Source of the DNA: Pelistega sp.
GTDB taxonomy: Bacteria; Pseudomonadota; Gammaproteobacteria; Burkholderiales; Burkholderiaceae_B
Length of the DNA: 47,419 bases
Reading direction: 5' to 3'
Assembly: GCA_030538255.1 (NCBI GenBank)
Contig: JAUNUI010000003.1
Coordinates: forward strand, 51,348-98,766
Part shown: positions 1-47,419 of the stretch, in pieces
How positions within the stretch are numbered: the first letter of the stretch is position 1
Layout: each line of letters begins with the position of its first letter
Translations under genes and position numbers: made by a program
Notes under the pieces: model-generated
The model's input: only the letters and a program-made list of their open reading frames with translations
What the model was told of the DNA's origin: nothing
Databases searched by the model: none

Positions 1-26
1 ATAAGCAAGTTCTTGTTTAATTCGTC

Positions 27-3000
27 ATGTTCCCTGTATGCACAGGGATAAACCGGCCTTGTTATATTCGCAATGATTGGAGCAACAATGTTCCCTGTAT
101 GCACAGGGATAAACCGATTCTCAATTTGAGATTTAATCTCCTTGGTGAATGTTCCCTGTATGCACAGGGATAAACCGCAGCTGCGCGCGTTCTACGATTT
201 GCGGCCAAAATGTTCCCTGTATGCACAGGGATAAACCGCAGGCACAGGTTGCTCTTTTGTTGGCAATACCATGTTCCCTGTATGCACAGGGATAAACCGC
301 AGATTTTCATTTGCTACTTGCGTAACGCGAAATGTTCCCTGTATGCACAGGGATAAACCGTGAGTAGCTCTACAAGGTGAGCAAGCTCGCTGATGTTCCC
401 TGTATGCACAGGGATAAACCGCACGACGAATCATATCAATAGCCGTATCACCAATGTTCCCTGTATGCACAGGGATAAACCGCTTCAACGGAAGCCCCGA
501 TGTTGACTCACTTAATGTTCCCTGTATGCACAGGGATAAACCGTTCTTGTCGATTTGCGTGATGATTTCAGCGCAATGTTCCCTGTATGCACAGGGATAA
601 ACCGCCTCGGTGAAGGCCTGCGCGCTCCGCAGATCAATGTTCCCTGTATGCACAGGGATAAACCGCTCTTGCATCTTCTCTGTTAGGTCGTCTAATAATG
701 TTCCCTGTATGCACAGGGATAAACCGTGCCTAACAGCATACCTAACCTAAACGAGGTCATGTTCCCTGTATGCACAGGGATAAACCGGGACGAAATGAAC
801 TCAATTAACGGTTGTCTAAATGTTCCCTGTATGCACAGGGATAAACCGTAAAAACCCTTTTTGCTCTAGACCGCCCCCTCATGTTCCCTGTATGCACAGG
901 GATAAACCGCTTCATTATCTGATTTGGCTATCAGTGTTTTTATGTTCCCTGTATGCACAGGGATAAACCGGAGGCGTTCGCATGTTAGAAAAAGAGTTAA
1001 TCATGTTCCCTGTATGCACAGGGATAAACCGTTTTCGTTCGTGAATTGACGGACAACTGGTTGATGTTCCCTGTATGCACAGGGATAAACCGGCTGAGGC
1101 GTTGGCTAAAGAACAAAACATCCCATGTTCCCTGTATGCACAGGGATAAACCGTTAGAAGAAGACAGCAAAGGTTTATATGTGGAATGTTCCCTGTATGC
1201 ACAGGGATAAACCGCTGTGCGCGTTGATGCGTTGCTTGCTGTAGTTATGTTCCCTGTATGCACAGGGATAAACCGCTTAAATCAGTGATTGAACTGTGAT
1301 TGTCTGTATGTTCCCTGTATGCACAGGGATAAACCGGGTCACGACAAGTCACAACAGATAAAGATAAAATGTTCCCTGTATGCACAGGGATAAACCGGTG
1401 GCTCAGAAGCTAAAGAGATTACCGTTGCTATGTTCCCTGTATGCACAGGGATAAACCGCACGCAGTTGATCACCCTCCTATACTCCAGTAATGTTCCCTG
1501 TATGCACAGGGATAAACCGCCCCATGTCTGGCGTAAACACGTGGTGGAAGAATGTTCCCTGTATGCACAGGGATAAACCGCGACTGACCGCTTTCAGGCC
1601 TTTTAAATTAATATGTTCCCTGTATGCACAGGGATAAACCGCCATCATCATTGACGGCCTTGAGTTTTAAATCATGTTCCCTGTATGCACAGGGATAAAC
1701 CGGGACCGCTGCCCACGAACTCGCATCAACATGTATGTTCCCTGTATGCACAGGGATAAACCGCTTTAACTCAACTGGCGAAGGCGAGGCAAAGAATGTT
1801 CCCTGTATGCACAGGGATAAACCGAGATCGTATCACTGGACGTGATATCACCGTAGATGTTCCCTGTATGCACAGGGATAAACCGGGATGCCCAAGCTAC
1901 GTAGCACGTTTATTTGCATGTTCCCTGTATGCACAGGGATAAACCGTATGGCGACCGTCAATCACTGGACATTGTCTCATGTTCCCTGTATGCACAGGGA
2001 TAAACCGATGGTCACGATAAGGAAACTCATAAAAAACATATGTTCCCTGTATGCACAGGGATAAACCGCACCTAACTATATTAAAGAACAGTTTGCCCAA
2101 ATGTTCCCTGTATGCACAGGGATAAACCGAGCTAGCGGCTATTAATGGCTACATGGCTCACATGTTCCCTGTATGCACAGGGATAAACCGGCAAAAGCAC
2201 AGTATCCGACGTGGTGTGCTGCATGTTCCCTGTATGCACAGGGATAAACCGAGTCATGGAGAAAATTTGACGGAGAGGTGGTTATGTTCCCTGTATGCAC
2301 AGGGATAAACCGCAGATAATTTTTAAAGGGGGAGTTTTATGAGAATGTTCCCTGTATGCACAGGGATAAACCGGCAGTCAGCCCTGTAGGCTTTATATGA
2401 AATTTATGTTCCCTGTATGCACAGGGATAAACCGCAGGCGCTTGTTACCGCAAGGCGGCAGGCGTTATGTTCCCTGTATGCACAGGGATAAACCGCCCAC
2501 TCTATGCGTCCATCTCGCACCCCAGCAATGTTCCCTGTATGCACAGGGATAAACCGCCAAACGTCTCATCTTTCGCTTGCGGCACACTATGTTCCCTGTA
2601 TGCACAGGGATAAACCGAATTTGTTATCTACATTACTTCCGCCTGTCAGATGTTCCCTGTATGCACAGGGATAAACCGCATGATTAATGCAACACCGTTA
2701 CAGTTTGAGCATGTTCCCTGTATGCACAGGGATAAACCGTCTATTGGTGCGGGTCGTCGGTTCGATTAAAGATGTTCCCTGTATGCACAGGGATAAACCG
2801 TTCCAAGATGAAGGTTTAGCATTTAGAGCATGATGTTCCCTGTATGCACAGGGATAAACCGCTACCTGTCGGTAGCCTCTTCTCGGTTGTACAATGTTCC
2901 CTGTATGCACAGGGATAAACCGTGTTCGACAATTCTCACAAGCTCGTCAAAGTTATGTTCCCTGTATGCACAGGGATAAACCGTATCCATGCGACTATTT

Positions 3001-6000
3001 TGTAATAGTTACTGGATGTTCCCTGTATGCACAGGGATAAACCGAAAACGTACGCCGACAGGCTGAATGCATTGAAATGTTCCCTGTATGCACAGGGATA
3101 AACCGAATGGATCTCATGCTGGCTACATCATGTATATATGTTCCCTGTATGCACAGGGATAAACCGGCTTTGAGTAGTCGTTCTAAGTCACTTTTAAAAT
3201 GTTCCCTGTATGCACAGGGATAAACCGCATCCGCTATTCAAGGGTGACTCGGGTATGTGATGTTCCCTGTATGCACAGGGATAAACCGCATCACTGCTGT
3301 TTTTTTATAGTCTTTTAGGGATGTTCCCTGTATGCACAGGGATAAACCGATTATCTCGCACAATCCGCGTTCGAGTACAAAATGTTCCCTGTATGCACAG
3401 GGATAAACCGATTACCAAGTTATACGAAACGAATAATAGATAATGTTCCCTGTATGCACAGGGATAAACCGCCAATGGCTGTGTGTGCGCCAATAGTGAT
3501 ATTATGTTCCCTGTATGCACAGGGATAAACCGTGGCTGGTAACTTATCTATTGATGAATCTGAACATGTTCCCTGTATGCACAGGGATAAACCGACTACT
3601 AAAGCTCAATAAATTTTTTCTCATAAATGTTCCCTGTATGCACAGGGATAAACCGGAACGCGAAACGCGAGAAACTCACGAACGCAAATGTTCCCTGTAT
3701 GCACAGGGATAAACCGAACTTTCGATCCAGGTGAGACCAATATCACTAATGTTCCCTGTATGCACAGGGATAAACCGCGAGAAAAAAATCTAACGAGGGT
3801 TTATGTGTTATGTTCCCTGTATGCACAGGGATAAACCGCACTTTGCAGGCATCACACAAGCGCAGCGAGGATGTTCCCTGTATGCACAGGGATAAACCGA
3901 TGGAATAGGGGATACGCTCACGTAATCCCCTATGTTCCCTGTATGCACAGGGATAAACCGAAAAAGCTAATCGATAGTGTTTTAAAGCAATGATGTTCCC
4001 TGTATGCACAGGGATAAACCGCGAGTGACTCCAAAACATCTGGCGGCTTAGGCATGTTCCCTGTATGCACAGGGATAAACCGAGTTCAATGAGCTCAAGG
4101 CCGAAAACGCTCGTATGTTCCCTGTATGCACAGGGATAAACCGTCGTACCGACAACCCTAGCTATCCCAACCGATATGTTCCCTGTATGCACAGGGATAA
4201 ACCGGTCATTTTCCATCTCTTGTTCTTCATCGTTGAATGTTCCCTGTATGCACAGGGATAAACCGGCTGTACATATGTGCTGTGAGTTATTCGACAAATG
4301 TTCCCTGTATGCACAGGGATAAACCGCAACCACTGGGCGACCCCACAAGATAGGAACAATGTTCCCTGTATGCACAGGGATAAACCGATGTTGTTGCAGT
4401 CGTATGCGGAGGTTGTAGAATGTTCCCTGTATGCACAGGGATAAACCGAGAAAAACGCAGCCTTTGGCTACACGCTTGGCATGTTCCCTGTATGCACAGG
4501 GATAAACCGATAGCCAGCATCAGTTGCTGGATCCTGTAAGTATGTTCCCTGTATGCACAGGGATAAACCGGATAAATAATGTACAAATATTTTGCAATTC
4601 TTATGTTCCCTGTATGCACAGGGATAAACCGTAGGTGGAACAGTGGGCGCAGGTCGTGTATTTATGTTCCCTGTATGCACAGGGATAAACCGTTAGATTA
4701 CTGGCGTAAGGTTCGCGATGGTGAATGTTCCCTGTATGCACAGGGATAAACCGGTTAAATAATAGGGTTTTTAGATGTGTATCTCATGTTCCCTGTATGC
4801 ACAGGGATAAACCGACAATAAAGTTGTTGAGTACCAGGTGACCAATATGTTCCCTGTATGCACAGGGATAAACCGCTGCCAATCCCCTTGGTCGGTATAG
4901 CGTGCAAATGTTCCCTGTATGCACAGGGATAAACCGTAATCTGCCTTACCATCAGCACACATTCGGATATGTTCCCTGTATGCACAGGGATAAACCGGCT
5001 TGCGAAAGTTTCGGAGGGTTTAGTAAATGATGTTCCCTGTATGCACAGGGATAAACCGGAGATTAATTTAACATTTCCGCGCAAATTTCAGATGTTCCCT
5101 GTATGCACAGGGATAAACCGAAGGCTTTGAAAGCCGTGCAATCCGTTGACTGATGTTCCCTGTATGCACAGGGATAAACCGTTCATTGATTTCTTGTTTC
5201 TTCATGACGGAGCATGTTCCCTGTATGCACAGGGATAAACCGTTAACACGCTACCTGATTGCCCTGATTTTCTTATGTTCCCTGTATGCACAGGGATAAA
5301 CCGTAAACAGTTGCAGCCTGTAGTTGTCCAGACAGATGTTCCCTGTATGCACAGGGATAAACCGTGTGGGTCTTTAAGCTCATAATTAGTTGATTCATGT
5401 TCCCTGTATGCACAGGGATAAACCGCGATGCATCATAAAGTCATTTGTGATGCGTTAATGTTCCCTGTATGCACAGGGATAAACCGCAATGCGAATATCT
5501 TCACCGCCAACAGGGTACATGTTCCCTGTATGCACAGGGATAAACCGAAGTGGTTAGTGAAGAAAATGCACAGGCCACAATGTTCCCTGTATGCACAGGG
5601 ATAAACCGCAATGCGAATATCTTCACCGCCAACAGGGTACATGTTCCCTGTATGCACAGGGATAAACCGGCGGTGGTGGCTCAGCACGCACGCCTGTTGA
5701 GATGTTCCCTGTATGCACAGGGATAAACCGTACATCAGACCTAGAAAGACTGAATCTTGTCAATGTTCCCTGTATGCACAGGGATAAACCGTTTAATGCA
5801 ATTGACTATGGCGTTAGGTTAGAATGTTCCCTGTATGCACAGGGATAAACCGAGATTGACGGACTGCGTGATATTTATTTATCGATGTTCCCTGTATGCA
5901 CAGGGATAAACCGGCGTCGAGCCAATACTCGATTCGAGCGGCGCTATGTTCCCTGTATGCACAGGGATAAACCGGTGCAAGATATTGTTGATGATGCACC

Positions 6001-6276
6001 TATCAGATGTTCCCTGTATGCACAGGGATAAACCGATCCCAGCGGAGCGTATTACGAATACCAGTATATGTTTCCTGTTTGCACAGGGATAAACCGCTCG
6101 AAGGCAACAAAGACTATTACGTCAAAATATGTTCCCTGTATGCGCAGGGATAAACCGAATTTAATAAGCCTTTAATAACGGATCTCGATATGTTCCCTGT
6201 ATGCACAGGGATAAACCGGCTGCATTCTACACTATCGTTGAGCTACAGGGATGTTCCCTGTGCATACAGGGAACAT
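27..6276 (+). CRISPR. Type I-E CRISPR array, 102 repeats plus a degenerate terminal unit
   Basis: A 29-nt repeat starts at 27 and recurs every 61 nt up to 6190-6218, giving 102 recognisable copies. Spacers are 32 nt except two of 33 nt (3533-3565 and 5059-5091). The repeat contains GTTCCCTGT, a CCCTGT/ACAGGG stem with loop ATGC, and ends in ATAAACCG, the 8-nt 5' handle known from E. coli type I-E crRNAs made by Cas6e. By analogy with E. coli, transcription is on the plus strand from a leader to the left. Decayed repeats at 6068 (two changes), 6129 (one change) and 6251 fit this, because old leader-distal ends usually decay. Bases 1-26 are probably part of a spacer, so the array may continue leftwards; a leader end cannot be excluded. 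Spacers 5487-5518 and 5609-5640 are identical. No cas gene is visible in the window. Confidence 0.98.
6251..6276 (+). repeat. Terminal CRISPR repeat with inverted core
   Basis: After the last spacer (6219-6250) comes ATGTTCCCTGT, then GCAT, then ACAGGGAACAT, a perfect 11-bp stem with a 4-nt loop. A normal repeat has loop ATGC inside the same CCCTGT/ACAGGG stem, so the 16-bp core is present in reverse-complement orientation and the ATAAACCG handle is lost. It would not give a normal crRNA 3' boundary. No T-run follows, so it is not an obvious terminator. Confidence 0.85.
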
Positions 6277-6571
6277 GCTGAAGTAGTCCAAGTTTTTGTC
6301 CGTATCCCCCTGATTAAGAGATGAACTTTAGCCGGAACCTAAGTATGGTGCGTTAGCTCGGCCTCCTGCTAACGGTAATGTAAAAATGCTGGCCAATTTA
6401 ACTTTGTCAGTATCAAACCCATTTTTAATTCTAGCTTTGTTCTAATCGCTTATTTCATTAAGGGCTTATCATTCAATTGTCCGACTAATTTACTATACTA
6501 TTGACAAGCATCAAGGCAAAATCTTGGTGCATCGGTGAGAATAGTAAAAAATTACCTAAGGATACTAAGCG
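6277..6571. other. Intergenic region between CRISPR array and P450 gene
   Basis: No coding region is visible. It holds a 7-bp hairpin (6351-6357 with 6368-6374, CGTTAGC/GCTAACG) without a T-run. A TATACT sequence at 6494-6499 could be a -10 box, but no convincing -35 partner is at the right distance. A TTGACA at 6501-6506 has no good -10 box 17 nt downstream. Confidence 0.5.
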
Positions 6572-7753
6572 ATGAGTGATGTTTTGCCTCTATCGGATGA
6601 TGTTCATCAGGCTTCTGTAGCGAGTGAGCCGATTACGGCGTATGACCAGCTAAGGCAGCGCTGTCCCGTCATGCATGATCAGCAATTGCACTGGGCTTTA
6701 TTTAAGCATGCGGATGTGTTGGCGGTGGTTAAGGATCATCAGACCTTCAGTAGTGTGGTGTCTCGGCATGTGTCGGTACCGAATGGTATGGATCAACCTG
6801 AACACATGGTTTATCGTGCGTTGATCGAGCCTTATTTTAATGAGCAGCACATGGCCGCGTTCGAGCCAGTGTGTCGTCAGATTGCCGATGATTTAGTGAA
6901 GCAAGCGCCTAAAAATATTGACTTTGAATTTATTGCGGACTTTGCGCGGGTGTATGCGGTGCAGGTGCAATGTGCATTTTTGGGGTGGCCCGAGTCTTTA
7001 TATGAGCCTTTGAATCAATGGGTCCGCAAGAATCATCAAGCAACCCTGGCACAGGATCGTCCAGCGATGTCGGCGATTGCCTTGGAGTTTGATGGTTTTA
7101 TCCGTGAGCTTTTGGATAAAAGGCGGAAAGCGGGCGCTCAGGCACCTGATGATTTAACCACAGCGCTGATGCGGGAAACCGTCGATGGCAAGGTCTTACC
7201 AGATGATGTAATTGTCAGTATCTTACGCAATTGGACGGTGGGTGAACTAGGCACGATTGCGGCCTGTGTCGGGATTTTGGTGAAATACTTAGCTAAGCAT
7301 ACCAGCTTACAACAGGACTTACGTCATCGCCTTCAGCTTTTACCCCCAGCAATTGATGAGATTTTGCGGATTCATCCGCCACTGATTGCGAACCGTCGCG
7401 TGACGACTAAAGAGGTAAACATCAGTGGGCAAATGATTCCTGCAGGAGAGCGCTTAACGCTCTTATGGGCTTCGGCAAATCGTGATGAAGCGGTATTTGG
7501 CGATCCGGATGAATTTAGTTTGGCGCGAGACCCTGCATTGAACTTATTGTATGGTGAGGGGATCCATATCTGTCCAGGTGCACCATTGGCGCGCTTGGTT
7601 CTGCGCTTGGTGATGGAGGAGTTACTTCGGCAGACAGCTCGCTTGGCATTAAGTGAAGATTCTGAGCCTATTCATGCGAAGTATCCTGCGGGTGGTTTTG
7701 ATTCACTGTCTGTGAAGTTGGTGGTGGATACGTGCTGTGGGGGTTGTGCTTAA
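6572..7753 (+). CDS. Cytochrome P450
   Basis: A soluble bacterial-type P450 monooxygenase of 393 aa, the usual length for class I enzymes. Haem ligand Cys334 lies in YGEGIHICPGAPLAR (residues 327-341), which matches the FGxGxHxCxG signature. The K-helix ExxR is Glu263-Arg266. The I-helix (about 217-233) reads NWTVGELGTIAACVG. The usual acid-alcohol pair of the A/G-G-x-D/E-T motif is displaced, with Gly at the normal Thr position and Thr one place later, so oxygen activation may be atypical. The C-terminus ends in an unusual Cys-rich CCGGCA. An AAGGA ribosome site lies 9 nt before the ATG. No ferredoxin or reductase gene is adjacent, so redox partners must come from elsewhere. The substrate is unknown. 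It converges with the MFS gene and is followed by a hairpin terminator at 7826. Confidence 0.93.
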   Translation: MSDVLPLSDDVHQASVASEPITAYDQLRQRCPVMHDQQLHWALFKHADVLAVVKDHQTFSSVVSRHVSVPNGMDQPEHMVYRALIEPYFNEQHMAAFEPVCRQIADDLVKQAPKNIDFEFIADFARVYAVQVQCAFLGWPESLYEPLNQWVRKNHQATLAQDRPAMSAIALEFDGFIRELLDKRRKAGAQAPDDLTTALMRETVDGKVLPDDVIVSILRNWTVGELGTIAACVGILVKYLAKHTSLQQDLRHRLQLLPPAIDEILRIHPPLIANRRVTTKEVNISGQMIPAGERLTLLWASANRDEAVFGDPDEFSLARDPALNLLYGEGIHICPGAPLARLVLRLVMEELLRQTARLALSEDSEPIHAKYPAGGFDSLSVKLVVDTCCGGCA

Positions 7754-7825
7754 TAAGGTTTAGTGTGAGTATGCTGCGAAGGCTTACGAGTGTTGCGCAC
7801 GTGAGCGTATATTAAGGATAAAGGA

Positions 7826-7854
7826 TAAAGGCCAAAACGAGATTTTGGCCTTTA
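7826..7854 (+). terminator. Hairpin terminator after the P450 gene
   Basis: A perfect 12-bp stem, TAAAGGCCAAAA (7826-7837) with TTTTGGCCTTTA (7843-7854), has loop CGAGA and a short T-rich tail. With its A/T flanks it could work in both directions between the convergent P450 and MFS genes. Confidence 0.75.
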
Positions 7855-7890
7855 TTGTTGGTGCTCGGGTGAGAGCTGAGCTTAGGCTTA

Positions 7891-8040
7891 ATTAAGGTTG
7901 AGAACAAATTTGAGCAAAATTGATATTTTTTTAACGTTTTTGAGCGAAACATGTAATTAATTATCATTTTTGAAAAAAATACGTATTTTTTTAACGTTTT
8001 TGAGTAAAAAGTGGCTTTTTTTATCGTTTTTGAGCGGCCT
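7891..8040. repeat. Five degenerate 30-bp A/T-rich tandem units
   Basis: Units start at 7891, 7921, 7951, 7981 and 8011. The common core is a T-run followed by AACGTTTTTGAG and then an A-run. Units at 7921 and 7981 are most alike; the first and second are more diverged. The T- and A-tracts phased at about three helical turns could bend the DNA, but no function can be read from the sequence. Confidence 0.75.
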
Positions 8041-8204
8041 GAAGTAACTTGGTTGAGTTCTTTTAATTGTTCGTAGTCTACTAAAATAGATAGCCCCCAG
8101 TCCTGATGGGTCCCAGTAGTAGGGCAGGAAAGGGGGAGTTGTTATTCATATTATATTCGTAATTCATAATTATAATAAGCTTAAACTAATTGAATGGTTA
8201 AGCT

Positions 8205-8272
8205 CAAACTATCTGTTGCAGCATAATCAAACTATCTGTGACAGTGTATCTATCTGTGACAGCGTACTATCT
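8205..8272 (-). repeat. Short tandem repeats running from the MFS stop codon
   Basis: CTATCTGTGACA-like units begin at 8209, 8232, 8250 and 8267. The copy at 8267 contains the stop codon of the minus-strand MFS gene. Read on the minus strand, each copy ends in ACAGATAG or GTAGATAG, so the stop context has been multiplied downstream of the gene. Confidence 0.7.
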
Positions 8273-9493
8273 ACGCCGCATCAGCACATACACCAGCGTT
8301 CCGACCGCCAACACCAGTGCGCACATCAAGAACACTGATGAATACATATCAATGCCCTTGAACGGCAGTACGCGCTGGGCTTGTCCCGAGACGCCCTGCA
8401 TAAAGGCAATGCCTAAGAACATGGCGGTATTGCACAAGGCCATGGCGCGGCCTTGCATATCGGCGGGGTAGACGTCTTTCGCATCGGCCAATTGCCACAC
8501 GGAGTTGCTCGTAGCGATGGCAATAATCACTGCCATAGCCACGGTTAACCAGACATTCTGACTAAAAATCAAGACGATAAAGCCTGCCACAATAATCCAC
8601 GTGACGATCGATAAATAGGGGTAGCGCTTACCTGAGCCAGGATCGAATCGACCAAAAAGCGATGGACTAAAAAGGGAGACGATGGACAATACTAGCGCCA
8701 AGTTCCCTGCAAAGACCAAGCTTTCTTGATGGCGTTCTACTAATAAGGGACCGAGCCATAGTCCACGGAAGGTAATGAAGGCGGCGTAATTGACGAAGAG
8801 TAAGGCCAAAATTGCTGGGGTGGCTTTTATCCTTAATAAGTCTTTATAGCCCAACATGGCCTTATACACCATCAGAAACTTTTCTTTTAAGCTTGTACGG
8901 CCTTCTTGCACATGCTGATCAATATTACGCACTGAGGCAAAGATAACAACCCACGATATGGCACTGGCGATAGCAAGTAGGTAAAAGCAAGTACGCCATC
9001 CGTAGACTTCGCTTATCCATGCGGTGGGGGTCGAGGTAAAGATTAAACCTAAACTACCTGTTCCCAGAGCAAGCGCATACATAGGGGCGAAGTCTTTGGC
9101 AGGGAAGTGTTTCGCAATCAGCACCATGCAAACCAAGAAGGCGGGAGCACAACCAAAGCCTAGTAATATCTGTCCCCATAGCAATGCATCGGGTGAGGTA
9201 GCCGTAGCAGAGAGGACTGCACCCAGAATCGTAAAGGGCGATATGGCAAGGATGGTTTTACGAATCCCAAAGCAATCGACCAAGATTCCTACTAAGAGCT
9301 GCAAGCAGCCAAAGGCAATATGGAAGGAGCCAACAATAGAGGCGAGTTGGTGATTATCGAGGAAAAACTCTTCACGCAGTGGTACCGATAAAATACCGCC
9401 CAAGGTGCGATACGCCTGGCTTAAGACAAAACCACTTAATAAGAAAAAAAGTATGAGTTTTAAATTTCGATTACTGGGAACAGGGTTAGTCAT
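8267..9493 (-). CDS. MFS transporter
   Basis: An inner-membrane secondary transporter of 408 aa with about 12 hydrophobic segments, typical of the major facilitator superfamily. The loop 2-3 motif reads GILVDCFGIRKTI (about residues 68-80), matching the GxLaDrxGxrkxl motif A. The ATG is preceded by a weak ribosome site. The substrate cannot be assigned from the sequence. Its position near catabolic genes suggests organic acid or aromatic uptake or efflux, which is inference only. It stands alone on the minus strand, convergent with the P450 and divergent from the CaiB gene at 10137. The 3' end runs into tandem copies of its own stop-codon context. Confidence 0.88.
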   Translation of the reverse strand: MTNPVPSNRNLKLILFFLLSGFVLSQAYRTLGGILSVPLREEFFLDNHQLASIVGSFHIAFGCLQLLVGILVDCFGIRKTILAISPFTILGAVLSATATSPDALLWGQILLGFGCAPAFLVCMVLIAKHFPAKDFAPMYALALGTGSLGLIFTSTPTAWISEVYGWRTCFYLLAIASAISWVVIFASVRNIDQHVQEGRTSLKEKFLMVYKAMLGYKDLLRIKATPAILALLFVNYAAFITFRGLWLGPLLVERHQESLVFAGNLALVLSIVSLFSPSLFGRFDPGSGKRYPYLSIVTWIIVAGFIVLIFSQNVWLTVAMAVIIAIATSNSVWQLADAKDVYPADMQGRAMALCNTAMFLGIAFMQGVSGQAQRVLPFKGIDMYSSVFLMCALVLAVGTLVYVLMRRR

Positions 9494-10136
9494 TTGCTAT
9501 AAGGTGCCTAATAAATTATGGGTCTACTTGGTCACCTTGCAAATGAGCACGCTTAGTTAAGAATCAGCTCGTGTATCCATATGCCAGCTTGAGCGCTAGG
9601 ACAATATGGCAGATAGTGTCTCTTGCCCGGGGATCAGTCGTTAATAATGTTTATATATTTGCTATTGATTATGCGCAATTTTGTAGTGCGGGTCAATATC
9701 CCGCTATGCAGTTGTATGTCTTAACTGCACAGTATCAATGGTGTTAGCGCAATGGTTTTAACTTAATGGAAGTAGCTTAATGGTGTTAACTTAAGGCGAA
9801 GCGCTTAAGTCGCATCAAGATTAGTTGCATAGGAGCTCGATGGTGCTAGCCTTATAGGCAAGGCCGAATCATTCTGTGATGAGCTGGGGGACTGTTGAGT
9901 AAATTCAATACCAGATAATTAAACCACTTTATGGCGCACTGCTCTGCGACTGTAAAAGTGTAGACTGTACTTGAACTTGGCAGCTGCGCCTTTTCCCCCG
10001 TCTTCCAGCTGATACTGAATCAATATCAATTAATTAAAAAATAATATTAGACAGCTATTAAAGAAAATCATAAGCTAAAGTCTAAGTGATACGAAAACTG
10101 TATTAACCAACATAACGATAATGGATTGAGACAAGC
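9494..10136. other. Divergent intergenic region (MFS / CaiB)
   Basis: This 643-nt region carries the 5' control sequences of two divergent genes. A 28-bp direct repeat occupies 9752-9779 and 9780-9807 (about 21 of 28 identical), with a half copy from 9738. The 120 nt before 10137 are A/T-rich and probably hold the promoter of the CoA-transferase operon, but I see no clear -35/-10 pair. No gene is visible. Confidence 0.5.
9738..9807. repeat. 28-bp tandem direct repeat, 2.5 copies
   Basis: Two adjacent 28-nt units (9752-9779, 9780-9807) share ATGGT, TTAACTTAA and a GCTTA end. A 14-nt partial copy precedes them. They lie in the MFS/CaiB divergent region and could be regulator-binding repeats or a slippage product. 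Confidence 0.6.
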
Positions 10137-11318
10137 ATGGCGGCCTTAGAAGGGATTCGAGTACTGGATTTAACCACGGTGATTTTTGGACCGTATGCTT
10201 CCCAAGTTTTAGCGGACTATGGCGCGGAGGTCATTAAGCTAGAAAGCTTTACCGGTGACTCAACGCGTTACACAGGCCCAGCGCAAGAACAGGGGATGTC
10301 GGCCATGTTTTTGAGTGTGAATCGCAATAAGAAAAGTATTGCGGTGGACTTAAAGACACCCGAAGGAATTGCCATCATCAAGGACTTACTTAAGACCTGT
10401 GATGTCTTTATGCATAATATTCGCCCACAAAAAATTGCCAAAATTGGTTTAAGTTATGAGGATGTTAAGGCTTTAAATCCTGAACTTATTTATGCGGGTT
10501 TATATGGTTTTGGGTCTGATGGTCCGTATGCTGGTCGTCCTGCTTATGATGACATTATCCAAGGTTTAAGTGGAGTGCCTGACTTGATTCTCAAGCAAAG
10601 TGGTACTCCACGTTATATGCCAACCATTGCGGCAGACAAGTCCTGTGCCTTGATTGCTGCACATGCCATTCTTGCTGCTTTATTTCAACGTACGCGTACT
10701 CAGCAAGGTCAGTTTATTGAGATTCCTATGTTCGAATCGATGGTGAGCTTTACCTTGCTCGAGCACTATTATGATCAACATCTTGTTGATATGGAACCGC
10801 TTAAGCAAGGTTATGCGCGTGTCTTATCAGAACATCGCAAACCCTATACCACGAGTGATGGTTATTTGTGCGTTATGCCTTATACGGATAAGCATTGGCA
10901 GACTCTATTTAAGGCAACAGGAAATCCTGATTTAGCTGATGATCCGCGCTTTAGCAATATCGCAGAGCGAACTCGTCATATTAATGAACTGTACGATATT
11001 GTCGGCAAGTTAATGCTGACACGTACGACTCAAGAATGGTTGGCATTTTTTGAAGAACACGACATTCCGAATGCGGCAATGAATACCTTGGCTTCGATTG
11101 GTGAGGATCCGCATTTACAAGCGGTAGGTTTTTTTCAAGATATCCAAGATAGCAGTGGGCATTATCGCTTTCTCAATAATCCAGTATATATGGAACAGTC
11201 AAAAGTCGATGTGCAAATGCCACCGCGCCTCGGTGAACATACGCAAGAAATTTTACAAGGATTAGGTATTTCGAGTGAAACACTTAACTCTTTATATTCT
11301 AACAATATTATCAAATAA
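10137..11318 (+). CDS. CaiB/BaiF family CoA-transferase
   Basis: A family III CoA-transferase of 393 aa that would move CoA between carboxylates through an aspartyl-CoA thioester. Family features are the N-terminal GIRVLDLTTVIFGPYASQVL and GAEVIKLE segments, NRNKKSI (63-69), the YGFGSDGPYAGRPAYDD stretch (123-139), and a candidate catalytic Asp167 in IAADKSC. The substrate is not predictable. The ribosome site is weak (TTGAGAC before the ATG). It heads a plus-strand run with a MaoC-fold protein, two acyl-CoA dehydrogenase subunits and two Bug binding proteins. This fits an uptake, CoA-activation and beta-oxidation-like module, probably under the LysR gene at 16412. Confidence 0.9.
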   Translation: MAALEGIRVLDLTTVIFGPYASQVLADYGAEVIKLESFTGDSTRYTGPAQEQGMSAMFLSVNRNKKSIAVDLKTPEGIAIIKDLLKTCDVFMHNIRPQKIAKIGLSYEDVKALNPELIYAGLYGFGSDGPYAGRPAYDDIIQGLSGVPDLILKQSGTPRYMPTIAADKSCALIAAHAILAALFQRTRTQQGQFIEIPMFESMVSFTLLEHYYDQHLVDMEPLKQGYARVLSEHRKPYTTSDGYLCVMPYTDKHWQTLFKATGNPDLADDPRFSNIAERTRHINELYDIVGKLMLTRTTQEWLAFFEEHDIPNAAMNTLASIGEDPHLQAVGFFQDIQDSSGHYRFLNNPVYMEQSKVDVQMPPRLGEHTQEILQGLGISSETLNSLYSNNIIK

Positions 11319-11334
11319 TTTACAGGAGCAGACA

Positions 11335-11793
11335 ATGTCTAATCATCCAACATTAGGTTTAGGTTTTTACTGGCAAGATTTAAAAGAAGGCCAGGTGTTT
11401 CAGACGATTCGCCGTACTATCACTGAGACGGATATCGTGAATTTAATTTCATGCACAGGCATGCTTGAAGTGATTTTTATTGATACAACCTACGATGGCG
11501 CGATTCAAGGTCGCCCTGCACCTGGTGCCTTAACTTACGGCATTATTGAAGGGATTTTAATGCAGACCATGGTGCAAGGCACAGGTCTGGCTTTACTTGA
11601 AGTGCATAAGAAGATGCTGGCTCCTGTCGTTGCGGGTGATACAGTGTGGGCAGAGGTGACGATTACGGGTGTGAAACCAACTTCTAAGAAAAATCGTGCG
11701 GTGGTGAGCTCACATGTTGATGTGAAAAATCAGCGTGGTGAAGTGGTGATTAGCTATGATGTGAAGCGCATGCTAGCAGGTCGCGACGAGTAG
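11335..11793 (+). CDS. MaoC-fold (hot-dog) acyl dehydratase-like protein
   Basis: A single-domain MaoC-like protein of 152 aa. The ATG at 11335 is chosen because AGGAG (11324-11328) precedes it. An in-frame ATG at 11275 would overlap the upstream gene and lacks a site. The hot-dog pattern is present (ITETDIVNLISCTGMLEVIFID, with PAPGALTYGIIEG and VVAGDTVWAEV). However, the catalytic D-x-N-P-x-H of R-hydratases is replaced by M-L-E-V-I-F, so the Asp and His are absent. It may be non-hydratase, a thioesterase-like binder, or a partner subunit of another MaoC protein. It lies 16 nt after the CaiB gene and 26 nt before the dehydrogenase. Confidence 0.85.
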   Translation: MSNHPTLGLGFYWQDLKEGQVFQTIRRTITETDIVNLISCTGMLEVIFIDTTYDGAIQGRPAPGALTYGIIEGILMQTMVQGTGLALLEVHKKMLAPVVAGDTVWAEVTITGVKPTSKKNRAVVSSHVDVKNQRGEVVISYDVKRMLAGRDE

Positions 11794-11819
11794 AATAACA
11801 TCCAGGATAGGGGAAGTTA

Positions 11820-12974
11820 ATGTTGTTTGATGCTTTTACCGTAGCCACTATTCCAGCCCAAGAGCAGGAGTTTCGCCAAGAGGTGCGTAAACTGGTGAGT
11901 GGTTTTGTGAAGAATATTTCCTACTGTGAGCGAGCTCGTTCTTGGATGGGATTTAGTGAGGAGTTTAGTCGTCTCCTGGCTCAAAACAATTGGCTAGGTC
12001 TGACTATTCCCAAGCAATATGGGGGTGCAGAGCGAGGCTACTTTAGTCGTTTTATTATGTCTGAAGAGTTGCTTTGTGCTGGGGCGCCAGTGTCAGCACA
12101 TTGGATTGCTGATCGTCAAAGTGGTCCACTGATTCTACGCTACGGTACTGAAGAACAGAAGCAATTTTACTTACCGAAGATCTGTCGTGCTGAGGCATTC
12201 TTCTGTATCGGTATGAGTGAGCCGAATTCGGGATCGGACTTAGCAAGTATTCGTAGTCGTGCGACTCGAACCGAAAAGGGTTGGTTGCTTAGCGGTTCGA
12301 AAATTTGGACCACGAATGCGCATAAATCACATTATATGATTGCCTTGGTGCGGACTTCAGGTGAGAGTGGTGATCGTCATAAGGGCCTCTCGCAAGTGAT
12401 TGTGGATTTGTCACTGCCAGGTGTAACGGTTCGTCCTATCGAAGATGCGATGGGCGATGCGCATTTCACCGAGGTTTTCTTTAATGATGTGGAACTTGCT
12501 GAAGATGCCTTAATTGGCACCGAAGGCAGTGGCTGGGAACAAGTGAATGCGGAGCTGGCTTTTGAGCGCAGTGGACCAGAGCGTATTTACTCCAGTATGA
12601 GTCTGGTTGAGAGTTTTGTAAAAGAGTGCCGTGAGGCGGGTTTGGATGATCCGATTACGCGTCAGGTTCTGGGGGGTATTGTGGCGCGCTTGGGTGTGCT
12701 ACGGATGATGTCTTTATCGATTACTGCTAAATTGAACCAGGGTGAGCATCCTGCGCTTGAGGCCTCTGTGGTCAAAGATTACGGTACACAATTAGAGCAG
12801 GATATCCCTGAACTCATTGCGAATCACTATGGACGCAATCCGGATTGGCAACCATCAAGAGACTTTATTAATACCCTGAATTATGTCAGTCAGATTTGCC
12901 CAACGTATTCACTACGTGGTGGTACTAGAGAGATTCTACGTGGCATTATTGCACGCGGCTTAGGGCTACGATAA
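11820..12974 (+). CDS. Acyl-CoA dehydrogenase, large (alpha-type) subunit
   Basis: An FAD-dependent acyl-CoA dehydrogenase of 384 aa that introduces an alpha-beta double bond into an acyl-CoA. It has the flavin/substrate signature GMSEPNSGSDLAS (131-143), KIWTTNA (161-167) and a C-terminal LRGGTREILRGIIARGLG. The Glu just before the GT found in medium-chain enzymes is Gly here, whereas Glu249 in AFERSG matches the alternative catalytic Glu of isovaleryl-type and FadE alpha-type enzymes. AGGGGAA precedes the ATG. The degenerate paralogue that follows 44 nt later suggests an alpha2-beta2 heterotetramer. This is known for several mycobacterial adjacent FadE pairs and is inferred here. Confidence 0.92.
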   Translation: MLFDAFTVATIPAQEQEFRQEVRKLVSGFVKNISYCERARSWMGFSEEFSRLLAQNNWLGLTIPKQYGGAERGYFSRFIMSEELLCAGAPVSAHWIADRQSGPLILRYGTEEQKQFYLPKICRAEAFFCIGMSEPNSGSDLASIRSRATRTEKGWLLSGSKIWTTNAHKSHYMIALVRTSGESGDRHKGLSQVIVDLSLPGVTVRPIEDAMGDAHFTEVFFNDVELAEDALIGTEGSGWEQVNAELAFERSGPERIYSSMSLVESFVKECREAGLDDPITRQVLGGIVARLGVLRMMSLSITAKLNQGEHPALEASVVKDYGTQLEQDIPELIANHYGRNPDWQPSRDFINTLNYVSQICPTYSLRGGTREILRGIIARGLGLR

Positions 12975-13018
12975 GTAGCTTGTTATAGGGTTAAACAAAT
13001 AAGGATGATGAGATAAAG

Positions 13019-14119
13019 ATGGATAATACCTTACAACAAGCTGTGTTAGCAGCGGTCACGGACGTACTGAATGACCATCAAGAAAATGGCACCTTAGCGA
13101 ATTTATCGGTGGTGCAATTACAAGATTTAGCAGCGCTTTTTCAAGAGTCGGGTTTTTTCAATTTACTCTTGCCTGAAGAGCGGGGTGGTGCCGAATTGAA
13201 TTTGCAACAGTGCTTAGCTGTATTACTGCAAGAGGGTGTATATGCTTTACCGATTGCCTTAGCAAGTACCAACTTAGCGAATGCTTGGTTGCATGCTCAG
13301 GGGCTTGATCTGGCGATGGGTGCTGTTGCGATTGAGAGTGCGTGCGCGGCTGCCGGGTTGAATGGTTCAGCGGCTGAAAATAGCACTCAGTCTAACAGCG
13401 TGGCACAGGATGGGGCTAATGGACATGAATCAAGCAAGAAGGGGCTAATTTCAATCGGCATTAAAGCACAGAGCTTCACTCACCTCACACCGCAGATTTT
13501 ATTAGCAGTCGCAGATAAAGCCTATCTACTAGAGACGACTCATTATCTTACTGACTCAGTTGATAGCGATCATAGTGCTTTATGGTTGAATTTAAATCTT
13601 GAGCACGCCAAGGCCTTAGAAGTGAATGCTGAAGCTGTGCAGAAATTACACGACTTGGCAGTACTTTCTAGTATTGCAGTAAGCCAAGGAGCAATGCGCC
13701 AATTATTAGAGATGACTGTTAAGTATGCAGCGGAGCGTACGCAATTTGGTCGTAAATTGAGTCAGTTCCAGGCGATTCAACAACAGTTAAGTGTGATGGC
13801 TGAATGCGTCTGTAGCGCACAGATGGCTGCTGAACTGGCCTATTACAGTGACAGTACTATACCCAATAAAAACCACCTGATTCTGGCTAAACATCAGATG
13901 AGTCTGGTGGCTAATCAAGTCGCCAATATTGCCCATGCTGTTCATGGTGCGATTGGCATTACCAAAGAATATCCACTGCATTTTTATACCCAAATTATTC
14001 GCCAAAACCGCTCACGAGGAGGAAGTGAGATGTATTGGGCCGAACAATTGGGCGCAGCGGTATTACAGAGTGATAAGACTGTACTCGAAATTTTGAGTGA
14101 GGATTTACTCGTGAGTTAA
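13019..14119 (+). CDS. Acyl-CoA dehydrogenase family protein, degenerate (beta-type) subunit
   Basis: A diverged acyl-CoA dehydrogenase paralogue of 366 aa. The C-terminal flavin-binding helical domain is recognisable (ERTQFGRKLSQFQAIQQQLS, about residues 240-259; HAVHGAIGITKEYPLHFY near 309-326). The middle domain lacks the SEPxxGSD flavin signature and instead carries an Asn/Ser-rich insertion (about 114-142). The catalytic Glu is not evident. Such partners usually complete the FAD site of an active neighbour, so it probably pairs with the protein at 11820. AAGGA at 13001 lies rather far (13 nt) before the ATG. Confidence 0.85.
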   Translation: MDNTLQQAVLAAVTDVLNDHQENGTLANLSVVQLQDLAALFQESGFFNLLLPEERGGAELNLQQCLAVLLQEGVYALPIALASTNLANAWLHAQGLDLAMGAVAIESACAAAGLNGSAAENSTQSNSVAQDGANGHESSKKGLISIGIKAQSFTHLTPQILLAVADKAYLLETTHYLTDSVDSDHSALWLNLNLEHAKALEVNAEAVQKLHDLAVLSSIAVSQGAMRQLLEMTVKYAAERTQFGRKLSQFQAIQQQLSVMAECVCSAQMAAELAYYSDSTIPNKNHLILAKHQMSLVANQVANIAHAVHGAIGITKEYPLHFYTQIIRQNRSRGGSEMYWAEQLGAAVLQSDKTVLEILSEDLLVS

Positions 14120-14142
14120 TACGTCATCTGAGGAGACAAACA

Positions 14143-15120
14143 ATGACAACATTCAAATACGCACTGGCATTAAGCCTGTGTGCTGGGACACTGTTCGCCA
14201 ACGTTTCAGTGGCACAAACTAATTGGCCATCTAAACCTGTCACAATGGTGGTGCCATTTCCACCTGGTGGACCCACCGATATTGTGGCACGTGCAATTGC
14301 CAATGATTTGGCAAAGCGCCTAAATCAAACTTTTGTAGTTGAGAATAGGGCAGGCGCGAATGGTACGATTGGTTCGGCAGCGGTAGCCCGTGCTAACCCC
14401 GATGGATATACCATTCTATACAACACATCTTCATTAGCACTGAGCCCTGCGCTATATAAAGATCTAACATTCAACCCTAAAACTGACTTTGAAGCGATCA
14501 GTTCAACGGCGAATATTCCTCTAGTCCTATTAACACACCCAAAGAGCAATATTAAAAATTTTGATGATTTAGTTTCTTCACTTAAAGACGAGAAGAAAAA
14601 CTTATCTTATGGTTCGGCTGGCCAAGGAAATATTACGCATCTAGGCGCATTCTTATTCACGCAAGAAGTACAGGCTAATCCTCAGCATATCCCATACCGC
14701 GGTAGTGCACCAGCCATGGTGGACTTGGTAGGTGGGCAAACTGATTTTATGATGAATACCTTGAATGACTCGGTGCCTTTTATCAAAGATGGCAAGGTTA
14801 TTGCCTTGGCCCTAGCCAGTAAAGCTCGAAATACGGATGTCATTCCAGATACGCCGACCTTATCGGAGAAGTTAGGTAAGGAACTTGTGGTGGGTGCATG
14901 GCAAGGTATTGTTGCTCCTAAAGGTACTCCAAAAGAAATCGTAGAAGCGCTTAATAAAGCAGTCAATGAAACCTTGCAATCTGATGGTTTCAAAGCCTTA
15001 GCTAAAACTCAAGGCGTAGAGATTTTAGGTTCATCATCGGAGGATTACCAGGCCTTTATTAATAGTGAGACAGATCGCTGGGATGAGACTGTGAAGAAGT
15101 CAGGCGTTCAGAAGAATTAA
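14143..15120 (+). CDS. Bug/TctC-type periplasmic substrate-binding protein
   Basis: A tripartite tricarboxylate transporter-type binding protein of 325 aa. A Sec signal peptide (about residues 1-25, ending SVAQ) is followed by NWPSKPVTMVVPFPPGGPTDIVAR, the typical Bug N-terminus whose PPGG loop contacts the ligand carboxylate. VENRAGANGTIG, KPDGYT-like and HIPYRGSAPAMVDLVGG motifs are present. It would bind a carboxylated ligand in the periplasm. AGGAG lies 7 nt before the ATG. It follows the acyl-CoA dehydrogenase pair by 23 nt, so it probably serves the same operon. No TctA/TctB membrane genes are present. Confidence 0.93.
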   Translation: MTTFKYALALSLCAGTLFANVSVAQTNWPSKPVTMVVPFPPGGPTDIVARAIANDLAKRLNQTFVVENRAGANGTIGSAAVARANPDGYTILYNTSSLALSPALYKDLTFNPKTDFEAISSTANIPLVLLTHPKSNIKNFDDLVSSLKDEKKNLSYGSAGQGNITHLGAFLFTQEVQANPQHIPYRGSAPAMVDLVGGQTDFMMNTLNDSVPFIKDGKVIALALASKARNTDVIPDTPTLSEKLGKELVVGAWQGIVAPKGTPKEIVEALNKAVNETLQSDGFKALAKTQGVEILGSSSEDYQAFINSETDRWDETVKKSGVQKN

Positions 15121-15184
15121 GCTTACTGCACTAGAACTTCAATGCTAATAGATTTTTAAAAAGAACAAGTAATAAGGAGATAGA

Positions 15185-16153
15185 ATGTCATTTATTTTTA
15201 AACTAATGGCTACGGCAGCTATTACATTGGCCGCTAGCTTTAGCACGGTGGCTTTTGCTAAATATCCCGACAAGCCAATTCGCTTTGTGGTCTCATTCCC
15301 GCCTGGTAGTGGCACGGATACTAATGCACGCTATACGGCGCGACGATTACAAGAGAAACTGGGTGTGCCAGTGACAGTAGAGAATCGTCCAGGAGGCAAT
15401 AGTTTTATGGCCGTTGATCAGGTGGTGCGTGCTAAGCCTGATGGTTATACCTTGCTATTTTCAAGTAACTCTCCAGTTTCAACGAATGTGGTGATGTTTA
15501 AAGACTTGCCTTATGACCCCGTGAAAGATTTAACGCCTTTAGCAAAATTGGGTTATGGTGCAATGGGGATAGCAGTGCCTGCTTCATCGCCGATTCAAAA
15601 CATTGAGCAACTTGTTGAGGAAGCGAAGAAGCGCCCTGGCGAATTGAACTACGGTAGTGGTAGTGCTTCGTATCAGATTGCGACAGAGTTATTCTTAAAA
15701 CAAGCAGGTATTGAAGCGAACCATGTGCCTTATCGCGGCGCTTCGGCAGCTATTACGGACTTAGCAGGTAAGCAAACTGATTTTGTTTTTGCTGATTACG
15801 GTGCGCTGATTCCCTTGGCTCAAAGCAATAGTATCCGCGTAATTGCAGCAACAGGTGATAAGCGCCTAAAGCAAGCGCCTGATGTGCCAACATTACAAGA
15901 GTCTGGTTATAAGGACTACTATATGGTGAACTGGGTCGCCTTATTTGGTCCAGCTGGTTTACCTGAAGATGTGCAGAAAGTCTTAAGTGATGCTATGGTG
16001 GAAATCTATTCTGATCAGGAAAGCATTGAGTTTCTAGATCGTATGAGTTGGGATATTTTCCCTGGCGATGGGAAAGCATTGGCGCAGTTTCAGCAGTCTG
16101 AAATTAAGCGCTGGTCGGATGCTGCTAAACAAGCTAATATTCCACAGCAATAG
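15185..16153 (+). CDS. Bug/TctC-type periplasmic substrate-binding protein
   Basis: A second Bug protein of 322 aa with signal peptide ending VAFA (about residue 26). Canonical ligand-loop motifs are FPPGSGTDTNAR, VENRPGGNSF, KPDGYTLLF and HVPYRGASAAITDLAG. AAGGAG lies shortly before the ATG. It shares YKDYYMVxW and the C-terminal RWSxAAxQAN block with the protein at 17645, its closest relative in the window, so the two look like duplicates. The ligand is not predictable. It closes the plus-strand run that begins at 10137. A weak hairpin at 16257-16281 may end transcription. Confidence 0.92.
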   Translation: MSFIFKLMATAAITLAASFSTVAFAKYPDKPIRFVVSFPPGSGTDTNARYTARRLQEKLGVPVTVENRPGGNSFMAVDQVVRAKPDGYTLLFSSNSPVSTNVVMFKDLPYDPVKDLTPLAKLGYGAMGIAVPASSPIQNIEQLVEEAKKRPGELNYGSGSASYQIATELFLKQAGIEANHVPYRGASAAITDLAGKQTDFVFADYGALIPLAQSNSIRVIAATGDKRLKQAPDVPTLQESGYKDYYMVNWVALFGPAGLPEDVQKVLSDAMVEIYSDQESIEFLDRMSWDIFPGDGKALAQFQQSEIKRWSDAAKQANIPQQ

Positions 16154-16256
16154 TGGCGTCTATAGTATGCTTAATTAAGTTTCACTATAAGTGTTCTACT
16201 TGATGTGTTGATAATAAAGCATACCTTGAGTTTTGACAGTGAGAATTGAAAGATGG

Positions 16257-16281
16257 AAGAGGGTGATTAACTCATCCTCTT
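16257..16281 (+). terminator. Weak hairpin after the Bug gene
   Basis: A 10-bp stem with one G-U pair, AAGAGGGTGA (16257-16266) with TCATCCTCTT (16272-16281), has loop TTAAC. Only a short T stretch follows, so termination is possible but not strong. Confidence 0.4.
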
Positions 16282-16411
16282 TCGGCTATATGCACACTGT
16301 TAATTTGCGTTTATGTAGTCTTAACTGCTCAAGGTTATTAACACATTGTGTTTGCTCTAATTAAGCTGGCGGTTCAACGAAAACTGCATTTCACTCAGAC
16401 TTTTAATTACT

Positions 16412-17338
16412 ATGGACCTAAAACAAATAAGAAATTTTATTGTCTTAGCGGAAAACTTAAACTTCCGTATGGCGGCGGAGAGGTTGCATATGGCTCAGCC
16501 GCCATTGTCTGTTTCTATTAAGAAGCTCGAAGAAAGCCTAGGCGTCCCCTTATTCACGCGCAATACGAAGGAAGTGCAGCTCACACGTGAGGGTAAGCTC
16601 TTACTTGATGATTGTAAGAAGCTTATGCACTTAGCGCAGAACATTAAGCACCAAGCGGCTGAAATCCGTGAAGGCACTTATGGCAAGCTAAGAATTGGTT
16701 TCGTGGGTACGGCAACTTTAGAGCTGATTCCAAGACTGATTGCCGACTTCAAATCGCAATATAATAATATCGAAATCGAATTCCATGAGTCGACCAGTAA
16801 GCAGATCTTTGCCGATATTGAAGATAATTTACTCGACCTTGGCTTGGTGCGAACCCCTTTTTTGCGAGAAACCGAATTGATTATGCAGCCATTAGGGCAA
16901 GACTCTTTTGTCTTGGCGGTGCCGCGTAATCACCCGCTATTAGAGCATGGGCCAGCGATTAATTTAAGTGATGCGCGTGAATATCCTTTCGTTGCCTATA
17001 ATGCGCAATCCGTTCCAGGATTAAACTTCGCTATGAATAGTGCCTGTCAGCAAGCAGGCTTTAGCCCTATCATTAGCCAGAGCGCGCAACAGATTCTAAC
17101 GGTGCTGGCATTGGTAGGGAGTAATTTAGGTATCGCCCTCGTGCCTTCGATTATGGCCAAACACCATAAATCTAAGGACGTGCAATTTCTTGAATTGCTT
17201 GATGAGAAAAAGGTGCAGCGACTAGGTTTGGCGCTTGTGAGTAAGGAACCTGAAAAGCCTTCTCCACTGTATTTCTTTAAGCTGACCGCGGAGCAGTTGA
17301 TTCGGGGAGGAGAAAGAATAAACCCTCCTAAAAATTAG
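16412..17338 (+). CDS. LysR-type transcriptional regulator
   Basis: A LysR-family regulator of 308 aa. The N-terminal winged helix-turn-helix (residues 1-60) reads MDLKQIRNFIVLAENLNFRMAAERLHMAQPPLSVSIKKLEESLGVPLF, followed by a linker helix and a periplasmic-binding-protein-like effector domain (about 90-300). It would act as a cytoplasmic activator or repressor responding to a pathway intermediate. It follows the Bug genes in the same direction, and an A/T-rich 258-nt upstream gap may hold its own promoter. It could control the operon from 10137 or the Bug gene at 17645. The ribosome site is not evident. Confidence 0.93.
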   Translation: MDLKQIRNFIVLAENLNFRMAAERLHMAQPPLSVSIKKLEESLGVPLFTRNTKEVQLTREGKLLLDDCKKLMHLAQNIKHQAAEIREGTYGKLRIGFVGTATLELIPRLIADFKSQYNNIEIEFHESTSKQIFADIEDNLLDLGLVRTPFLRETELIMQPLGQDSFVLAVPRNHPLLEHGPAINLSDAREYPFVAYNAQSVPGLNFAMNSACQQAGFSPIISQSAQQILTVLALVGSNLGIALVPSIMAKHHKSKDVQFLELLDEKKVQRLGLALVSKEPEKPSPLYFFKLTAEQLIRGGERINPPKN

Positions 17339-17349
17339 AAGGGTTTATT
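17317..17349 (+). terminator. Possible hairpin overlapping the LysR stop
   Basis: A perfect 10-bp stem, AATAAACCCT (17317-17326) with AGGGTTTATT (17340-17349), encloses the stop codon region. No T-run follows beyond the stem, so it is a weak terminator candidate. Confidence 0.4.
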
Positions 17350-17644
17350 GCCTGCTACGCCGTACTCACTACGGTCGCTTTATACAGACGACTTAAATTT
17401 AACAGAGTGCACAATAAAATGCAAATTTGTTATATGGAATTCCATAGTGCAACTATATGAGCTAGTTAATTAGCAGTGTTATTTTGCTGCTGTAGATGGT
17501 AGTGAAAACTAATAAATAAATGAATTAAAGACCCTAAGAACTCACTCCTCAATGCCAGTGAATTGAGTCACTAATGCTACAATCATGATTACATTTTCCT
17601 CTGCTAGTCCTTAAGGCACATCTTGAATAATAAGGAATTTCTTC
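17339..17644. other. Intergenic region before the third Bug gene
   Basis: About 306 nt, A/T-rich, with no visible gene. It presumably holds the promoter of the 17645 gene, but I see no convincing promoter boxes. Confidence 0.4.
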
Positions 17645-18607
17645 ATGTCGTTATTTACTAAGTTTATGGTCACGGTGGCTGCCGTTGCGGGTACTGCTTT
17701 TATCAATCCTGCTTTCGCTAAATATCCTGAGAATACGATTAGTGTGACTGTGTCAACCGAGCTGACGACAGGGGCGGATGTTACCGCGCGCTTTCTGCAA
17801 CGCCGCGTACAAGAGAGTCTTGGCATGATGCTAACGGTTGATGCGATTATTGAAGAAGGTGGTATCAAGGCGGTTGAACATGTAAAAGCGGGCAAGCCTG
17901 ATGGTTACACACTCTTGCTCACTAATAGCTTTCCAGTAGCGAGAGATGTGGCACTTGGCAAAAAGCTACCCTACGATCCTGTTCAGGATTTAACCCCGCT
18001 GGTGAAATTGTCCTACAACCCAATGGCTGTGGTCGTCGCTAAGGGCTCAGAAATCGAGACGGTGGATCAATTAGTTGAGGCAGCAAAGCAATCAGGTTCT
18101 TTAAGTTACGGTAGCGCGAATGCTTCAGCGCAGGTGGCTACTGAATTGTTTTTAAAGCTTGCCGATGTGAAAGCAAAGCCGACAAGCTACGATGATGTCG
18201 CCTCAGCTCTGAAAGCGCTTGAAGAGAAGAAAATTGATTTTATGTTTGCGGATACAGATTCTTTAATGACCTTGGCGGTTAACCATCCACTACGTGTGAT
18301 TGCGACCACGGCAGATAAGCGCTATAAGCATGCACCGAATGCACCAACCTTACAAGAGTTGGGCTATAAGGATTACTATATGGTCGATTGGCTTGCTATC
18401 TTCGGTCCTGCAGGCATGAGTGAAGAGGCGCAGAAAGAGGCGAGTGAAGCGCTACTCACAGTGTATACAGAGAAGCGTAGTCTGAACTTCTTAGAGCGCA
18501 CGAACTGGGAAATCTTCCCTGGTAATTACAAGGAATTGGCCGATTTTCAGAAAGCTGAAATTCAACGCTGGTCTGAGGCCGCTCAACAAGCTAATCTGAG
18601 CCAATAA
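17645..18607 (+). CDS. Divergent Bug/TctC-like protein with altered ligand loops
   Basis: A 320-aa protein with a signal peptide (to about residue 25, PAFA) and overall Bug fold similarity to the protein at 15185: KPDGYTLLLTNSFPV, LPYDPVQDLTPLVKLSY, YGSANASAQVATELFLK and YKDYYMVDW are shared or close. The ligand-contacting loops have changed. The PPGSGTDT loop is TELTTGADVT, the VENRPGG loop is VDAIIEEGG, and HVPYRG is PTSYDDV. It may bind a different ligand or act as a sensor or accessory protein rather than a carboxylate binder. AAGGA precedes the ATG. Degenerate copies of its last codons follow the stop. Confidence 0.85.
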   Translation: MSLFTKFMVTVAAVAGTAFINPAFAKYPENTISVTVSTELTTGADVTARFLQRRVQESLGMMLTVDAIIEEGGIKAVEHVKAGKPDGYTLLLTNSFPVARDVALGKKLPYDPVQDLTPLVKLSYNPMAVVVAKGSEIETVDQLVEAAKQSGSLSYGSANASAQVATELFLKLADVKAKPTSYDDVASALKALEEKKIDFMFADTDSLMTLAVNHPLRVIATTADKRYKHAPNAPTLQELGYKDYYMVDWLAIFGPAGMSEEAQKEASEALLTVYTEKRSLNFLERTNWEIFPGNYKELADFQKAEIQRWSEAAQQANLSQ

Positions 18608-18773
18608 ATTTAGACAGAGTAAATCCAGACTTTATGAGTCTGTTTGATGATTATCGGACCTCATATAATCTGATTTAATAAGGTCTGGCTTAATACTATC
18701 AGACTCAATACAAGCATCACTATCTAATCATGCGCAATTAAAACTGCGTCAATATAATCTGAGCCAATAAATT
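18592..18773 (+). repeat. Copies of the Bug gene 3' end
   Basis: The 19-nt sequence spanning the last codons and stop (18592-18610, TAATCTGAGCCAATAAATT) recurs perfectly at 18755-18773. Between them are degenerate versions near 18666 (TAATCTGATTTAATAAG), 18697 (TATCAGACTCAATAC) and 18724 (TAATCATGCGCAATTAA), roughly every 27-32 nt. Confidence 0.75.
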
Positions 18774-18785
18774 ATCGAGGACTAT

Positions 18786-19184
18786 ATGCCACATCTTACC
18801 ATTCAATACTCACAAAACTTAGAGAAAACTATCGATGTGCAAGGTCTATGTAATGTCATGTCACAAGAGATCTTGGCGCAGCGAGATAGTCAAGGAAATC
18901 GTGTATTCCCAATTGGGGGCACGCGAGTCTTAGCCTACCCTGCGGCACATTATGTGATAGCTGATGGTCAAGGGGATTATGGTTTTATCTATCTGAATTT
19001 TCGGATTACGGCTGGTCGTCCTCCCGAATTGGTCAAGCAAGTAGGGGACGCCTTATTAACTGTACTGAGAGCCTATGTTAATCCGCACTTTGCGCAGGCG
19101 ACAATTGGTTATACCTTGCAGATTGATGAGGGCCCTGAGGTATATGACGCCAAGGAAGGCAATTTACGAGCCTTATTTCTTTAA
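18786..19184 (+). CDS. 5-carboxymethyl-2-hydroxymuconate isomerase (HpaF/CHMI) family protein
   Basis: A 132-aa tautomerase-fold protein that resembles HpaF of the homoprotocatechuate pathway, which isomerises 5-carboxymethyl-2-hydroxymuconate. It starts MPHL, giving the N-terminal Pro that acts as general base after Met removal. IADGQGDYGFIYLNFRITAGRPPE (about 58-81) and the C-terminal NLRALF match the family. GAGGA lies before the ATG. No other homoprotocatechuate gene is nearby, so the true substrate may differ. The family call is firm, the pathway is not. Confidence 0.85.
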   Translation: MPHLTIQYSQNLEKTIDVQGLCNVMSQEILAQRDSQGNRVFPIGGTRVLAYPAAHYVIADGQGDYGFIYLNFRITAGRPPELVKQVGDALLTVLRAYVNPHFAQATIGYTLQIDEGPEVYDAKEGNLRALFL

Positions 19185-19440
19185 TATTTAAATCGTTGCG
19201 CTAAATTTTTACTGGTTCTTAGTGTTTTGATTTAAAAAGTATTTCTCAATATATGCCTAGGCAGTCTTTCAATTTTCACATATTTATGTCTAATTGTTAG
19301 CCTGAGTTGTATTTGGTAAAAGGCTTTGATTCTTTCGGGTGATTGTTTTAAATTTATATAAAAGCAAATGCAGTAATTAAGTAGGTTTAATTTTTTAAGC
19401 CGTATTTTGTGCAGCAATTATTTTTATAAGGATAATTCCA

Positions 19441-19854
19441 ATGAAACGACTATTTACCATGAGCGCTGTTGCCACAGGTATTGTATTCGGTAGTATGGGT
19501 GGAGCAGCGTATGCCGATGATGATGGTCGCCATCGTGCTCGCGCAGCTATCAGCAAAGAGCGTGCGGTCTCCATTGCTGAGCGTCAAGTGAAGGGTGGCC
19601 GTGCCACGGACGTGGATTTTGAGCGTGATGATGGTCGCAGTTACTACGAGATTGATGTGCGCGGATCGAATAAGCGTATCTACGAGATTAAAGTTGATGC
19701 TAATTCAGGTAAAGTCATCTCTAGCAAGGTCGATGATGATGACGATGATGATGACCGCCGTAAATCACGCAGCTATGCTAAGGACGACGATGATGATGAC
19801 CGTCGTAAATCTCGTAAATCTAGTAGAGATGACGATGACGACGATGATGATTAA
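19441..19854 (+). CDS. Secreted PepSY-domain protein with Asp-rich tail
   Basis: A 137-aa exported protein. A signal peptide (about residues 1-25, ending AYA) is followed by one PepSY-like domain (about 35-96; ISKERAVSIAERQVKGG, YYEIDVRG, YEIKVDANSGKVIS). The tail (about 97-137) alternates poly-Asp runs with RRKSR blocks, the DDDDDDRRKSR unit occurring twice before a final Asp run. PepSY domains are common in small periplasmic proteins. The acidic tail suggests binding of divalent metal, which is inference. AAGGA lies before the ATG. It appears to be a single gene ended by the hairpin at 19990. Confidence 0.85.
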   Translation: MKRLFTMSAVATGIVFGSMGGAAYADDDGRHRARAAISKERAVSIAERQVKGGRATDVDFERDDGRSYYEIDVRGSNKRIYEIKVDANSGKVISSKVDDDDDDDDRRKSRSYAKDDDDDDRRKSRKSSRDDDDDDDD

Positions 19855-19989
19855 TGAAGAAAACACAAGTGTTGGATGAGTCTTCAATAGTCGATACCTT
19901 GGCTGGGCAATAGAAAAGCCGTATCAATAAAGAGATGTCATATCTAGCAAAAGAGGCGCATTAATTTTGCCTATATTCAAGCCATATAA

Positions 19990-20024
19990 AAAAACCGAGT
20001 CCTGTTAAGCAGTTCTCGGTTTTT
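19990..20024 (+). terminator. Bidirectional rho-independent terminator
   Basis: AAAAACCGAG (19990-19999) pairs with CTCGGTTTTT (20015-20024), with a 15-nt loop, a downstream T-rich tail and an upstream A-run. It separates the PepSY gene from the convergent CaiB gene. Confidence 0.88.
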
Positions 20025-20192
20025 ATTTTCAACGCTAGGTTTAGTGTTCTTAGTGTCAGCACATCAAACTTATCAGGACTCAAGCTCTCTGCCTTAAGTT
20101 CTAAAGATTTAAATACTCAGAACTCAAGCTCTCAATATGCCAAATCTTCATGCGCAATATAGAGCAGACATCAGATTGCGTCTTGCCAAAAC

Positions 20193-21398
20193 TTACTTTT
20201 TCACGCGATCTTCTAAGCCAAACTCAGCCAGAATCTCATCAGTATGCTGACCTAATAAGGGGGGCGCCATACGGTATTGAATCGGTGTCTCAGAGAGATT
20301 AATCGGGTTCGCTACGGTAGGAGCCGAACCTCCAGTAGGATGTTCAATAGTCTTCCATAAGCCACGTGCTTTCACTTGCGGCATCTCAAACATCTGCGCA
20401 ATATTATTAATCGGTCCGCATGGCACGCCAACTGAATTTAGCTTGGCTAACCAATTATCGCGGGTATCGGTTTTCATGATTTCTGCAAGCAGAGGAATCA
20501 GCACATCGCGATTTTTTAAGCGAGATGAGTTAGTTGCATAGTGCGGATCGGTACCTAATTCAGGATGACCAATCACTTCGCTATAGGCACGGAATTGACG
20601 ATCATTGCCAACGGCGACAATCAGGTGGCCATCACTTGAAGCAAACACTTGATATGGCACCACATTCAAGTGGGCATTACCAAAGCGCTTCGGAAGATCG
20701 CCTGTAGTCATATAGTTCAGGGTTTGATTGGCTAAAAGGGCGACGTGCGAATCAAGTAGGCAGACGTCTAAGTGTTGGCCTAATCCACTATTATGGCGTT
20801 CTTGCAGAGCACTTAAAATACCGACCGTGGCATACATGCCTGTGATTAAATCGGTTACGGCAACGCCCGCTTTCTGTGGACCACCGCCAGGTAAGTCATC
20901 ACGCTCTCCGGTAATGCTCATTAAGCCACCCATACCCTGGATAATAAAATCGTAGCCAGGGTCTTTAGCCATTGGGCCAGTTTGCCCAAAGCCTGTAATT
21001 GAGCAATAAATCAAGCGTGGATTAATCGCTTTAATGCTTTCATAATCAAGACCGTATTTTTCGAGACCACCAACTTTAAAGTTCTCTACCAAGATATCGC
21101 AGGACTTGGCGATTTCTCGCACAATATCAGCGCCCTCGGGTGAGGCGATATCAAGTGCAATTGAGCGCTTATTGCGGTTAGTGCTTAAGTAGTACGCGGC
21201 TTCAGTCGTGTCGTTGCCGTCAGCGTCTTTTAAGAAGGGAGGACCCCAGCCACGGGTATCATCACCTGTGTCAGGACGCTCAACTTTGATCACATCGGCA
21301 CCGAGGTCGGCTAGAATTTGGGTCGACCAAGGACCCGCTAATACGCGGGATAGGTCTAGAACTTTAATGCCATCAAGTGGCAACTTACGATTACTCAT
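20193..21398 (-). CDS. CaiB/BaiF family CoA-transferase
   Basis: A family III CoA-transferase of 401 aa. It shows GIKVLDLSRVLAGPWSTQILADLGADVIKVE (10-40), NRNKRSIALD (74-83), GFGQTGPMAKDPGYD (136-150) and candidate catalytic Asp183 in VAVTDLITGMYA. It is more canonical than the paralogue at 10137. It is the third gene of a minus-strand operon after an SDR and a hydratase-2 protein, and should supply or recycle the CoA ester for them. The gap to the preceding gene (21399-21621) is filled by tandem copies of that gene's 3' end, and the start lies just after the last copy. The ribosome site is weak. Confidence 0.92.
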   Translation of the reverse strand: MSNRKLPLDGIKVLDLSRVLAGPWSTQILADLGADVIKVERPDTGDDTRGWGPPFLKDADGNDTTEAAYYLSTNRNKRSIALDIASPEGADIVREIAKSCDILVENFKVGGLEKYGLDYESIKAINPRLIYCSITGFGQTGPMAKDPGYDFIIQGMGGLMSITGERDDLPGGGPQKAGVAVTDLITGMYATVGILSALQERHNSGLGQHLDVCLLDSHVALLANQTLNYMTTGDLPKRFGNAHLNVVPYQVFASSDGHLIVAVGNDRQFRAYSEVIGHPELGTDPHYATNSSRLKNRDVLIPLLAEIMKTDTRDNWLAKLNSVGVPCGPINNIAQMFEMPQVKARGLWKTIEHPTGGSAPTVANPINLSETPIQYRMAPPLLGQHTDEILAEFGLEDRVKK

Positions 21399-21416
21399 TC
21401 TTATTTAATCTCAAAA

Positions 21417-21663
21417 ATATCACTACGAAGAACGATATTAATTAACTTCATCCATATCAGCACGAACAACGATATGGTTTAATGACAACGATACCATTAC
21501 GAAGAACGATATTAATTAATTTTAGCAATACCATTAAAAAGACGGTATTGTTTAACATCAGCTATACCATTGCTCAGAACGATATTATTCAATTCTAGCA
21601 ATGCCACTACGAAGCACGATATTATTTAATTTCAGAAATACCATTGCTTAGCACAATAATACC
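21417..21663 (-). repeat. Seven tandem ~37-bp copies of the hydratase gene 3' end
   Basis: Units start at 21417, 21454, 21491, 21528 (36 nt), 21564, 21601 and 21638 (partial). The last two overlap the coding end of the hydratase gene, whose stop is at 21622-21624. Read on the minus strand, the gene ends IVLSNGISEIK-stop. The extra units encode degenerate versions such as IVLRSGIARIE-stop, IVLSNGIADVK and IVLRSDIFEIK-stop. The gap between the two operon genes is therefore made of repeated gene end. Confidence 0.9.
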
Positions 21664-22479
21664 ACGCTCTTTTACTTTAGCCTGGAACAAAATTTCGCTC
21701 TCGCTTTGGCGCCACATCTCAACCACTAATGTTTCACCAGGGAAGACCGGGGCAGAGAAGCGCGCATCAAATCGTACAAGACGTTCTGCCACAGAGTCAC
21801 AATAGGTATCAACAATGGCGCGTGCGACCATACCATAGGTACATAAGCCATGCAGAATCGGCTTATCGTAGCCTGCTGCTTTAGCGGTATCGGGATCAAT
21901 ATGCAAAGGATTCGGATCGGCATTCAAGCGATAAATAATCGCCGCTTGTGGCAGAATCGGCAACTCTTCGAGGCTATCCGGTGCACGTTCTGGCACTTTC
22001 GGTAGAGCAGGAGGCGCTTCATCACTCTGGCCAAAGCCACCATCTGCGCGGCAGAATGTGGTCTGATCGGTAGTGGCAAGCAGGGTGCCATCTTGGTCAT
22101 AAATCTTACGCTCAACAATCACCAGTGCGCCTTTATCAGCACCCTTATCAATAACATGACTGACGCGGATTTTAGCGTTCAAGGTGCTGCTGCTAGGTAA
22201 GGGATGGTGTAGGCGCAGGCGTTGTTCACCATGAACAATCTTCAAAAAATTAATCTTGGTTTCAGGATTATTCATCCATAGACCAGGATAACCCAAGATA
22301 ACCGCCATAGTGGGGAATGCTTTGAGTTCTTTCTCATAGACATATTGCAGCTGCTTAGGGTCCAAGGAATCTTGCCCAATACCCAGGCTAAGTGCGTATA
22401 ACATGGTGTCTTTTTCAGTATACGTATGCTTAATTTCTGGGAATTGCCAGTTTTTAATAAGTTGATAATCAATCGGCAT
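21622..22479 (-). CDS. MFE-2-type (R)-specific enoyl-CoA hydratase (hydratase 2)
   Basis: A 285-aa double hot-dog protein. The C-terminal half holds the hydratase-2 motif YRLNADPNPLHIDPDTAKAAGY (183-204), with Asp188 and His193 in the five-residue spacing of the catalytic pair of eukaryotic multifunctional enzyme 2. GKPILHGLCTYG-like sequence follows. It would hydrate trans-2-enoyl-CoA to (3R)-hydroxyacyl-CoA in the cytoplasm. AGGAGAC precedes the ATG. The upstream SDR (49-nt gap) resembles the dehydrogenase domain of the same eukaryotic enzyme, so the pair is a split MFE-2-like module, possibly acting on branched or alicyclic acyl-CoA esters. Confidence 0.9.
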   Translation of the reverse strand: MPIDYQLIKNWQFPEIKHTYTEKDTMLYALSLGIGQDSLDPKQLQYVYEKELKAFPTMAVILGYPGLWMNNPETKINFLKIVHGEQRLRLHHPLPSSSTLNAKIRVSHVIDKGADKGALVIVERKIYDQDGTLLATTDQTTFCRADGGFGQSDEAPPALPKVPERAPDSLEELPILPQAAIIYRLNADPNPLHIDPDTAKAAGYDKPILHGLCTYGMVARAIVDTYCDSVAERLVRFDARFSAPVFPGETLVVEMWRQSESEILFQAKVKERGIIVLSNGISEIK

Positions 22480-22528
22480 GTTTTGTCTCCTAAGCGGCTG
22501 CGTGTTTTGTGGGTAAAAATAGCGTAAA

Positions 22529-23443
22529 TTAAATTGGGTCCCAGTTAATCACGTCTGGTGAACGCTCTAATTTAAAGAAGCTATTTTTCATGGCGGGTGC
22601 AGCCACTTCGGCGATTAGCTCAGGGGTCCAGCCGCTTGACATATGGACTGAGCGGATTGGACGTGGTTGGCTAAACAACATGATTTCATTCGCACGCACA
22701 CCAAAGATTTGACCTGTAACTTCGCTAGCCGCATCGCTACCTAAGTAAACCGCCATTGGCGCTACTTTATTGGTTTCCATCTTCTGCAGTTTCAAGACAC
22801 GTGCTTTCTCTTCCTCGGTTTCCGCAGGAATTGAACTGGTCATACGGCTCCAAGCGAATGGGGCGATACAGTTAGAGCGCACATTGTAGCGAGCCATATC
22901 TAAAGCGATTGATTTTGATAAGGCGACAATACCGAGTTTCGCCGCAGAGTAGTTTGATTGACCAAAGTTACCGATCAAGCCTGAGGTTGAGGTCATATGC
23001 ACAAATGCCCCTGACTCTTGCTCACGGAAGTAGGCAGCTGCCGCGCGGCTAGTGAAAAAGGTACCGTGCAAGTGCACGTCAATCACCTGACGCCATTCTT
23101 CTTCACTCATTTTATGAAAAAGGCGATCGCGTAAGTTACCCGCATTATTCACGACCACGTCGATACGTCCAAAGTGCTCAATTGCAGAACGTACGATATT
23201 GCTGGCGCTTTCGTAGCTAGCGACGCTATCGGTGTTCACAATCGCTTGGCCGCCCGCTTTAAGAATTTCATTCACGACGCTTTGTGCTGGGCCGTCGCTG
23301 CCGCCTTCACCACCGAGTGATACGCCAATATCGTTAACCACGACTTTAGCACCTGCCGCCGCATAGGCTAAGGCGACATCACGGCCAATACCACCGCCGG
23401 CACCTGTTACAACAACTACTTTTCCTTCAACAATACCACTCAT
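22529..23443 (-). CDS. SDR family (3R)-hydroxyacyl-CoA dehydrogenase-like protein
   Basis: A 304-aa short-chain dehydrogenase. The Rossmann motif is TGAGGGIG (13-20), NNAG is at 99-102, and the catalytic residues are Ser152/154, Tyr165 and Lys169 (YSAAK). The NDIGVSLGGEGGSDGPAQSVVNEI stretch (37-60) is typical of the dehydrogenase unit of peroxisomal multifunctional enzyme 2. It would oxidise a 3-hydroxyacyl-CoA with NAD. AAAGGAGA precedes the ATG. It is the first gene of the minus operon, divergent from the LysR gene at 23624, with palindromes between them. Confidence 0.92.
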   Translation of the reverse strand: MSGIVEGKVVVVTGAGGGIGRDVALAYAAAGAKVVVNDIGVSLGGEGGSDGPAQSVVNEILKAGGQAIVNTDSVASYESASNIVRSAIEHFGRIDVVVNNAGNLRDRLFHKMSEEEWRQVIDVHLHGTFFTSRAAAAYFREQESGAFVHMTSTSGLIGNFGQSNYSAAKLGIVALSKSIALDMARYNVRSNCIAPFAWSRMTSSIPAETEEEKARVLKLQKMETNKVAPMAVYLGSDAASEVTGQIFGVRANEIMLFSQPRPIRSVHMSSGWTPELIAEVAAPAMKNSFFKLERSPDVINWDPI

Positions 23444-23479
23444 GGGATGTCTCCTTTATATAATGAAATAGGAATTATG

Positions 23480-23540
23480 TTGACAATTTAATTGTCAATC
23501 CTTAAATTAAGGTATATTTAATGACGAACTAAAGTCATTA
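23480..23540. promoter_or_regulatory. Cluster of inverted repeats in a LysR-divergent promoter region
   Basis: Three dyads lie between the SDR operon and the LysR gene: TTGACAATT/AATTGTCAA with a 1-nt centre (23480-23498), CCTTAA/TTAAGG with a 1-nt centre (23500-23512), and TAATGAC/GTCATTA 8 nt apart (23519-23540). Such dyads are typical LysR binding positions. The first also contains TTGACA/TTGTCA elements that could act as -35 boxes for the SDR operon. Confidence 0.6.
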
Positions 23541-23623
23541 AAAAGCTACTGCGATAATAGTAGGCTATATTTGCTTTTTTATTTATTCGTTTTTATCTAT
23601 CACCCCCTTTCATATTACTTAAG

Positions 23624-24556
23624 ATGCGCTACGACCTGACTGACTTAAAACTATTTATTAATATTGGGGAGACTTCCAACCTGACGCGTGCCGCTGAGAA
23701 AATTTTTCTCTCTTTGCCTGCGGCCAGTGCGCGCATTAAGAACTTGGAAGACTCTCTTAAGGTGCGCCTTTTAATCCGTCAGGTGACAGGGGTGAAGATG
23801 ACGCCAGCGGGTGAGATTCTCTATAAGTATGCGAAATCGGTGTTTCAACAGTTAGAGTCTTTACATACGGAGCTACAGCCTTTTTCCGAAGGGATTAAGG
23901 GTAAGTTGCGTATTTTGGCCAATACCTCAGCGACCTATTCGTTCGTGACCGAAGCGCTAGGCAACTTTTTACAAGATAATCCTGATGTGGATATTGAGTT
24001 AGAAGAGAAAATCACGCGCGACGTATTGGCCGCGATTCGTAATGGTACAGGTGATTTAGGGCTTGTTTCAGGCAATCTGGACATGTCCGGTCTGGATGTA
24101 ACGCCCTTATTCAAAGATGAATTAGTGGCGATTGTGCATGCAGAACATGAGTTAACCGACCGCGATACGGTAAGTTTCGAAGAGCTTGTCGATAATTACC
24201 AATTTGTTGGTATCAATCAAGATAGCGTGCTTCAGACTTTCTTGGATGAGCGCGCGCATCAACTCGGTAAGCGCATTCATCAGCGCGTCTATGCGGGTGG
24301 CTTTGATGTGGTGGCGCGCATGGTCTCAGCGAAAATCGGAGTGTCGATTATGCCGCTCGAGTGCACGTTGAAATTAGGCCATATCGCAAATATTAAGGTG
24401 ATTAAATTAAGTGACCGATGGGCCTGCCGTGAGCGTTATATTTGCCGTCTACCAGGACGTGATTTGCCACCCTATGCGGAGAAATTCATTCAAAGCGTCT
24501 TGGATGTGGTCAAGAAAATGGGACTGAATGACGCCAAAGCAGTCGCTGAAAAATAA
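23624..24556 (+). CDS. LysR-type transcriptional regulator
   Basis: A 310-aa LysR regulator. The HTH (residues 1-62) contains DLTDLKLFINIGETSNLTRAAEKIFLSLPAASARIKNLEDSL, and the effector domain spans about 90-300. It is transcribed divergently from the SDR/hydratase/CaiB operon with a 180-nt shared promoter region that contains palindromes, so it very probably controls that operon. The ribosome site is weak. Its last codons are copied several times after the stop. Confidence 0.93.
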   Translation: MRYDLTDLKLFINIGETSNLTRAAEKIFLSLPAASARIKNLEDSLKVRLLIRQVTGVKMTPAGEILYKYAKSVFQQLESLHTELQPFSEGIKGKLRILANTSATYSFVTEALGNFLQDNPDVDIELEEKITRDVLAAIRNGTGDLGLVSGNLDMSGLDVTPLFKDELVAIVHAEHELTDRDTVSFEELVDNYQFVGINQDSVLQTFLDERAHQLGKRIHQRVYAGGFDVVARMVSAKIGVSIMPLECTLKLGHIANIKVIKLSDRWACRERYICRLPGRDLPPYAEKFIQSVLDVVKKMGLNDAKAVAEK

Positions 24557-24652
24557 ATGTCCTATCGCTAGCAAGTGCTCGCTGAAAAAAAGTCTGCCGT
24601 TATTAAGTACTCGCTGAAAATTAATGAAGTCGCGTATAAGTACTCAGCTAGA
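24537..24652 (+). repeat. Degenerate copies of the LysR gene 3' end
   Basis: The gene-end sequence AAGCAGTCGCTGAAAA (24537) recurs as AAGTGCTCGCTGAAAA (24573), AAGTACTCGCTGAAAA (24605) and AAGTACTCAGCTAGAT (24638). Spacings are 36, 32 and 33 nt. The first copy encodes the last residues AVAEK just before the stop. Confidence 0.75.
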
Positions 24653-24948
24653 TGTACTCTTAAAGTGAGTGTTTTTCAGATCTACCACAAATTCTCTAGC
24701 GCAAACTCGTCACAGTAGCTCGAGTCTTGCGTATCCGTGATAGTGGGTCTAATGAGAGGGTAAGCCATGCGCACCTTCTGAAACGCGATACCATATGTTG
24801 CTTAATATGTTTAAACAGGGTAAGCCATACATGCCTTCTGAAACCCTGAGCATTAAGTTCGAAAGATTTGAACTTGTTTGTGTGTATTCTCATGCATAAT
24901 ATATCTTCAAGCTATATAAAATCACATAAAAAATACAATGGAGACATT

Positions 24949-25944
24949 ATGCCAATAATGACCTATCGTCGCGGTTTTTTAAAATTCTGTGCGGCTCTTT
25001 CTTTAGTTAGTGTATCTGGTTTCACAGCGCCTGTTATGGCCGCTGATTGGCCTGAGAAGCCGGTAACTTTTATCGTGCCATTTGCCCCAGGTGGTCCTGT
25101 GGATACGGCGGCGCGTATTGTCACATCGCCTTTTACATCATCTTGGGCTCACCCTGTGGTGATTGATAATAAAGCGGGTGCAGGCGGTATTGTGGGTGCG
25201 CGCTTAGCAGCGAAGGCTAAGCCAGATGGCTACAACTTTTTCTTCTCTGCGATCCATCATGCGATTCTACCGAGTCTGAATAATGACTTAGGTTATGAAA
25301 TTGGTGTGGATTTAGTACCCGTGTCAGGGGTTGCGCGCTTTCCGATTATTCTCGTGGCGCATCCCTCGCTGAACGTGAAGACGGTGCAAGAATTAATTGA
25401 TTTGGCGAAAGAAAAACCAAACTCAATTTCTTATAGTTCTTCAGGCACAGGCGGTGGCACACACCTAGCAGGTGAATTATTTGCTAGCCAAGCAGGGGTG
25501 AAGTTACAGCATGTACCTTATCGTGGCAGTGCGCCTGCGGTGCAAGATTTAGTAGGTGGCCAAGTGCAGTTAATGTTTGCCGATGCAACTTCAGCCTTGC
25601 CATTCATTAAGACAGCTCAGGTCATTCCGCTAGGCGTGGGGAATAAAGAGCGTTCTCAATTGGCGCCAGAAATCCCAACCATTAGTGAGTCGGGTCTGCC
25701 AGGTTATGAGGCTTATTCCTGGAGTGGTTTATATGCACCAAAAGGCACGCCACAAGAAATTATTACTAAGCTGAATGCCGACATTAATCAGTCGCTAGCG
25801 ACTAAAGAGATCGCTGAGCGCATGAATGGTTCTGGTTCTGAGCCTATGATTATGACGCCCGAAGAGTTTGGTAAATTCACCCAAGATGAAGTAATAAAGT
25901 GGCGTGAAACGATTCAAAAGGCCAATATTCAAGTACAACAATAA
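24949..25944 (+). CDS. Bug/TctC-type binding protein with a Tat-like signal
   Basis: A 331-aa periplasmic binding protein. The ATG at 24949 is chosen because GGAG lies 5 nt upstream. An earlier in-frame ATG at 24868 lacks a site and would put 27 residues before the signal peptide. The N-terminus reads MPIMTYRRGFLKFCAALSLV, a twin-arginine RRxFLK motif followed by a hydrophobic stretch and VMAADWPEKPV, so Tat export is likely. The Bug loops FAPGGPVDTAAR, IDNKAGAGGIVG and HVPYRGSAPAVQDLVGG are intact, so it should bind a carboxylate. A 16-bp hairpin at 26098 follows. Confidence 0.9.
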   Translation: MPIMTYRRGFLKFCAALSLVSVSGFTAPVMAADWPEKPVTFIVPFAPGGPVDTAARIVTSPFTSSWAHPVVIDNKAGAGGIVGARLAAKAKPDGYNFFFSAIHHAILPSLNNDLGYEIGVDLVPVSGVARFPIILVAHPSLNVKTVQELIDLAKEKPNSISYSSSGTGGGTHLAGELFASQAGVKLQHVPYRGSAPAVQDLVGGQVQLMFADATSALPFIKTAQVIPLGVGNKERSQLAPEIPTISESGLPGYEAYSWSGLYAPKGTPQEIITKLNADINQSLATKEIAERMNGSGSEPMIMTPEEFGKFTQDEVIKWRETIQKANIQVQQ

Positions 25945-26097
25945 GGTTTGAGAATCTGCCCTAAGAAAAAGTCTTAAGAAAAAAGGCCTTAAGATTGAGG
26001 TGGCCCCTGAAAGTCTCACTTGTGGGTTCCCTTCAGATGCAAGACGATAAATGTGGTTTCGGGCATAGATATAAAACCTCTACTTTCAAGAACATTC

Positions 26098-26144
26098 TAA
26101 AGTCATAAAGTACGGTCATACGGGCTATGTACTTTATGACTTTA
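26098..26144 (+). terminator. Long-stem hairpin after the Bug gene
   Basis: A perfect 16-bp stem (26098-26113 with 26129-26144; core AAAGTCATAAAGTAC/GTACTTTATGACTTT) has a 15-nt loop and is followed by a short T-rich stretch. It lies 154 nt after the stop and probably ends the transcript. Confidence 0.65.
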
Positions 26145-26648
26145 TTGTCCTAGAAGGGCGTTATATGCGCTTAGCGCTGTGGTGAAAATACAAATTGTTA
26201 CTTAAGTGTTTACCCTAGTCAATATTCAGCAAGCCATAAAAGTAGGCCAAATTCGCATTTTTTCGAGTCAAATAAATTTAACAATAATATTAGATAATGC
26301 TTAATTCGATTAAATGAGATTGTTTCAGCTTGATTATGTATTTCTTGATTAGGTTCAAGCAATAGTGGCTTTTTGCTGGTCAATAAACCTTCTTTTCATC
26401 ACTTTTTTCATGGTTTTGAGACAATCAATGCCGCTAATAATAAACTATTGTCTCATTTCTTAAGAATAAATATTAAGCTTAATGTAAGTTTATTACTGTA
26501 CTGTGAAATATTTTAGTGTTTAATTAGCCAAAACGCGCTTTTCCTAGATTCGCCATGCGAAACACGCAATGTCATTTTAAATTAAAATTACTCACATCTA
26601 TTATTTTATTTGTAAACGCAAATTTACAGAATTCAGTTTGAATAGGTC

Positions 26649-26654
26649 TATAAT
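26649..26654 (+). promoter_or_regulatory. Candidate -10 box for cstA
   Basis: A perfect TATAAT lies 94 nt before the cstA start. The nearest -35-like TTTACA (26623-26628) is 20 nt away, longer than the ideal 17, so an activator such as CRP may be needed. That is inference. Confidence 0.4.
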
Positions 26655-26747
26655 CCGTGTGATGACCATAGTGGTCTTATCAAGTGCCATGACGTGGGCA
26701 TTTTACTGTCAATGTTATGGGATTAATTTTCTTGGAGTTTATGTAAA

Positions 26748-28871
26748 ATGACATCAACAAGCTCAGGCTTACCCAGCCGACTTATATGGGTTTTGGTGGC
26801 AATCATTGGCGCATTTGCTTTTGGCTATATTGCATTAAATCGTGGTGAAACGATTAATGCTATGTGGATTCTAACAGCAGCAGTATGTGTCTATTTCATT
26901 GCTTATCGCTTCTATAGCTTATATATCAATGACAAGGTATTAGGTGCAGATCCGACGCGTATGACACCAGCTTTCCGTCATAACGATGGTCTAGACTATG
27001 TGCCGACCAATAAATTAGTGTTATTTGGTCACCACTTTGCCGCAATTGCGGGTGCTGGCCCTCTAGTTGGTCCTGTATTGGCTGCGCAGATGGGTTATTT
27101 ACCTAGCATGCTATGGATTCTGGTCGGTGTGGTACTAGCCGGTGCTGTTCAAGACTATATGGTCTTATTTGTTTCGACTCGTCGCGATGGTCGCTCACTC
27201 GGTGAGTTGATTAAGGAAGAGATGGGCACAATTCCAGGCGTAATTGCCTTGATTGCTTGCTTTATGATTATGATCATTATTCTTGCCGTCTTGGCAATGA
27301 TTGTAGTTAAAGCCTTAACGCATAGCCCTTGGGGTACATTCACCGTTGCCTTCACCGTGCCATTGGCTATCTTTATGGGCTTGTACTTACGTTACTGGCG
27401 CCCAGGTCGTATTCTCGAAGTCTCTCTCATCGGTATGGTGGGCTTGGTATTTGCCATTATTTATGGTGGCCACATTGCGACTGACCCATACTGGGGACCG
27501 ATCTTCGATCTTGATGGTAATCAGTTAACTTGGGCATTAGTTATCTATGGCTTTATTGCCGCGGTTCTCCCTGTATGGCTATTATTAGCACCACGTGACT
27601 ATCTCTCTACTTTCTTGAAAATTGGTGCGATTATCGGCTTAGCATTAGGTATTGTTTTCTTAATGCCAGATATGCAGATGCCAGCAGTGACTAAATATGC
27701 ACTTGAAGGTAATGGTCCTGTATGGTCGGGTAATTTATTTCCATTCTTATTTATTACTATTGCGTGTGGTGCGGTATCTGGTTTCCACGCCTTAATTTCT
27801 TCAGGTACAACACCGAAGATGTTGGCTAAAGAAACTGAAGCGCGTATGATCGGCTATGGTGGTATGTTAATGGAATCATTCGTGGCGATGATGGCTTTGA
27901 TTGCTGCCTCAATCATCGACCCGGGTGTGTACTTCGCCATGAATAGTCCGATGAGTGTTTTGAACCCTGGTGGTATTGCTGATGTTGCCTTAGCAGCTTC
28001 ACAGACAGTGACAAGTTGGGGTTTTGTCATTACGCCTGAGGTCTTGAACCAGATTGCTGCTGACGTTGGTGAGAGCAGTATTATTTCACGTGCAGGTGGT
28101 GCGCCTACATTAGCGGTAGGTATGGCACACATTATTCATAGTGTACTTGGCGGCTTAGGCTCTATGTCGTTCTGGTATCACTTCGCGATTTTATTTGAAG
28201 CGCTATTTATTCTCACAGCGGTTGACGCGGGTACACGTGCGGCACGCTTTATGTTGCAAGACTTGTTAGGCTTAATTCACCCAACATTAAAACAAACTCA
28301 CTCTTTACCAGCGAATATTTTAGCCACTGGTTTAGTGGTTGCCGCTTGGGGTTACTTCCTCTATATGGGCGTAAACGATCCATTAGGTGGTATTAATATG
28401 TTGTGGCCTCTATTCGGTATTACTAACCAGATGTTGGCAGCGATTGCTTTAATGCTATGTATTGTTGTCTTGTTCAAATTGAAGAAGCAAAAATATGCAT
28501 GGGTGCCGATGCTTCCAGCCGCATGGTTAGTGTTTGTGACGATGTGCGCAGGTTGGTTAAAAGTCTTCAGTCCTGAGCCAGGCGTTGGTTTCTTCGCTAA
28601 AGCCAATCAGTTGAAAGACATGATCGCTGGTGGTAATTTCGTTCCTTCACCGGTGTTCAAATCAGTCGAATCAGTCAAGCAAGTTATTTTCAATAACCAG
28701 TTAGACGGTGTTCTGATGGCCGGCTTTATGGTGGTTGTCGTGGCGATGGTTATCTTTACAATTGCTTCTTGCATGAAAGCATTAGGCAGTGATAAAGCGA
28801 CGGCGAAAGAAATTCCATATGAGCCATTACCCGCGAATGCTGATGACATCATTAAGGGCGCAGCACACTAA
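26748..28871 (+). CDS. cstA: CstA family carbon-starvation/peptide or pyruvate transporter
   Basis: A 707-aa polytopic inner-membrane protein, the usual length for CstA/BtsT proteins. Hallmarks are FRHNDGLDYVPTNKLVLFGHHFAAIAGAGPLVGPVLAAQMGYLPSMLWIL and GAVQDYMVLFVSTRRDGRSLGELIKEEMG in the N-terminal third, then HALISSGTTPKMLAKETEARMIGYGGML. E. coli relatives transport pyruvate (BtsT, CstA) or peptides and are induced on carbon starvation. TTGGAG lies before the ATG. A small YbdD-like gene follows at 29009, the normal partner arrangement. Confidence 0.95.
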   Translation: MTSTSSGLPSRLIWVLVAIIGAFAFGYIALNRGETINAMWILTAAVCVYFIAYRFYSLYINDKVLGADPTRMTPAFRHNDGLDYVPTNKLVLFGHHFAAIAGAGPLVGPVLAAQMGYLPSMLWILVGVVLAGAVQDYMVLFVSTRRDGRSLGELIKEEMGTIPGVIALIACFMIMIIILAVLAMIVVKALTHSPWGTFTVAFTVPLAIFMGLYLRYWRPGRILEVSLIGMVGLVFAIIYGGHIATDPYWGPIFDLDGNQLTWALVIYGFIAAVLPVWLLLAPRDYLSTFLKIGAIIGLALGIVFLMPDMQMPAVTKYALEGNGPVWSGNLFPFLFITIACGAVSGFHALISSGTTPKMLAKETEARMIGYGGMLMESFVAMMALIAASIIDPGVYFAMNSPMSVLNPGGIADVALAASQTVTSWGFVITPEVLNQIAADVGESSIISRAGGAPTLAVGMAHIIHSVLGGLGSMSFWYHFAILFEALFILTAVDAGTRAARFMLQDLLGLIHPTLKQTHSLPANILATGLVVAAWGYFLYMGVNDPLGGINMLWPLFGITNQMLAAIALMLCIVVLFKLKKQKYAWVPMLPAAWLVFVTMCAGWLKVFSPEPGVGFFAKANQLKDMIAGGNFVPSPVFKSVESVKQVIFNNQLDGVLMAGFMVVVVAMVIFTIASCMKALGSDKATAKEIPYEPLPANADDIIKGAAH

Positions 28872-29008
28872 GTTATAGACACTTAGTTGAGGTACTCGAT
28901 AATAGGCATGCTTTGTGTTTACAATAAGTGTATTCATGCTGAATGTGGATACAGCATGCCACCGTTAGGGGAGGGAGTTCTTAGCCCTCCATTAACCAGG
29001 AGTTAATT

Positions 29009-29206
29009 ATGTTTAATAAGATCGCAAGTGCAGGTAAGTATCTTGGCCAAACCGCTCGCTTAATGGTGGGCGTACCTAACTATGATACCTACCTTCAACA
29101 TATGCGTAGACAGCATCCTGATAAAACCCCAATGACGTATAAGGAGTTTTATGATAATCGTGTGAATGCACGATTTGGCGGAGACGGTAGCTTTCGTTGT
29201 TGTTAA
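29009..29206 (+). CDS. YbdD/YjiX family small protein
   Basis: A 65-aa cytoplasmic protein of the YbdD/YjiX family, which accompanies CstA/BtsT-type transporters. The sequence contains ARLMVGVPNYDTYLQHMRRQHPDKTPMTYKEFYDNRVNARFG and ends GSFRCC. Relatives are reported to be needed for activity of the linked transporter. AGGAG lies before the ATG. It is 137 nt after cstA and almost certainly co-transcribed. Degenerate copies of its 3' end follow. Confidence 0.92.
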   Translation: MFNKIASAGKYLGQTARLMVGVPNYDTYLQHMRRQHPDKTPMTYKEFYDNRVNARFGGDGSFRCC

Positions 29207-29295
29207 GCGATGGCTTATTGTTTAATAGCTGTCGTGGCTTCACCGCATTGGATGCGGCGTCGTAGTAATAAGGCGATGGCTTGTTGTTAAATAGC
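29207..29295 (+). repeat. Direct repeat after the YbdD-like gene
   Basis: A 23-nt unit beginning GCGATGGCTT and ending AATAGC occurs at 29207-29229 and 29273-29295 with two mismatches. Its TTGTTGTTAA core resembles the gene end at 29196-29206. Confidence 0.6.
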
Positions 29296-29330
29296 GGATA
29301 GCTATTTATGTGCTTATTCGTTTAAATTCC

Positions 29331-29366
29331 AAAGACCTCGATGTGTGTATGCATCGAGGTCTTTTT
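29331..29366 (+). terminator. Bidirectional rho-independent terminator
   Basis: A perfect 13-bp stem, AAAGACCTCGATG (29331-29343) with CATCGAGGTCTTT (29352-29364), has an 8-nt loop and a T-run to 29366, with A's on the other side. It separates cstA-ybdD from the convergent CoA-transferase operon. Confidence 0.9.
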
Positions 29367-29369
29367 GCA

Positions 29370-30068
29370 TTAACTCAAATACGGGCTACCTTGCTCTCCG
29401 ATATGGATAGTTTTTAAATCTTCATCAAAGAACAAGGGGGCTTCGCTGAGTGCTTGCAGTTGCTGCTGGCTAAGACCAGCGACCATAGCGCGTACGTGAA
29501 ACTGATTGTTTTGTACATGAATAATCGCTAGATCTGTATAGAGCATATTCACTACGCCTTTACCAGTGAGGGGATAGGTGCAAGCTTTAAGTAATTTAGC
29601 TTGACCATCCTTGGTATTATGTTCCATCATCACAATCACCTGCTTGGCGCCAACGGCTAGATCCATTGCACCACCAATAGCAGCGATGGCATCAGGTGCG
29701 TCGGTAATCCAGTTGGCGAGATCTCCATTGGGTGATACTTGAAAGCCACCTAAGATGGCGTAATCCAAGTGACCGCCGCGCATCATGGCAAATGAATTGC
29801 TATGTTCGGTAATCGATGCACCGGGGAGCAAGGTGACGGGCACGCGGCCTGCATTAATAATATCCTCATCAACTTCCTCGCCAACAGCCGCACGACCCAT
29901 GCCTAAGATACCATTCTCGCTATGAAGAATAATTTCGCGGCCTTCGGGGAGGTGATCGGAGACTTTGACGGGAATCCCAATGCCTAGGTTAACATAGCAA
30001 CCATCAGGTAGGATGCTCGCGACGAGTGCGGCGATTTGGTCTCGATTTAGGGGTTTGTAATCACTCAT
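29370..30068 (-). CDS. 3-oxoacid CoA-transferase, subunit B
   Basis: The 232-aa B subunit of a family I CoA-transferase (PcaJ/ScoB/AtoA type). The catalytic Glu51 lies in LHSENGILGMG (49-59), and NLGIGIP (27-33) and GAxxTEHSNSFAMMRGG are present. It transfers CoA to a short 3-oxo acid or similar carboxylate together with subunit A. Its start overlaps the end of the A gene by 8 nt, with GCAGGAG before the ATG, so translation is coupled. The exact substrate (3-oxoadipate, acetoacetate or another) cannot be fixed. Confidence 0.93.
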   Translation of the reverse strand: MSDYKPLNRDQIAALVASILPDGCYVNLGIGIPVKVSDHLPEGREIILHSENGILGMGRAAVGEEVDEDIINAGRVPVTLLPGASITEHSNSFAMMRGGHLDYAILGGFQVSPNGDLANWITDAPDAIAAIGGAMDLAVGAKQVIVMMEHNTKDGQAKLLKACTYPLTGKGVVNMLYTDLAIIHVQNNQFHVRAMVAGLSQQQLQALSEAPLFFDEDLKTIHIGEQGSPYLS

Positions 30069-30735
30069 AACGGGCTCCTGCTAATACCACTGACTTCACG
30101 AAAATCCCTGCTGTCATGACATGCTCTGGATGGATATCACCAAGTTCGACAATCTGATCGGCTTGCACAATTGTGTGCTTACTTGCGGTACACATGGCTG
30201 GACTAAAGTTACGCGCTGCCCAACGATAAGTGAGGTTGCCCCAACGGTCCGCCTTATGTGCACGAATTAAGGCAAAGTCACCATGGAGTGGATCTTCTAA
30301 AACATAACCTACACCATTGATAACGCGTGTTTCCTTATTCTCAGCAACACGTGTGCCATAGCCTGTTGGGGTGAAAAAGGGACCTAGGCCAGCGCCAGCC
30401 GCGCGCAGACGTTCGGCTAAAGTGCCTTGCGGCATGCACTCAAGCTCGACTTCGCCAGCACGGAAGGCATTGGCAAATACATCAGATTGTGGTGGGCGAG
30501 GGTGCGAGCAAATCACTTTACGCACTTGTTTATTCTTAATCAGACCTGCAATACCCACTTCACGTGTACCTGCGTTATTACTGATAATCACGAGGTTCTT
30601 GCGACCTAGGATTTCTAAAGACTTTAACAGTTCAAAAGGAATTGCCGTATCACCAAAGCCACCGACTAAAATTGAAGCACCGTCTTGTATCGGTTCCAGT
30701 GCTTCTAGGTGCGTATCTAAAATCTTATTAATCAT
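30061..30735 (-). CDS. 3-oxoacid CoA-transferase, subunit A
   Basis: The 224-aa A subunit (PcaI/ScoA/AtoD type) with the CoA-binding GGFGDTAIPFELLKSL stretch (25-40), ELECMPQGTLAERLRAAGAGLGPFFTPTGYGT (96-127) and RWGNLTYRWAARNF. It starts 6 nt after the stop of the upstream Bug gene with only a weak GGAT site, suggesting coupling. It lies in one operon with a Bug protein and subunit B, so the bound ligand is probably activated to a CoA thioester after uptake. Confidence 0.93.
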   Translation of the reverse strand: MINKILDTHLEALEPIQDGASILVGGFGDTAIPFELLKSLEILGRKNLVIISNNAGTREVGIAGLIKNKQVRKVICSHPRPPQSDVFANAFRAGEVELECMPQGTLAERLRAAGAGLGPFFTPTGYGTRVAENKETRVINGVGYVLEDPLHGDFALIRAHKADRWGNLTYRWAARNFSPAMCTASKHTIVQADQIVELGDIHPEHVMTAGIFVKSVVLAGARYE

Positions 30736-30741
30736 ACAAAT

Positions 30742-31719
30742 TTAATCCATATTAATATTCGCTGTTTTTACGATATCAGCCCACATTTCTTGTTGGCTCT
30801 TAACATATTCAGCATATTCTGCTGGTGAGTTACCACCAGCTTCACCACCGAGTTGTGCAAAGCGTTCTTTAATATTGTCACTTTCTAGGACTTTCTTAGC
30901 GGCAGCATGAATTTTATTCACTACATCATCAGGTGTGCCTGCTGGTGCGAATAAACCAAACCAAGCGGTTACTACCATATTATCGACACCAGCTTCTTTC
31001 ATGGTGGGAACATCAGGTAGATCGGCCACACGCTTATCACTGGTCACAGCAAGGGCTTTCAATTTACCTGATTTAATATGTGTCAGTGAGCTAGGTAAGT
31101 TATCAATCATAAAAGTAAATTGATTCGCGAGTAGTGCTGCGACTGCAGGACCTGCTCCCTTATAGCTAATATGCTCGGCTTTAATGTTGCCTCGTTGCAT
31201 AAAGAGTTCGCCCGACATATGCGGAGACTGCCCCTTGCCTGATGAACCAAAAGTCTGGTTCTTAGGATCGCTCGCCACATACGTTAATAATTCTTGTACA
31301 TTATTTACGGGTGTTGCTTCATTCACAACCAAGACATTCGGTACAGAAATTACATTGGTGATTGGGATAAAGTCTTCTTTTTTATACGGTAGGTCTTTAT
31401 ACAGGCTGTAATTAATCGCATTAGGACCAATATTGCCCATGATTAGAGTATAGCCATCAGGTTTAGAACGAATCAGGGATTGAGAACCAATAATGCCAGC
31501 GGCACCAGCTTTGTTCTCAATGACAACGGTTTGCCCCAGTTCTTTCGCTAGAGGTTCGCTAATCATACGACCAACGATATCGGTAGTGCCACCTGGTGCG
31601 GCAGGGATAATAATGGTAATTGACTTACTTGGCCAATTATCTTGTGCCATTGCGTTGAGCGGTAAACATGCTAAACCTGCAATAGCCAAGCGGCGGATAA
31701 GTGCTAACTGAATATTCAT
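30742..31719 (-). CDS. Bug/TctC-type periplasmic substrate-binding protein
   Basis: A 325-aa protein with Sec signal peptide (cleavage after about residue 25, AMAQ). NWPSKSITIIIPAAPGGTTDIVGR, VIENKAGAAGIIG, KPDGYTLIMG and HISYKGAGPAVAALLA are the ligand-site motifs. GGAG precedes the ATG. It is the first gene of a minus-strand operon with the two CoA-transferase subunits, a physical link between capture and CoA activation. Confidence 0.93.
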   Translation of the reverse strand: MNIQLALIRRLAIAGLACLPLNAMAQDNWPSKSITIIIPAAPGGTTDIVGRMISEPLAKELGQTVVIENKAGAAGIIGSQSLIRSKPDGYTLIMGNIGPNAINYSLYKDLPYKKEDFIPITNVISVPNVLVVNEATPVNNVQELLTYVASDPKNQTFGSSGKGQSPHMSGELFMQRGNIKAEHISYKGAGPAVAALLANQFTFMIDNLPSSLTHIKSGKLKALAVTSDKRVADLPDVPTMKEAGVDNMVVTAWFGLFAPAGTPDDVVNKIHAAAKKVLESDNIKERFAQLGGEAGGNSPAEYAEYVKSQQEMWADIVKTANINMD

Positions 31720-32090
31720 AATGTCTCCGTCGTTATATTAGGCCTATTCTTAGTGAAAAGGCATTGTATTAATTTTATGGTTAAAAGATTGCCGCTTAAG
31801 TCGTGGTTACTACACGTACTTATTAGGAAACCATTTAATGATGCGCTCTGATACTGCTGTTATTTGCTCTCATTTACACAAAGTCAAGCGTTGTCGCACT
31901 CATGACATGTTTTGATACTGTTGTAATTGTGGAGCTAAGAAATTTAGTGTTTATATCATGCCGTATTTATGTAAAGCCCTGCTTATAGCGTAAATGCGGC
32001 GTCTTCTTGTTCACTGCCCGTAATTTAGAAAGCCGCCGCATTTTATATCTCTTATAGACAGGGTATTACATACATGTCTATAGAAACGAT
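31720..32090. other. Intergenic region between two Bug genes
   Basis: 371 nt without a visible gene. It contains a 10-bp long-range dyad, AAATGCGGCG (31992-32001) with CGCCGCATTT (32034-32043), which may be the terminator of the 32091 gene on the minus strand, and presumably the promoter of the 31719 operon. Confidence 0.5.
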
Positions 32091-33074
32091 TTATTGATTC
32101 GCTTGAATACCAGCTTTCTTAATCACTTCACCCCACAGTTTGTGTTCAGCATTGATCTTGTCGTGTAATGCTTTGCCATCGGTCACATGTAGGGTGTAAC
32201 CACCATCTTCCATGGTTTTAACGTAATCAGGGTTGCTGTTTACTTTATCCATGGCTTCTTGCAATTTTTTCACAATGGGCTCTGGTAGATTTGCGGGGCC
32301 TGCTAATGAATACCAACCTGTAACTGCGTAGTCAGATACACCTGATTCAGCGATGGAAGGTACATCAGGGAGTGCTTTATTGCGCTCTTTAGAGGTCACG
32401 GCTAATGCGCGTACTTTGCCACTATTAATATAGTTAATCGCGGTGCCTGTAATGTCGAACATCAAAGAAACTTTGCCACTGATGACATCCACCATGGCAG
32501 GTGAGTTGCCGCGGTATGGCACGTGCAGCATGTCAAAGTCAGCACGTTGCTTTAGCAATTCAGCGGATAATTGATTCGATGAACCCACACCAGCCGAGGC
32601 AAAACTGACGGTATTAGGATTGGCCTTGGCATAGGCAATCAGCTCTGGAATTGATTTCACAGGGAGATCATTATTCACCACCATAACATTGGTGTAGTCC
32701 AAGATATTGCCAATATAAGTGAAGTCTTTATCGTGATCGAGCTTCACGGCTTTCTGGATATGTGGTGTGATGGTTAGGGTTGGGCTTGCCATAAAGTAAA
32801 TATTATAGCCATCGGGTGCAGAGCGTGCGACGGCTTCCGCGGCAATAATACCACTGGCTCCGGTACGGTTCTCAATGACGACGGTTTGACCGAGTGCATC
32901 ACCAAGGTATTTGCTGTAATTGCGAGCAGCGGTATCTACTGGACCACCTGCTGCATAGCCTACAACCAGTTTAATCGGGCGATCTGGCCAGTTGCTTTGT
33001 GCTTGGGCGCTGAGCGATAAGGTACCGAATCCAGTGATTAATAAGGCGGCTAGTGTTTTCGAAAATTTGCGCAT
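32091..33074 (-). CDS. Bug/TctC-type periplasmic substrate-binding protein
   Basis: A 327-aa protein with a signal peptide ending SAQAQ (about residue 26). The ligand loops are GYAAGGPVDTAAR, VIENRTGASGIIA, APDGYNIYF and HVPYRGNSPAMVDVISG. AAGGAGAC precedes the ATG. It lies 298 nt downstream of the thiolase gene in the same direction, so its relation to that operon is uncertain. The ligand is unknown. Confidence 0.93.
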   Translation of the reverse strand: MRKFSKTLAALLITGFGTLSLSAQAQSNWPDRPIKLVVGYAAGGPVDTAARNYSKYLGDALGQTVVIENRTGASGIIAAEAVARSAPDGYNIYFMASPTLTITPHIQKAVKLDHDKDFTYIGNILDYTNVMVVNNDLPVKSIPELIAYAKANPNTVSFASAGVGSSNQLSAELLKQRADFDMLHVPYRGNSPAMVDVISGKVSLMFDITGTAINYINSGKVRALAVTSKERNKALPDVPSIAESGVSDYAVTGWYSLAGPANLPEPIVKKLQEAMDKVNSNPDYVKTMEDGGYTLHVTDGKALHDKINAEHKLWGEVIKKAGIQANQ

Positions 33075-33326
33075 GGTTTGTCTCCTTGGTCATGCTTATA
33101 AGTAGAGACTTCGGTCTCGTTTGCTTAAGCTACTTCTATTGAGTTGTGCTACTTAAGCTTTCTTATAGTGTTTATAAAATCGTTGTATTAGAAATTTGTA
33201 TTGCTAGGTATGTCGTTGTATCAGTATTGTTAAGTTAGTCCTTGCGGTAGGAGGTATTAGTTTTACTAAGCTCTGTTTCTGTGCTGGTGTAGCTAGCCTT
33301 GTTTTAGATCGTTGTTGCTGACGTGG

Positions 33327-33354
33327 TAGGGCAGCGAGTCTCCATGCTGCCCTA
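33327..33354 (-). terminator. Weak hairpin after the thiolase-like gene
   Basis: TAGGGCAGC (33327-33335) pairs perfectly with GCTGCCCTA (33346-33354), 9 bp with a 10-nt loop, just past the minus-strand gene end. There is no T-run on the minus strand, so termination is uncertain. The rest of the 33075-33372 gap shows no gene. Confidence 0.45.
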
Positions 33355-33372
33355 TCAGTTTGAACAATGGGC

Positions 33373-34545
33373 TTATAAAGTTTCTTCCGTACCTAAAATT
33401 GCCGTTGATTGGCTTGATAAGGTGCCGCCATTGCCATGTACTACGGCTAGTTTGGCGTCTTTTACTTGACGTTCATCACAGCTACCGCGTAACTGACGAA
33501 CCGCTTCAATCATAATGAAGATGCCGTACATGCCTGGGTGGGTACACGATAGGCCACCACCATTGGTATTCACGGGTAGTTCACCGCCTGGGGCGATACG
33601 ACCGCCGCTGACGAATGCGCCACCTTCGCCTTTTTTACAAAAGCCTAAGTCTTCTAAGAATAGGATGGTGTTAATCGTAAAGGCATCGTAGAGTTCAACT
33701 ACATCAATATCGCTTGGTTTTACTTGGGCCATCTCAAAAGCAATGCGACCTGATTGTTGTGCCGCTGTTACGGTTAAATCATGCATTGATGAAATTTGGC
33801 GGTTCCAAATAGCGGTTGAGTTACCGAGAACGTAGACTGGCTTTTGCTTTAAGCTCTTCGCACGATCAGCACGAACCAATACGAAGGCGCCTGCGCCATC
33901 CGTGACTAAGCAGCAATCACGTACGGTTAATGGATCTGAGACCATTTTTGAATTCAGTACATCCTCAATACTTAAGGGATCACGCATCATGGCTTCAGGG
34001 TTGAGTTGTGCCCACTTACGTGCGGCTACCGCAACTTCAGCCAGGTTCTCACGTGTTGTGCCGTAATCATGCATATGACGTGCCGCCACTAAGGCATATG
34101 AGCTTAATGGGTTTAATGGGTTATATGGACTTTCATAAGGTTGAGGGTCCATCTGCTTGCGCATATTGCCAATCACAGCACGGCTTAGCGTCGAGGTGCG
34201 TTGGGTGCTGCCATAGCAAACTAGAACAGCATTGCATTGACCTGACTCTAAAGCATGAATCGCGGGCATGAGGTGAGCCACAAAGCTTGAACCACCAATC
34301 ATGGTGCTATCTATGAATGTGGGCTTAATACCTAAGTGCTCAATCACGGGCATAACCCACATAGTTGAGGCGACACTGGCCGTGGTGATGCCGTCGATAT
34401 CTTGCATGGTAAGACCGGCATCACTAACGGCGCGATGGGCGGCTTGCACTAAGATTTCCATCTCGCTAAAACCATTGGCTTGACCAAGACCTGCTTGACC
34501 AACACCAGCGATGGCGATTTTGCCACGTAAATCTTTATAGTTCAT
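33373..34545 (-). CDS. Thiolase-like (SCP-2/lipid-transfer type) protein
   Basis: A 390-aa thiolase-fold protein. The active-site Cys region of true thiolases (NxxCxSG) reads TMIGGSSFVAH (81-91) with no Cys, while VNTNGGGLSCTHPGMYG retains the His-containing loop. The C-terminal CxGGG Cys loop is VVHGNGGTLSS. It is therefore probably not a classic thiolase. It pairs with a DUF35 zinc-ribbon protein 2 nt upstream. In steroid side-chain degradation, Ltp2 thiolase-like proteins and ChsH2-DUF35 form a retro-aldolase, a plausible but unproven parallel. TAGGAG lies before the ATG. Confidence 0.88.
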   Translation of the reverse strand: MNYKDLRGKIAIAGVGQAGLGQANGFSEMEILVQAAHRAVSDAGLTMQDIDGITTASVASTMWVMPVIEHLGIKPTFIDSTMIGGSSFVAHLMPAIHALESGQCNAVLVCYGSTQRTSTLSRAVIGNMRKQMDPQPYESPYNPLNPLSSYALVAARHMHDYGTTRENLAEVAVAARKWAQLNPEAMMRDPLSIEDVLNSKMVSDPLTVRDCCLVTDGAGAFVLVRADRAKSLKQKPVYVLGNSTAIWNRQISSMHDLTVTAAQQSGRIAFEMAQVKPSDIDVVELYDAFTINTILFLEDLGFCKKGEGGAFVSGGRIAPGGELPVNTNGGGLSCTHPGMYGIFIMIEAVRQLRGSCDERQVKDAKLAVVHGNGGTLSSQSTAILGTEETL

Positions 34546-34547
34546 GC

Positions 34548-34934
34548 TTATTCTCCTACGGGGCTAAAGACAAGGATAGCCTGCTCGCCATCTTGTTGCA
34601 CATGGGCTTGGACTTGTTGGCCGATATGGACGTCTTCAGCGGAGACTTTTTCCACGCGACTCATTAAGCGTACGCCTTCGTCAAGATCAATCAGCGCCAC
34701 ATTGTAGTTGCCACCGTCTTCAGCTTTGCGACGAACCACAGTCGTACTATAAACAGTACCTAGACCTGTGGGCTCAATCCAGCTTAGGTGGTCAGAGCCA
34801 CAGTGTGGGCAAATCATGCGAGGGTAGAAGATATGCTTATTGCAATCTTGGCATTGTTGGATTTGGAACTTACCTTGCTTGAGTAAGTCCTGGTACTGCT
34901 TTTCAGCACCACATGCTGTCTCAGTTGTCATCAT
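34548..34934 (-). CDS. DUF35 zinc-ribbon/OB-fold protein
   Basis: A 128-aa protein with an N-terminal rubredoxin-like zinc ribbon (Cys28, Cys31, Cys42, Cys45 in CQDCNKHIFYPRMICPHCG) and a C-terminal OB-fold (about 55-125). The start at 34934 is preferred because the family is about 130-140 aa and the 50 residues that a further-upstream ATG would add look non-homologous. A neighbouring ATG at 34931 is equally possible. DUF35 proteins bind acyl-CoA as partners of thiolase-like enzymes, and the partner gene starts 2 nt after this stop. Confidence 0.88.
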   Translation of the reverse strand: MMTTETACGAEKQYQDLLKQGKFQIQQCQDCNKHIFYPRMICPHCGSDHLSWIEPTGLGTVYSTTVVRRKAEDGGNYNVALIDLDEGVRLMSRVEKVSAEDVHIGQQVQAHVQQDGEQAILVFSPVGE

Positions 34935-35090
34935 TCTCTGCGTTATAGTGGTTAAGGTTGAAGCTAGTATGTGAATTATTCGGGGCTTTGACAATTCACA
35001 AATAACAAAGAGCCTCTTAAATTTCGCTGAATAATGGTTTGTCCTAGTATGGATAACCATAGTTTTGTCAGTCATTATTGCCAAGTTCGG

Positions 35091-35153
35091 GTAGGAGCAG
35101 GCAGAAGCAGGTGCAGGTAGGTGCAGGTGCAGGTAGGAGTAGGTGCTTGTGGG
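35091..35153. repeat. GCAGGT/GGTAGG-type purine-rich microsatellite
   Basis: Interrupted hexamer-like repeats (GCAGGT, GGTAGG, GAAGCA variants) run for about 60 nt on the plus strand in the DUF35/YkvI gap. Such tracts slip readily and may vary between strains. Confidence 0.6.
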
Positions 35154-35309
35154 TGTTTATGTCTGTTATAGCGTGGGTGAGTGCTTCAGATTGTCAAGGG
35201 ATAACTTGGTCTTGTACGTGGAAAACGCTATTTTTGGCCTTGGAGGACCTCATGCCTTGCCTAGGGATAACCATAGGATTTGTCTAAAGAAAAGACATAC
35301 GGCTTAGTC

Positions 35310-35345
35310 TGTATATACAATACGAGTTACATGGTTGTGTATACA
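35310..35345 (+). promoter_or_regulatory. Two GntR-like palindromes before the YkvI-like gene
   Basis: TGTATATACA (35310-35319) and TGTATACA (35338-35345) are perfect palindromes, centres 27 nt apart. They resemble the TNGTNNNACNA operators of FadR-type GntR regulators. They lie about 110 nt before the permease start. The regulator is not in the window. Confidence 0.45.
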
Positions 35346-35366
35346 ATATTGATGGCATAAATAATT

Positions 35367-35401
35367 TATGGCTCTTTGCTATGGCAAGAGCCATATTTTT
35401 T
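35367..35401 (+). terminator. Terminator/attenuator candidate before the YkvI-like gene
   Basis: TATGGCTCTT (35367-35376) pairs with AAGAGCCATA (35386-35395), with a 9-nt loop and a six-T run to 35401. It sits 50 nt before the permease start with no plus-strand gene upstream, so it could be an attenuator or end a small RNA. Confidence 0.7.
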
Positions 35402-35451
35402 GATATATGCGTTATGAGTATAAATAAGCAAAAATACATAGGAGAGAATAA

Positions 35452-36531
35452 GTGAAACAACGTTTTTTAATTGCCATGGCCTATATGTCTGTGGTTATTG
35501 GTGGTGGATTTGCTTCGGGCAGAGAAGTGATTCAGTTTTTTACAGGCTATGGTGTCGGCGGTATTGGCGGCTCATTGATTGCCGCATTTTTATTTGCTTT
35601 TGTCGGTATGCAGATTGCCCAAATCAGCTCGAGAATGAAGATTAAGTGTCATGACAAGGTCTTAAGCAGTTTATTTGGTCCGACGGGCGGCGCCTTAGTG
35701 GATTATATTTTAATCTTCTTCTTATATGGCGTCGGCGTGATTATGCTAGCAGGTGCGGGTGCGACATTGCATCAACACTTTGAGTGGAACTTTATGGTGG
35801 GTTCGCTCATTATGACGGCCTTCGTGATCTTGACCCTGTGCTTAAATCTGAAGAGCATTATCTATTTAATTAGTTTGGTGATTCCATTCTTGCTCTTAAT
35901 TATTTTGGCGATTATGGTGTATTCGATTTTTACAGGTAATTATGATTTTGCCGCGCAAAATGTCCATGCTGCGCAATATGAGGTGATTGAGTTATTGGGT
36001 TGGACTGTACCAAGTTGGGCCTTAAGTGGTGTGTTGTATGCGGCGTTCAACGTGGGGGTAGGTTTCCCTATGCTGGCGGTGATTGGTGGCATGACAGAAT
36101 CTGACCGTGAGGCAGGGCAAGGTGGTATTTTAGGTGGCTTAGGTCTAGGCTTTCTGATTATCTTATTGAATTTCACCTTGTTCCTAAATATCGATAAATT
36201 ACACGGAGTGGAAATCCCTACCTTATTACTTGCAGGTAAAATCCATGCTTGGTTAGCGTATCTAACCGTAGTTGCACTGATCGCCATGATTTATAGCACG
36301 GCCGTGGGTATGTTCTTTGCCTTCACCGTACGTTGGGCCGAGCCGAATACCATGAAGTTTAAATTGGTGGCGATTGTTTCTACCTTGGTCGGTTTTGGTC
36401 TAAGCCGCTTTGGCTTTGGCAAGATGGTGGGCTCTGTATATCCGCTAATGGGTGTGCTTGGCATTATCATTATTATCGCCCTGACGATGTATTGGTGGAA
36501 AACTCGCAAGGCCGAGAGAAGCATGGCATAG
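35452..36531 (+). CDS. YkvI-like family inner-membrane transporter
   Basis: A 359-aa hydrophobic protein with about 10 membrane segments, similar to the YkvI family (COG3949, LeuT/APC-fold permeases). The N-terminus MAYMSVVIGGGFASGREVIQFF has the unwound-helix Gly-rich signature of that fold. It starts with GTG at 35452 behind a GGAGAG site; no better ATG is present. The substrate is unknown. It forms a single-gene unit with a hairpin before it and a very strong terminator after it. Confidence 0.88.
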   Translation: MKQRFLIAMAYMSVVIGGGFASGREVIQFFTGYGVGGIGGSLIAAFLFAFVGMQIAQISSRMKIKCHDKVLSSLFGPTGGALVDYILIFFLYGVGVIMLAGAGATLHQHFEWNFMVGSLIMTAFVILTLCLNLKSIIYLISLVIPFLLLIILAIMVYSIFTGNYDFAAQNVHAAQYEVIELLGWTVPSWALSGVLYAAFNVGVGFPMLAVIGGMTESDREAGQGGILGGLGLGFLIILLNFTLFLNIDKLHGVEIPTLLLAGKIHAWLAYLTVVALIAMIYSTAVGMFFAFTVRWAEPNTMKFKLVAIVSTLVGFGLSRFGFGKMVGSVYPLMGVLGIIIIIALTMYWWKTRKAERSMA

Positions 36532-36632
36532 GACGAGTAGAGTTCTTATATTTTGCGGATTTATTCGTGAGTCTTGAGCAAGGTTCGAGGCAAGACATAT
36601 AAATATAATCTAGCAGATATAGATCAGCGACC

Positions 36633-36672
36633 AAAAAAGCTGTTGAGCATTGTGTTCAACAGCTTTTTTTTT
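36633..36672 (+). terminator. Strong rho-independent terminator
   Basis: A perfect 14-bp stem, AAAAAAGCTGTTGA (36633-36646) with TCAACAGCTTTTTT (36656-36669), has a 9-nt loop and T's through 36672. It ends the YkvI-like transcript. Confidence 0.95.
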
Positions 36673-36824
36673 ATGCTTGGATGGTAGATGGAGACGCAAT
36701 ATGAGTGGATACGGGATAACCATATGTTTTAAAAGCGCTTAACGGGGGGTTCCAAATTAATTAATTGCGAGAATCCTAGGAATAGGGTTTGATAGAGTTA
36801 AATTTAAGATTTTAGGAGACGGCT

Positions 36825-38012
36825 ATGGATTTAAATTTGCGCCCAGAAGAGGAGGCGTTTCGCGCAGAGGTACGTGAGTTTGTGCAAGCATCACTGCCAC
36901 AGGATATCAGTGATAAGGTTTTTAAGCATCAACGCCTTGATAACACAGACTATATTCGTTGGCACAATATTCTCACGGATAAGGGCTGGGGTGCACCGAG
37001 CTGGCCGGTTGAGTTTGGTGGCACAGGTTGGACGGCTGTACAGAAACTGATTTTCGAAATTGAATGCTTTAAGGCAGGCACGCCACGCCTTTTGCCATTT
37101 GGTTTAAGTATGATTGGCCCCGTCTTGATGAAATATGCTAGCCCTGAGATGCAAGAGCGCTTTATTCCACGTATGTTACGTATCGAAGACTGGTGGTGCC
37201 AAGGCTATTCGGAGCCAGGCTCAGGTTCAGACTTAGCCTCATTGAAAACGCGTGCTGAGAAAAAAGCGGACGGCTATATTGTGAACGGCCAGAAAACCTG
37301 GACGACTTATGGTCAATATGCCGATTGGATGTTCTGTCTTGTGCGCACGGATCCTGAGGCGAAACCACAACGTGGTATCTCTATGCTCTTGATTGATCTG
37401 CGTCAGCCTGGTGTGACCGTGCGTCCGATTAAGACGCTGGATGGTGGTCATGATGTGAATGAAGTCTGGCTAGAGAATGTACATGTGCCATTTGAAAACT
37501 TAGTCGGTCAGGAAAATGAAGGCTGGACCTATGCGAAGTACTTGCTTGGTCATGAGCGTACAGGGATTGCGGGGATTGGCCTATGCTACCGTGAATTACA
37601 AATTCTGAAAAACCTTGCTCAAGAAGTGCAGTGGAACGGTAAGCCGGCCAACGAAGATAGCCGCATGCAAGATAAGATTAGTTTGATTGAGGCGGATATC
37701 CTTGCTTTAGAGATGATGTTATTACGAGTGGCTGCCGATAGTACCCAAGGCCCTGGCCCTCAGGCGTCGGTCTTAAAGATTCGCGGTTCAGAAATTCAGC
37801 AAGATTTAGCTCGATTACAACTTGAGGTAATGGGTTTGTATAGTTGGCCGTATTCGCCATCATGGCTTGAGGCGGGTTCGGATGTGTTTGGTCCTGGGCA
37901 TGAGTTTGCCGCAGCGGCGAGTGCGAATTATTTTGATATGCGCAAGACCTCCATCTATGGTGGCACCACCGAAGTGCAAAAAGGCATCATCGCCAAGATG
38001 CTTTTAGATTAA
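36825..38012 (+). CDS. Acyl-CoA dehydrogenase, large subunit (pimeloyl-CoA dehydrogenase-like)
   Basis: A 395-aa acyl-CoA dehydrogenase. GYSEPGSGSDLASL (127-140) is the flavin/substrate signature, and QKTWTTYGQYADW (156-168) and KTSIYGGTTEVQKGIIAK lie at the C-terminus. As in the protein at 11820, the Glu before GT is Gly. Glu244 in GHERTG fits the alternative catalytic position. It resembles the large subunit of pimeloyl-CoA dehydrogenase-type heteromers. GGAG lies before the ATG. The partner subunit is at 38217 and an enoyl-CoA hydratase at 39387, giving a compact beta-oxidation unit next to the phenylacetate genes. Confidence 0.93.
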   Translation: MDLNLRPEEEAFRAEVREFVQASLPQDISDKVFKHQRLDNTDYIRWHNILTDKGWGAPSWPVEFGGTGWTAVQKLIFEIECFKAGTPRLLPFGLSMIGPVLMKYASPEMQERFIPRMLRIEDWWCQGYSEPGSGSDLASLKTRAEKKADGYIVNGQKTWTTYGQYADWMFCLVRTDPEAKPQRGISMLLIDLRQPGVTVRPIKTLDGGHDVNEVWLENVHVPFENLVGQENEGWTYAKYLLGHERTGIAGIGLCYRELQILKNLAQEVQWNGKPANEDSRMQDKISLIEADILALEMMLLRVAADSTQGPGPQASVLKIRGSEIQQDLARLQLEVMGLYSWPYSPSWLEAGSDVFGPGHEFAAAASANYFDMRKTSIYGGTTEVQKGIIAKMLLD

Positions 38013-38216
38013 TAGCTGAAGAATTAACCTGAATGGCGAGGATTAGCTGTTGAGCGAGACGACTGAAGTTAAGCGTATTGATGTTGACAGGATCGCTCTA
38101 AGTCCACTGAACTACAGCTTTAGCTATCAGCTTCTTGCTAAAGCTTATGGGTTCAAAAGAGAGCTCCACTGAATCAGCGCCACGAGAATGACAAAAACAC
38201 CGAATGAGGTAAGACA

Positions 38217-39326
38217 ATGGATTTTAAATATAGTGAAGAGCAGCAGATGCTCAGTGAAAGTTTACGCCGCATGGCGAAGGATGTGTGGAGTTTTGAGCAA
38301 CGTCGTCAACGCCAGAAGAGTGCAGAGCTTGATGGTACGACATGGCAGCACTTGGCTGAACTCGGGGTGTTGGGTCTCACCATTCCGCAAGAGTTTGACG
38401 GATTTGGTGAGGGGCCAGCCAGCTTATTGGCGATTCATCTTGAGTTGGGACGTGCGCTGGTTGCAGAGCCTGTGATTGCGAGCTCGGTGCATAGTAGCGC
38501 TATATTACGAGCCAGTAGCCAAGCGCAGGCACATGAACTTTTACGTCACTTAGCAGCGGGTGAGTCGGTCTGCACGGTGGCGCTTGGCGAAAGTTCGCGT
38601 GTTGATAATCTGGGTAAGATCCAGACTCTAGCTCAAGCGCAAGTGGATAGCTATGTCTTGAGTGGCACTAAGCATAATGTCGCTTGGGGTGCGCAGGCTG
38701 ATTACTTTATTGTGAGTGCTTTGCTTGAGGGGCAACTCGCGGTGTTCTTGGTGCCTAGCGATGTCGAGGGTGTGAGTAAGCAGGACTTCCCAACCATGGA
38801 TGGTATGCGTTGTGCGAGTGTGAGCTTGAATCAGCTTGTGCTCGCTAAGGATAGTCTGCTACTTCAGGGTCAGCGTGCCTTAGAAGTTTTGCAGCAAGCA
38901 GAGCAGGAGGCAATTGCCGCGGTATGTGCGCAGACGGTTGGTATGATGGAGCAGCTCCTAGCGATTACGATTGAGTATCTTAAAACACGTCAACAATTTG
39001 GCAAGGCACTTGCAAGTTTCCAAGTGATTCAACATCGCTTAGCAGATATGTATATCCAGATTGAAGTGGCGAAGTCAATGGCATTTGTTGCAGCGCAGGC
39101 CTTAGGCTTGGCGGATGCAAAAGAGCGCCAGCGTCGTATCAGTGCGGCTAAGATTAAGGTGATGCAAGGGGCCAAGTTTATTGGCGAGAGCGCCGTGCAA
39201 TTGCATGGGGGTATGGGGATGACGGATGAGCTTGAGGTTGGAGATTACTTTAAGCGAATGACACTTAATGAGTTCCATTATGGCGATTCAGTGTATCATT
39301 TATCCCAATTAGCTATTTTAAAATAA
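38217..39326 (+). CDS. Acyl-CoA dehydrogenase, small subunit (pimeloyl-CoA dehydrogenase-like)
   Basis: A 369-aa acyl-CoA dehydrogenase family protein. The C-terminal domain is well kept (YLKTRQQFGKALASFQVIQHRLADMYI, about 259-285; AVQLHGGMGMTDELEVGDYFKRM, about 325-347). The middle domain is diverged and lacks the SEPxxGSD motif. It matches small or beta partners that complete the flavin site of an active large subunit. It lies 204 nt after the large subunit gene, with a 9-bp hairpin (38116-38145) between, and 60 nt before the hydratase. Confidence 0.9.
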   Translation: MDFKYSEEQQMLSESLRRMAKDVWSFEQRRQRQKSAELDGTTWQHLAELGVLGLTIPQEFDGFGEGPASLLAIHLELGRALVAEPVIASSVHSSAILRASSQAQAHELLRHLAAGESVCTVALGESSRVDNLGKIQTLAQAQVDSYVLSGTKHNVAWGAQADYFIVSALLEGQLAVFLVPSDVEGVSKQDFPTMDGMRCASVSLNQLVLAKDSLLLQGQRALEVLQQAEQEAIAAVCAQTVGMMEQLLAITIEYLKTRQQFGKALASFQVIQHRLADMYIQIEVAKSMAFVAAQALGLADAKERQRRISAAKIKVMQGAKFIGESAVQLHGGMGMTDELEVGDYFKRMTLNEFHYGDSVYHLSQLAILK

Positions 39327-39386
39327 CCTAAGTATGCCATTTGTTCATCAAGTGGCTATTGGATTTTATGTCAAAGGATCAGGGCA

Positions 39387-40193
39387 ATGGATATTATTGA
39401 AAATACGTTCGAAACAATTAAGTTTGAGTACGATAAAGGTGTCGCATTTATTACTTTAAACCGACCTGATCGTTTAAATAGTTTCACGCAGCAGATGCAT
39501 GATGAATTGAAATCCGTGATGAAGATTCTGCAATCACGAGTTGATTTGCGCGGTGTGATTTTAACGGGTGCTGGTCGCGGTTTCTGTGCGGGTCAAGACT
39601 TAGCTGAGCGTAAGCCTTTGCCTGAAGGACAGATGCGTGATATGGGTGAGAGCTTAGAGAAAAACTATAAGCCCTTAGTACTCGCTATTCGTGCTTTACC
39701 TGTCCCTGTGGTTTGCTTTGTGAATGGGGTAGCAGCGGGTGCTGGTGTGAGTTTAGCCTTGGCCAGTGATATCCTAATTGCTGCGAAGTCCGCTAGTTTC
39801 TTGCAGGCTTTTGCCAAGTTGGGCTTGGCGCCTGATGCAGGCTCTAGTTATTTCTTGCCAAGAATCATTGGTACTCAACGGGCTATGGCGGCCTCTATGT
39901 TGGCCAAACCGATTACGGCGGAACAGGCTTTAGAGTGGGGCTTGGTCTGGCAACTGGTTGAGGATGATCAGTTAGGCAGTGAAATTGAAGCTATGAAGCA
40001 GACTCTTGCTAATGGCCCAACGCGTTCTTACGCGGCGATTAAAAATTTGATCTATACCTCAGGTCAGATGACGCTTGAAGAACAGATGAACTTAGAGACG
40101 GAAACACAACGGGAGCTTGGTTATACCGAAGATTACCAAGAAGGTGGGGCGGCTTTCCGAGAGAAACGTCCTGCGGTATTTAAGGGTAGATAG
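39387..40193 (+). CDS. Enoyl-CoA hydratase/isomerase (PaaG-like)
   Basis: A 268-aa crotonase-fold protein. The oxyanion-hole segments are GAGRGFCAGQDLAER (62-76) and GVAAGAGVSLALASD (113-127), and the acid residue lies in GLAPDAGSSYFLPRIIG. It closely parallels the PaaG at 44453 (IPDTGGTWFLP), so a ring isomerase or double-bond isomerase role is as likely as hydration. AAGGA lies before the ATG. It is the third gene of the acyl-CoA dehydrogenase unit. A copy of its 3' end follows, then two terminators. Confidence 0.9.
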   Translation: MDIIENTFETIKFEYDKGVAFITLNRPDRLNSFTQQMHDELKSVMKILQSRVDLRGVILTGAGRGFCAGQDLAERKPLPEGQMRDMGESLEKNYKPLVLAIRALPVPVVCFVNGVAAGAGVSLALASDILIAAKSASFLQAFAKLGLAPDAGSSYFLPRIIGTQRAMAASMLAKPITAEQALEWGLVWQLVEDDQLGSEIEAMKQTLANGPTRSYAAIKNLIYTSGQMTLEEQMNLETETQRELGYTEDYQEGGAAFREKRPAVFKGR

Positions 40194-40232
40194 TGTATAC
40201 GAAGCGCCTTGTAGTATTTAAGGGTAGATAGT
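40177..40232 (+). repeat. Tandem copy of the hydratase 3' end
   Basis: TATTTAAGGGTAGATAG, covering the last codons and stop, occurs at 40177-40193 and again at 40215-40231, 38 nt apart, with looser similarity upstream (CGTCCTGCGG versus CGCCTTGTAG). Confidence 0.85.
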
Positions 40233-40250
40233 TTAACTGGGGTGATAATG

Positions 40251-40276
40251 GGCTGCTTAGGCAGCCTTGATTTTTT
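40251..40276 (+). terminator. GC-rich hairpin terminator
   Basis: GGCTGC (40251-40256) pairs with GCAGCC (40261-40266), loop TTAG, followed by TTGA and six T (40271-40276). It ends the dehydrogenase/hydratase operon. Confidence 0.8.
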
Positions 40277-40334
40277 GCATGATGAAGCTTGCGGCTACTT
40301 GCCTGAATGTTAGCGTACCTTAAGCTTGAAAAGC

Positions 40335-40369
40335 ATAGCGCCCTTGACATAATAAGGGCGCTATTTTTT
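40335..40369 (+). terminator. Second strong rho-independent terminator
   Basis: ATAGCGCCCTT (40335-40345) pairs with AAGGGCGCTAT (40354-40364), with an 8-nt loop and a T-run through 40369. It lies between the convergent hydratase operon and the membrane protein gene and backs up the terminator at 40251. Confidence 0.92.
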
Positions 40370-40399
40370 GCTCAGAGACCGTTTAATTGCGTCTATCTC

Positions 40400-41008
40400 T
40401 TAGTTATACGCACGGTTGTCCGAGATACGGAGAAAGCCTTTTATCATGCGATAGCAGGTCCAGATAAACAGCACGACAATCAGTGGCCAACCAATAATTG
40501 CCAGAATAAAAGTAAAAATTAAGAAATAGGCAAAGATGCCAACAAATAGTGCTACCCAGAAACTATGGATAATATTTTCCATATGGCTATAGTAGATGGT
40601 ATTGATGACATCACCGCGCTTAGCGTAGGCTAAGACGAGTGCAGCAATGGCTGTAAGTCCACCCGTAAAATAGCCACCGATAAATAAGCCATACAATAGA
40701 TAGGTAAAGTTCTTGTTTGTCATATCCATTCCTTCAGTGCGAGAGCTATTGCTTGCTCCGCTCTGTGTTTGGCGTGCGCGTTCGTAGCCCTCTTGATAGC
40801 CGCGTTCGTAAGCCTCTTGCTGATTACCAGATGTTGATCCAAATGTGGATTGTGATGCGCCAGCAGATTGTGCGGAACCTGAGCGATTGGTGCTATCAGC
40901 GCCTGCAGAAGAGTCCCAACTGTGCGAGTCTTGTTGCTCAGCAGAGTTGTGCGAGGAATTAGGGTCTTGACCAAAGACAATGGGCAAGTTTTTATCAGCG
41001 TCTTTCAT
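40400..41008 (-). CDS. Small membrane protein with Ser/Gln-rich N-terminus (DUF4870-like)
   Basis: A 202-aa protein with two parts. Residues 1-95 are low-complexity (Ser, Asn, Gln, Gly) with a short EAYERGYQEGYERARQ segment. Residues about 100-195 hold three hydrophobic helices (LLYGLFIGGYFTGGLTAIAALVLAY; FWVALFVGIFAYFLIFTFIL; IIGWPLIVVLFIWTCYRMIKGF) resembling DUF4870/TIM-type small membrane domains. AGGA lies before the ATG. The function is unknown. It is a single gene, convergent with the hydratase operon and downstream of paaX. Confidence 0.75.
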   Translation of the reverse strand: MKDADKNLPIVFGQDPNSSHNSAEQQDSHSWDSSAGADSTNRSGSAQSAGASQSTFGSTSGNQQEAYERGYQEGYERARQTQSGASNSSRTEGMDMTNKNFTYLLYGLFIGGYFTGGLTAIAALVLAYAKRGDVINTIYYSHMENIIHSFWVALFVGIFAYFLIFTFILAIIGWPLIVVLFIWTCYRMIKGFLRISDNRAYN

Positions 41009-41249
41009 TTACTTCCTAAGGAAAATCTAACAATCACGATAAGGGTGATCTGGCGATCACAATTACTTTTATTATGCGTCTAAAACCTGTAATTTCAATT
41101 GCCTAATGGTGAAAATCTGTTAATTCACGTGAGTGGATTTTTTCAATTGATTTCGAGATAGCAAGAGTAGGATTATAGTTGACGCTATTGTTAGACGAAG
41201 TATGATTTGTGCGCACACTTAGCCTTGCGATGTGGTTTTGGTTTTGTGC

Positions 41250-42203
41250 TTAGATTTTGAGCGGATCGTCTTGGCGAAAGCGCTCGGCAAGCATCGGTAA
41301 GGCACTTGGAGTGGTTTCGTTGGCTAAGCGAAAATGTGTATCCAGAAACTGCTCTGAAGGCTCAAGCAAATTACGATAGATCTGCTGAGTCAGTACGCGG
41401 GCCTTCTCGCCCGGCCAGTTGTCGGGTAATAAGACACCTGGCAGTTCAGGGTCGCGTAGTAGTAGCTTACGATAGTCGTGAATTAAGAGTGTGCGAATTA
41501 GAAAAGCATCAACCTGCGAAATCGGCACTTGCTTTAAACGCAGCTCTTGCAAAATAGGCTGATAAGTTGCAATAAATTCTTCATAGGCCTCGGCCATTAA
41601 GGGCAGGTCCCAAGCTTGTTGAACCAATTTACTTTCGGTATCTGTGCCCGATAAATCGAAAGGGACGTCAACGGCGAGCAGAGGCATTAGCTGCTGTACC
41701 AGATCACTTAAACCGTCATTGGCCAAGAGGCTAAGTGCGGTAGTGAGTTTAAAGCTTGGATGGATAAAGCCAATATTGCCCAACACGCCAAAGCCATGCC
41801 ATGTGAGGGCGCGGCGTAATTGTTCGCGTTGCTTAGGTGACCATTCACCAACAGTCAGAATGATGCGCCAACGCTGGTCCCACAGAGGAGAGCGGGCGGC
41901 ATAAATTTGTTGGGCAGCGTTCTCAAATAGCAGTTGTCCCTTGGGAGAGAGCATATAGTCAGCGCGACGTCCGATGGTCTCACTCACTAACCAACCTTCT
42001 TTCTGTAGTCGAAATACTGTAGTCCGAATCTGCCGGTCGTTCAGGTCAAGATGTTCAAGGAGTTGGATTAGGCTGCCTAGCCAGATACGGCTACCGCGCG
42101 GCAAGACGGCGTCACCAAAAACGCTAATAATTAAGGAGCTCGCTTGAATGCGACTCTTTTGCTTAAATTCATCTAAGCGATTTTGTACAGCGGTGAGACC
42201 CAT
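41250..42203 (-). CDS. paaX: Phenylacetate operon repressor PaaX
   Basis: A 317-aa transcriptional repressor of phenylacetate catabolism that responds to phenylacetyl-CoA. The N-terminal winged helix (about 20-90) contains SSLIISVFGDAVLPRGSRIWLGSLIQLLEHLDLNDRQIRTTVFRLQKEGWLVSETIGRRADYML, the PaaX signature. The central part (SPLWDQRWRIILTVGEW) and the C-terminal helical domain (RTLLIHDYRKLLLRDPELPGVLLPDNWPG) also match. It is divergent from paaN, with candidate operators between them. The ribosome site is weak. Confidence 0.95.
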   Translation of the reverse strand: MGLTAVQNRLDEFKQKSRIQASSLIISVFGDAVLPRGSRIWLGSLIQLLEHLDLNDRQIRTTVFRLQKEGWLVSETIGRRADYMLSPKGQLLFENAAQQIYAARSPLWDQRWRIILTVGEWSPKQREQLRRALTWHGFGVLGNIGFIHPSFKLTTALSLLANDGLSDLVQQLMPLLAVDVPFDLSGTDTESKLVQQAWDLPLMAEAYEEFIATYQPILQELRLKQVPISQVDAFLIRTLLIHDYRKLLLRDPELPGVLLPDNWPGEKARVLTQQIYRNLLEPSEQFLDTHFRLANETTPSALPMLAERFRQDDPLKI

Positions 42204-42471
42204 TGTGAAACTCTTTTTATGAGAAGTGATCGTTTGATAGTCTAATTATAAGTGGCTTGGATAAAACTTTGGGAATTTCTATCCGTTACTAATATGAATA
42301 TTGGTAGAAATAAAACAGTAGCTTGGGTGATTTTTAAAAGAGCAAGGTCCTAGCAAGACAAGATGTGCATTCTTACAAATTTTAGTGAAAACCCTAGAAA
42401 TTTAAATTAATTCCAAAAAGCTTAAACATTCTACGTTTATATAATACAAAAAATCAAGCAAAAAAATAATA

Positions 42472-42486
42472 AACGTATCATTAATA
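42472..42486. promoter_or_regulatory. Candidate PaaX operator, left half
   Basis: AACGTATCATTAATA is the exact reverse complement of 42612-42626. The TGATACGTT core resembles the TGATTCGYGTT core of E. coli PaaX operators. Its position suits autoregulation of paaX. Confidence 0.55.
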
Positions 42487-42611
42487 GGGTTAATAGAACT
42501 TGATTTTAAGTTAGTGAGTAGAGATAGAAATTATTAATGAAATTCAATATTTGGCGTGTAATATTTGGTGGAATTCGATAAATCTACATATTCTAAGCAT
42601 GTGTTGTCAAT

Positions 42612-42626
42612 TATTAATGATACGTT
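42612..42626. promoter_or_regulatory. Candidate PaaX operator, right half
   Basis: TATTAATGATACGTT lies immediately before the TTGACA -35 box of the paaN promoter, so a bound repressor would block RNA polymerase. It is an exact inverted copy of 42472-42486. Confidence 0.6.
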
Positions 42627-42629
42627 AAT

Positions 42630-42658
42630 TTGACAAATATCAATCAATTACGTAGTAT
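42630..42658 (+). promoter_or_regulatory. Sigma70-type promoter of the paaN operon
   Basis: TTGACA (42630-42635) is followed after 17 nt by TAGTAT (42653-42658). The -35 is perfect, the -10 matches 4 of 6. It lies 118 nt before the paaN start. Confidence 0.55.
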
Positions 42659-42775
42659 TTTATCAGTAGGGTTATTCGAGAGCCTGTAGGCATTAAGTGA
42701 TACATGGCAAAGCAATGTTCTAAAACAGACTAAATACATTAAAGAATTTAATGAATCCACAAGGAGAATTTATCA

Positions 42776-44443
42776 ATGTCGCATCCTTTATTTGAAAAAC
42801 ATCGTGAGTTAATTGAACAAGCCTGTAAAGCGGCAAGAACTCGCGGTTACTGGTCACCGTTTAACGAGATGCCAAGTCCGAAGACGTATGGCGAGAATGC
42901 GGCTGCTGAGGGTAAGGCGGCATTCGATGCTTTGCTTGGCAAGAATTTTGAGTTAGACCAAGTGGCACAGAAGGGTTGGCATGGTAGCGAAGTTTCTCCT
43001 TACGGTATTGAACTTAATATTCAATATCCCGTGTGTGATATTGATGCCTTGGTTGACGCGGGTGAAGCGGCGATGACAGGCTGGCAAGCGGTCGGTAATG
43101 AAGCACGTATTGGCATCACCACCGAGATGTTGACTCGTCTTAATCAACAAAGCTTTGCGATTGCGACTGCTGTGATGATGACTTCAGGTCAAGGTTGGAT
43201 GATGGCTTTCCAAGCGGGTGGTCCTCACGCACAAGACCGTGGTCTTGAGTCAGTGACTTATGCTTACTTAGAGCAGAGCGTGATTCCGACAGAAACTATC
43301 TGGGAAAAACCGCAAGGCAAGAACCCTTCATTAGTGATGAAGAAGCACTTTGAAATTGTCGGTCGTGGCGTGGGTGTGGTCGTGGGTTGTGGCACCTTCC
43401 CAACCTGGAATACTTATCCAGGCTTGTTCGCGACTTTGGCAACGGGTAATGCGGTGATTGTGAAACCGCACAGCAATGCAATCTTGCCAGCCGCGATGAC
43501 AGTGAAAATCCTGCGTGAAATTCTGCGTGAAAACCAATTGGATCCTAACTTAGTCCAATTATGTGTAACGCCTGACCGCGCCGATACACAGAAATTAGTG
43601 AAGCATGAAAAAGTCCACTCGATAGACTTCACCGGCAGTAATGTATTTGGCCAATGGTTAATTGATAACTGCCGTCAAGCACAAGTGTATGCTGAATTAG
43701 CTGGTGTGAACAATATCGTTATTGATTCTACCGATAACTACAAAGCCATGCTACGTAACTTGGCCTTCACGCTATCTCTGTATTCTGGCCAGATGTGTAC
43801 GACATCACAAGCGATTTTCGTACCTGCCAATGGCATTGAGACCGATGCTGGTCATAAGTCATACGATGATGTGTGTAATGACTTGGCCCAAGCGATTAGC
43901 GGTTTCTTGGCTAAGCCTGAAGTGGCTTTTGCCGTATTAGGAGCGATTCAATCGAAAGACTCTGCTGAACGTGTCGAGCAAGCGAATAATGGTACTTTCG
44001 GTAAGGTCGTCTTGGCGTCACAGAAATTAGAGAATCCAGAATTCCCGAATGCGGATGTACGTACACCAGTGCTTGTTGCTTGTGATGCGAATGATCCTAA
44101 CACCTATCAAGTTGAGCGCTTCGGCCCGATTAGTTTTATTGTTAAAGTAGCGGATACGTCAGCGGCGATTGCTTTATCTGAGCAAGTAACGCGTGAACAC
44201 GGTGCGCTGACTGTCGGTATCTACTCTACGAGCGAAGAAGTGATTGATACGATGGTGCGTGCAACATGGCGTAGTAAAGTTGCGCTGTCGATCAACTTAA
44301 CCGGTGGTGTTTTCGTTAACCAATCGGCTGCCTTCTCTGACTACCATGGTACAGGTGGTAACCCATCAGCGAATGCTTCCTATGCAGACTCGGCTTTCGT
44401 GGCGAATCGCTTCCGTGTTGTACAGCGCCGTTATCACGTATAA
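42776..44443 (+). CDS. paaN: PaaN, phenylacetate degradation aldehyde dehydrogenase
   Basis: A 555-aa ALDH-fold protein of the PaaN type, shorter than PaaZ because it lacks the C-terminal MaoC-like hydratase domain. FTGS (285-288), general-base Glu307 (AELAG) and nucleophile Cys341 (GQMCTT) are intact. In the aerobic phenylacetyl-CoA route it should oxidise the aldehyde formed after ring opening, with a separate hydratase doing the ring cleavage. AAGGAG lies before the ATG. It heads the paaN-paaG-paaI-paaK run. Confidence 0.95.
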   Translation: MSHPLFEKHRELIEQACKAARTRGYWSPFNEMPSPKTYGENAAAEGKAAFDALLGKNFELDQVAQKGWHGSEVSPYGIELNIQYPVCDIDALVDAGEAAMTGWQAVGNEARIGITTEMLTRLNQQSFAIATAVMMTSGQGWMMAFQAGGPHAQDRGLESVTYAYLEQSVIPTETIWEKPQGKNPSLVMKKHFEIVGRGVGVVVGCGTFPTWNTYPGLFATLATGNAVIVKPHSNAILPAAMTVKILREILRENQLDPNLVQLCVTPDRADTQKLVKHEKVHSIDFTGSNVFGQWLIDNCRQAQVYAELAGVNNIVIDSTDNYKAMLRNLAFTLSLYSGQMCTTSQAIFVPANGIETDAGHKSYDDVCNDLAQAISGFLAKPEVAFAVLGAIQSKDSAERVEQANNGTFGKVVLASQKLENPEFPNADVRTPVLVACDANDPNTYQVERFGPISFIVKVADTSAAIALSEQVTREHGALTVGIYSTSEEVIDTMVRATWRSKVALSINLTGGVFVNQSAAFSDYHGTGGNPSANASYADSAFVANRFRVVQRRYHV

Positions 44444-44452
44444 GGCTTGGTT

Positions 44453-45250
44453 ATGACATTTGAGAATATTCAGTTCTCTATTCAGGATGGGATTGCGCGC
44501 TTAGTGCTTAACCGTCCTGACAAGATGAATAGCTTCACCACCGCTATGCATGAAGAATTGCGTGTGGCCTTAGATCAGGTTCAGGCTGATACATCGGTGC
44601 GTGTTTTGGTCTTAAGCGGCGCAGGTCGTGGCTTCTGTGCGGGTCAAGATCTGTCCGACCCTGCTGTGAGCTATACCCCAGGTCAAGCCACAGCGGACTT
44701 AGGTAATGTGGTTGAGCGTGATTATAAGCCACTTATTCTACGCCTACAGAATTTACGTGTGCCAACGATCGCGGCGGTGAATGGTGTCGCCGCAGGTGCT
44801 GGCGTTAGTTTAGCCTTAGCCTGCGATATGGTGGTGGCTAAGCAATCAGCTTCATTTATCCAAGCTTTCTCTAAAGTGGGTTTGATTCCTGATACAGGTG
44901 GCACCTGGTTCTTGCCACAACGCGTCGGTATGGCACGTGCCATGGGTTTAGCGTTCCTGGCCGATAAACTCTCAGCGGCGCAAGCGGCAGAGTGGGGCTT
45001 GATTTGGCAGTGCATTGAAGATGCGCAATTTGATGAGGCTGTGCAAAACTTAGCTACGCGCTTAGCGACGGCACCGACCAAGGCTTTAGTGCGGATCCGT
45101 CAGGCTATGCAGGGCTCATTAAGTCATAGCTTAGAGCAGCAACTTAGTATGGAAGCGGGCTTTATGCGCGAGTTGGGTCATAGCGCCGATTATATCGAAG
45201 GAGTTGAGTCTTTCTTAGCAAAGCGTGCTCCACAGTTTACAGGGAAATAA
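44453..45250 (+). CDS. paaG: PaaG, ring-1,2-epoxyphenylacetyl-CoA isomerase
   Basis: A 265-aa crotonase-fold enzyme that converts ring-1,2-epoxyphenylacetyl-CoA to oxepin-CoA. GAGRGFCAGQDLSDP and GVAAGAGVSLALACD form the oxyanion hole, and the acidic residue lies in GLIPDTGGTWFLPQRVG. The ATG at 44453 is chosen (MTFENIQF) with AAGG 8 nt upstream; a TTG six bases earlier is possible but less likely. It starts 9 nt after the paaN stop. Confidence 0.93.
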   Translation: MTFENIQFSIQDGIARLVLNRPDKMNSFTTAMHEELRVALDQVQADTSVRVLVLSGAGRGFCAGQDLSDPAVSYTPGQATADLGNVVERDYKPLILRLQNLRVPTIAAVNGVAAGAGVSLALACDMVVAKQSASFIQAFSKVGLIPDTGGTWFLPQRVGMARAMGLAFLADKLSAAQAAEWGLIWQCIEDAQFDEAVQNLATRLATAPTKALVRIRQAMQGSLSHSLEQQLSMEAGFMRELGHSADYIEGVESFLAKRAPQFTGK

Positions 45251-45254
45251 GTTC

Positions 45255-45812
45255 ATGAGTGAAGTTAATGTAAAGGCCGATTCGGCGCCAAGTTCGGTTC
45301 AAGGTTCAACGTTAAGCTCAGTGCCGAGCTCAGTAACGAGCTCAACGCTAAGTTCAGCGTCAAGTATGACACCAAGTTCTGTACCGAGCGACCCGCAGGA
45401 ACTTGCGCAAGCGAGTGCTGCAGCCATGTATGAGCGTGACCATGCGGCGCATAGCTTAGCGATCAAGATTGATCAAGTGGCACCAGGTACAGCTGAGCTC
45501 AGCATGAAAGTACGTAAAGATATGGTGAACGGTCATGATATCTGTCATGGGGGCATGATCTTCTGCTTAGCGGATACGGCTTTTGCCTATTCTTGCAATA
45601 GCTATAATCGCGTGACTGTGGCTTCAGGCTGCACGATTGAATTTGTGCGTCCAGGCATGTTGGGCGATGTGCTAACAGCACGTGCCGTAGAGCGCAGCTT
45701 ATCACGTCGTACCGGGGTGTATGACGTCGAAGTGACGAATCAGGATGGTAAAACTATCGCCTTGTTCCGTGGCAAGAGTGCGCGCTTAGAGGGTGAGGTT
45801 ATTGGTAGTTAA
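45255..45812 (+). CDS. paaI: PaaI-type hot-dog thioesterase with a Ser/Thr repeat N-terminus
   Basis: A 185-aa protein. Residues about 48-185 form a hot-dog acyl-CoA thioesterase of PaaI type (NGHDICHGGMIFCLADTAFAYSCNS with the catalytic Asp; VASGCTIEFVRPGMLGD). The usual family length is about 140 aa. The extra N-terminus (about 12-46) is a Ser/Thr/Pro repeat with a 36-nt DNA period. The ATG at 45255 follows an AGGG site inside the paaG end. An internal ATG at 45367 is a possible alternative start but lacks a site. PaaI is thought to release CoA from stalled pathway intermediates. Confidence 0.92.
   Translation: MSEVNVKADSAPSSVQGSTLSSVPSSVTSSTLSSASSMTPSSVPSDPQELAQASAAAMYERDHAAHSLAIKIDQVAPGTAELSMKVRKDMVNGHDICHGGMIFCLADTAFAYSCNSYNRVTVASGCTIEFVRPGMLGDVLTARAVERSLSRRTGVYDVEVTNQDGKTIALFRGKSARLEGEVIGS
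45288..45395 (+). repeat. 36-bp minisatellite within the paaI-like gene
   Basis: Units start at 45288, 45324 and 45360 (the third partial). They encode PSSVQGSTLSSV, PSSVTSSTLSSA and SSMTPSSVPSDP. A finer 12-nt (4-residue) period is also visible. The reading frame stays open. Confidence 0.8.
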
Positions 45813-45859
45813 TAGGTGAAACCTGAGTAACAGCCAAATCCAATTGAGTACACAAGCAG

Positions 45860-45892
45860 GCTAAGTCGCATGAATAATGAATGTGACTTAGC
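45860..45892 (+). other. Hairpin in the paaI-paaK gap
   Basis: GCTAAGTCGCAT (45860-45871) pairs with ATGTGACTTAGC (45881-45892) over 12 bp with one G-U pair and a 9-nt loop. No T-run follows. It may be an RNA processing or stability element in the operon. Confidence 0.5.
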
Positions 45893-46043
45893 AGGAACGA
45901 GATACGTAGTAGGAAAAAGTGCGAGCGAAAGAAGTAGTACGTTAGCGATAACTAGTACAAAAGATTGACATCGTGTGAACAAAGATAAGTCGCACGAAAA
46001 CAATCAGCAAAGAATTAAATATTGAGACAAATCAAGGATACAT

Positions 46044-47369
46044 ATGACAACTTACAAAGCAGACCTAGGTGCCTTAGATCCGATTGAAAAAGCCAGTCGT
46101 GATGAAATTGAAGCCTTGCAGTTAGAGCGCTTAAAGTGGACCTTAAACCACGCATATAACAATGTGCCACATCATAAGCAAGCCTTCGATGCGAAGGGTG
46201 TACACCCAGATGATTTAAAAACTTTAGCGGATCTGTCGAAGTTCCCATTTATGGTGAAGACTGACTTACGCGATCATTATCCATTCGGCCTATTTGCCGT
46301 ACCAACCAATAAGCTATCTCGCTTGCATGCCTCATCAGGTACAACAGGTAAGCCAGTGGTGGTGGGCTATACCGAGAATGACCTCGATAACTGGGCGAAC
46401 TTAGTGGCTCGTTCAATCCGTGCAGCGGGTGGTCGTCCTGGCGATATGTTGCATAACGCTTATGGCTACGGCATGTTTACCGGTGGTTTAGGTGCTCACT
46501 ATGGTGCAGAGCGATTAGGTTGTACTGTGGTACCTATGTCAGGTGGTCAGACTGAGAAGCAAGTTCAACAGATTATGGACTTTAGACCGAACATCATTAT
46601 GGTTACACCTTCGTATTCATTAGTGATTGCCGAAGAGTTCGAGCGTCAAGGCATTAGCGCCAATGAAAACCCCTTGAAGATTGGTATTTTCGGTGCCGAG
46701 CCTTGGGGTGAAGGTATGCGTAAAGAAATCGAGAAGAAGCTCGGTCTAGATGCAATTGATATCTACGGCTTAACCGAAGTGATGGGCCCTGGTGTTGCTT
46801 GTGAATGTATCGAGACCAAAGATGGTCCCGTGATTTGGGAAGATCATTTCTTAGCCGAAATTATTGACCCAGAAACAGGCGAAGTTCTGCCTGATGGTGA
46901 AGAAGGTGAACTAGTGTTCACTTCATTGACGAAGGAAGCCTTCCCAGTGATTCGTTACCGCACGAAAGACTTAACTCGCTTATTACCACCAACAGCGCGT
47001 TCATTCCGTCGACTCGGTAAATTAGTTGGCCGCTCTGACGATATGTTGATTATTCGTGGTGTGAACGTGTTCCCAAGTCAGATTGAAGAGCAGATTCTAC
47101 GCGATCCATTATTGAATGGTACTTACCGCTTAGTGCTATCGCGCAATGGTCACTTGGATGAAGTCGAAGTGATGTGTGAGCTGCAACAAGCCGTGTCGGA
47201 TAGCTTGAATGAAGATCGTATTAAGAACATGAGCAAGGAATTGCAACATCGGATTAAGACGATTGTAGGGATTTCGACCAAGGTATCGATTATGCCATTT
47301 GACTCGATTCCACGTACTCAGATGGGCAAAGCACGTCGTGTCTTCGATACGCGTCCGAAATTAGTATAA
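46044..47369 (+). CDS. paaK: Phenylacetate-CoA ligase
   Basis: A 441-aa AMP-forming ligase that activates phenylacetate to phenylacetyl-CoA, the first step of the pathway. The ATP-binding loop is HASSGTTGKPVV (95-106), followed by YGYGMFTGGLGAHYGAE, the acid motif YGLTEVMGPGVACEC (about 246-260) and the C-terminal VGRSDDMLIIRGVNVFPSQIEEQIL. AAGGA lies before the ATG. It follows paaI by 231 nt. The ring-oxygenase genes paaABCDE are not seen and may lie to the right. Confidence 0.96.
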   Translation: MTTYKADLGALDPIEKASRDEIEALQLERLKWTLNHAYNNVPHHKQAFDAKGVHPDDLKTLADLSKFPFMVKTDLRDHYPFGLFAVPTNKLSRLHASSGTTGKPVVVGYTENDLDNWANLVARSIRAAGGRPGDMLHNAYGYGMFTGGLGAHYGAERLGCTVVPMSGGQTEKQVQQIMDFRPNIIMVTPSYSLVIAEEFERQGISANENPLKIGIFGAEPWGEGMRKEIEKKLGLDAIDIYGLTEVMGPGVACECIETKDGPVIWEDHFLAEIIDPETGEVLPDGEEGELVFTSLTKEAFPVIRYRTKDLTRLLPPTARSFRRLGKLVGRSDDMLIIRGVNVFPSQIEEQILRDPLLNGTYRLVLSRNGHLDEVEVMCELQQAVSDSLNEDRIKNMSKELQHRIKTIVGISTKVSIMPFDSIPRTQMGKARRVFDTRPKLV

Positions 47370-47397
47370 GTTTGAATTAGCTGCGCTGCGTATTTAC

Positions 47398-47419
47398 GCG
47401 GTAAGTATGCGGTAAGTAT
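47398..47419 (+). repeat. 11-bp tandem repeat at the window end
   Basis: GCGGTAAGTAT occurs at 47398-47408 and 47409-47419, just after paaK, and may continue beyond the window. Confidence 0.5.

Follow-up and report, generated by a model that had tools for sequence, protein, structure and literature searches.

Why do the last codons of several unrelated genes, stop codon included, recur a short distance downstream of those genes? We addressed this in a window of 47,419 nt from Pelistega sp. (contig JAUNUI010000003.1, positions 51,348 to 98,766), in which an earlier note had reported copied gene ends at six loci, often in units of 32-38 nt, and had ascribed them to a genome-wide process acting at stop codons rather than to one repeat family. 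By alignment, the last 40 nt of each gene were compared with the non-coding DNA that follows it and with the DNA downstream of other genes (the tail test), with every second gene of sufficient length as the control set and a lowest attainable p of 1/(n+1). Five of the six gene ends have a significant downstream copy: those of the Bug gene (p=0.0030, n=337; an exact 16-mer), the hydratase (p=0.0036, n=275), the LysR gene (p=0.0042, n=237), the enoyl-CoA hydratase (p=0.0034, n=291) and the YbdD-like gene (p=0.011, n=357). The sixth, the MFS gene end, has no significant downstream copy by this test (p=0.79, n=237). The proposed unit length describes the hydratase (37), LysR (36 and 32) and enoyl-CoA hydratase (38) loci, and not those of MFS (about 18), Bug (163) or YbdD (66). 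The hydratase array has segments at lags 37, 74 and 110, and the LysR motif CGCTGAAAA occurs at 24544, 24580 and 24612. The features of the window are as follows.

1..6220, no strand: Type I-E CRISPR array with 29-nt repeats and period 61; 106 repeats in total, beginning about 310 nt before the window
7909..8034, no strand: tandem array with a 30-nt unit, in the gap at the MFS stop
8231..8272, minus strand: 18-nt tandem repeat that directly follows the MFS stop and does not copy the gene end, sharing only AGATAG with it (TRF, tail test)
18592..18607, plus strand: final 16 nt of the Bug gene, stop codon included (tail test)
18755..18770, plus strand: exact duplicate of the Bug gene's last 16 nt, 163 nt downstream (tail test)
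21401..21661, minus strand: about 6.6 degenerate 37-nt units running from the 3' end of the hydratase gene (stop at 21622) up to the neighbouring gene (TRF period 37, score 217)
24544..24627, plus strand: LysR 3' end (stop ends at 24556) and the two downstream motif copies, at spacings of 36 and 32
24754..24784, plus strand: first 31-nt repeat of a further repeat-spacer-repeat locus (C21:76101, period 60), in the gap that separates the LysR gene from the following one
24814..24844, plus strand: second copy of that 31-nt repeat
29194..29229, plus strand: first 36-nt repeat of the YbdD-like locus (C21:80541; repeat-spacer-repeat, period 66), lying across the gene's stop
29230..29259, plus strand: 30-nt spacer of the YbdD-like locus, with no likeness to the repeat
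29260..29295, plus strand: second copy of the 36-nt repeat
35093..35146, no strand: intergenic tandem array with a 16-nt unit
40163..40235, plus strand: enoyl-CoA hydratase 3' end duplicated with a 38-nt period (40163-40197 and 40201-40235)

The pattern extends well beyond the window. We scanned 1.96 of the 2.95 Mb of the genome at an alignment score of at least 24, excluding genes that lie 300 nt or less from a masked CRISPR array, and found downstream copies for 47 of 1037 gene tails, where 1.3 were expected, compared with 5/1073 gene starts (2.4 expected) and 6/1081 internal positions (2.3 expected). Gene tails are thus enriched over starts, internal positions and re-paired controls alike, and the process is genome-wide, as had been proposed. 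It also involves more than one repeat family: the units are private to each locus, with no cross-locus similarity among 384 repeat units (E<=1e-3), and the shared unit of a dispersed family such as REP, BIME or MITE is absent at that threshold. The proposed action at stop codons fares differently. Non-coding DNA directly 3' of the stop self-duplicates in 86 of 885 cases, versus the 47 of 1037 for tails, and repeat coverage has no peak at the stop, being 2.8% over the final 20 nt of a gene, 5.5% over the 20 nt that follow the stop, 10-11% at +80 to +140 and 7-9% thereafter. Because of these two observations we conclude that duplication is not directed at stop codons; the tail enrichment is real, but is not peculiar to them. 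Coverage by gap type runs from convergent (9.6%) through tandem (6.3%) to divergent (4.3%), with 0.4% in coding DNA, which is the order predicted by duplication plus tolerance: a duplication across a stop would keep the protein unchanged and survive, and one across a promoter or within a gene would mostly be eliminated. The duplicated stop codons very probably lie at the margin of a broader set of short duplications that build up throughout the intergenic DNA of this genome.

These duplications fall into two size classes. Class (a) comprises tandem arrays, of which the 321 kb of non-coding DNA here contains 183 and the 275 kb from the comparators 21, or about 57 versus 7.6 per 100 kb, the comparator figures being pooled from 68 of 74 named loci (those longer than 8 kb, leaving out a 1.8-kb stretch of G030). 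All 183 have head-to-tail units at a single locus, as minisatellites/VNTRs do, and their unit sizes are bimodal (12-26 and 32-47 nt), with a dip at 27-31 nt. Tandem repeats in coding DNA have similar, in-frame units of 33-45 nt in 15 of the 30 listed. We found no clear microhomology signal at the junctions of two-copy tandem pairs.

Class (b) consists of repeat-spacer-repeat loci, as at the YbdD-like gene. Here spacers had to be 20 nt or longer, which drops spaced pairs with shorter gaps (for the 26 at lags 30-58, the median gap is 14.5 nt), and likeness of the spacer to the repeat or the flanks was a ground for exclusion; a decayed pair of I-E repeats at C21:39702 was removed as well. At scores of at least 16 and lags up to 130, 40 of 46 loci lie at 59-72 nt and, under the 20-nt spacer rule, none at 36-58 nt, with maxima at 60/61 (11 loci) and 66/67 (13); a further 8 lie at 69-72. 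At scores of at least 20 the band holds 23 of 29 loci, seven at exactly 66 and five at exactly 61, and the excess at these two peaks within the band has a simulation p of 0.0009. CRISPR-length repeats flanking an unrelated, spacer-length insert are thus found at 23/29 loci at the stricter score and 40/46 at the looser one; for the 23, the repeat is 35.7 +/- 3.9 nt and the spacer 29.6 +/- 4.8 nt. Two putatively ectopic loci (C44:29703 and C19:143877) have three repeats and two differing spacers at 59-61 nt. Repeat identity is 0.89 in the 59-72 nt set of the 29 loci kept, no repeat pair is more than 95% identical, and residual spacer identity across all spaced pairs is similar to that of shuffled controls. 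Only three repeat-spacer-repeat pairs at 57-73 nt lie in coding DNA. Under a looser rule, the 275 kb of comparator non-coding DNA yields a single pair within 57-73 nt and one more at 56, both in G045; with no rules, at scores of at least 22 and lags 55-80, there are 38 spaced pairs in this genome versus three, tandem-like, in the comparators. The lag-66 peak was first noticed in the first 0.83 Mb, and in the next 1.13 Mb, where 56 spaced pairs have lags of 50-80, it is the lag of five (p=0.034); the lag set {60,61,66}, picked post hoc, accounts there for 13/56 (p=0.002), or 13/49 within lags 59-77 (p=0.037).

A plausible explanation is that the two classes have different origins on a common background of tolerance. 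Class (a), with its 12-26 and 32-47 nt units, would arise by slipped-strand replication, perhaps aggravated if ExoVII, a single-strand exonuclease, has been lost. Class (b) would be the work of Cas1-Cas2 inserting a prespacer outside any CRISPR array and duplicating the target, which gives a repeat of about 36 nt, an unrelated spacer of about 30 nt and the repeat again; such loci would be ectopic one- or two-spacer CRISPR loci that later decay. We give this explanation as a whole (intergenic duplication and tolerance, with slippage for class (a) and Cas1-Cas2 for class (b)) a probability of about 0.5. The Cas1-Cas2 step taken by itself we hold tentatively, at somewhat short of an even chance, and slightly more tentative is the broader proposal that CRISPR adaptation acts as a genome-wide mutagen, having placed off-target spacers over time in dozens of gaps and gene ends across the chromosome. 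Each insertion would have duplicated a different local sequence into a private CRISPR-like locus, and the machinery would thereby shape intergenic DNA and the 3' ends of genes. The tandem 32-47 nt arrays could even be spacer-less by-products of integration aborted at the same staggered nicks.

The genome carries three CRISPR-Cas systems (periods 60, 61 and 67-73), with array periods of 61 (102 of 105 gaps), 60 (97 of 99), 69-72 (C11) and 67-73 (C33, in which 67 occurs twice). Class (b) periods of 60/61 and 69-72 match these arrays, and the largest class, 66/67, matches the systems of relatives, whose type I-C arrays have periods of 66/67 and among which a type II array has period 66. The genome's own periods alone cover 14 of 23 loci (p=0.20), and adding 66 raises this to 21 of 23 (p=0.0002). 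There is no period-66 array in the examined part of the genome and no type I-C or II cas1 in the assembly; C11 as a type II array of period 66 is ruled out by its periods of 69-72 and its type III-like cas1 locus with csm6. Tests for IHF sites and for likeness to CRISPR repeats were negative for the Cas1-Cas2 model. IHF-like sites, scored by consensus, lie near 3 of 40 class (b) loci compared with 17% of random positions, and near 0 of 14 at lags 59-62; against each of six CRISPR repeats, 0-3 of 40 class (b) repeats score at p<0.05, which is no resemblance; the repeats have no palindrome excess, and their lengths at lag 60/61 are scattered (21-41). Spacer source and G+C were assessed on a first core set of 28 loci, from which 8 others had been excluded by eye, rule-based sets being used elsewhere. 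One of 28 spacers matches elsewhere in the 1.96 Mb (22/23 nt, E=2e-4) and the others have no match there at E<=0.01, leaving no convincing source in that DNA; true CRISPR spacers, for comparison, gave 7 hits from 226, and the I-E array had no match in phage records at E<=0.01. Spacer G+C exceeds that of the flanks (0.441 vs 0.396, p=0.033), but repeat G+C is likewise high (0.433, p=0.018), and this test is therefore uninformative.

The lack of an IHF or repeat-like signature is also what would be expected if replication alone, with no CRISPR machinery, produced both classes, by slippage for the tandem arrays and by a double template switch for the spaced loci (a jump back of about 66 nt, copying of about 36 nt, then return), and we regard this as a serious possibility, if still doubtful. 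It is consistent with the abundance of both classes here and their scarcity in comparators, with the similar in-frame units in coding DNA, and with the failure to find the ExoVII large subunit or ExoI in this genome. However, it leaves the 59-72 nt band, the empty 36-58 nt range and the maxima at 60/61 and 66/67 unaccounted for, and that band is poor in unspaced tandem arrays (7/183 at 60-66 nt).

As to ExoVII, xseA was matched neither by HMM across the whole assembly (47 contigs) nor by tblastn of E. coli XseA in 1.96 Mb, and it is found in all six other genomes of the genus; among six repair families searched, it alone sets this genome apart from its relatives. Since xseB is retained, xseA may lie in an assembly gap between the 47 contigs, and G003 has tandem arrays although xseA is present. 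Loss of PolA 5' exonuclease, MutS or RecJ was rejected as a cause, the PolA domain being found in 7/7 genus genomes, as are MutS and RecJ (in G004 with split frames and a stop). ExoI, not found here, is likewise not found in five of the six others and so does not distinguish this genome.

We consider it improbable that all of these loci began as simple tandem arrays, with the spaced pairs being minisatellites whose middle units have diverged. Tandem arrays do exist, 183 of them, and some spaced pairs look tandem: among the 42 at lags 55-80, 11 had a spacer like the repeat, and three of the 32 spaced candidates turned out to be tandem arrays carrying an indel. Removal of these three leaves 29 loci, however, in which the spacer matches neither repeat nor flanks, and neutral loss would not hold 36 nt at 89% identity while the adjoining 30 nt falls to background. 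Less likely still is a stop-directed process, linked for example to ribosomes at termination or to the ends of transcripts, that places copies of gene ends downstream. The excess of tails over starts and internal positions speaks for it, as does the extension of the copy to the final base of the stop in 32 of 47 cases, but copies that include the stop are those that selection tolerates, the lags are broad (16-174), coverage is still climbing to +100 nt, and the DNA beyond the stop duplicates more. Paired functional sites under selection, such as double operators, for which two copies about six helical turns apart might suit a regulator, are hardly credible given that the units are private to each locus and show no promoter bias (13 tandem, 7 convergent and 5 divergent gaps among 25 loci at scores of at least 20 and lags 55-75, two of them dropped later).

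Under both ectopic integration and replication alone, what looked like a process at stop codons comes down to duplication plus tolerance. If class (b) does reflect ectopic spacer integration, a laboratory reaction becomes a measurable mutational force in nature, and the loci hint at a way in which CRISPR loci with novel repeats originate; if not, there must be a replication error of a new kind, favouring spacings of 60-72 nt, that calls for explanation. The candidate causes, ExoVII loss and CRISPR load, are testable across strains.

A close parallel is the E. coli Cas1-Cas2 system, for which Nivala, Shipman and Church reportedly described in 2018 off-target integration at a non-CRISPR site, with a repeat-length target duplicated around a spacer-length insert. 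Class (b) loci have this same arrangement. The E. coli events are a laboratory result, reportedly aided by IHF-like motifs (PMC9456107), whereas class (b) loci are natural, old, number in the dozens and lack an IHF signature. Bacterial minisatellites/VNTRs share with class (a) their degenerate, head-to-tail intergenic units, and differ in the array density, the two unit-size modes and the dip between them seen here. Small tandem duplications are also known from eukaryotes, natural insertions in rice being one case, and to our knowledge such break-site duplications have no fixed filler size. Those formed at DNA breaks (PMC8355091, PMC5730883) involve eukaryotic polymerase and end-joining systems. 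Marine Beggiatoaceae likewise have many sets of intergenic direct repeats within a single bacterium, but these are copies of one common heptamer, TAACTGA (PMC4679880), and the units here are longer and unrelated. Viral mini-CRISPR and orphan arrays resemble class (b) in having a single spacer flanked by two repeats; the repeats of viral mini-arrays, however, mostly resemble the CRISPR repeats of the host (PMC8616872), whereas those of class (b) are chromosomal and private to each locus.

The ends of genes in this genome are enriched for downstream copies of themselves. The assembly comprises 2.95 Mb in 47 contigs, with the window lying within contig C21, and we analysed 1.96 Mb of it (sequences joined per contig; 1605 genes from a simple coding-score caller). 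The last 40 nt of each gene was aligned to its own downstream non-coding DNA, with a length-matched re-pairing as the null, using genes with at least 60 nt of such DNA that lay more than 300 nt from any masked CRISPR array. At a score of at least 24, 47/1037 tails have a match (1.3 expected), far above the counts obtained when gene starts (first 40 nt) were aligned to the DNA upstream (5/1073; 2.4 expected) or when internal gene positions were used (6/1081; 2.3 expected). The earlier note was thus largely right that gene ends are copied downstream, but its inference of a process acting at stop codons was wrong: the first 40 nt past the stop is enriched still more against the non-coding DNA that follows (86/885; 3.0 expected), and the last 40 nt ahead of starts also matches the preceding DNA (23/959; 2.7 expected). 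No paper on stop-codon duplication was among the literature matches listed.

Short-lag repeats cover 0.4% of coding and 6.2% of non-coding DNA, and 9.6%, 6.3%, and 4.3% of convergent, tandem, and divergent gaps, respectively. Around stops, coverage is about 1% at -60, 2.8% in the last 20 nt, 5.5% in the first 20 nt after the stop, and 11% at +100, declining to 7 to 8% by +200; upstream of starts, coverage of the nearest 20 nt is about 1%, and 8% is attained only at about 160 nt. This shape is that of a process running everywhere, with survivors where no damage was done. In 32 of the 47 tail copies the copy extends to the last base of the stop, and reaching that base is the condition for an intact protein. 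Behind the apparent stop-codon effect is an unusual state: the genome carries a heavy load of intergenic duplications, each private to its locus, and those of one class are CRISPR-sized.

The 321 kb of non-coding DNA analysed contains 183 tandem arrays, compared with 21 in 275 kb of non-coding DNA from the comparators, and among 384 repeat units there are no cross-locus matches.

Tandem arrays and gene-tail matches (score of at least 24) in the comparators, partial genomes of 60 to 200 kb each
G005: 4 arrays; tails 0/96
G002: 1 array; tails 1/50
G003 (same genus): 6 arrays; tails 2/30
G006: 1 array; tails 0/31
G004: 2 arrays; tails 0/42
G045: 0 arrays; tails 0/37
G087: 1 array; tails 0/25
68 named loci: 6 arrays

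Only G003 has an array density similar to that of the Pelistega genome (6 in 11 kb, one being a run of T), the others being lower. A 34-nt array in G006 (L171:13756-13885) has an inverted repeat in each unit (AAACCC...GGGTT), like a multiplied terminator. Units in the Pelistega genome are 12 to 26 nt in 103 arrays, 32 to 47 nt in 57, and 27 to 31 nt in only 5. In-frame tandem repeats within its genes have 33- to 45-nt units in 15 of the 30 listed, resembling the second of these size modes, and the hexamers GCTTAA, CTTAAG, and AGCGCT are about threefold over-represented in its non-coding DNA relative to base composition.

Slippage would be the source of the tandem class. In E. coli, tandem repeats rearrange more often when the single-strand exonucleases ExoI, ExoVII, and RecJ are lost, a subject with no paper among the literature matches listed. 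In the Pelistega genome recJ, mutS, and polA are present, ExoI was not found (nor was it in five of six genus relatives), and xseA was not found, although it is present in all six. Because xseB is retained and the assembly is fragmented, we regard xseA loss as a lead and not a result, and G003 shows that frequent arrays are possible with xseA present.

The repeat-spacer-repeat class was defined as non-coding pairs scoring at least 16 at a lag of at most 130, with a spacer of at least 20 nt unlike the repeat and flanks, no shorter internal period, and one locus per 90 nt. Two of its members lie in the window:
24754-24844: repeat-spacer-repeat, period 60
29194-29295: repeat-spacer-repeat spanning the stop of the YbdD-like gene, period 66

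The rule yields 46 loci, with 40 at periods of 59 to 72, one at 75, five at 87 to 107, and none at 36 to 58.

Loci per period within the 59- to 72-nt band
59 (2), 60 (5), 61 (6), 62 (1), 63 (2), 65 (2), 66 (9), 67 (4), 68 (1), 69 (3), 70 (1), 71 (2), 72 (2)

In a stricter set (score at least 20, lag at most 200), 23/29 loci fall within the band, and against uniform lags of 40 to 200 the evidence for the band is overwhelming (p about 1e-15); seven of these loci have period 66 and five have period 61. Single-lag peaks inside it are moderate evidence: at scores of at least 16, p=0.0017 (uncorrected) for 66, 0.022 for {60,61}, and 0.023 by simulation for the top lag; at scores of at least 20, p=0.0009 for the two top lags jointly and 0.011 for the top lag alone. 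Under a looser rule the comparators have one pair inside the band and one just outside, both in G045 (lags 59 and 56), the former resembling a dispersed palindromic repeat. At two ectopic loci, C44:29703 (61/61) and C19:143877 (61/59), there are three repeats, and the two spacers between them differ. Two repeat-spacer-repeat structures unlike each other lie end to end at C9:54507-54708, the second starting within 3 nt of the end of the first.

Off-target CRISPR adaptation would duplicate a target of about 28 to 37 nt so that it flanks an insert of some 30 nt. Because we know of no other enzyme that does so, and the host has three CRISPR-Cas systems, we rank CRISPR adaptation first among the candidate mechanisms for this class. 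Against it, the repeats are unlike CRISPR repeats, the spacers have no traceable source, and the loci lack an IHF signature; a G+C test, itself uninformative, was also counted against it. Repeat pairs are 0.78 to 0.95 identical, with no identical pairs, so the process may be old or identical pairs may soon be deleted by recombination. Natural genome-wide ectopic CRISPR integration had no paper among the literature matches listed. Passages in two papers state that IHF-like motifs increase nearby non-canonical spacer integration in vivo (PMC9456107, citing Nivala et al. 2018) and that disintegration is a possible guard against off-target integration (PMC8390005).

CRISPR arrays of the Pelistega genome
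Type I-E: 106 repeats, period 61
Type I-F: 100 repeats, period 60
Type III-like, contig C33, with csm6, cas1, and two cas2-like genes: 37-nt repeat, period 67 to 73
Second array of the type III-like kind, L248 (C11:29973-31774): 26 repeats, period 69 to 72, repeat differing from that of C33 by three bases

The genome has three cas1 genes, compared with one or none in six relatives. The type I-E system may not adapt now, because its cas1 (L262 about 1660; C21 near 50063) has an in-frame TAG, with separate family matches for its N-terminal part and its longer C-terminal part. In the type III-like locus, cas1 is flanked by two different cas2-like genes (L258:1048-1332, which scores just below the family cut-off, and 2630-2938), and the first two spacers of the adjacent array (L258:3157-3262) are identical, as if a spacer-repeat unit had been duplicated. 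The period-66 class has no counterpart system in the assembly, as far as examined. A lost period-66 system is plausible, since relatives carry type I-C systems at period 66/67 (G003 and G002) and a type II system at 66 (G006).
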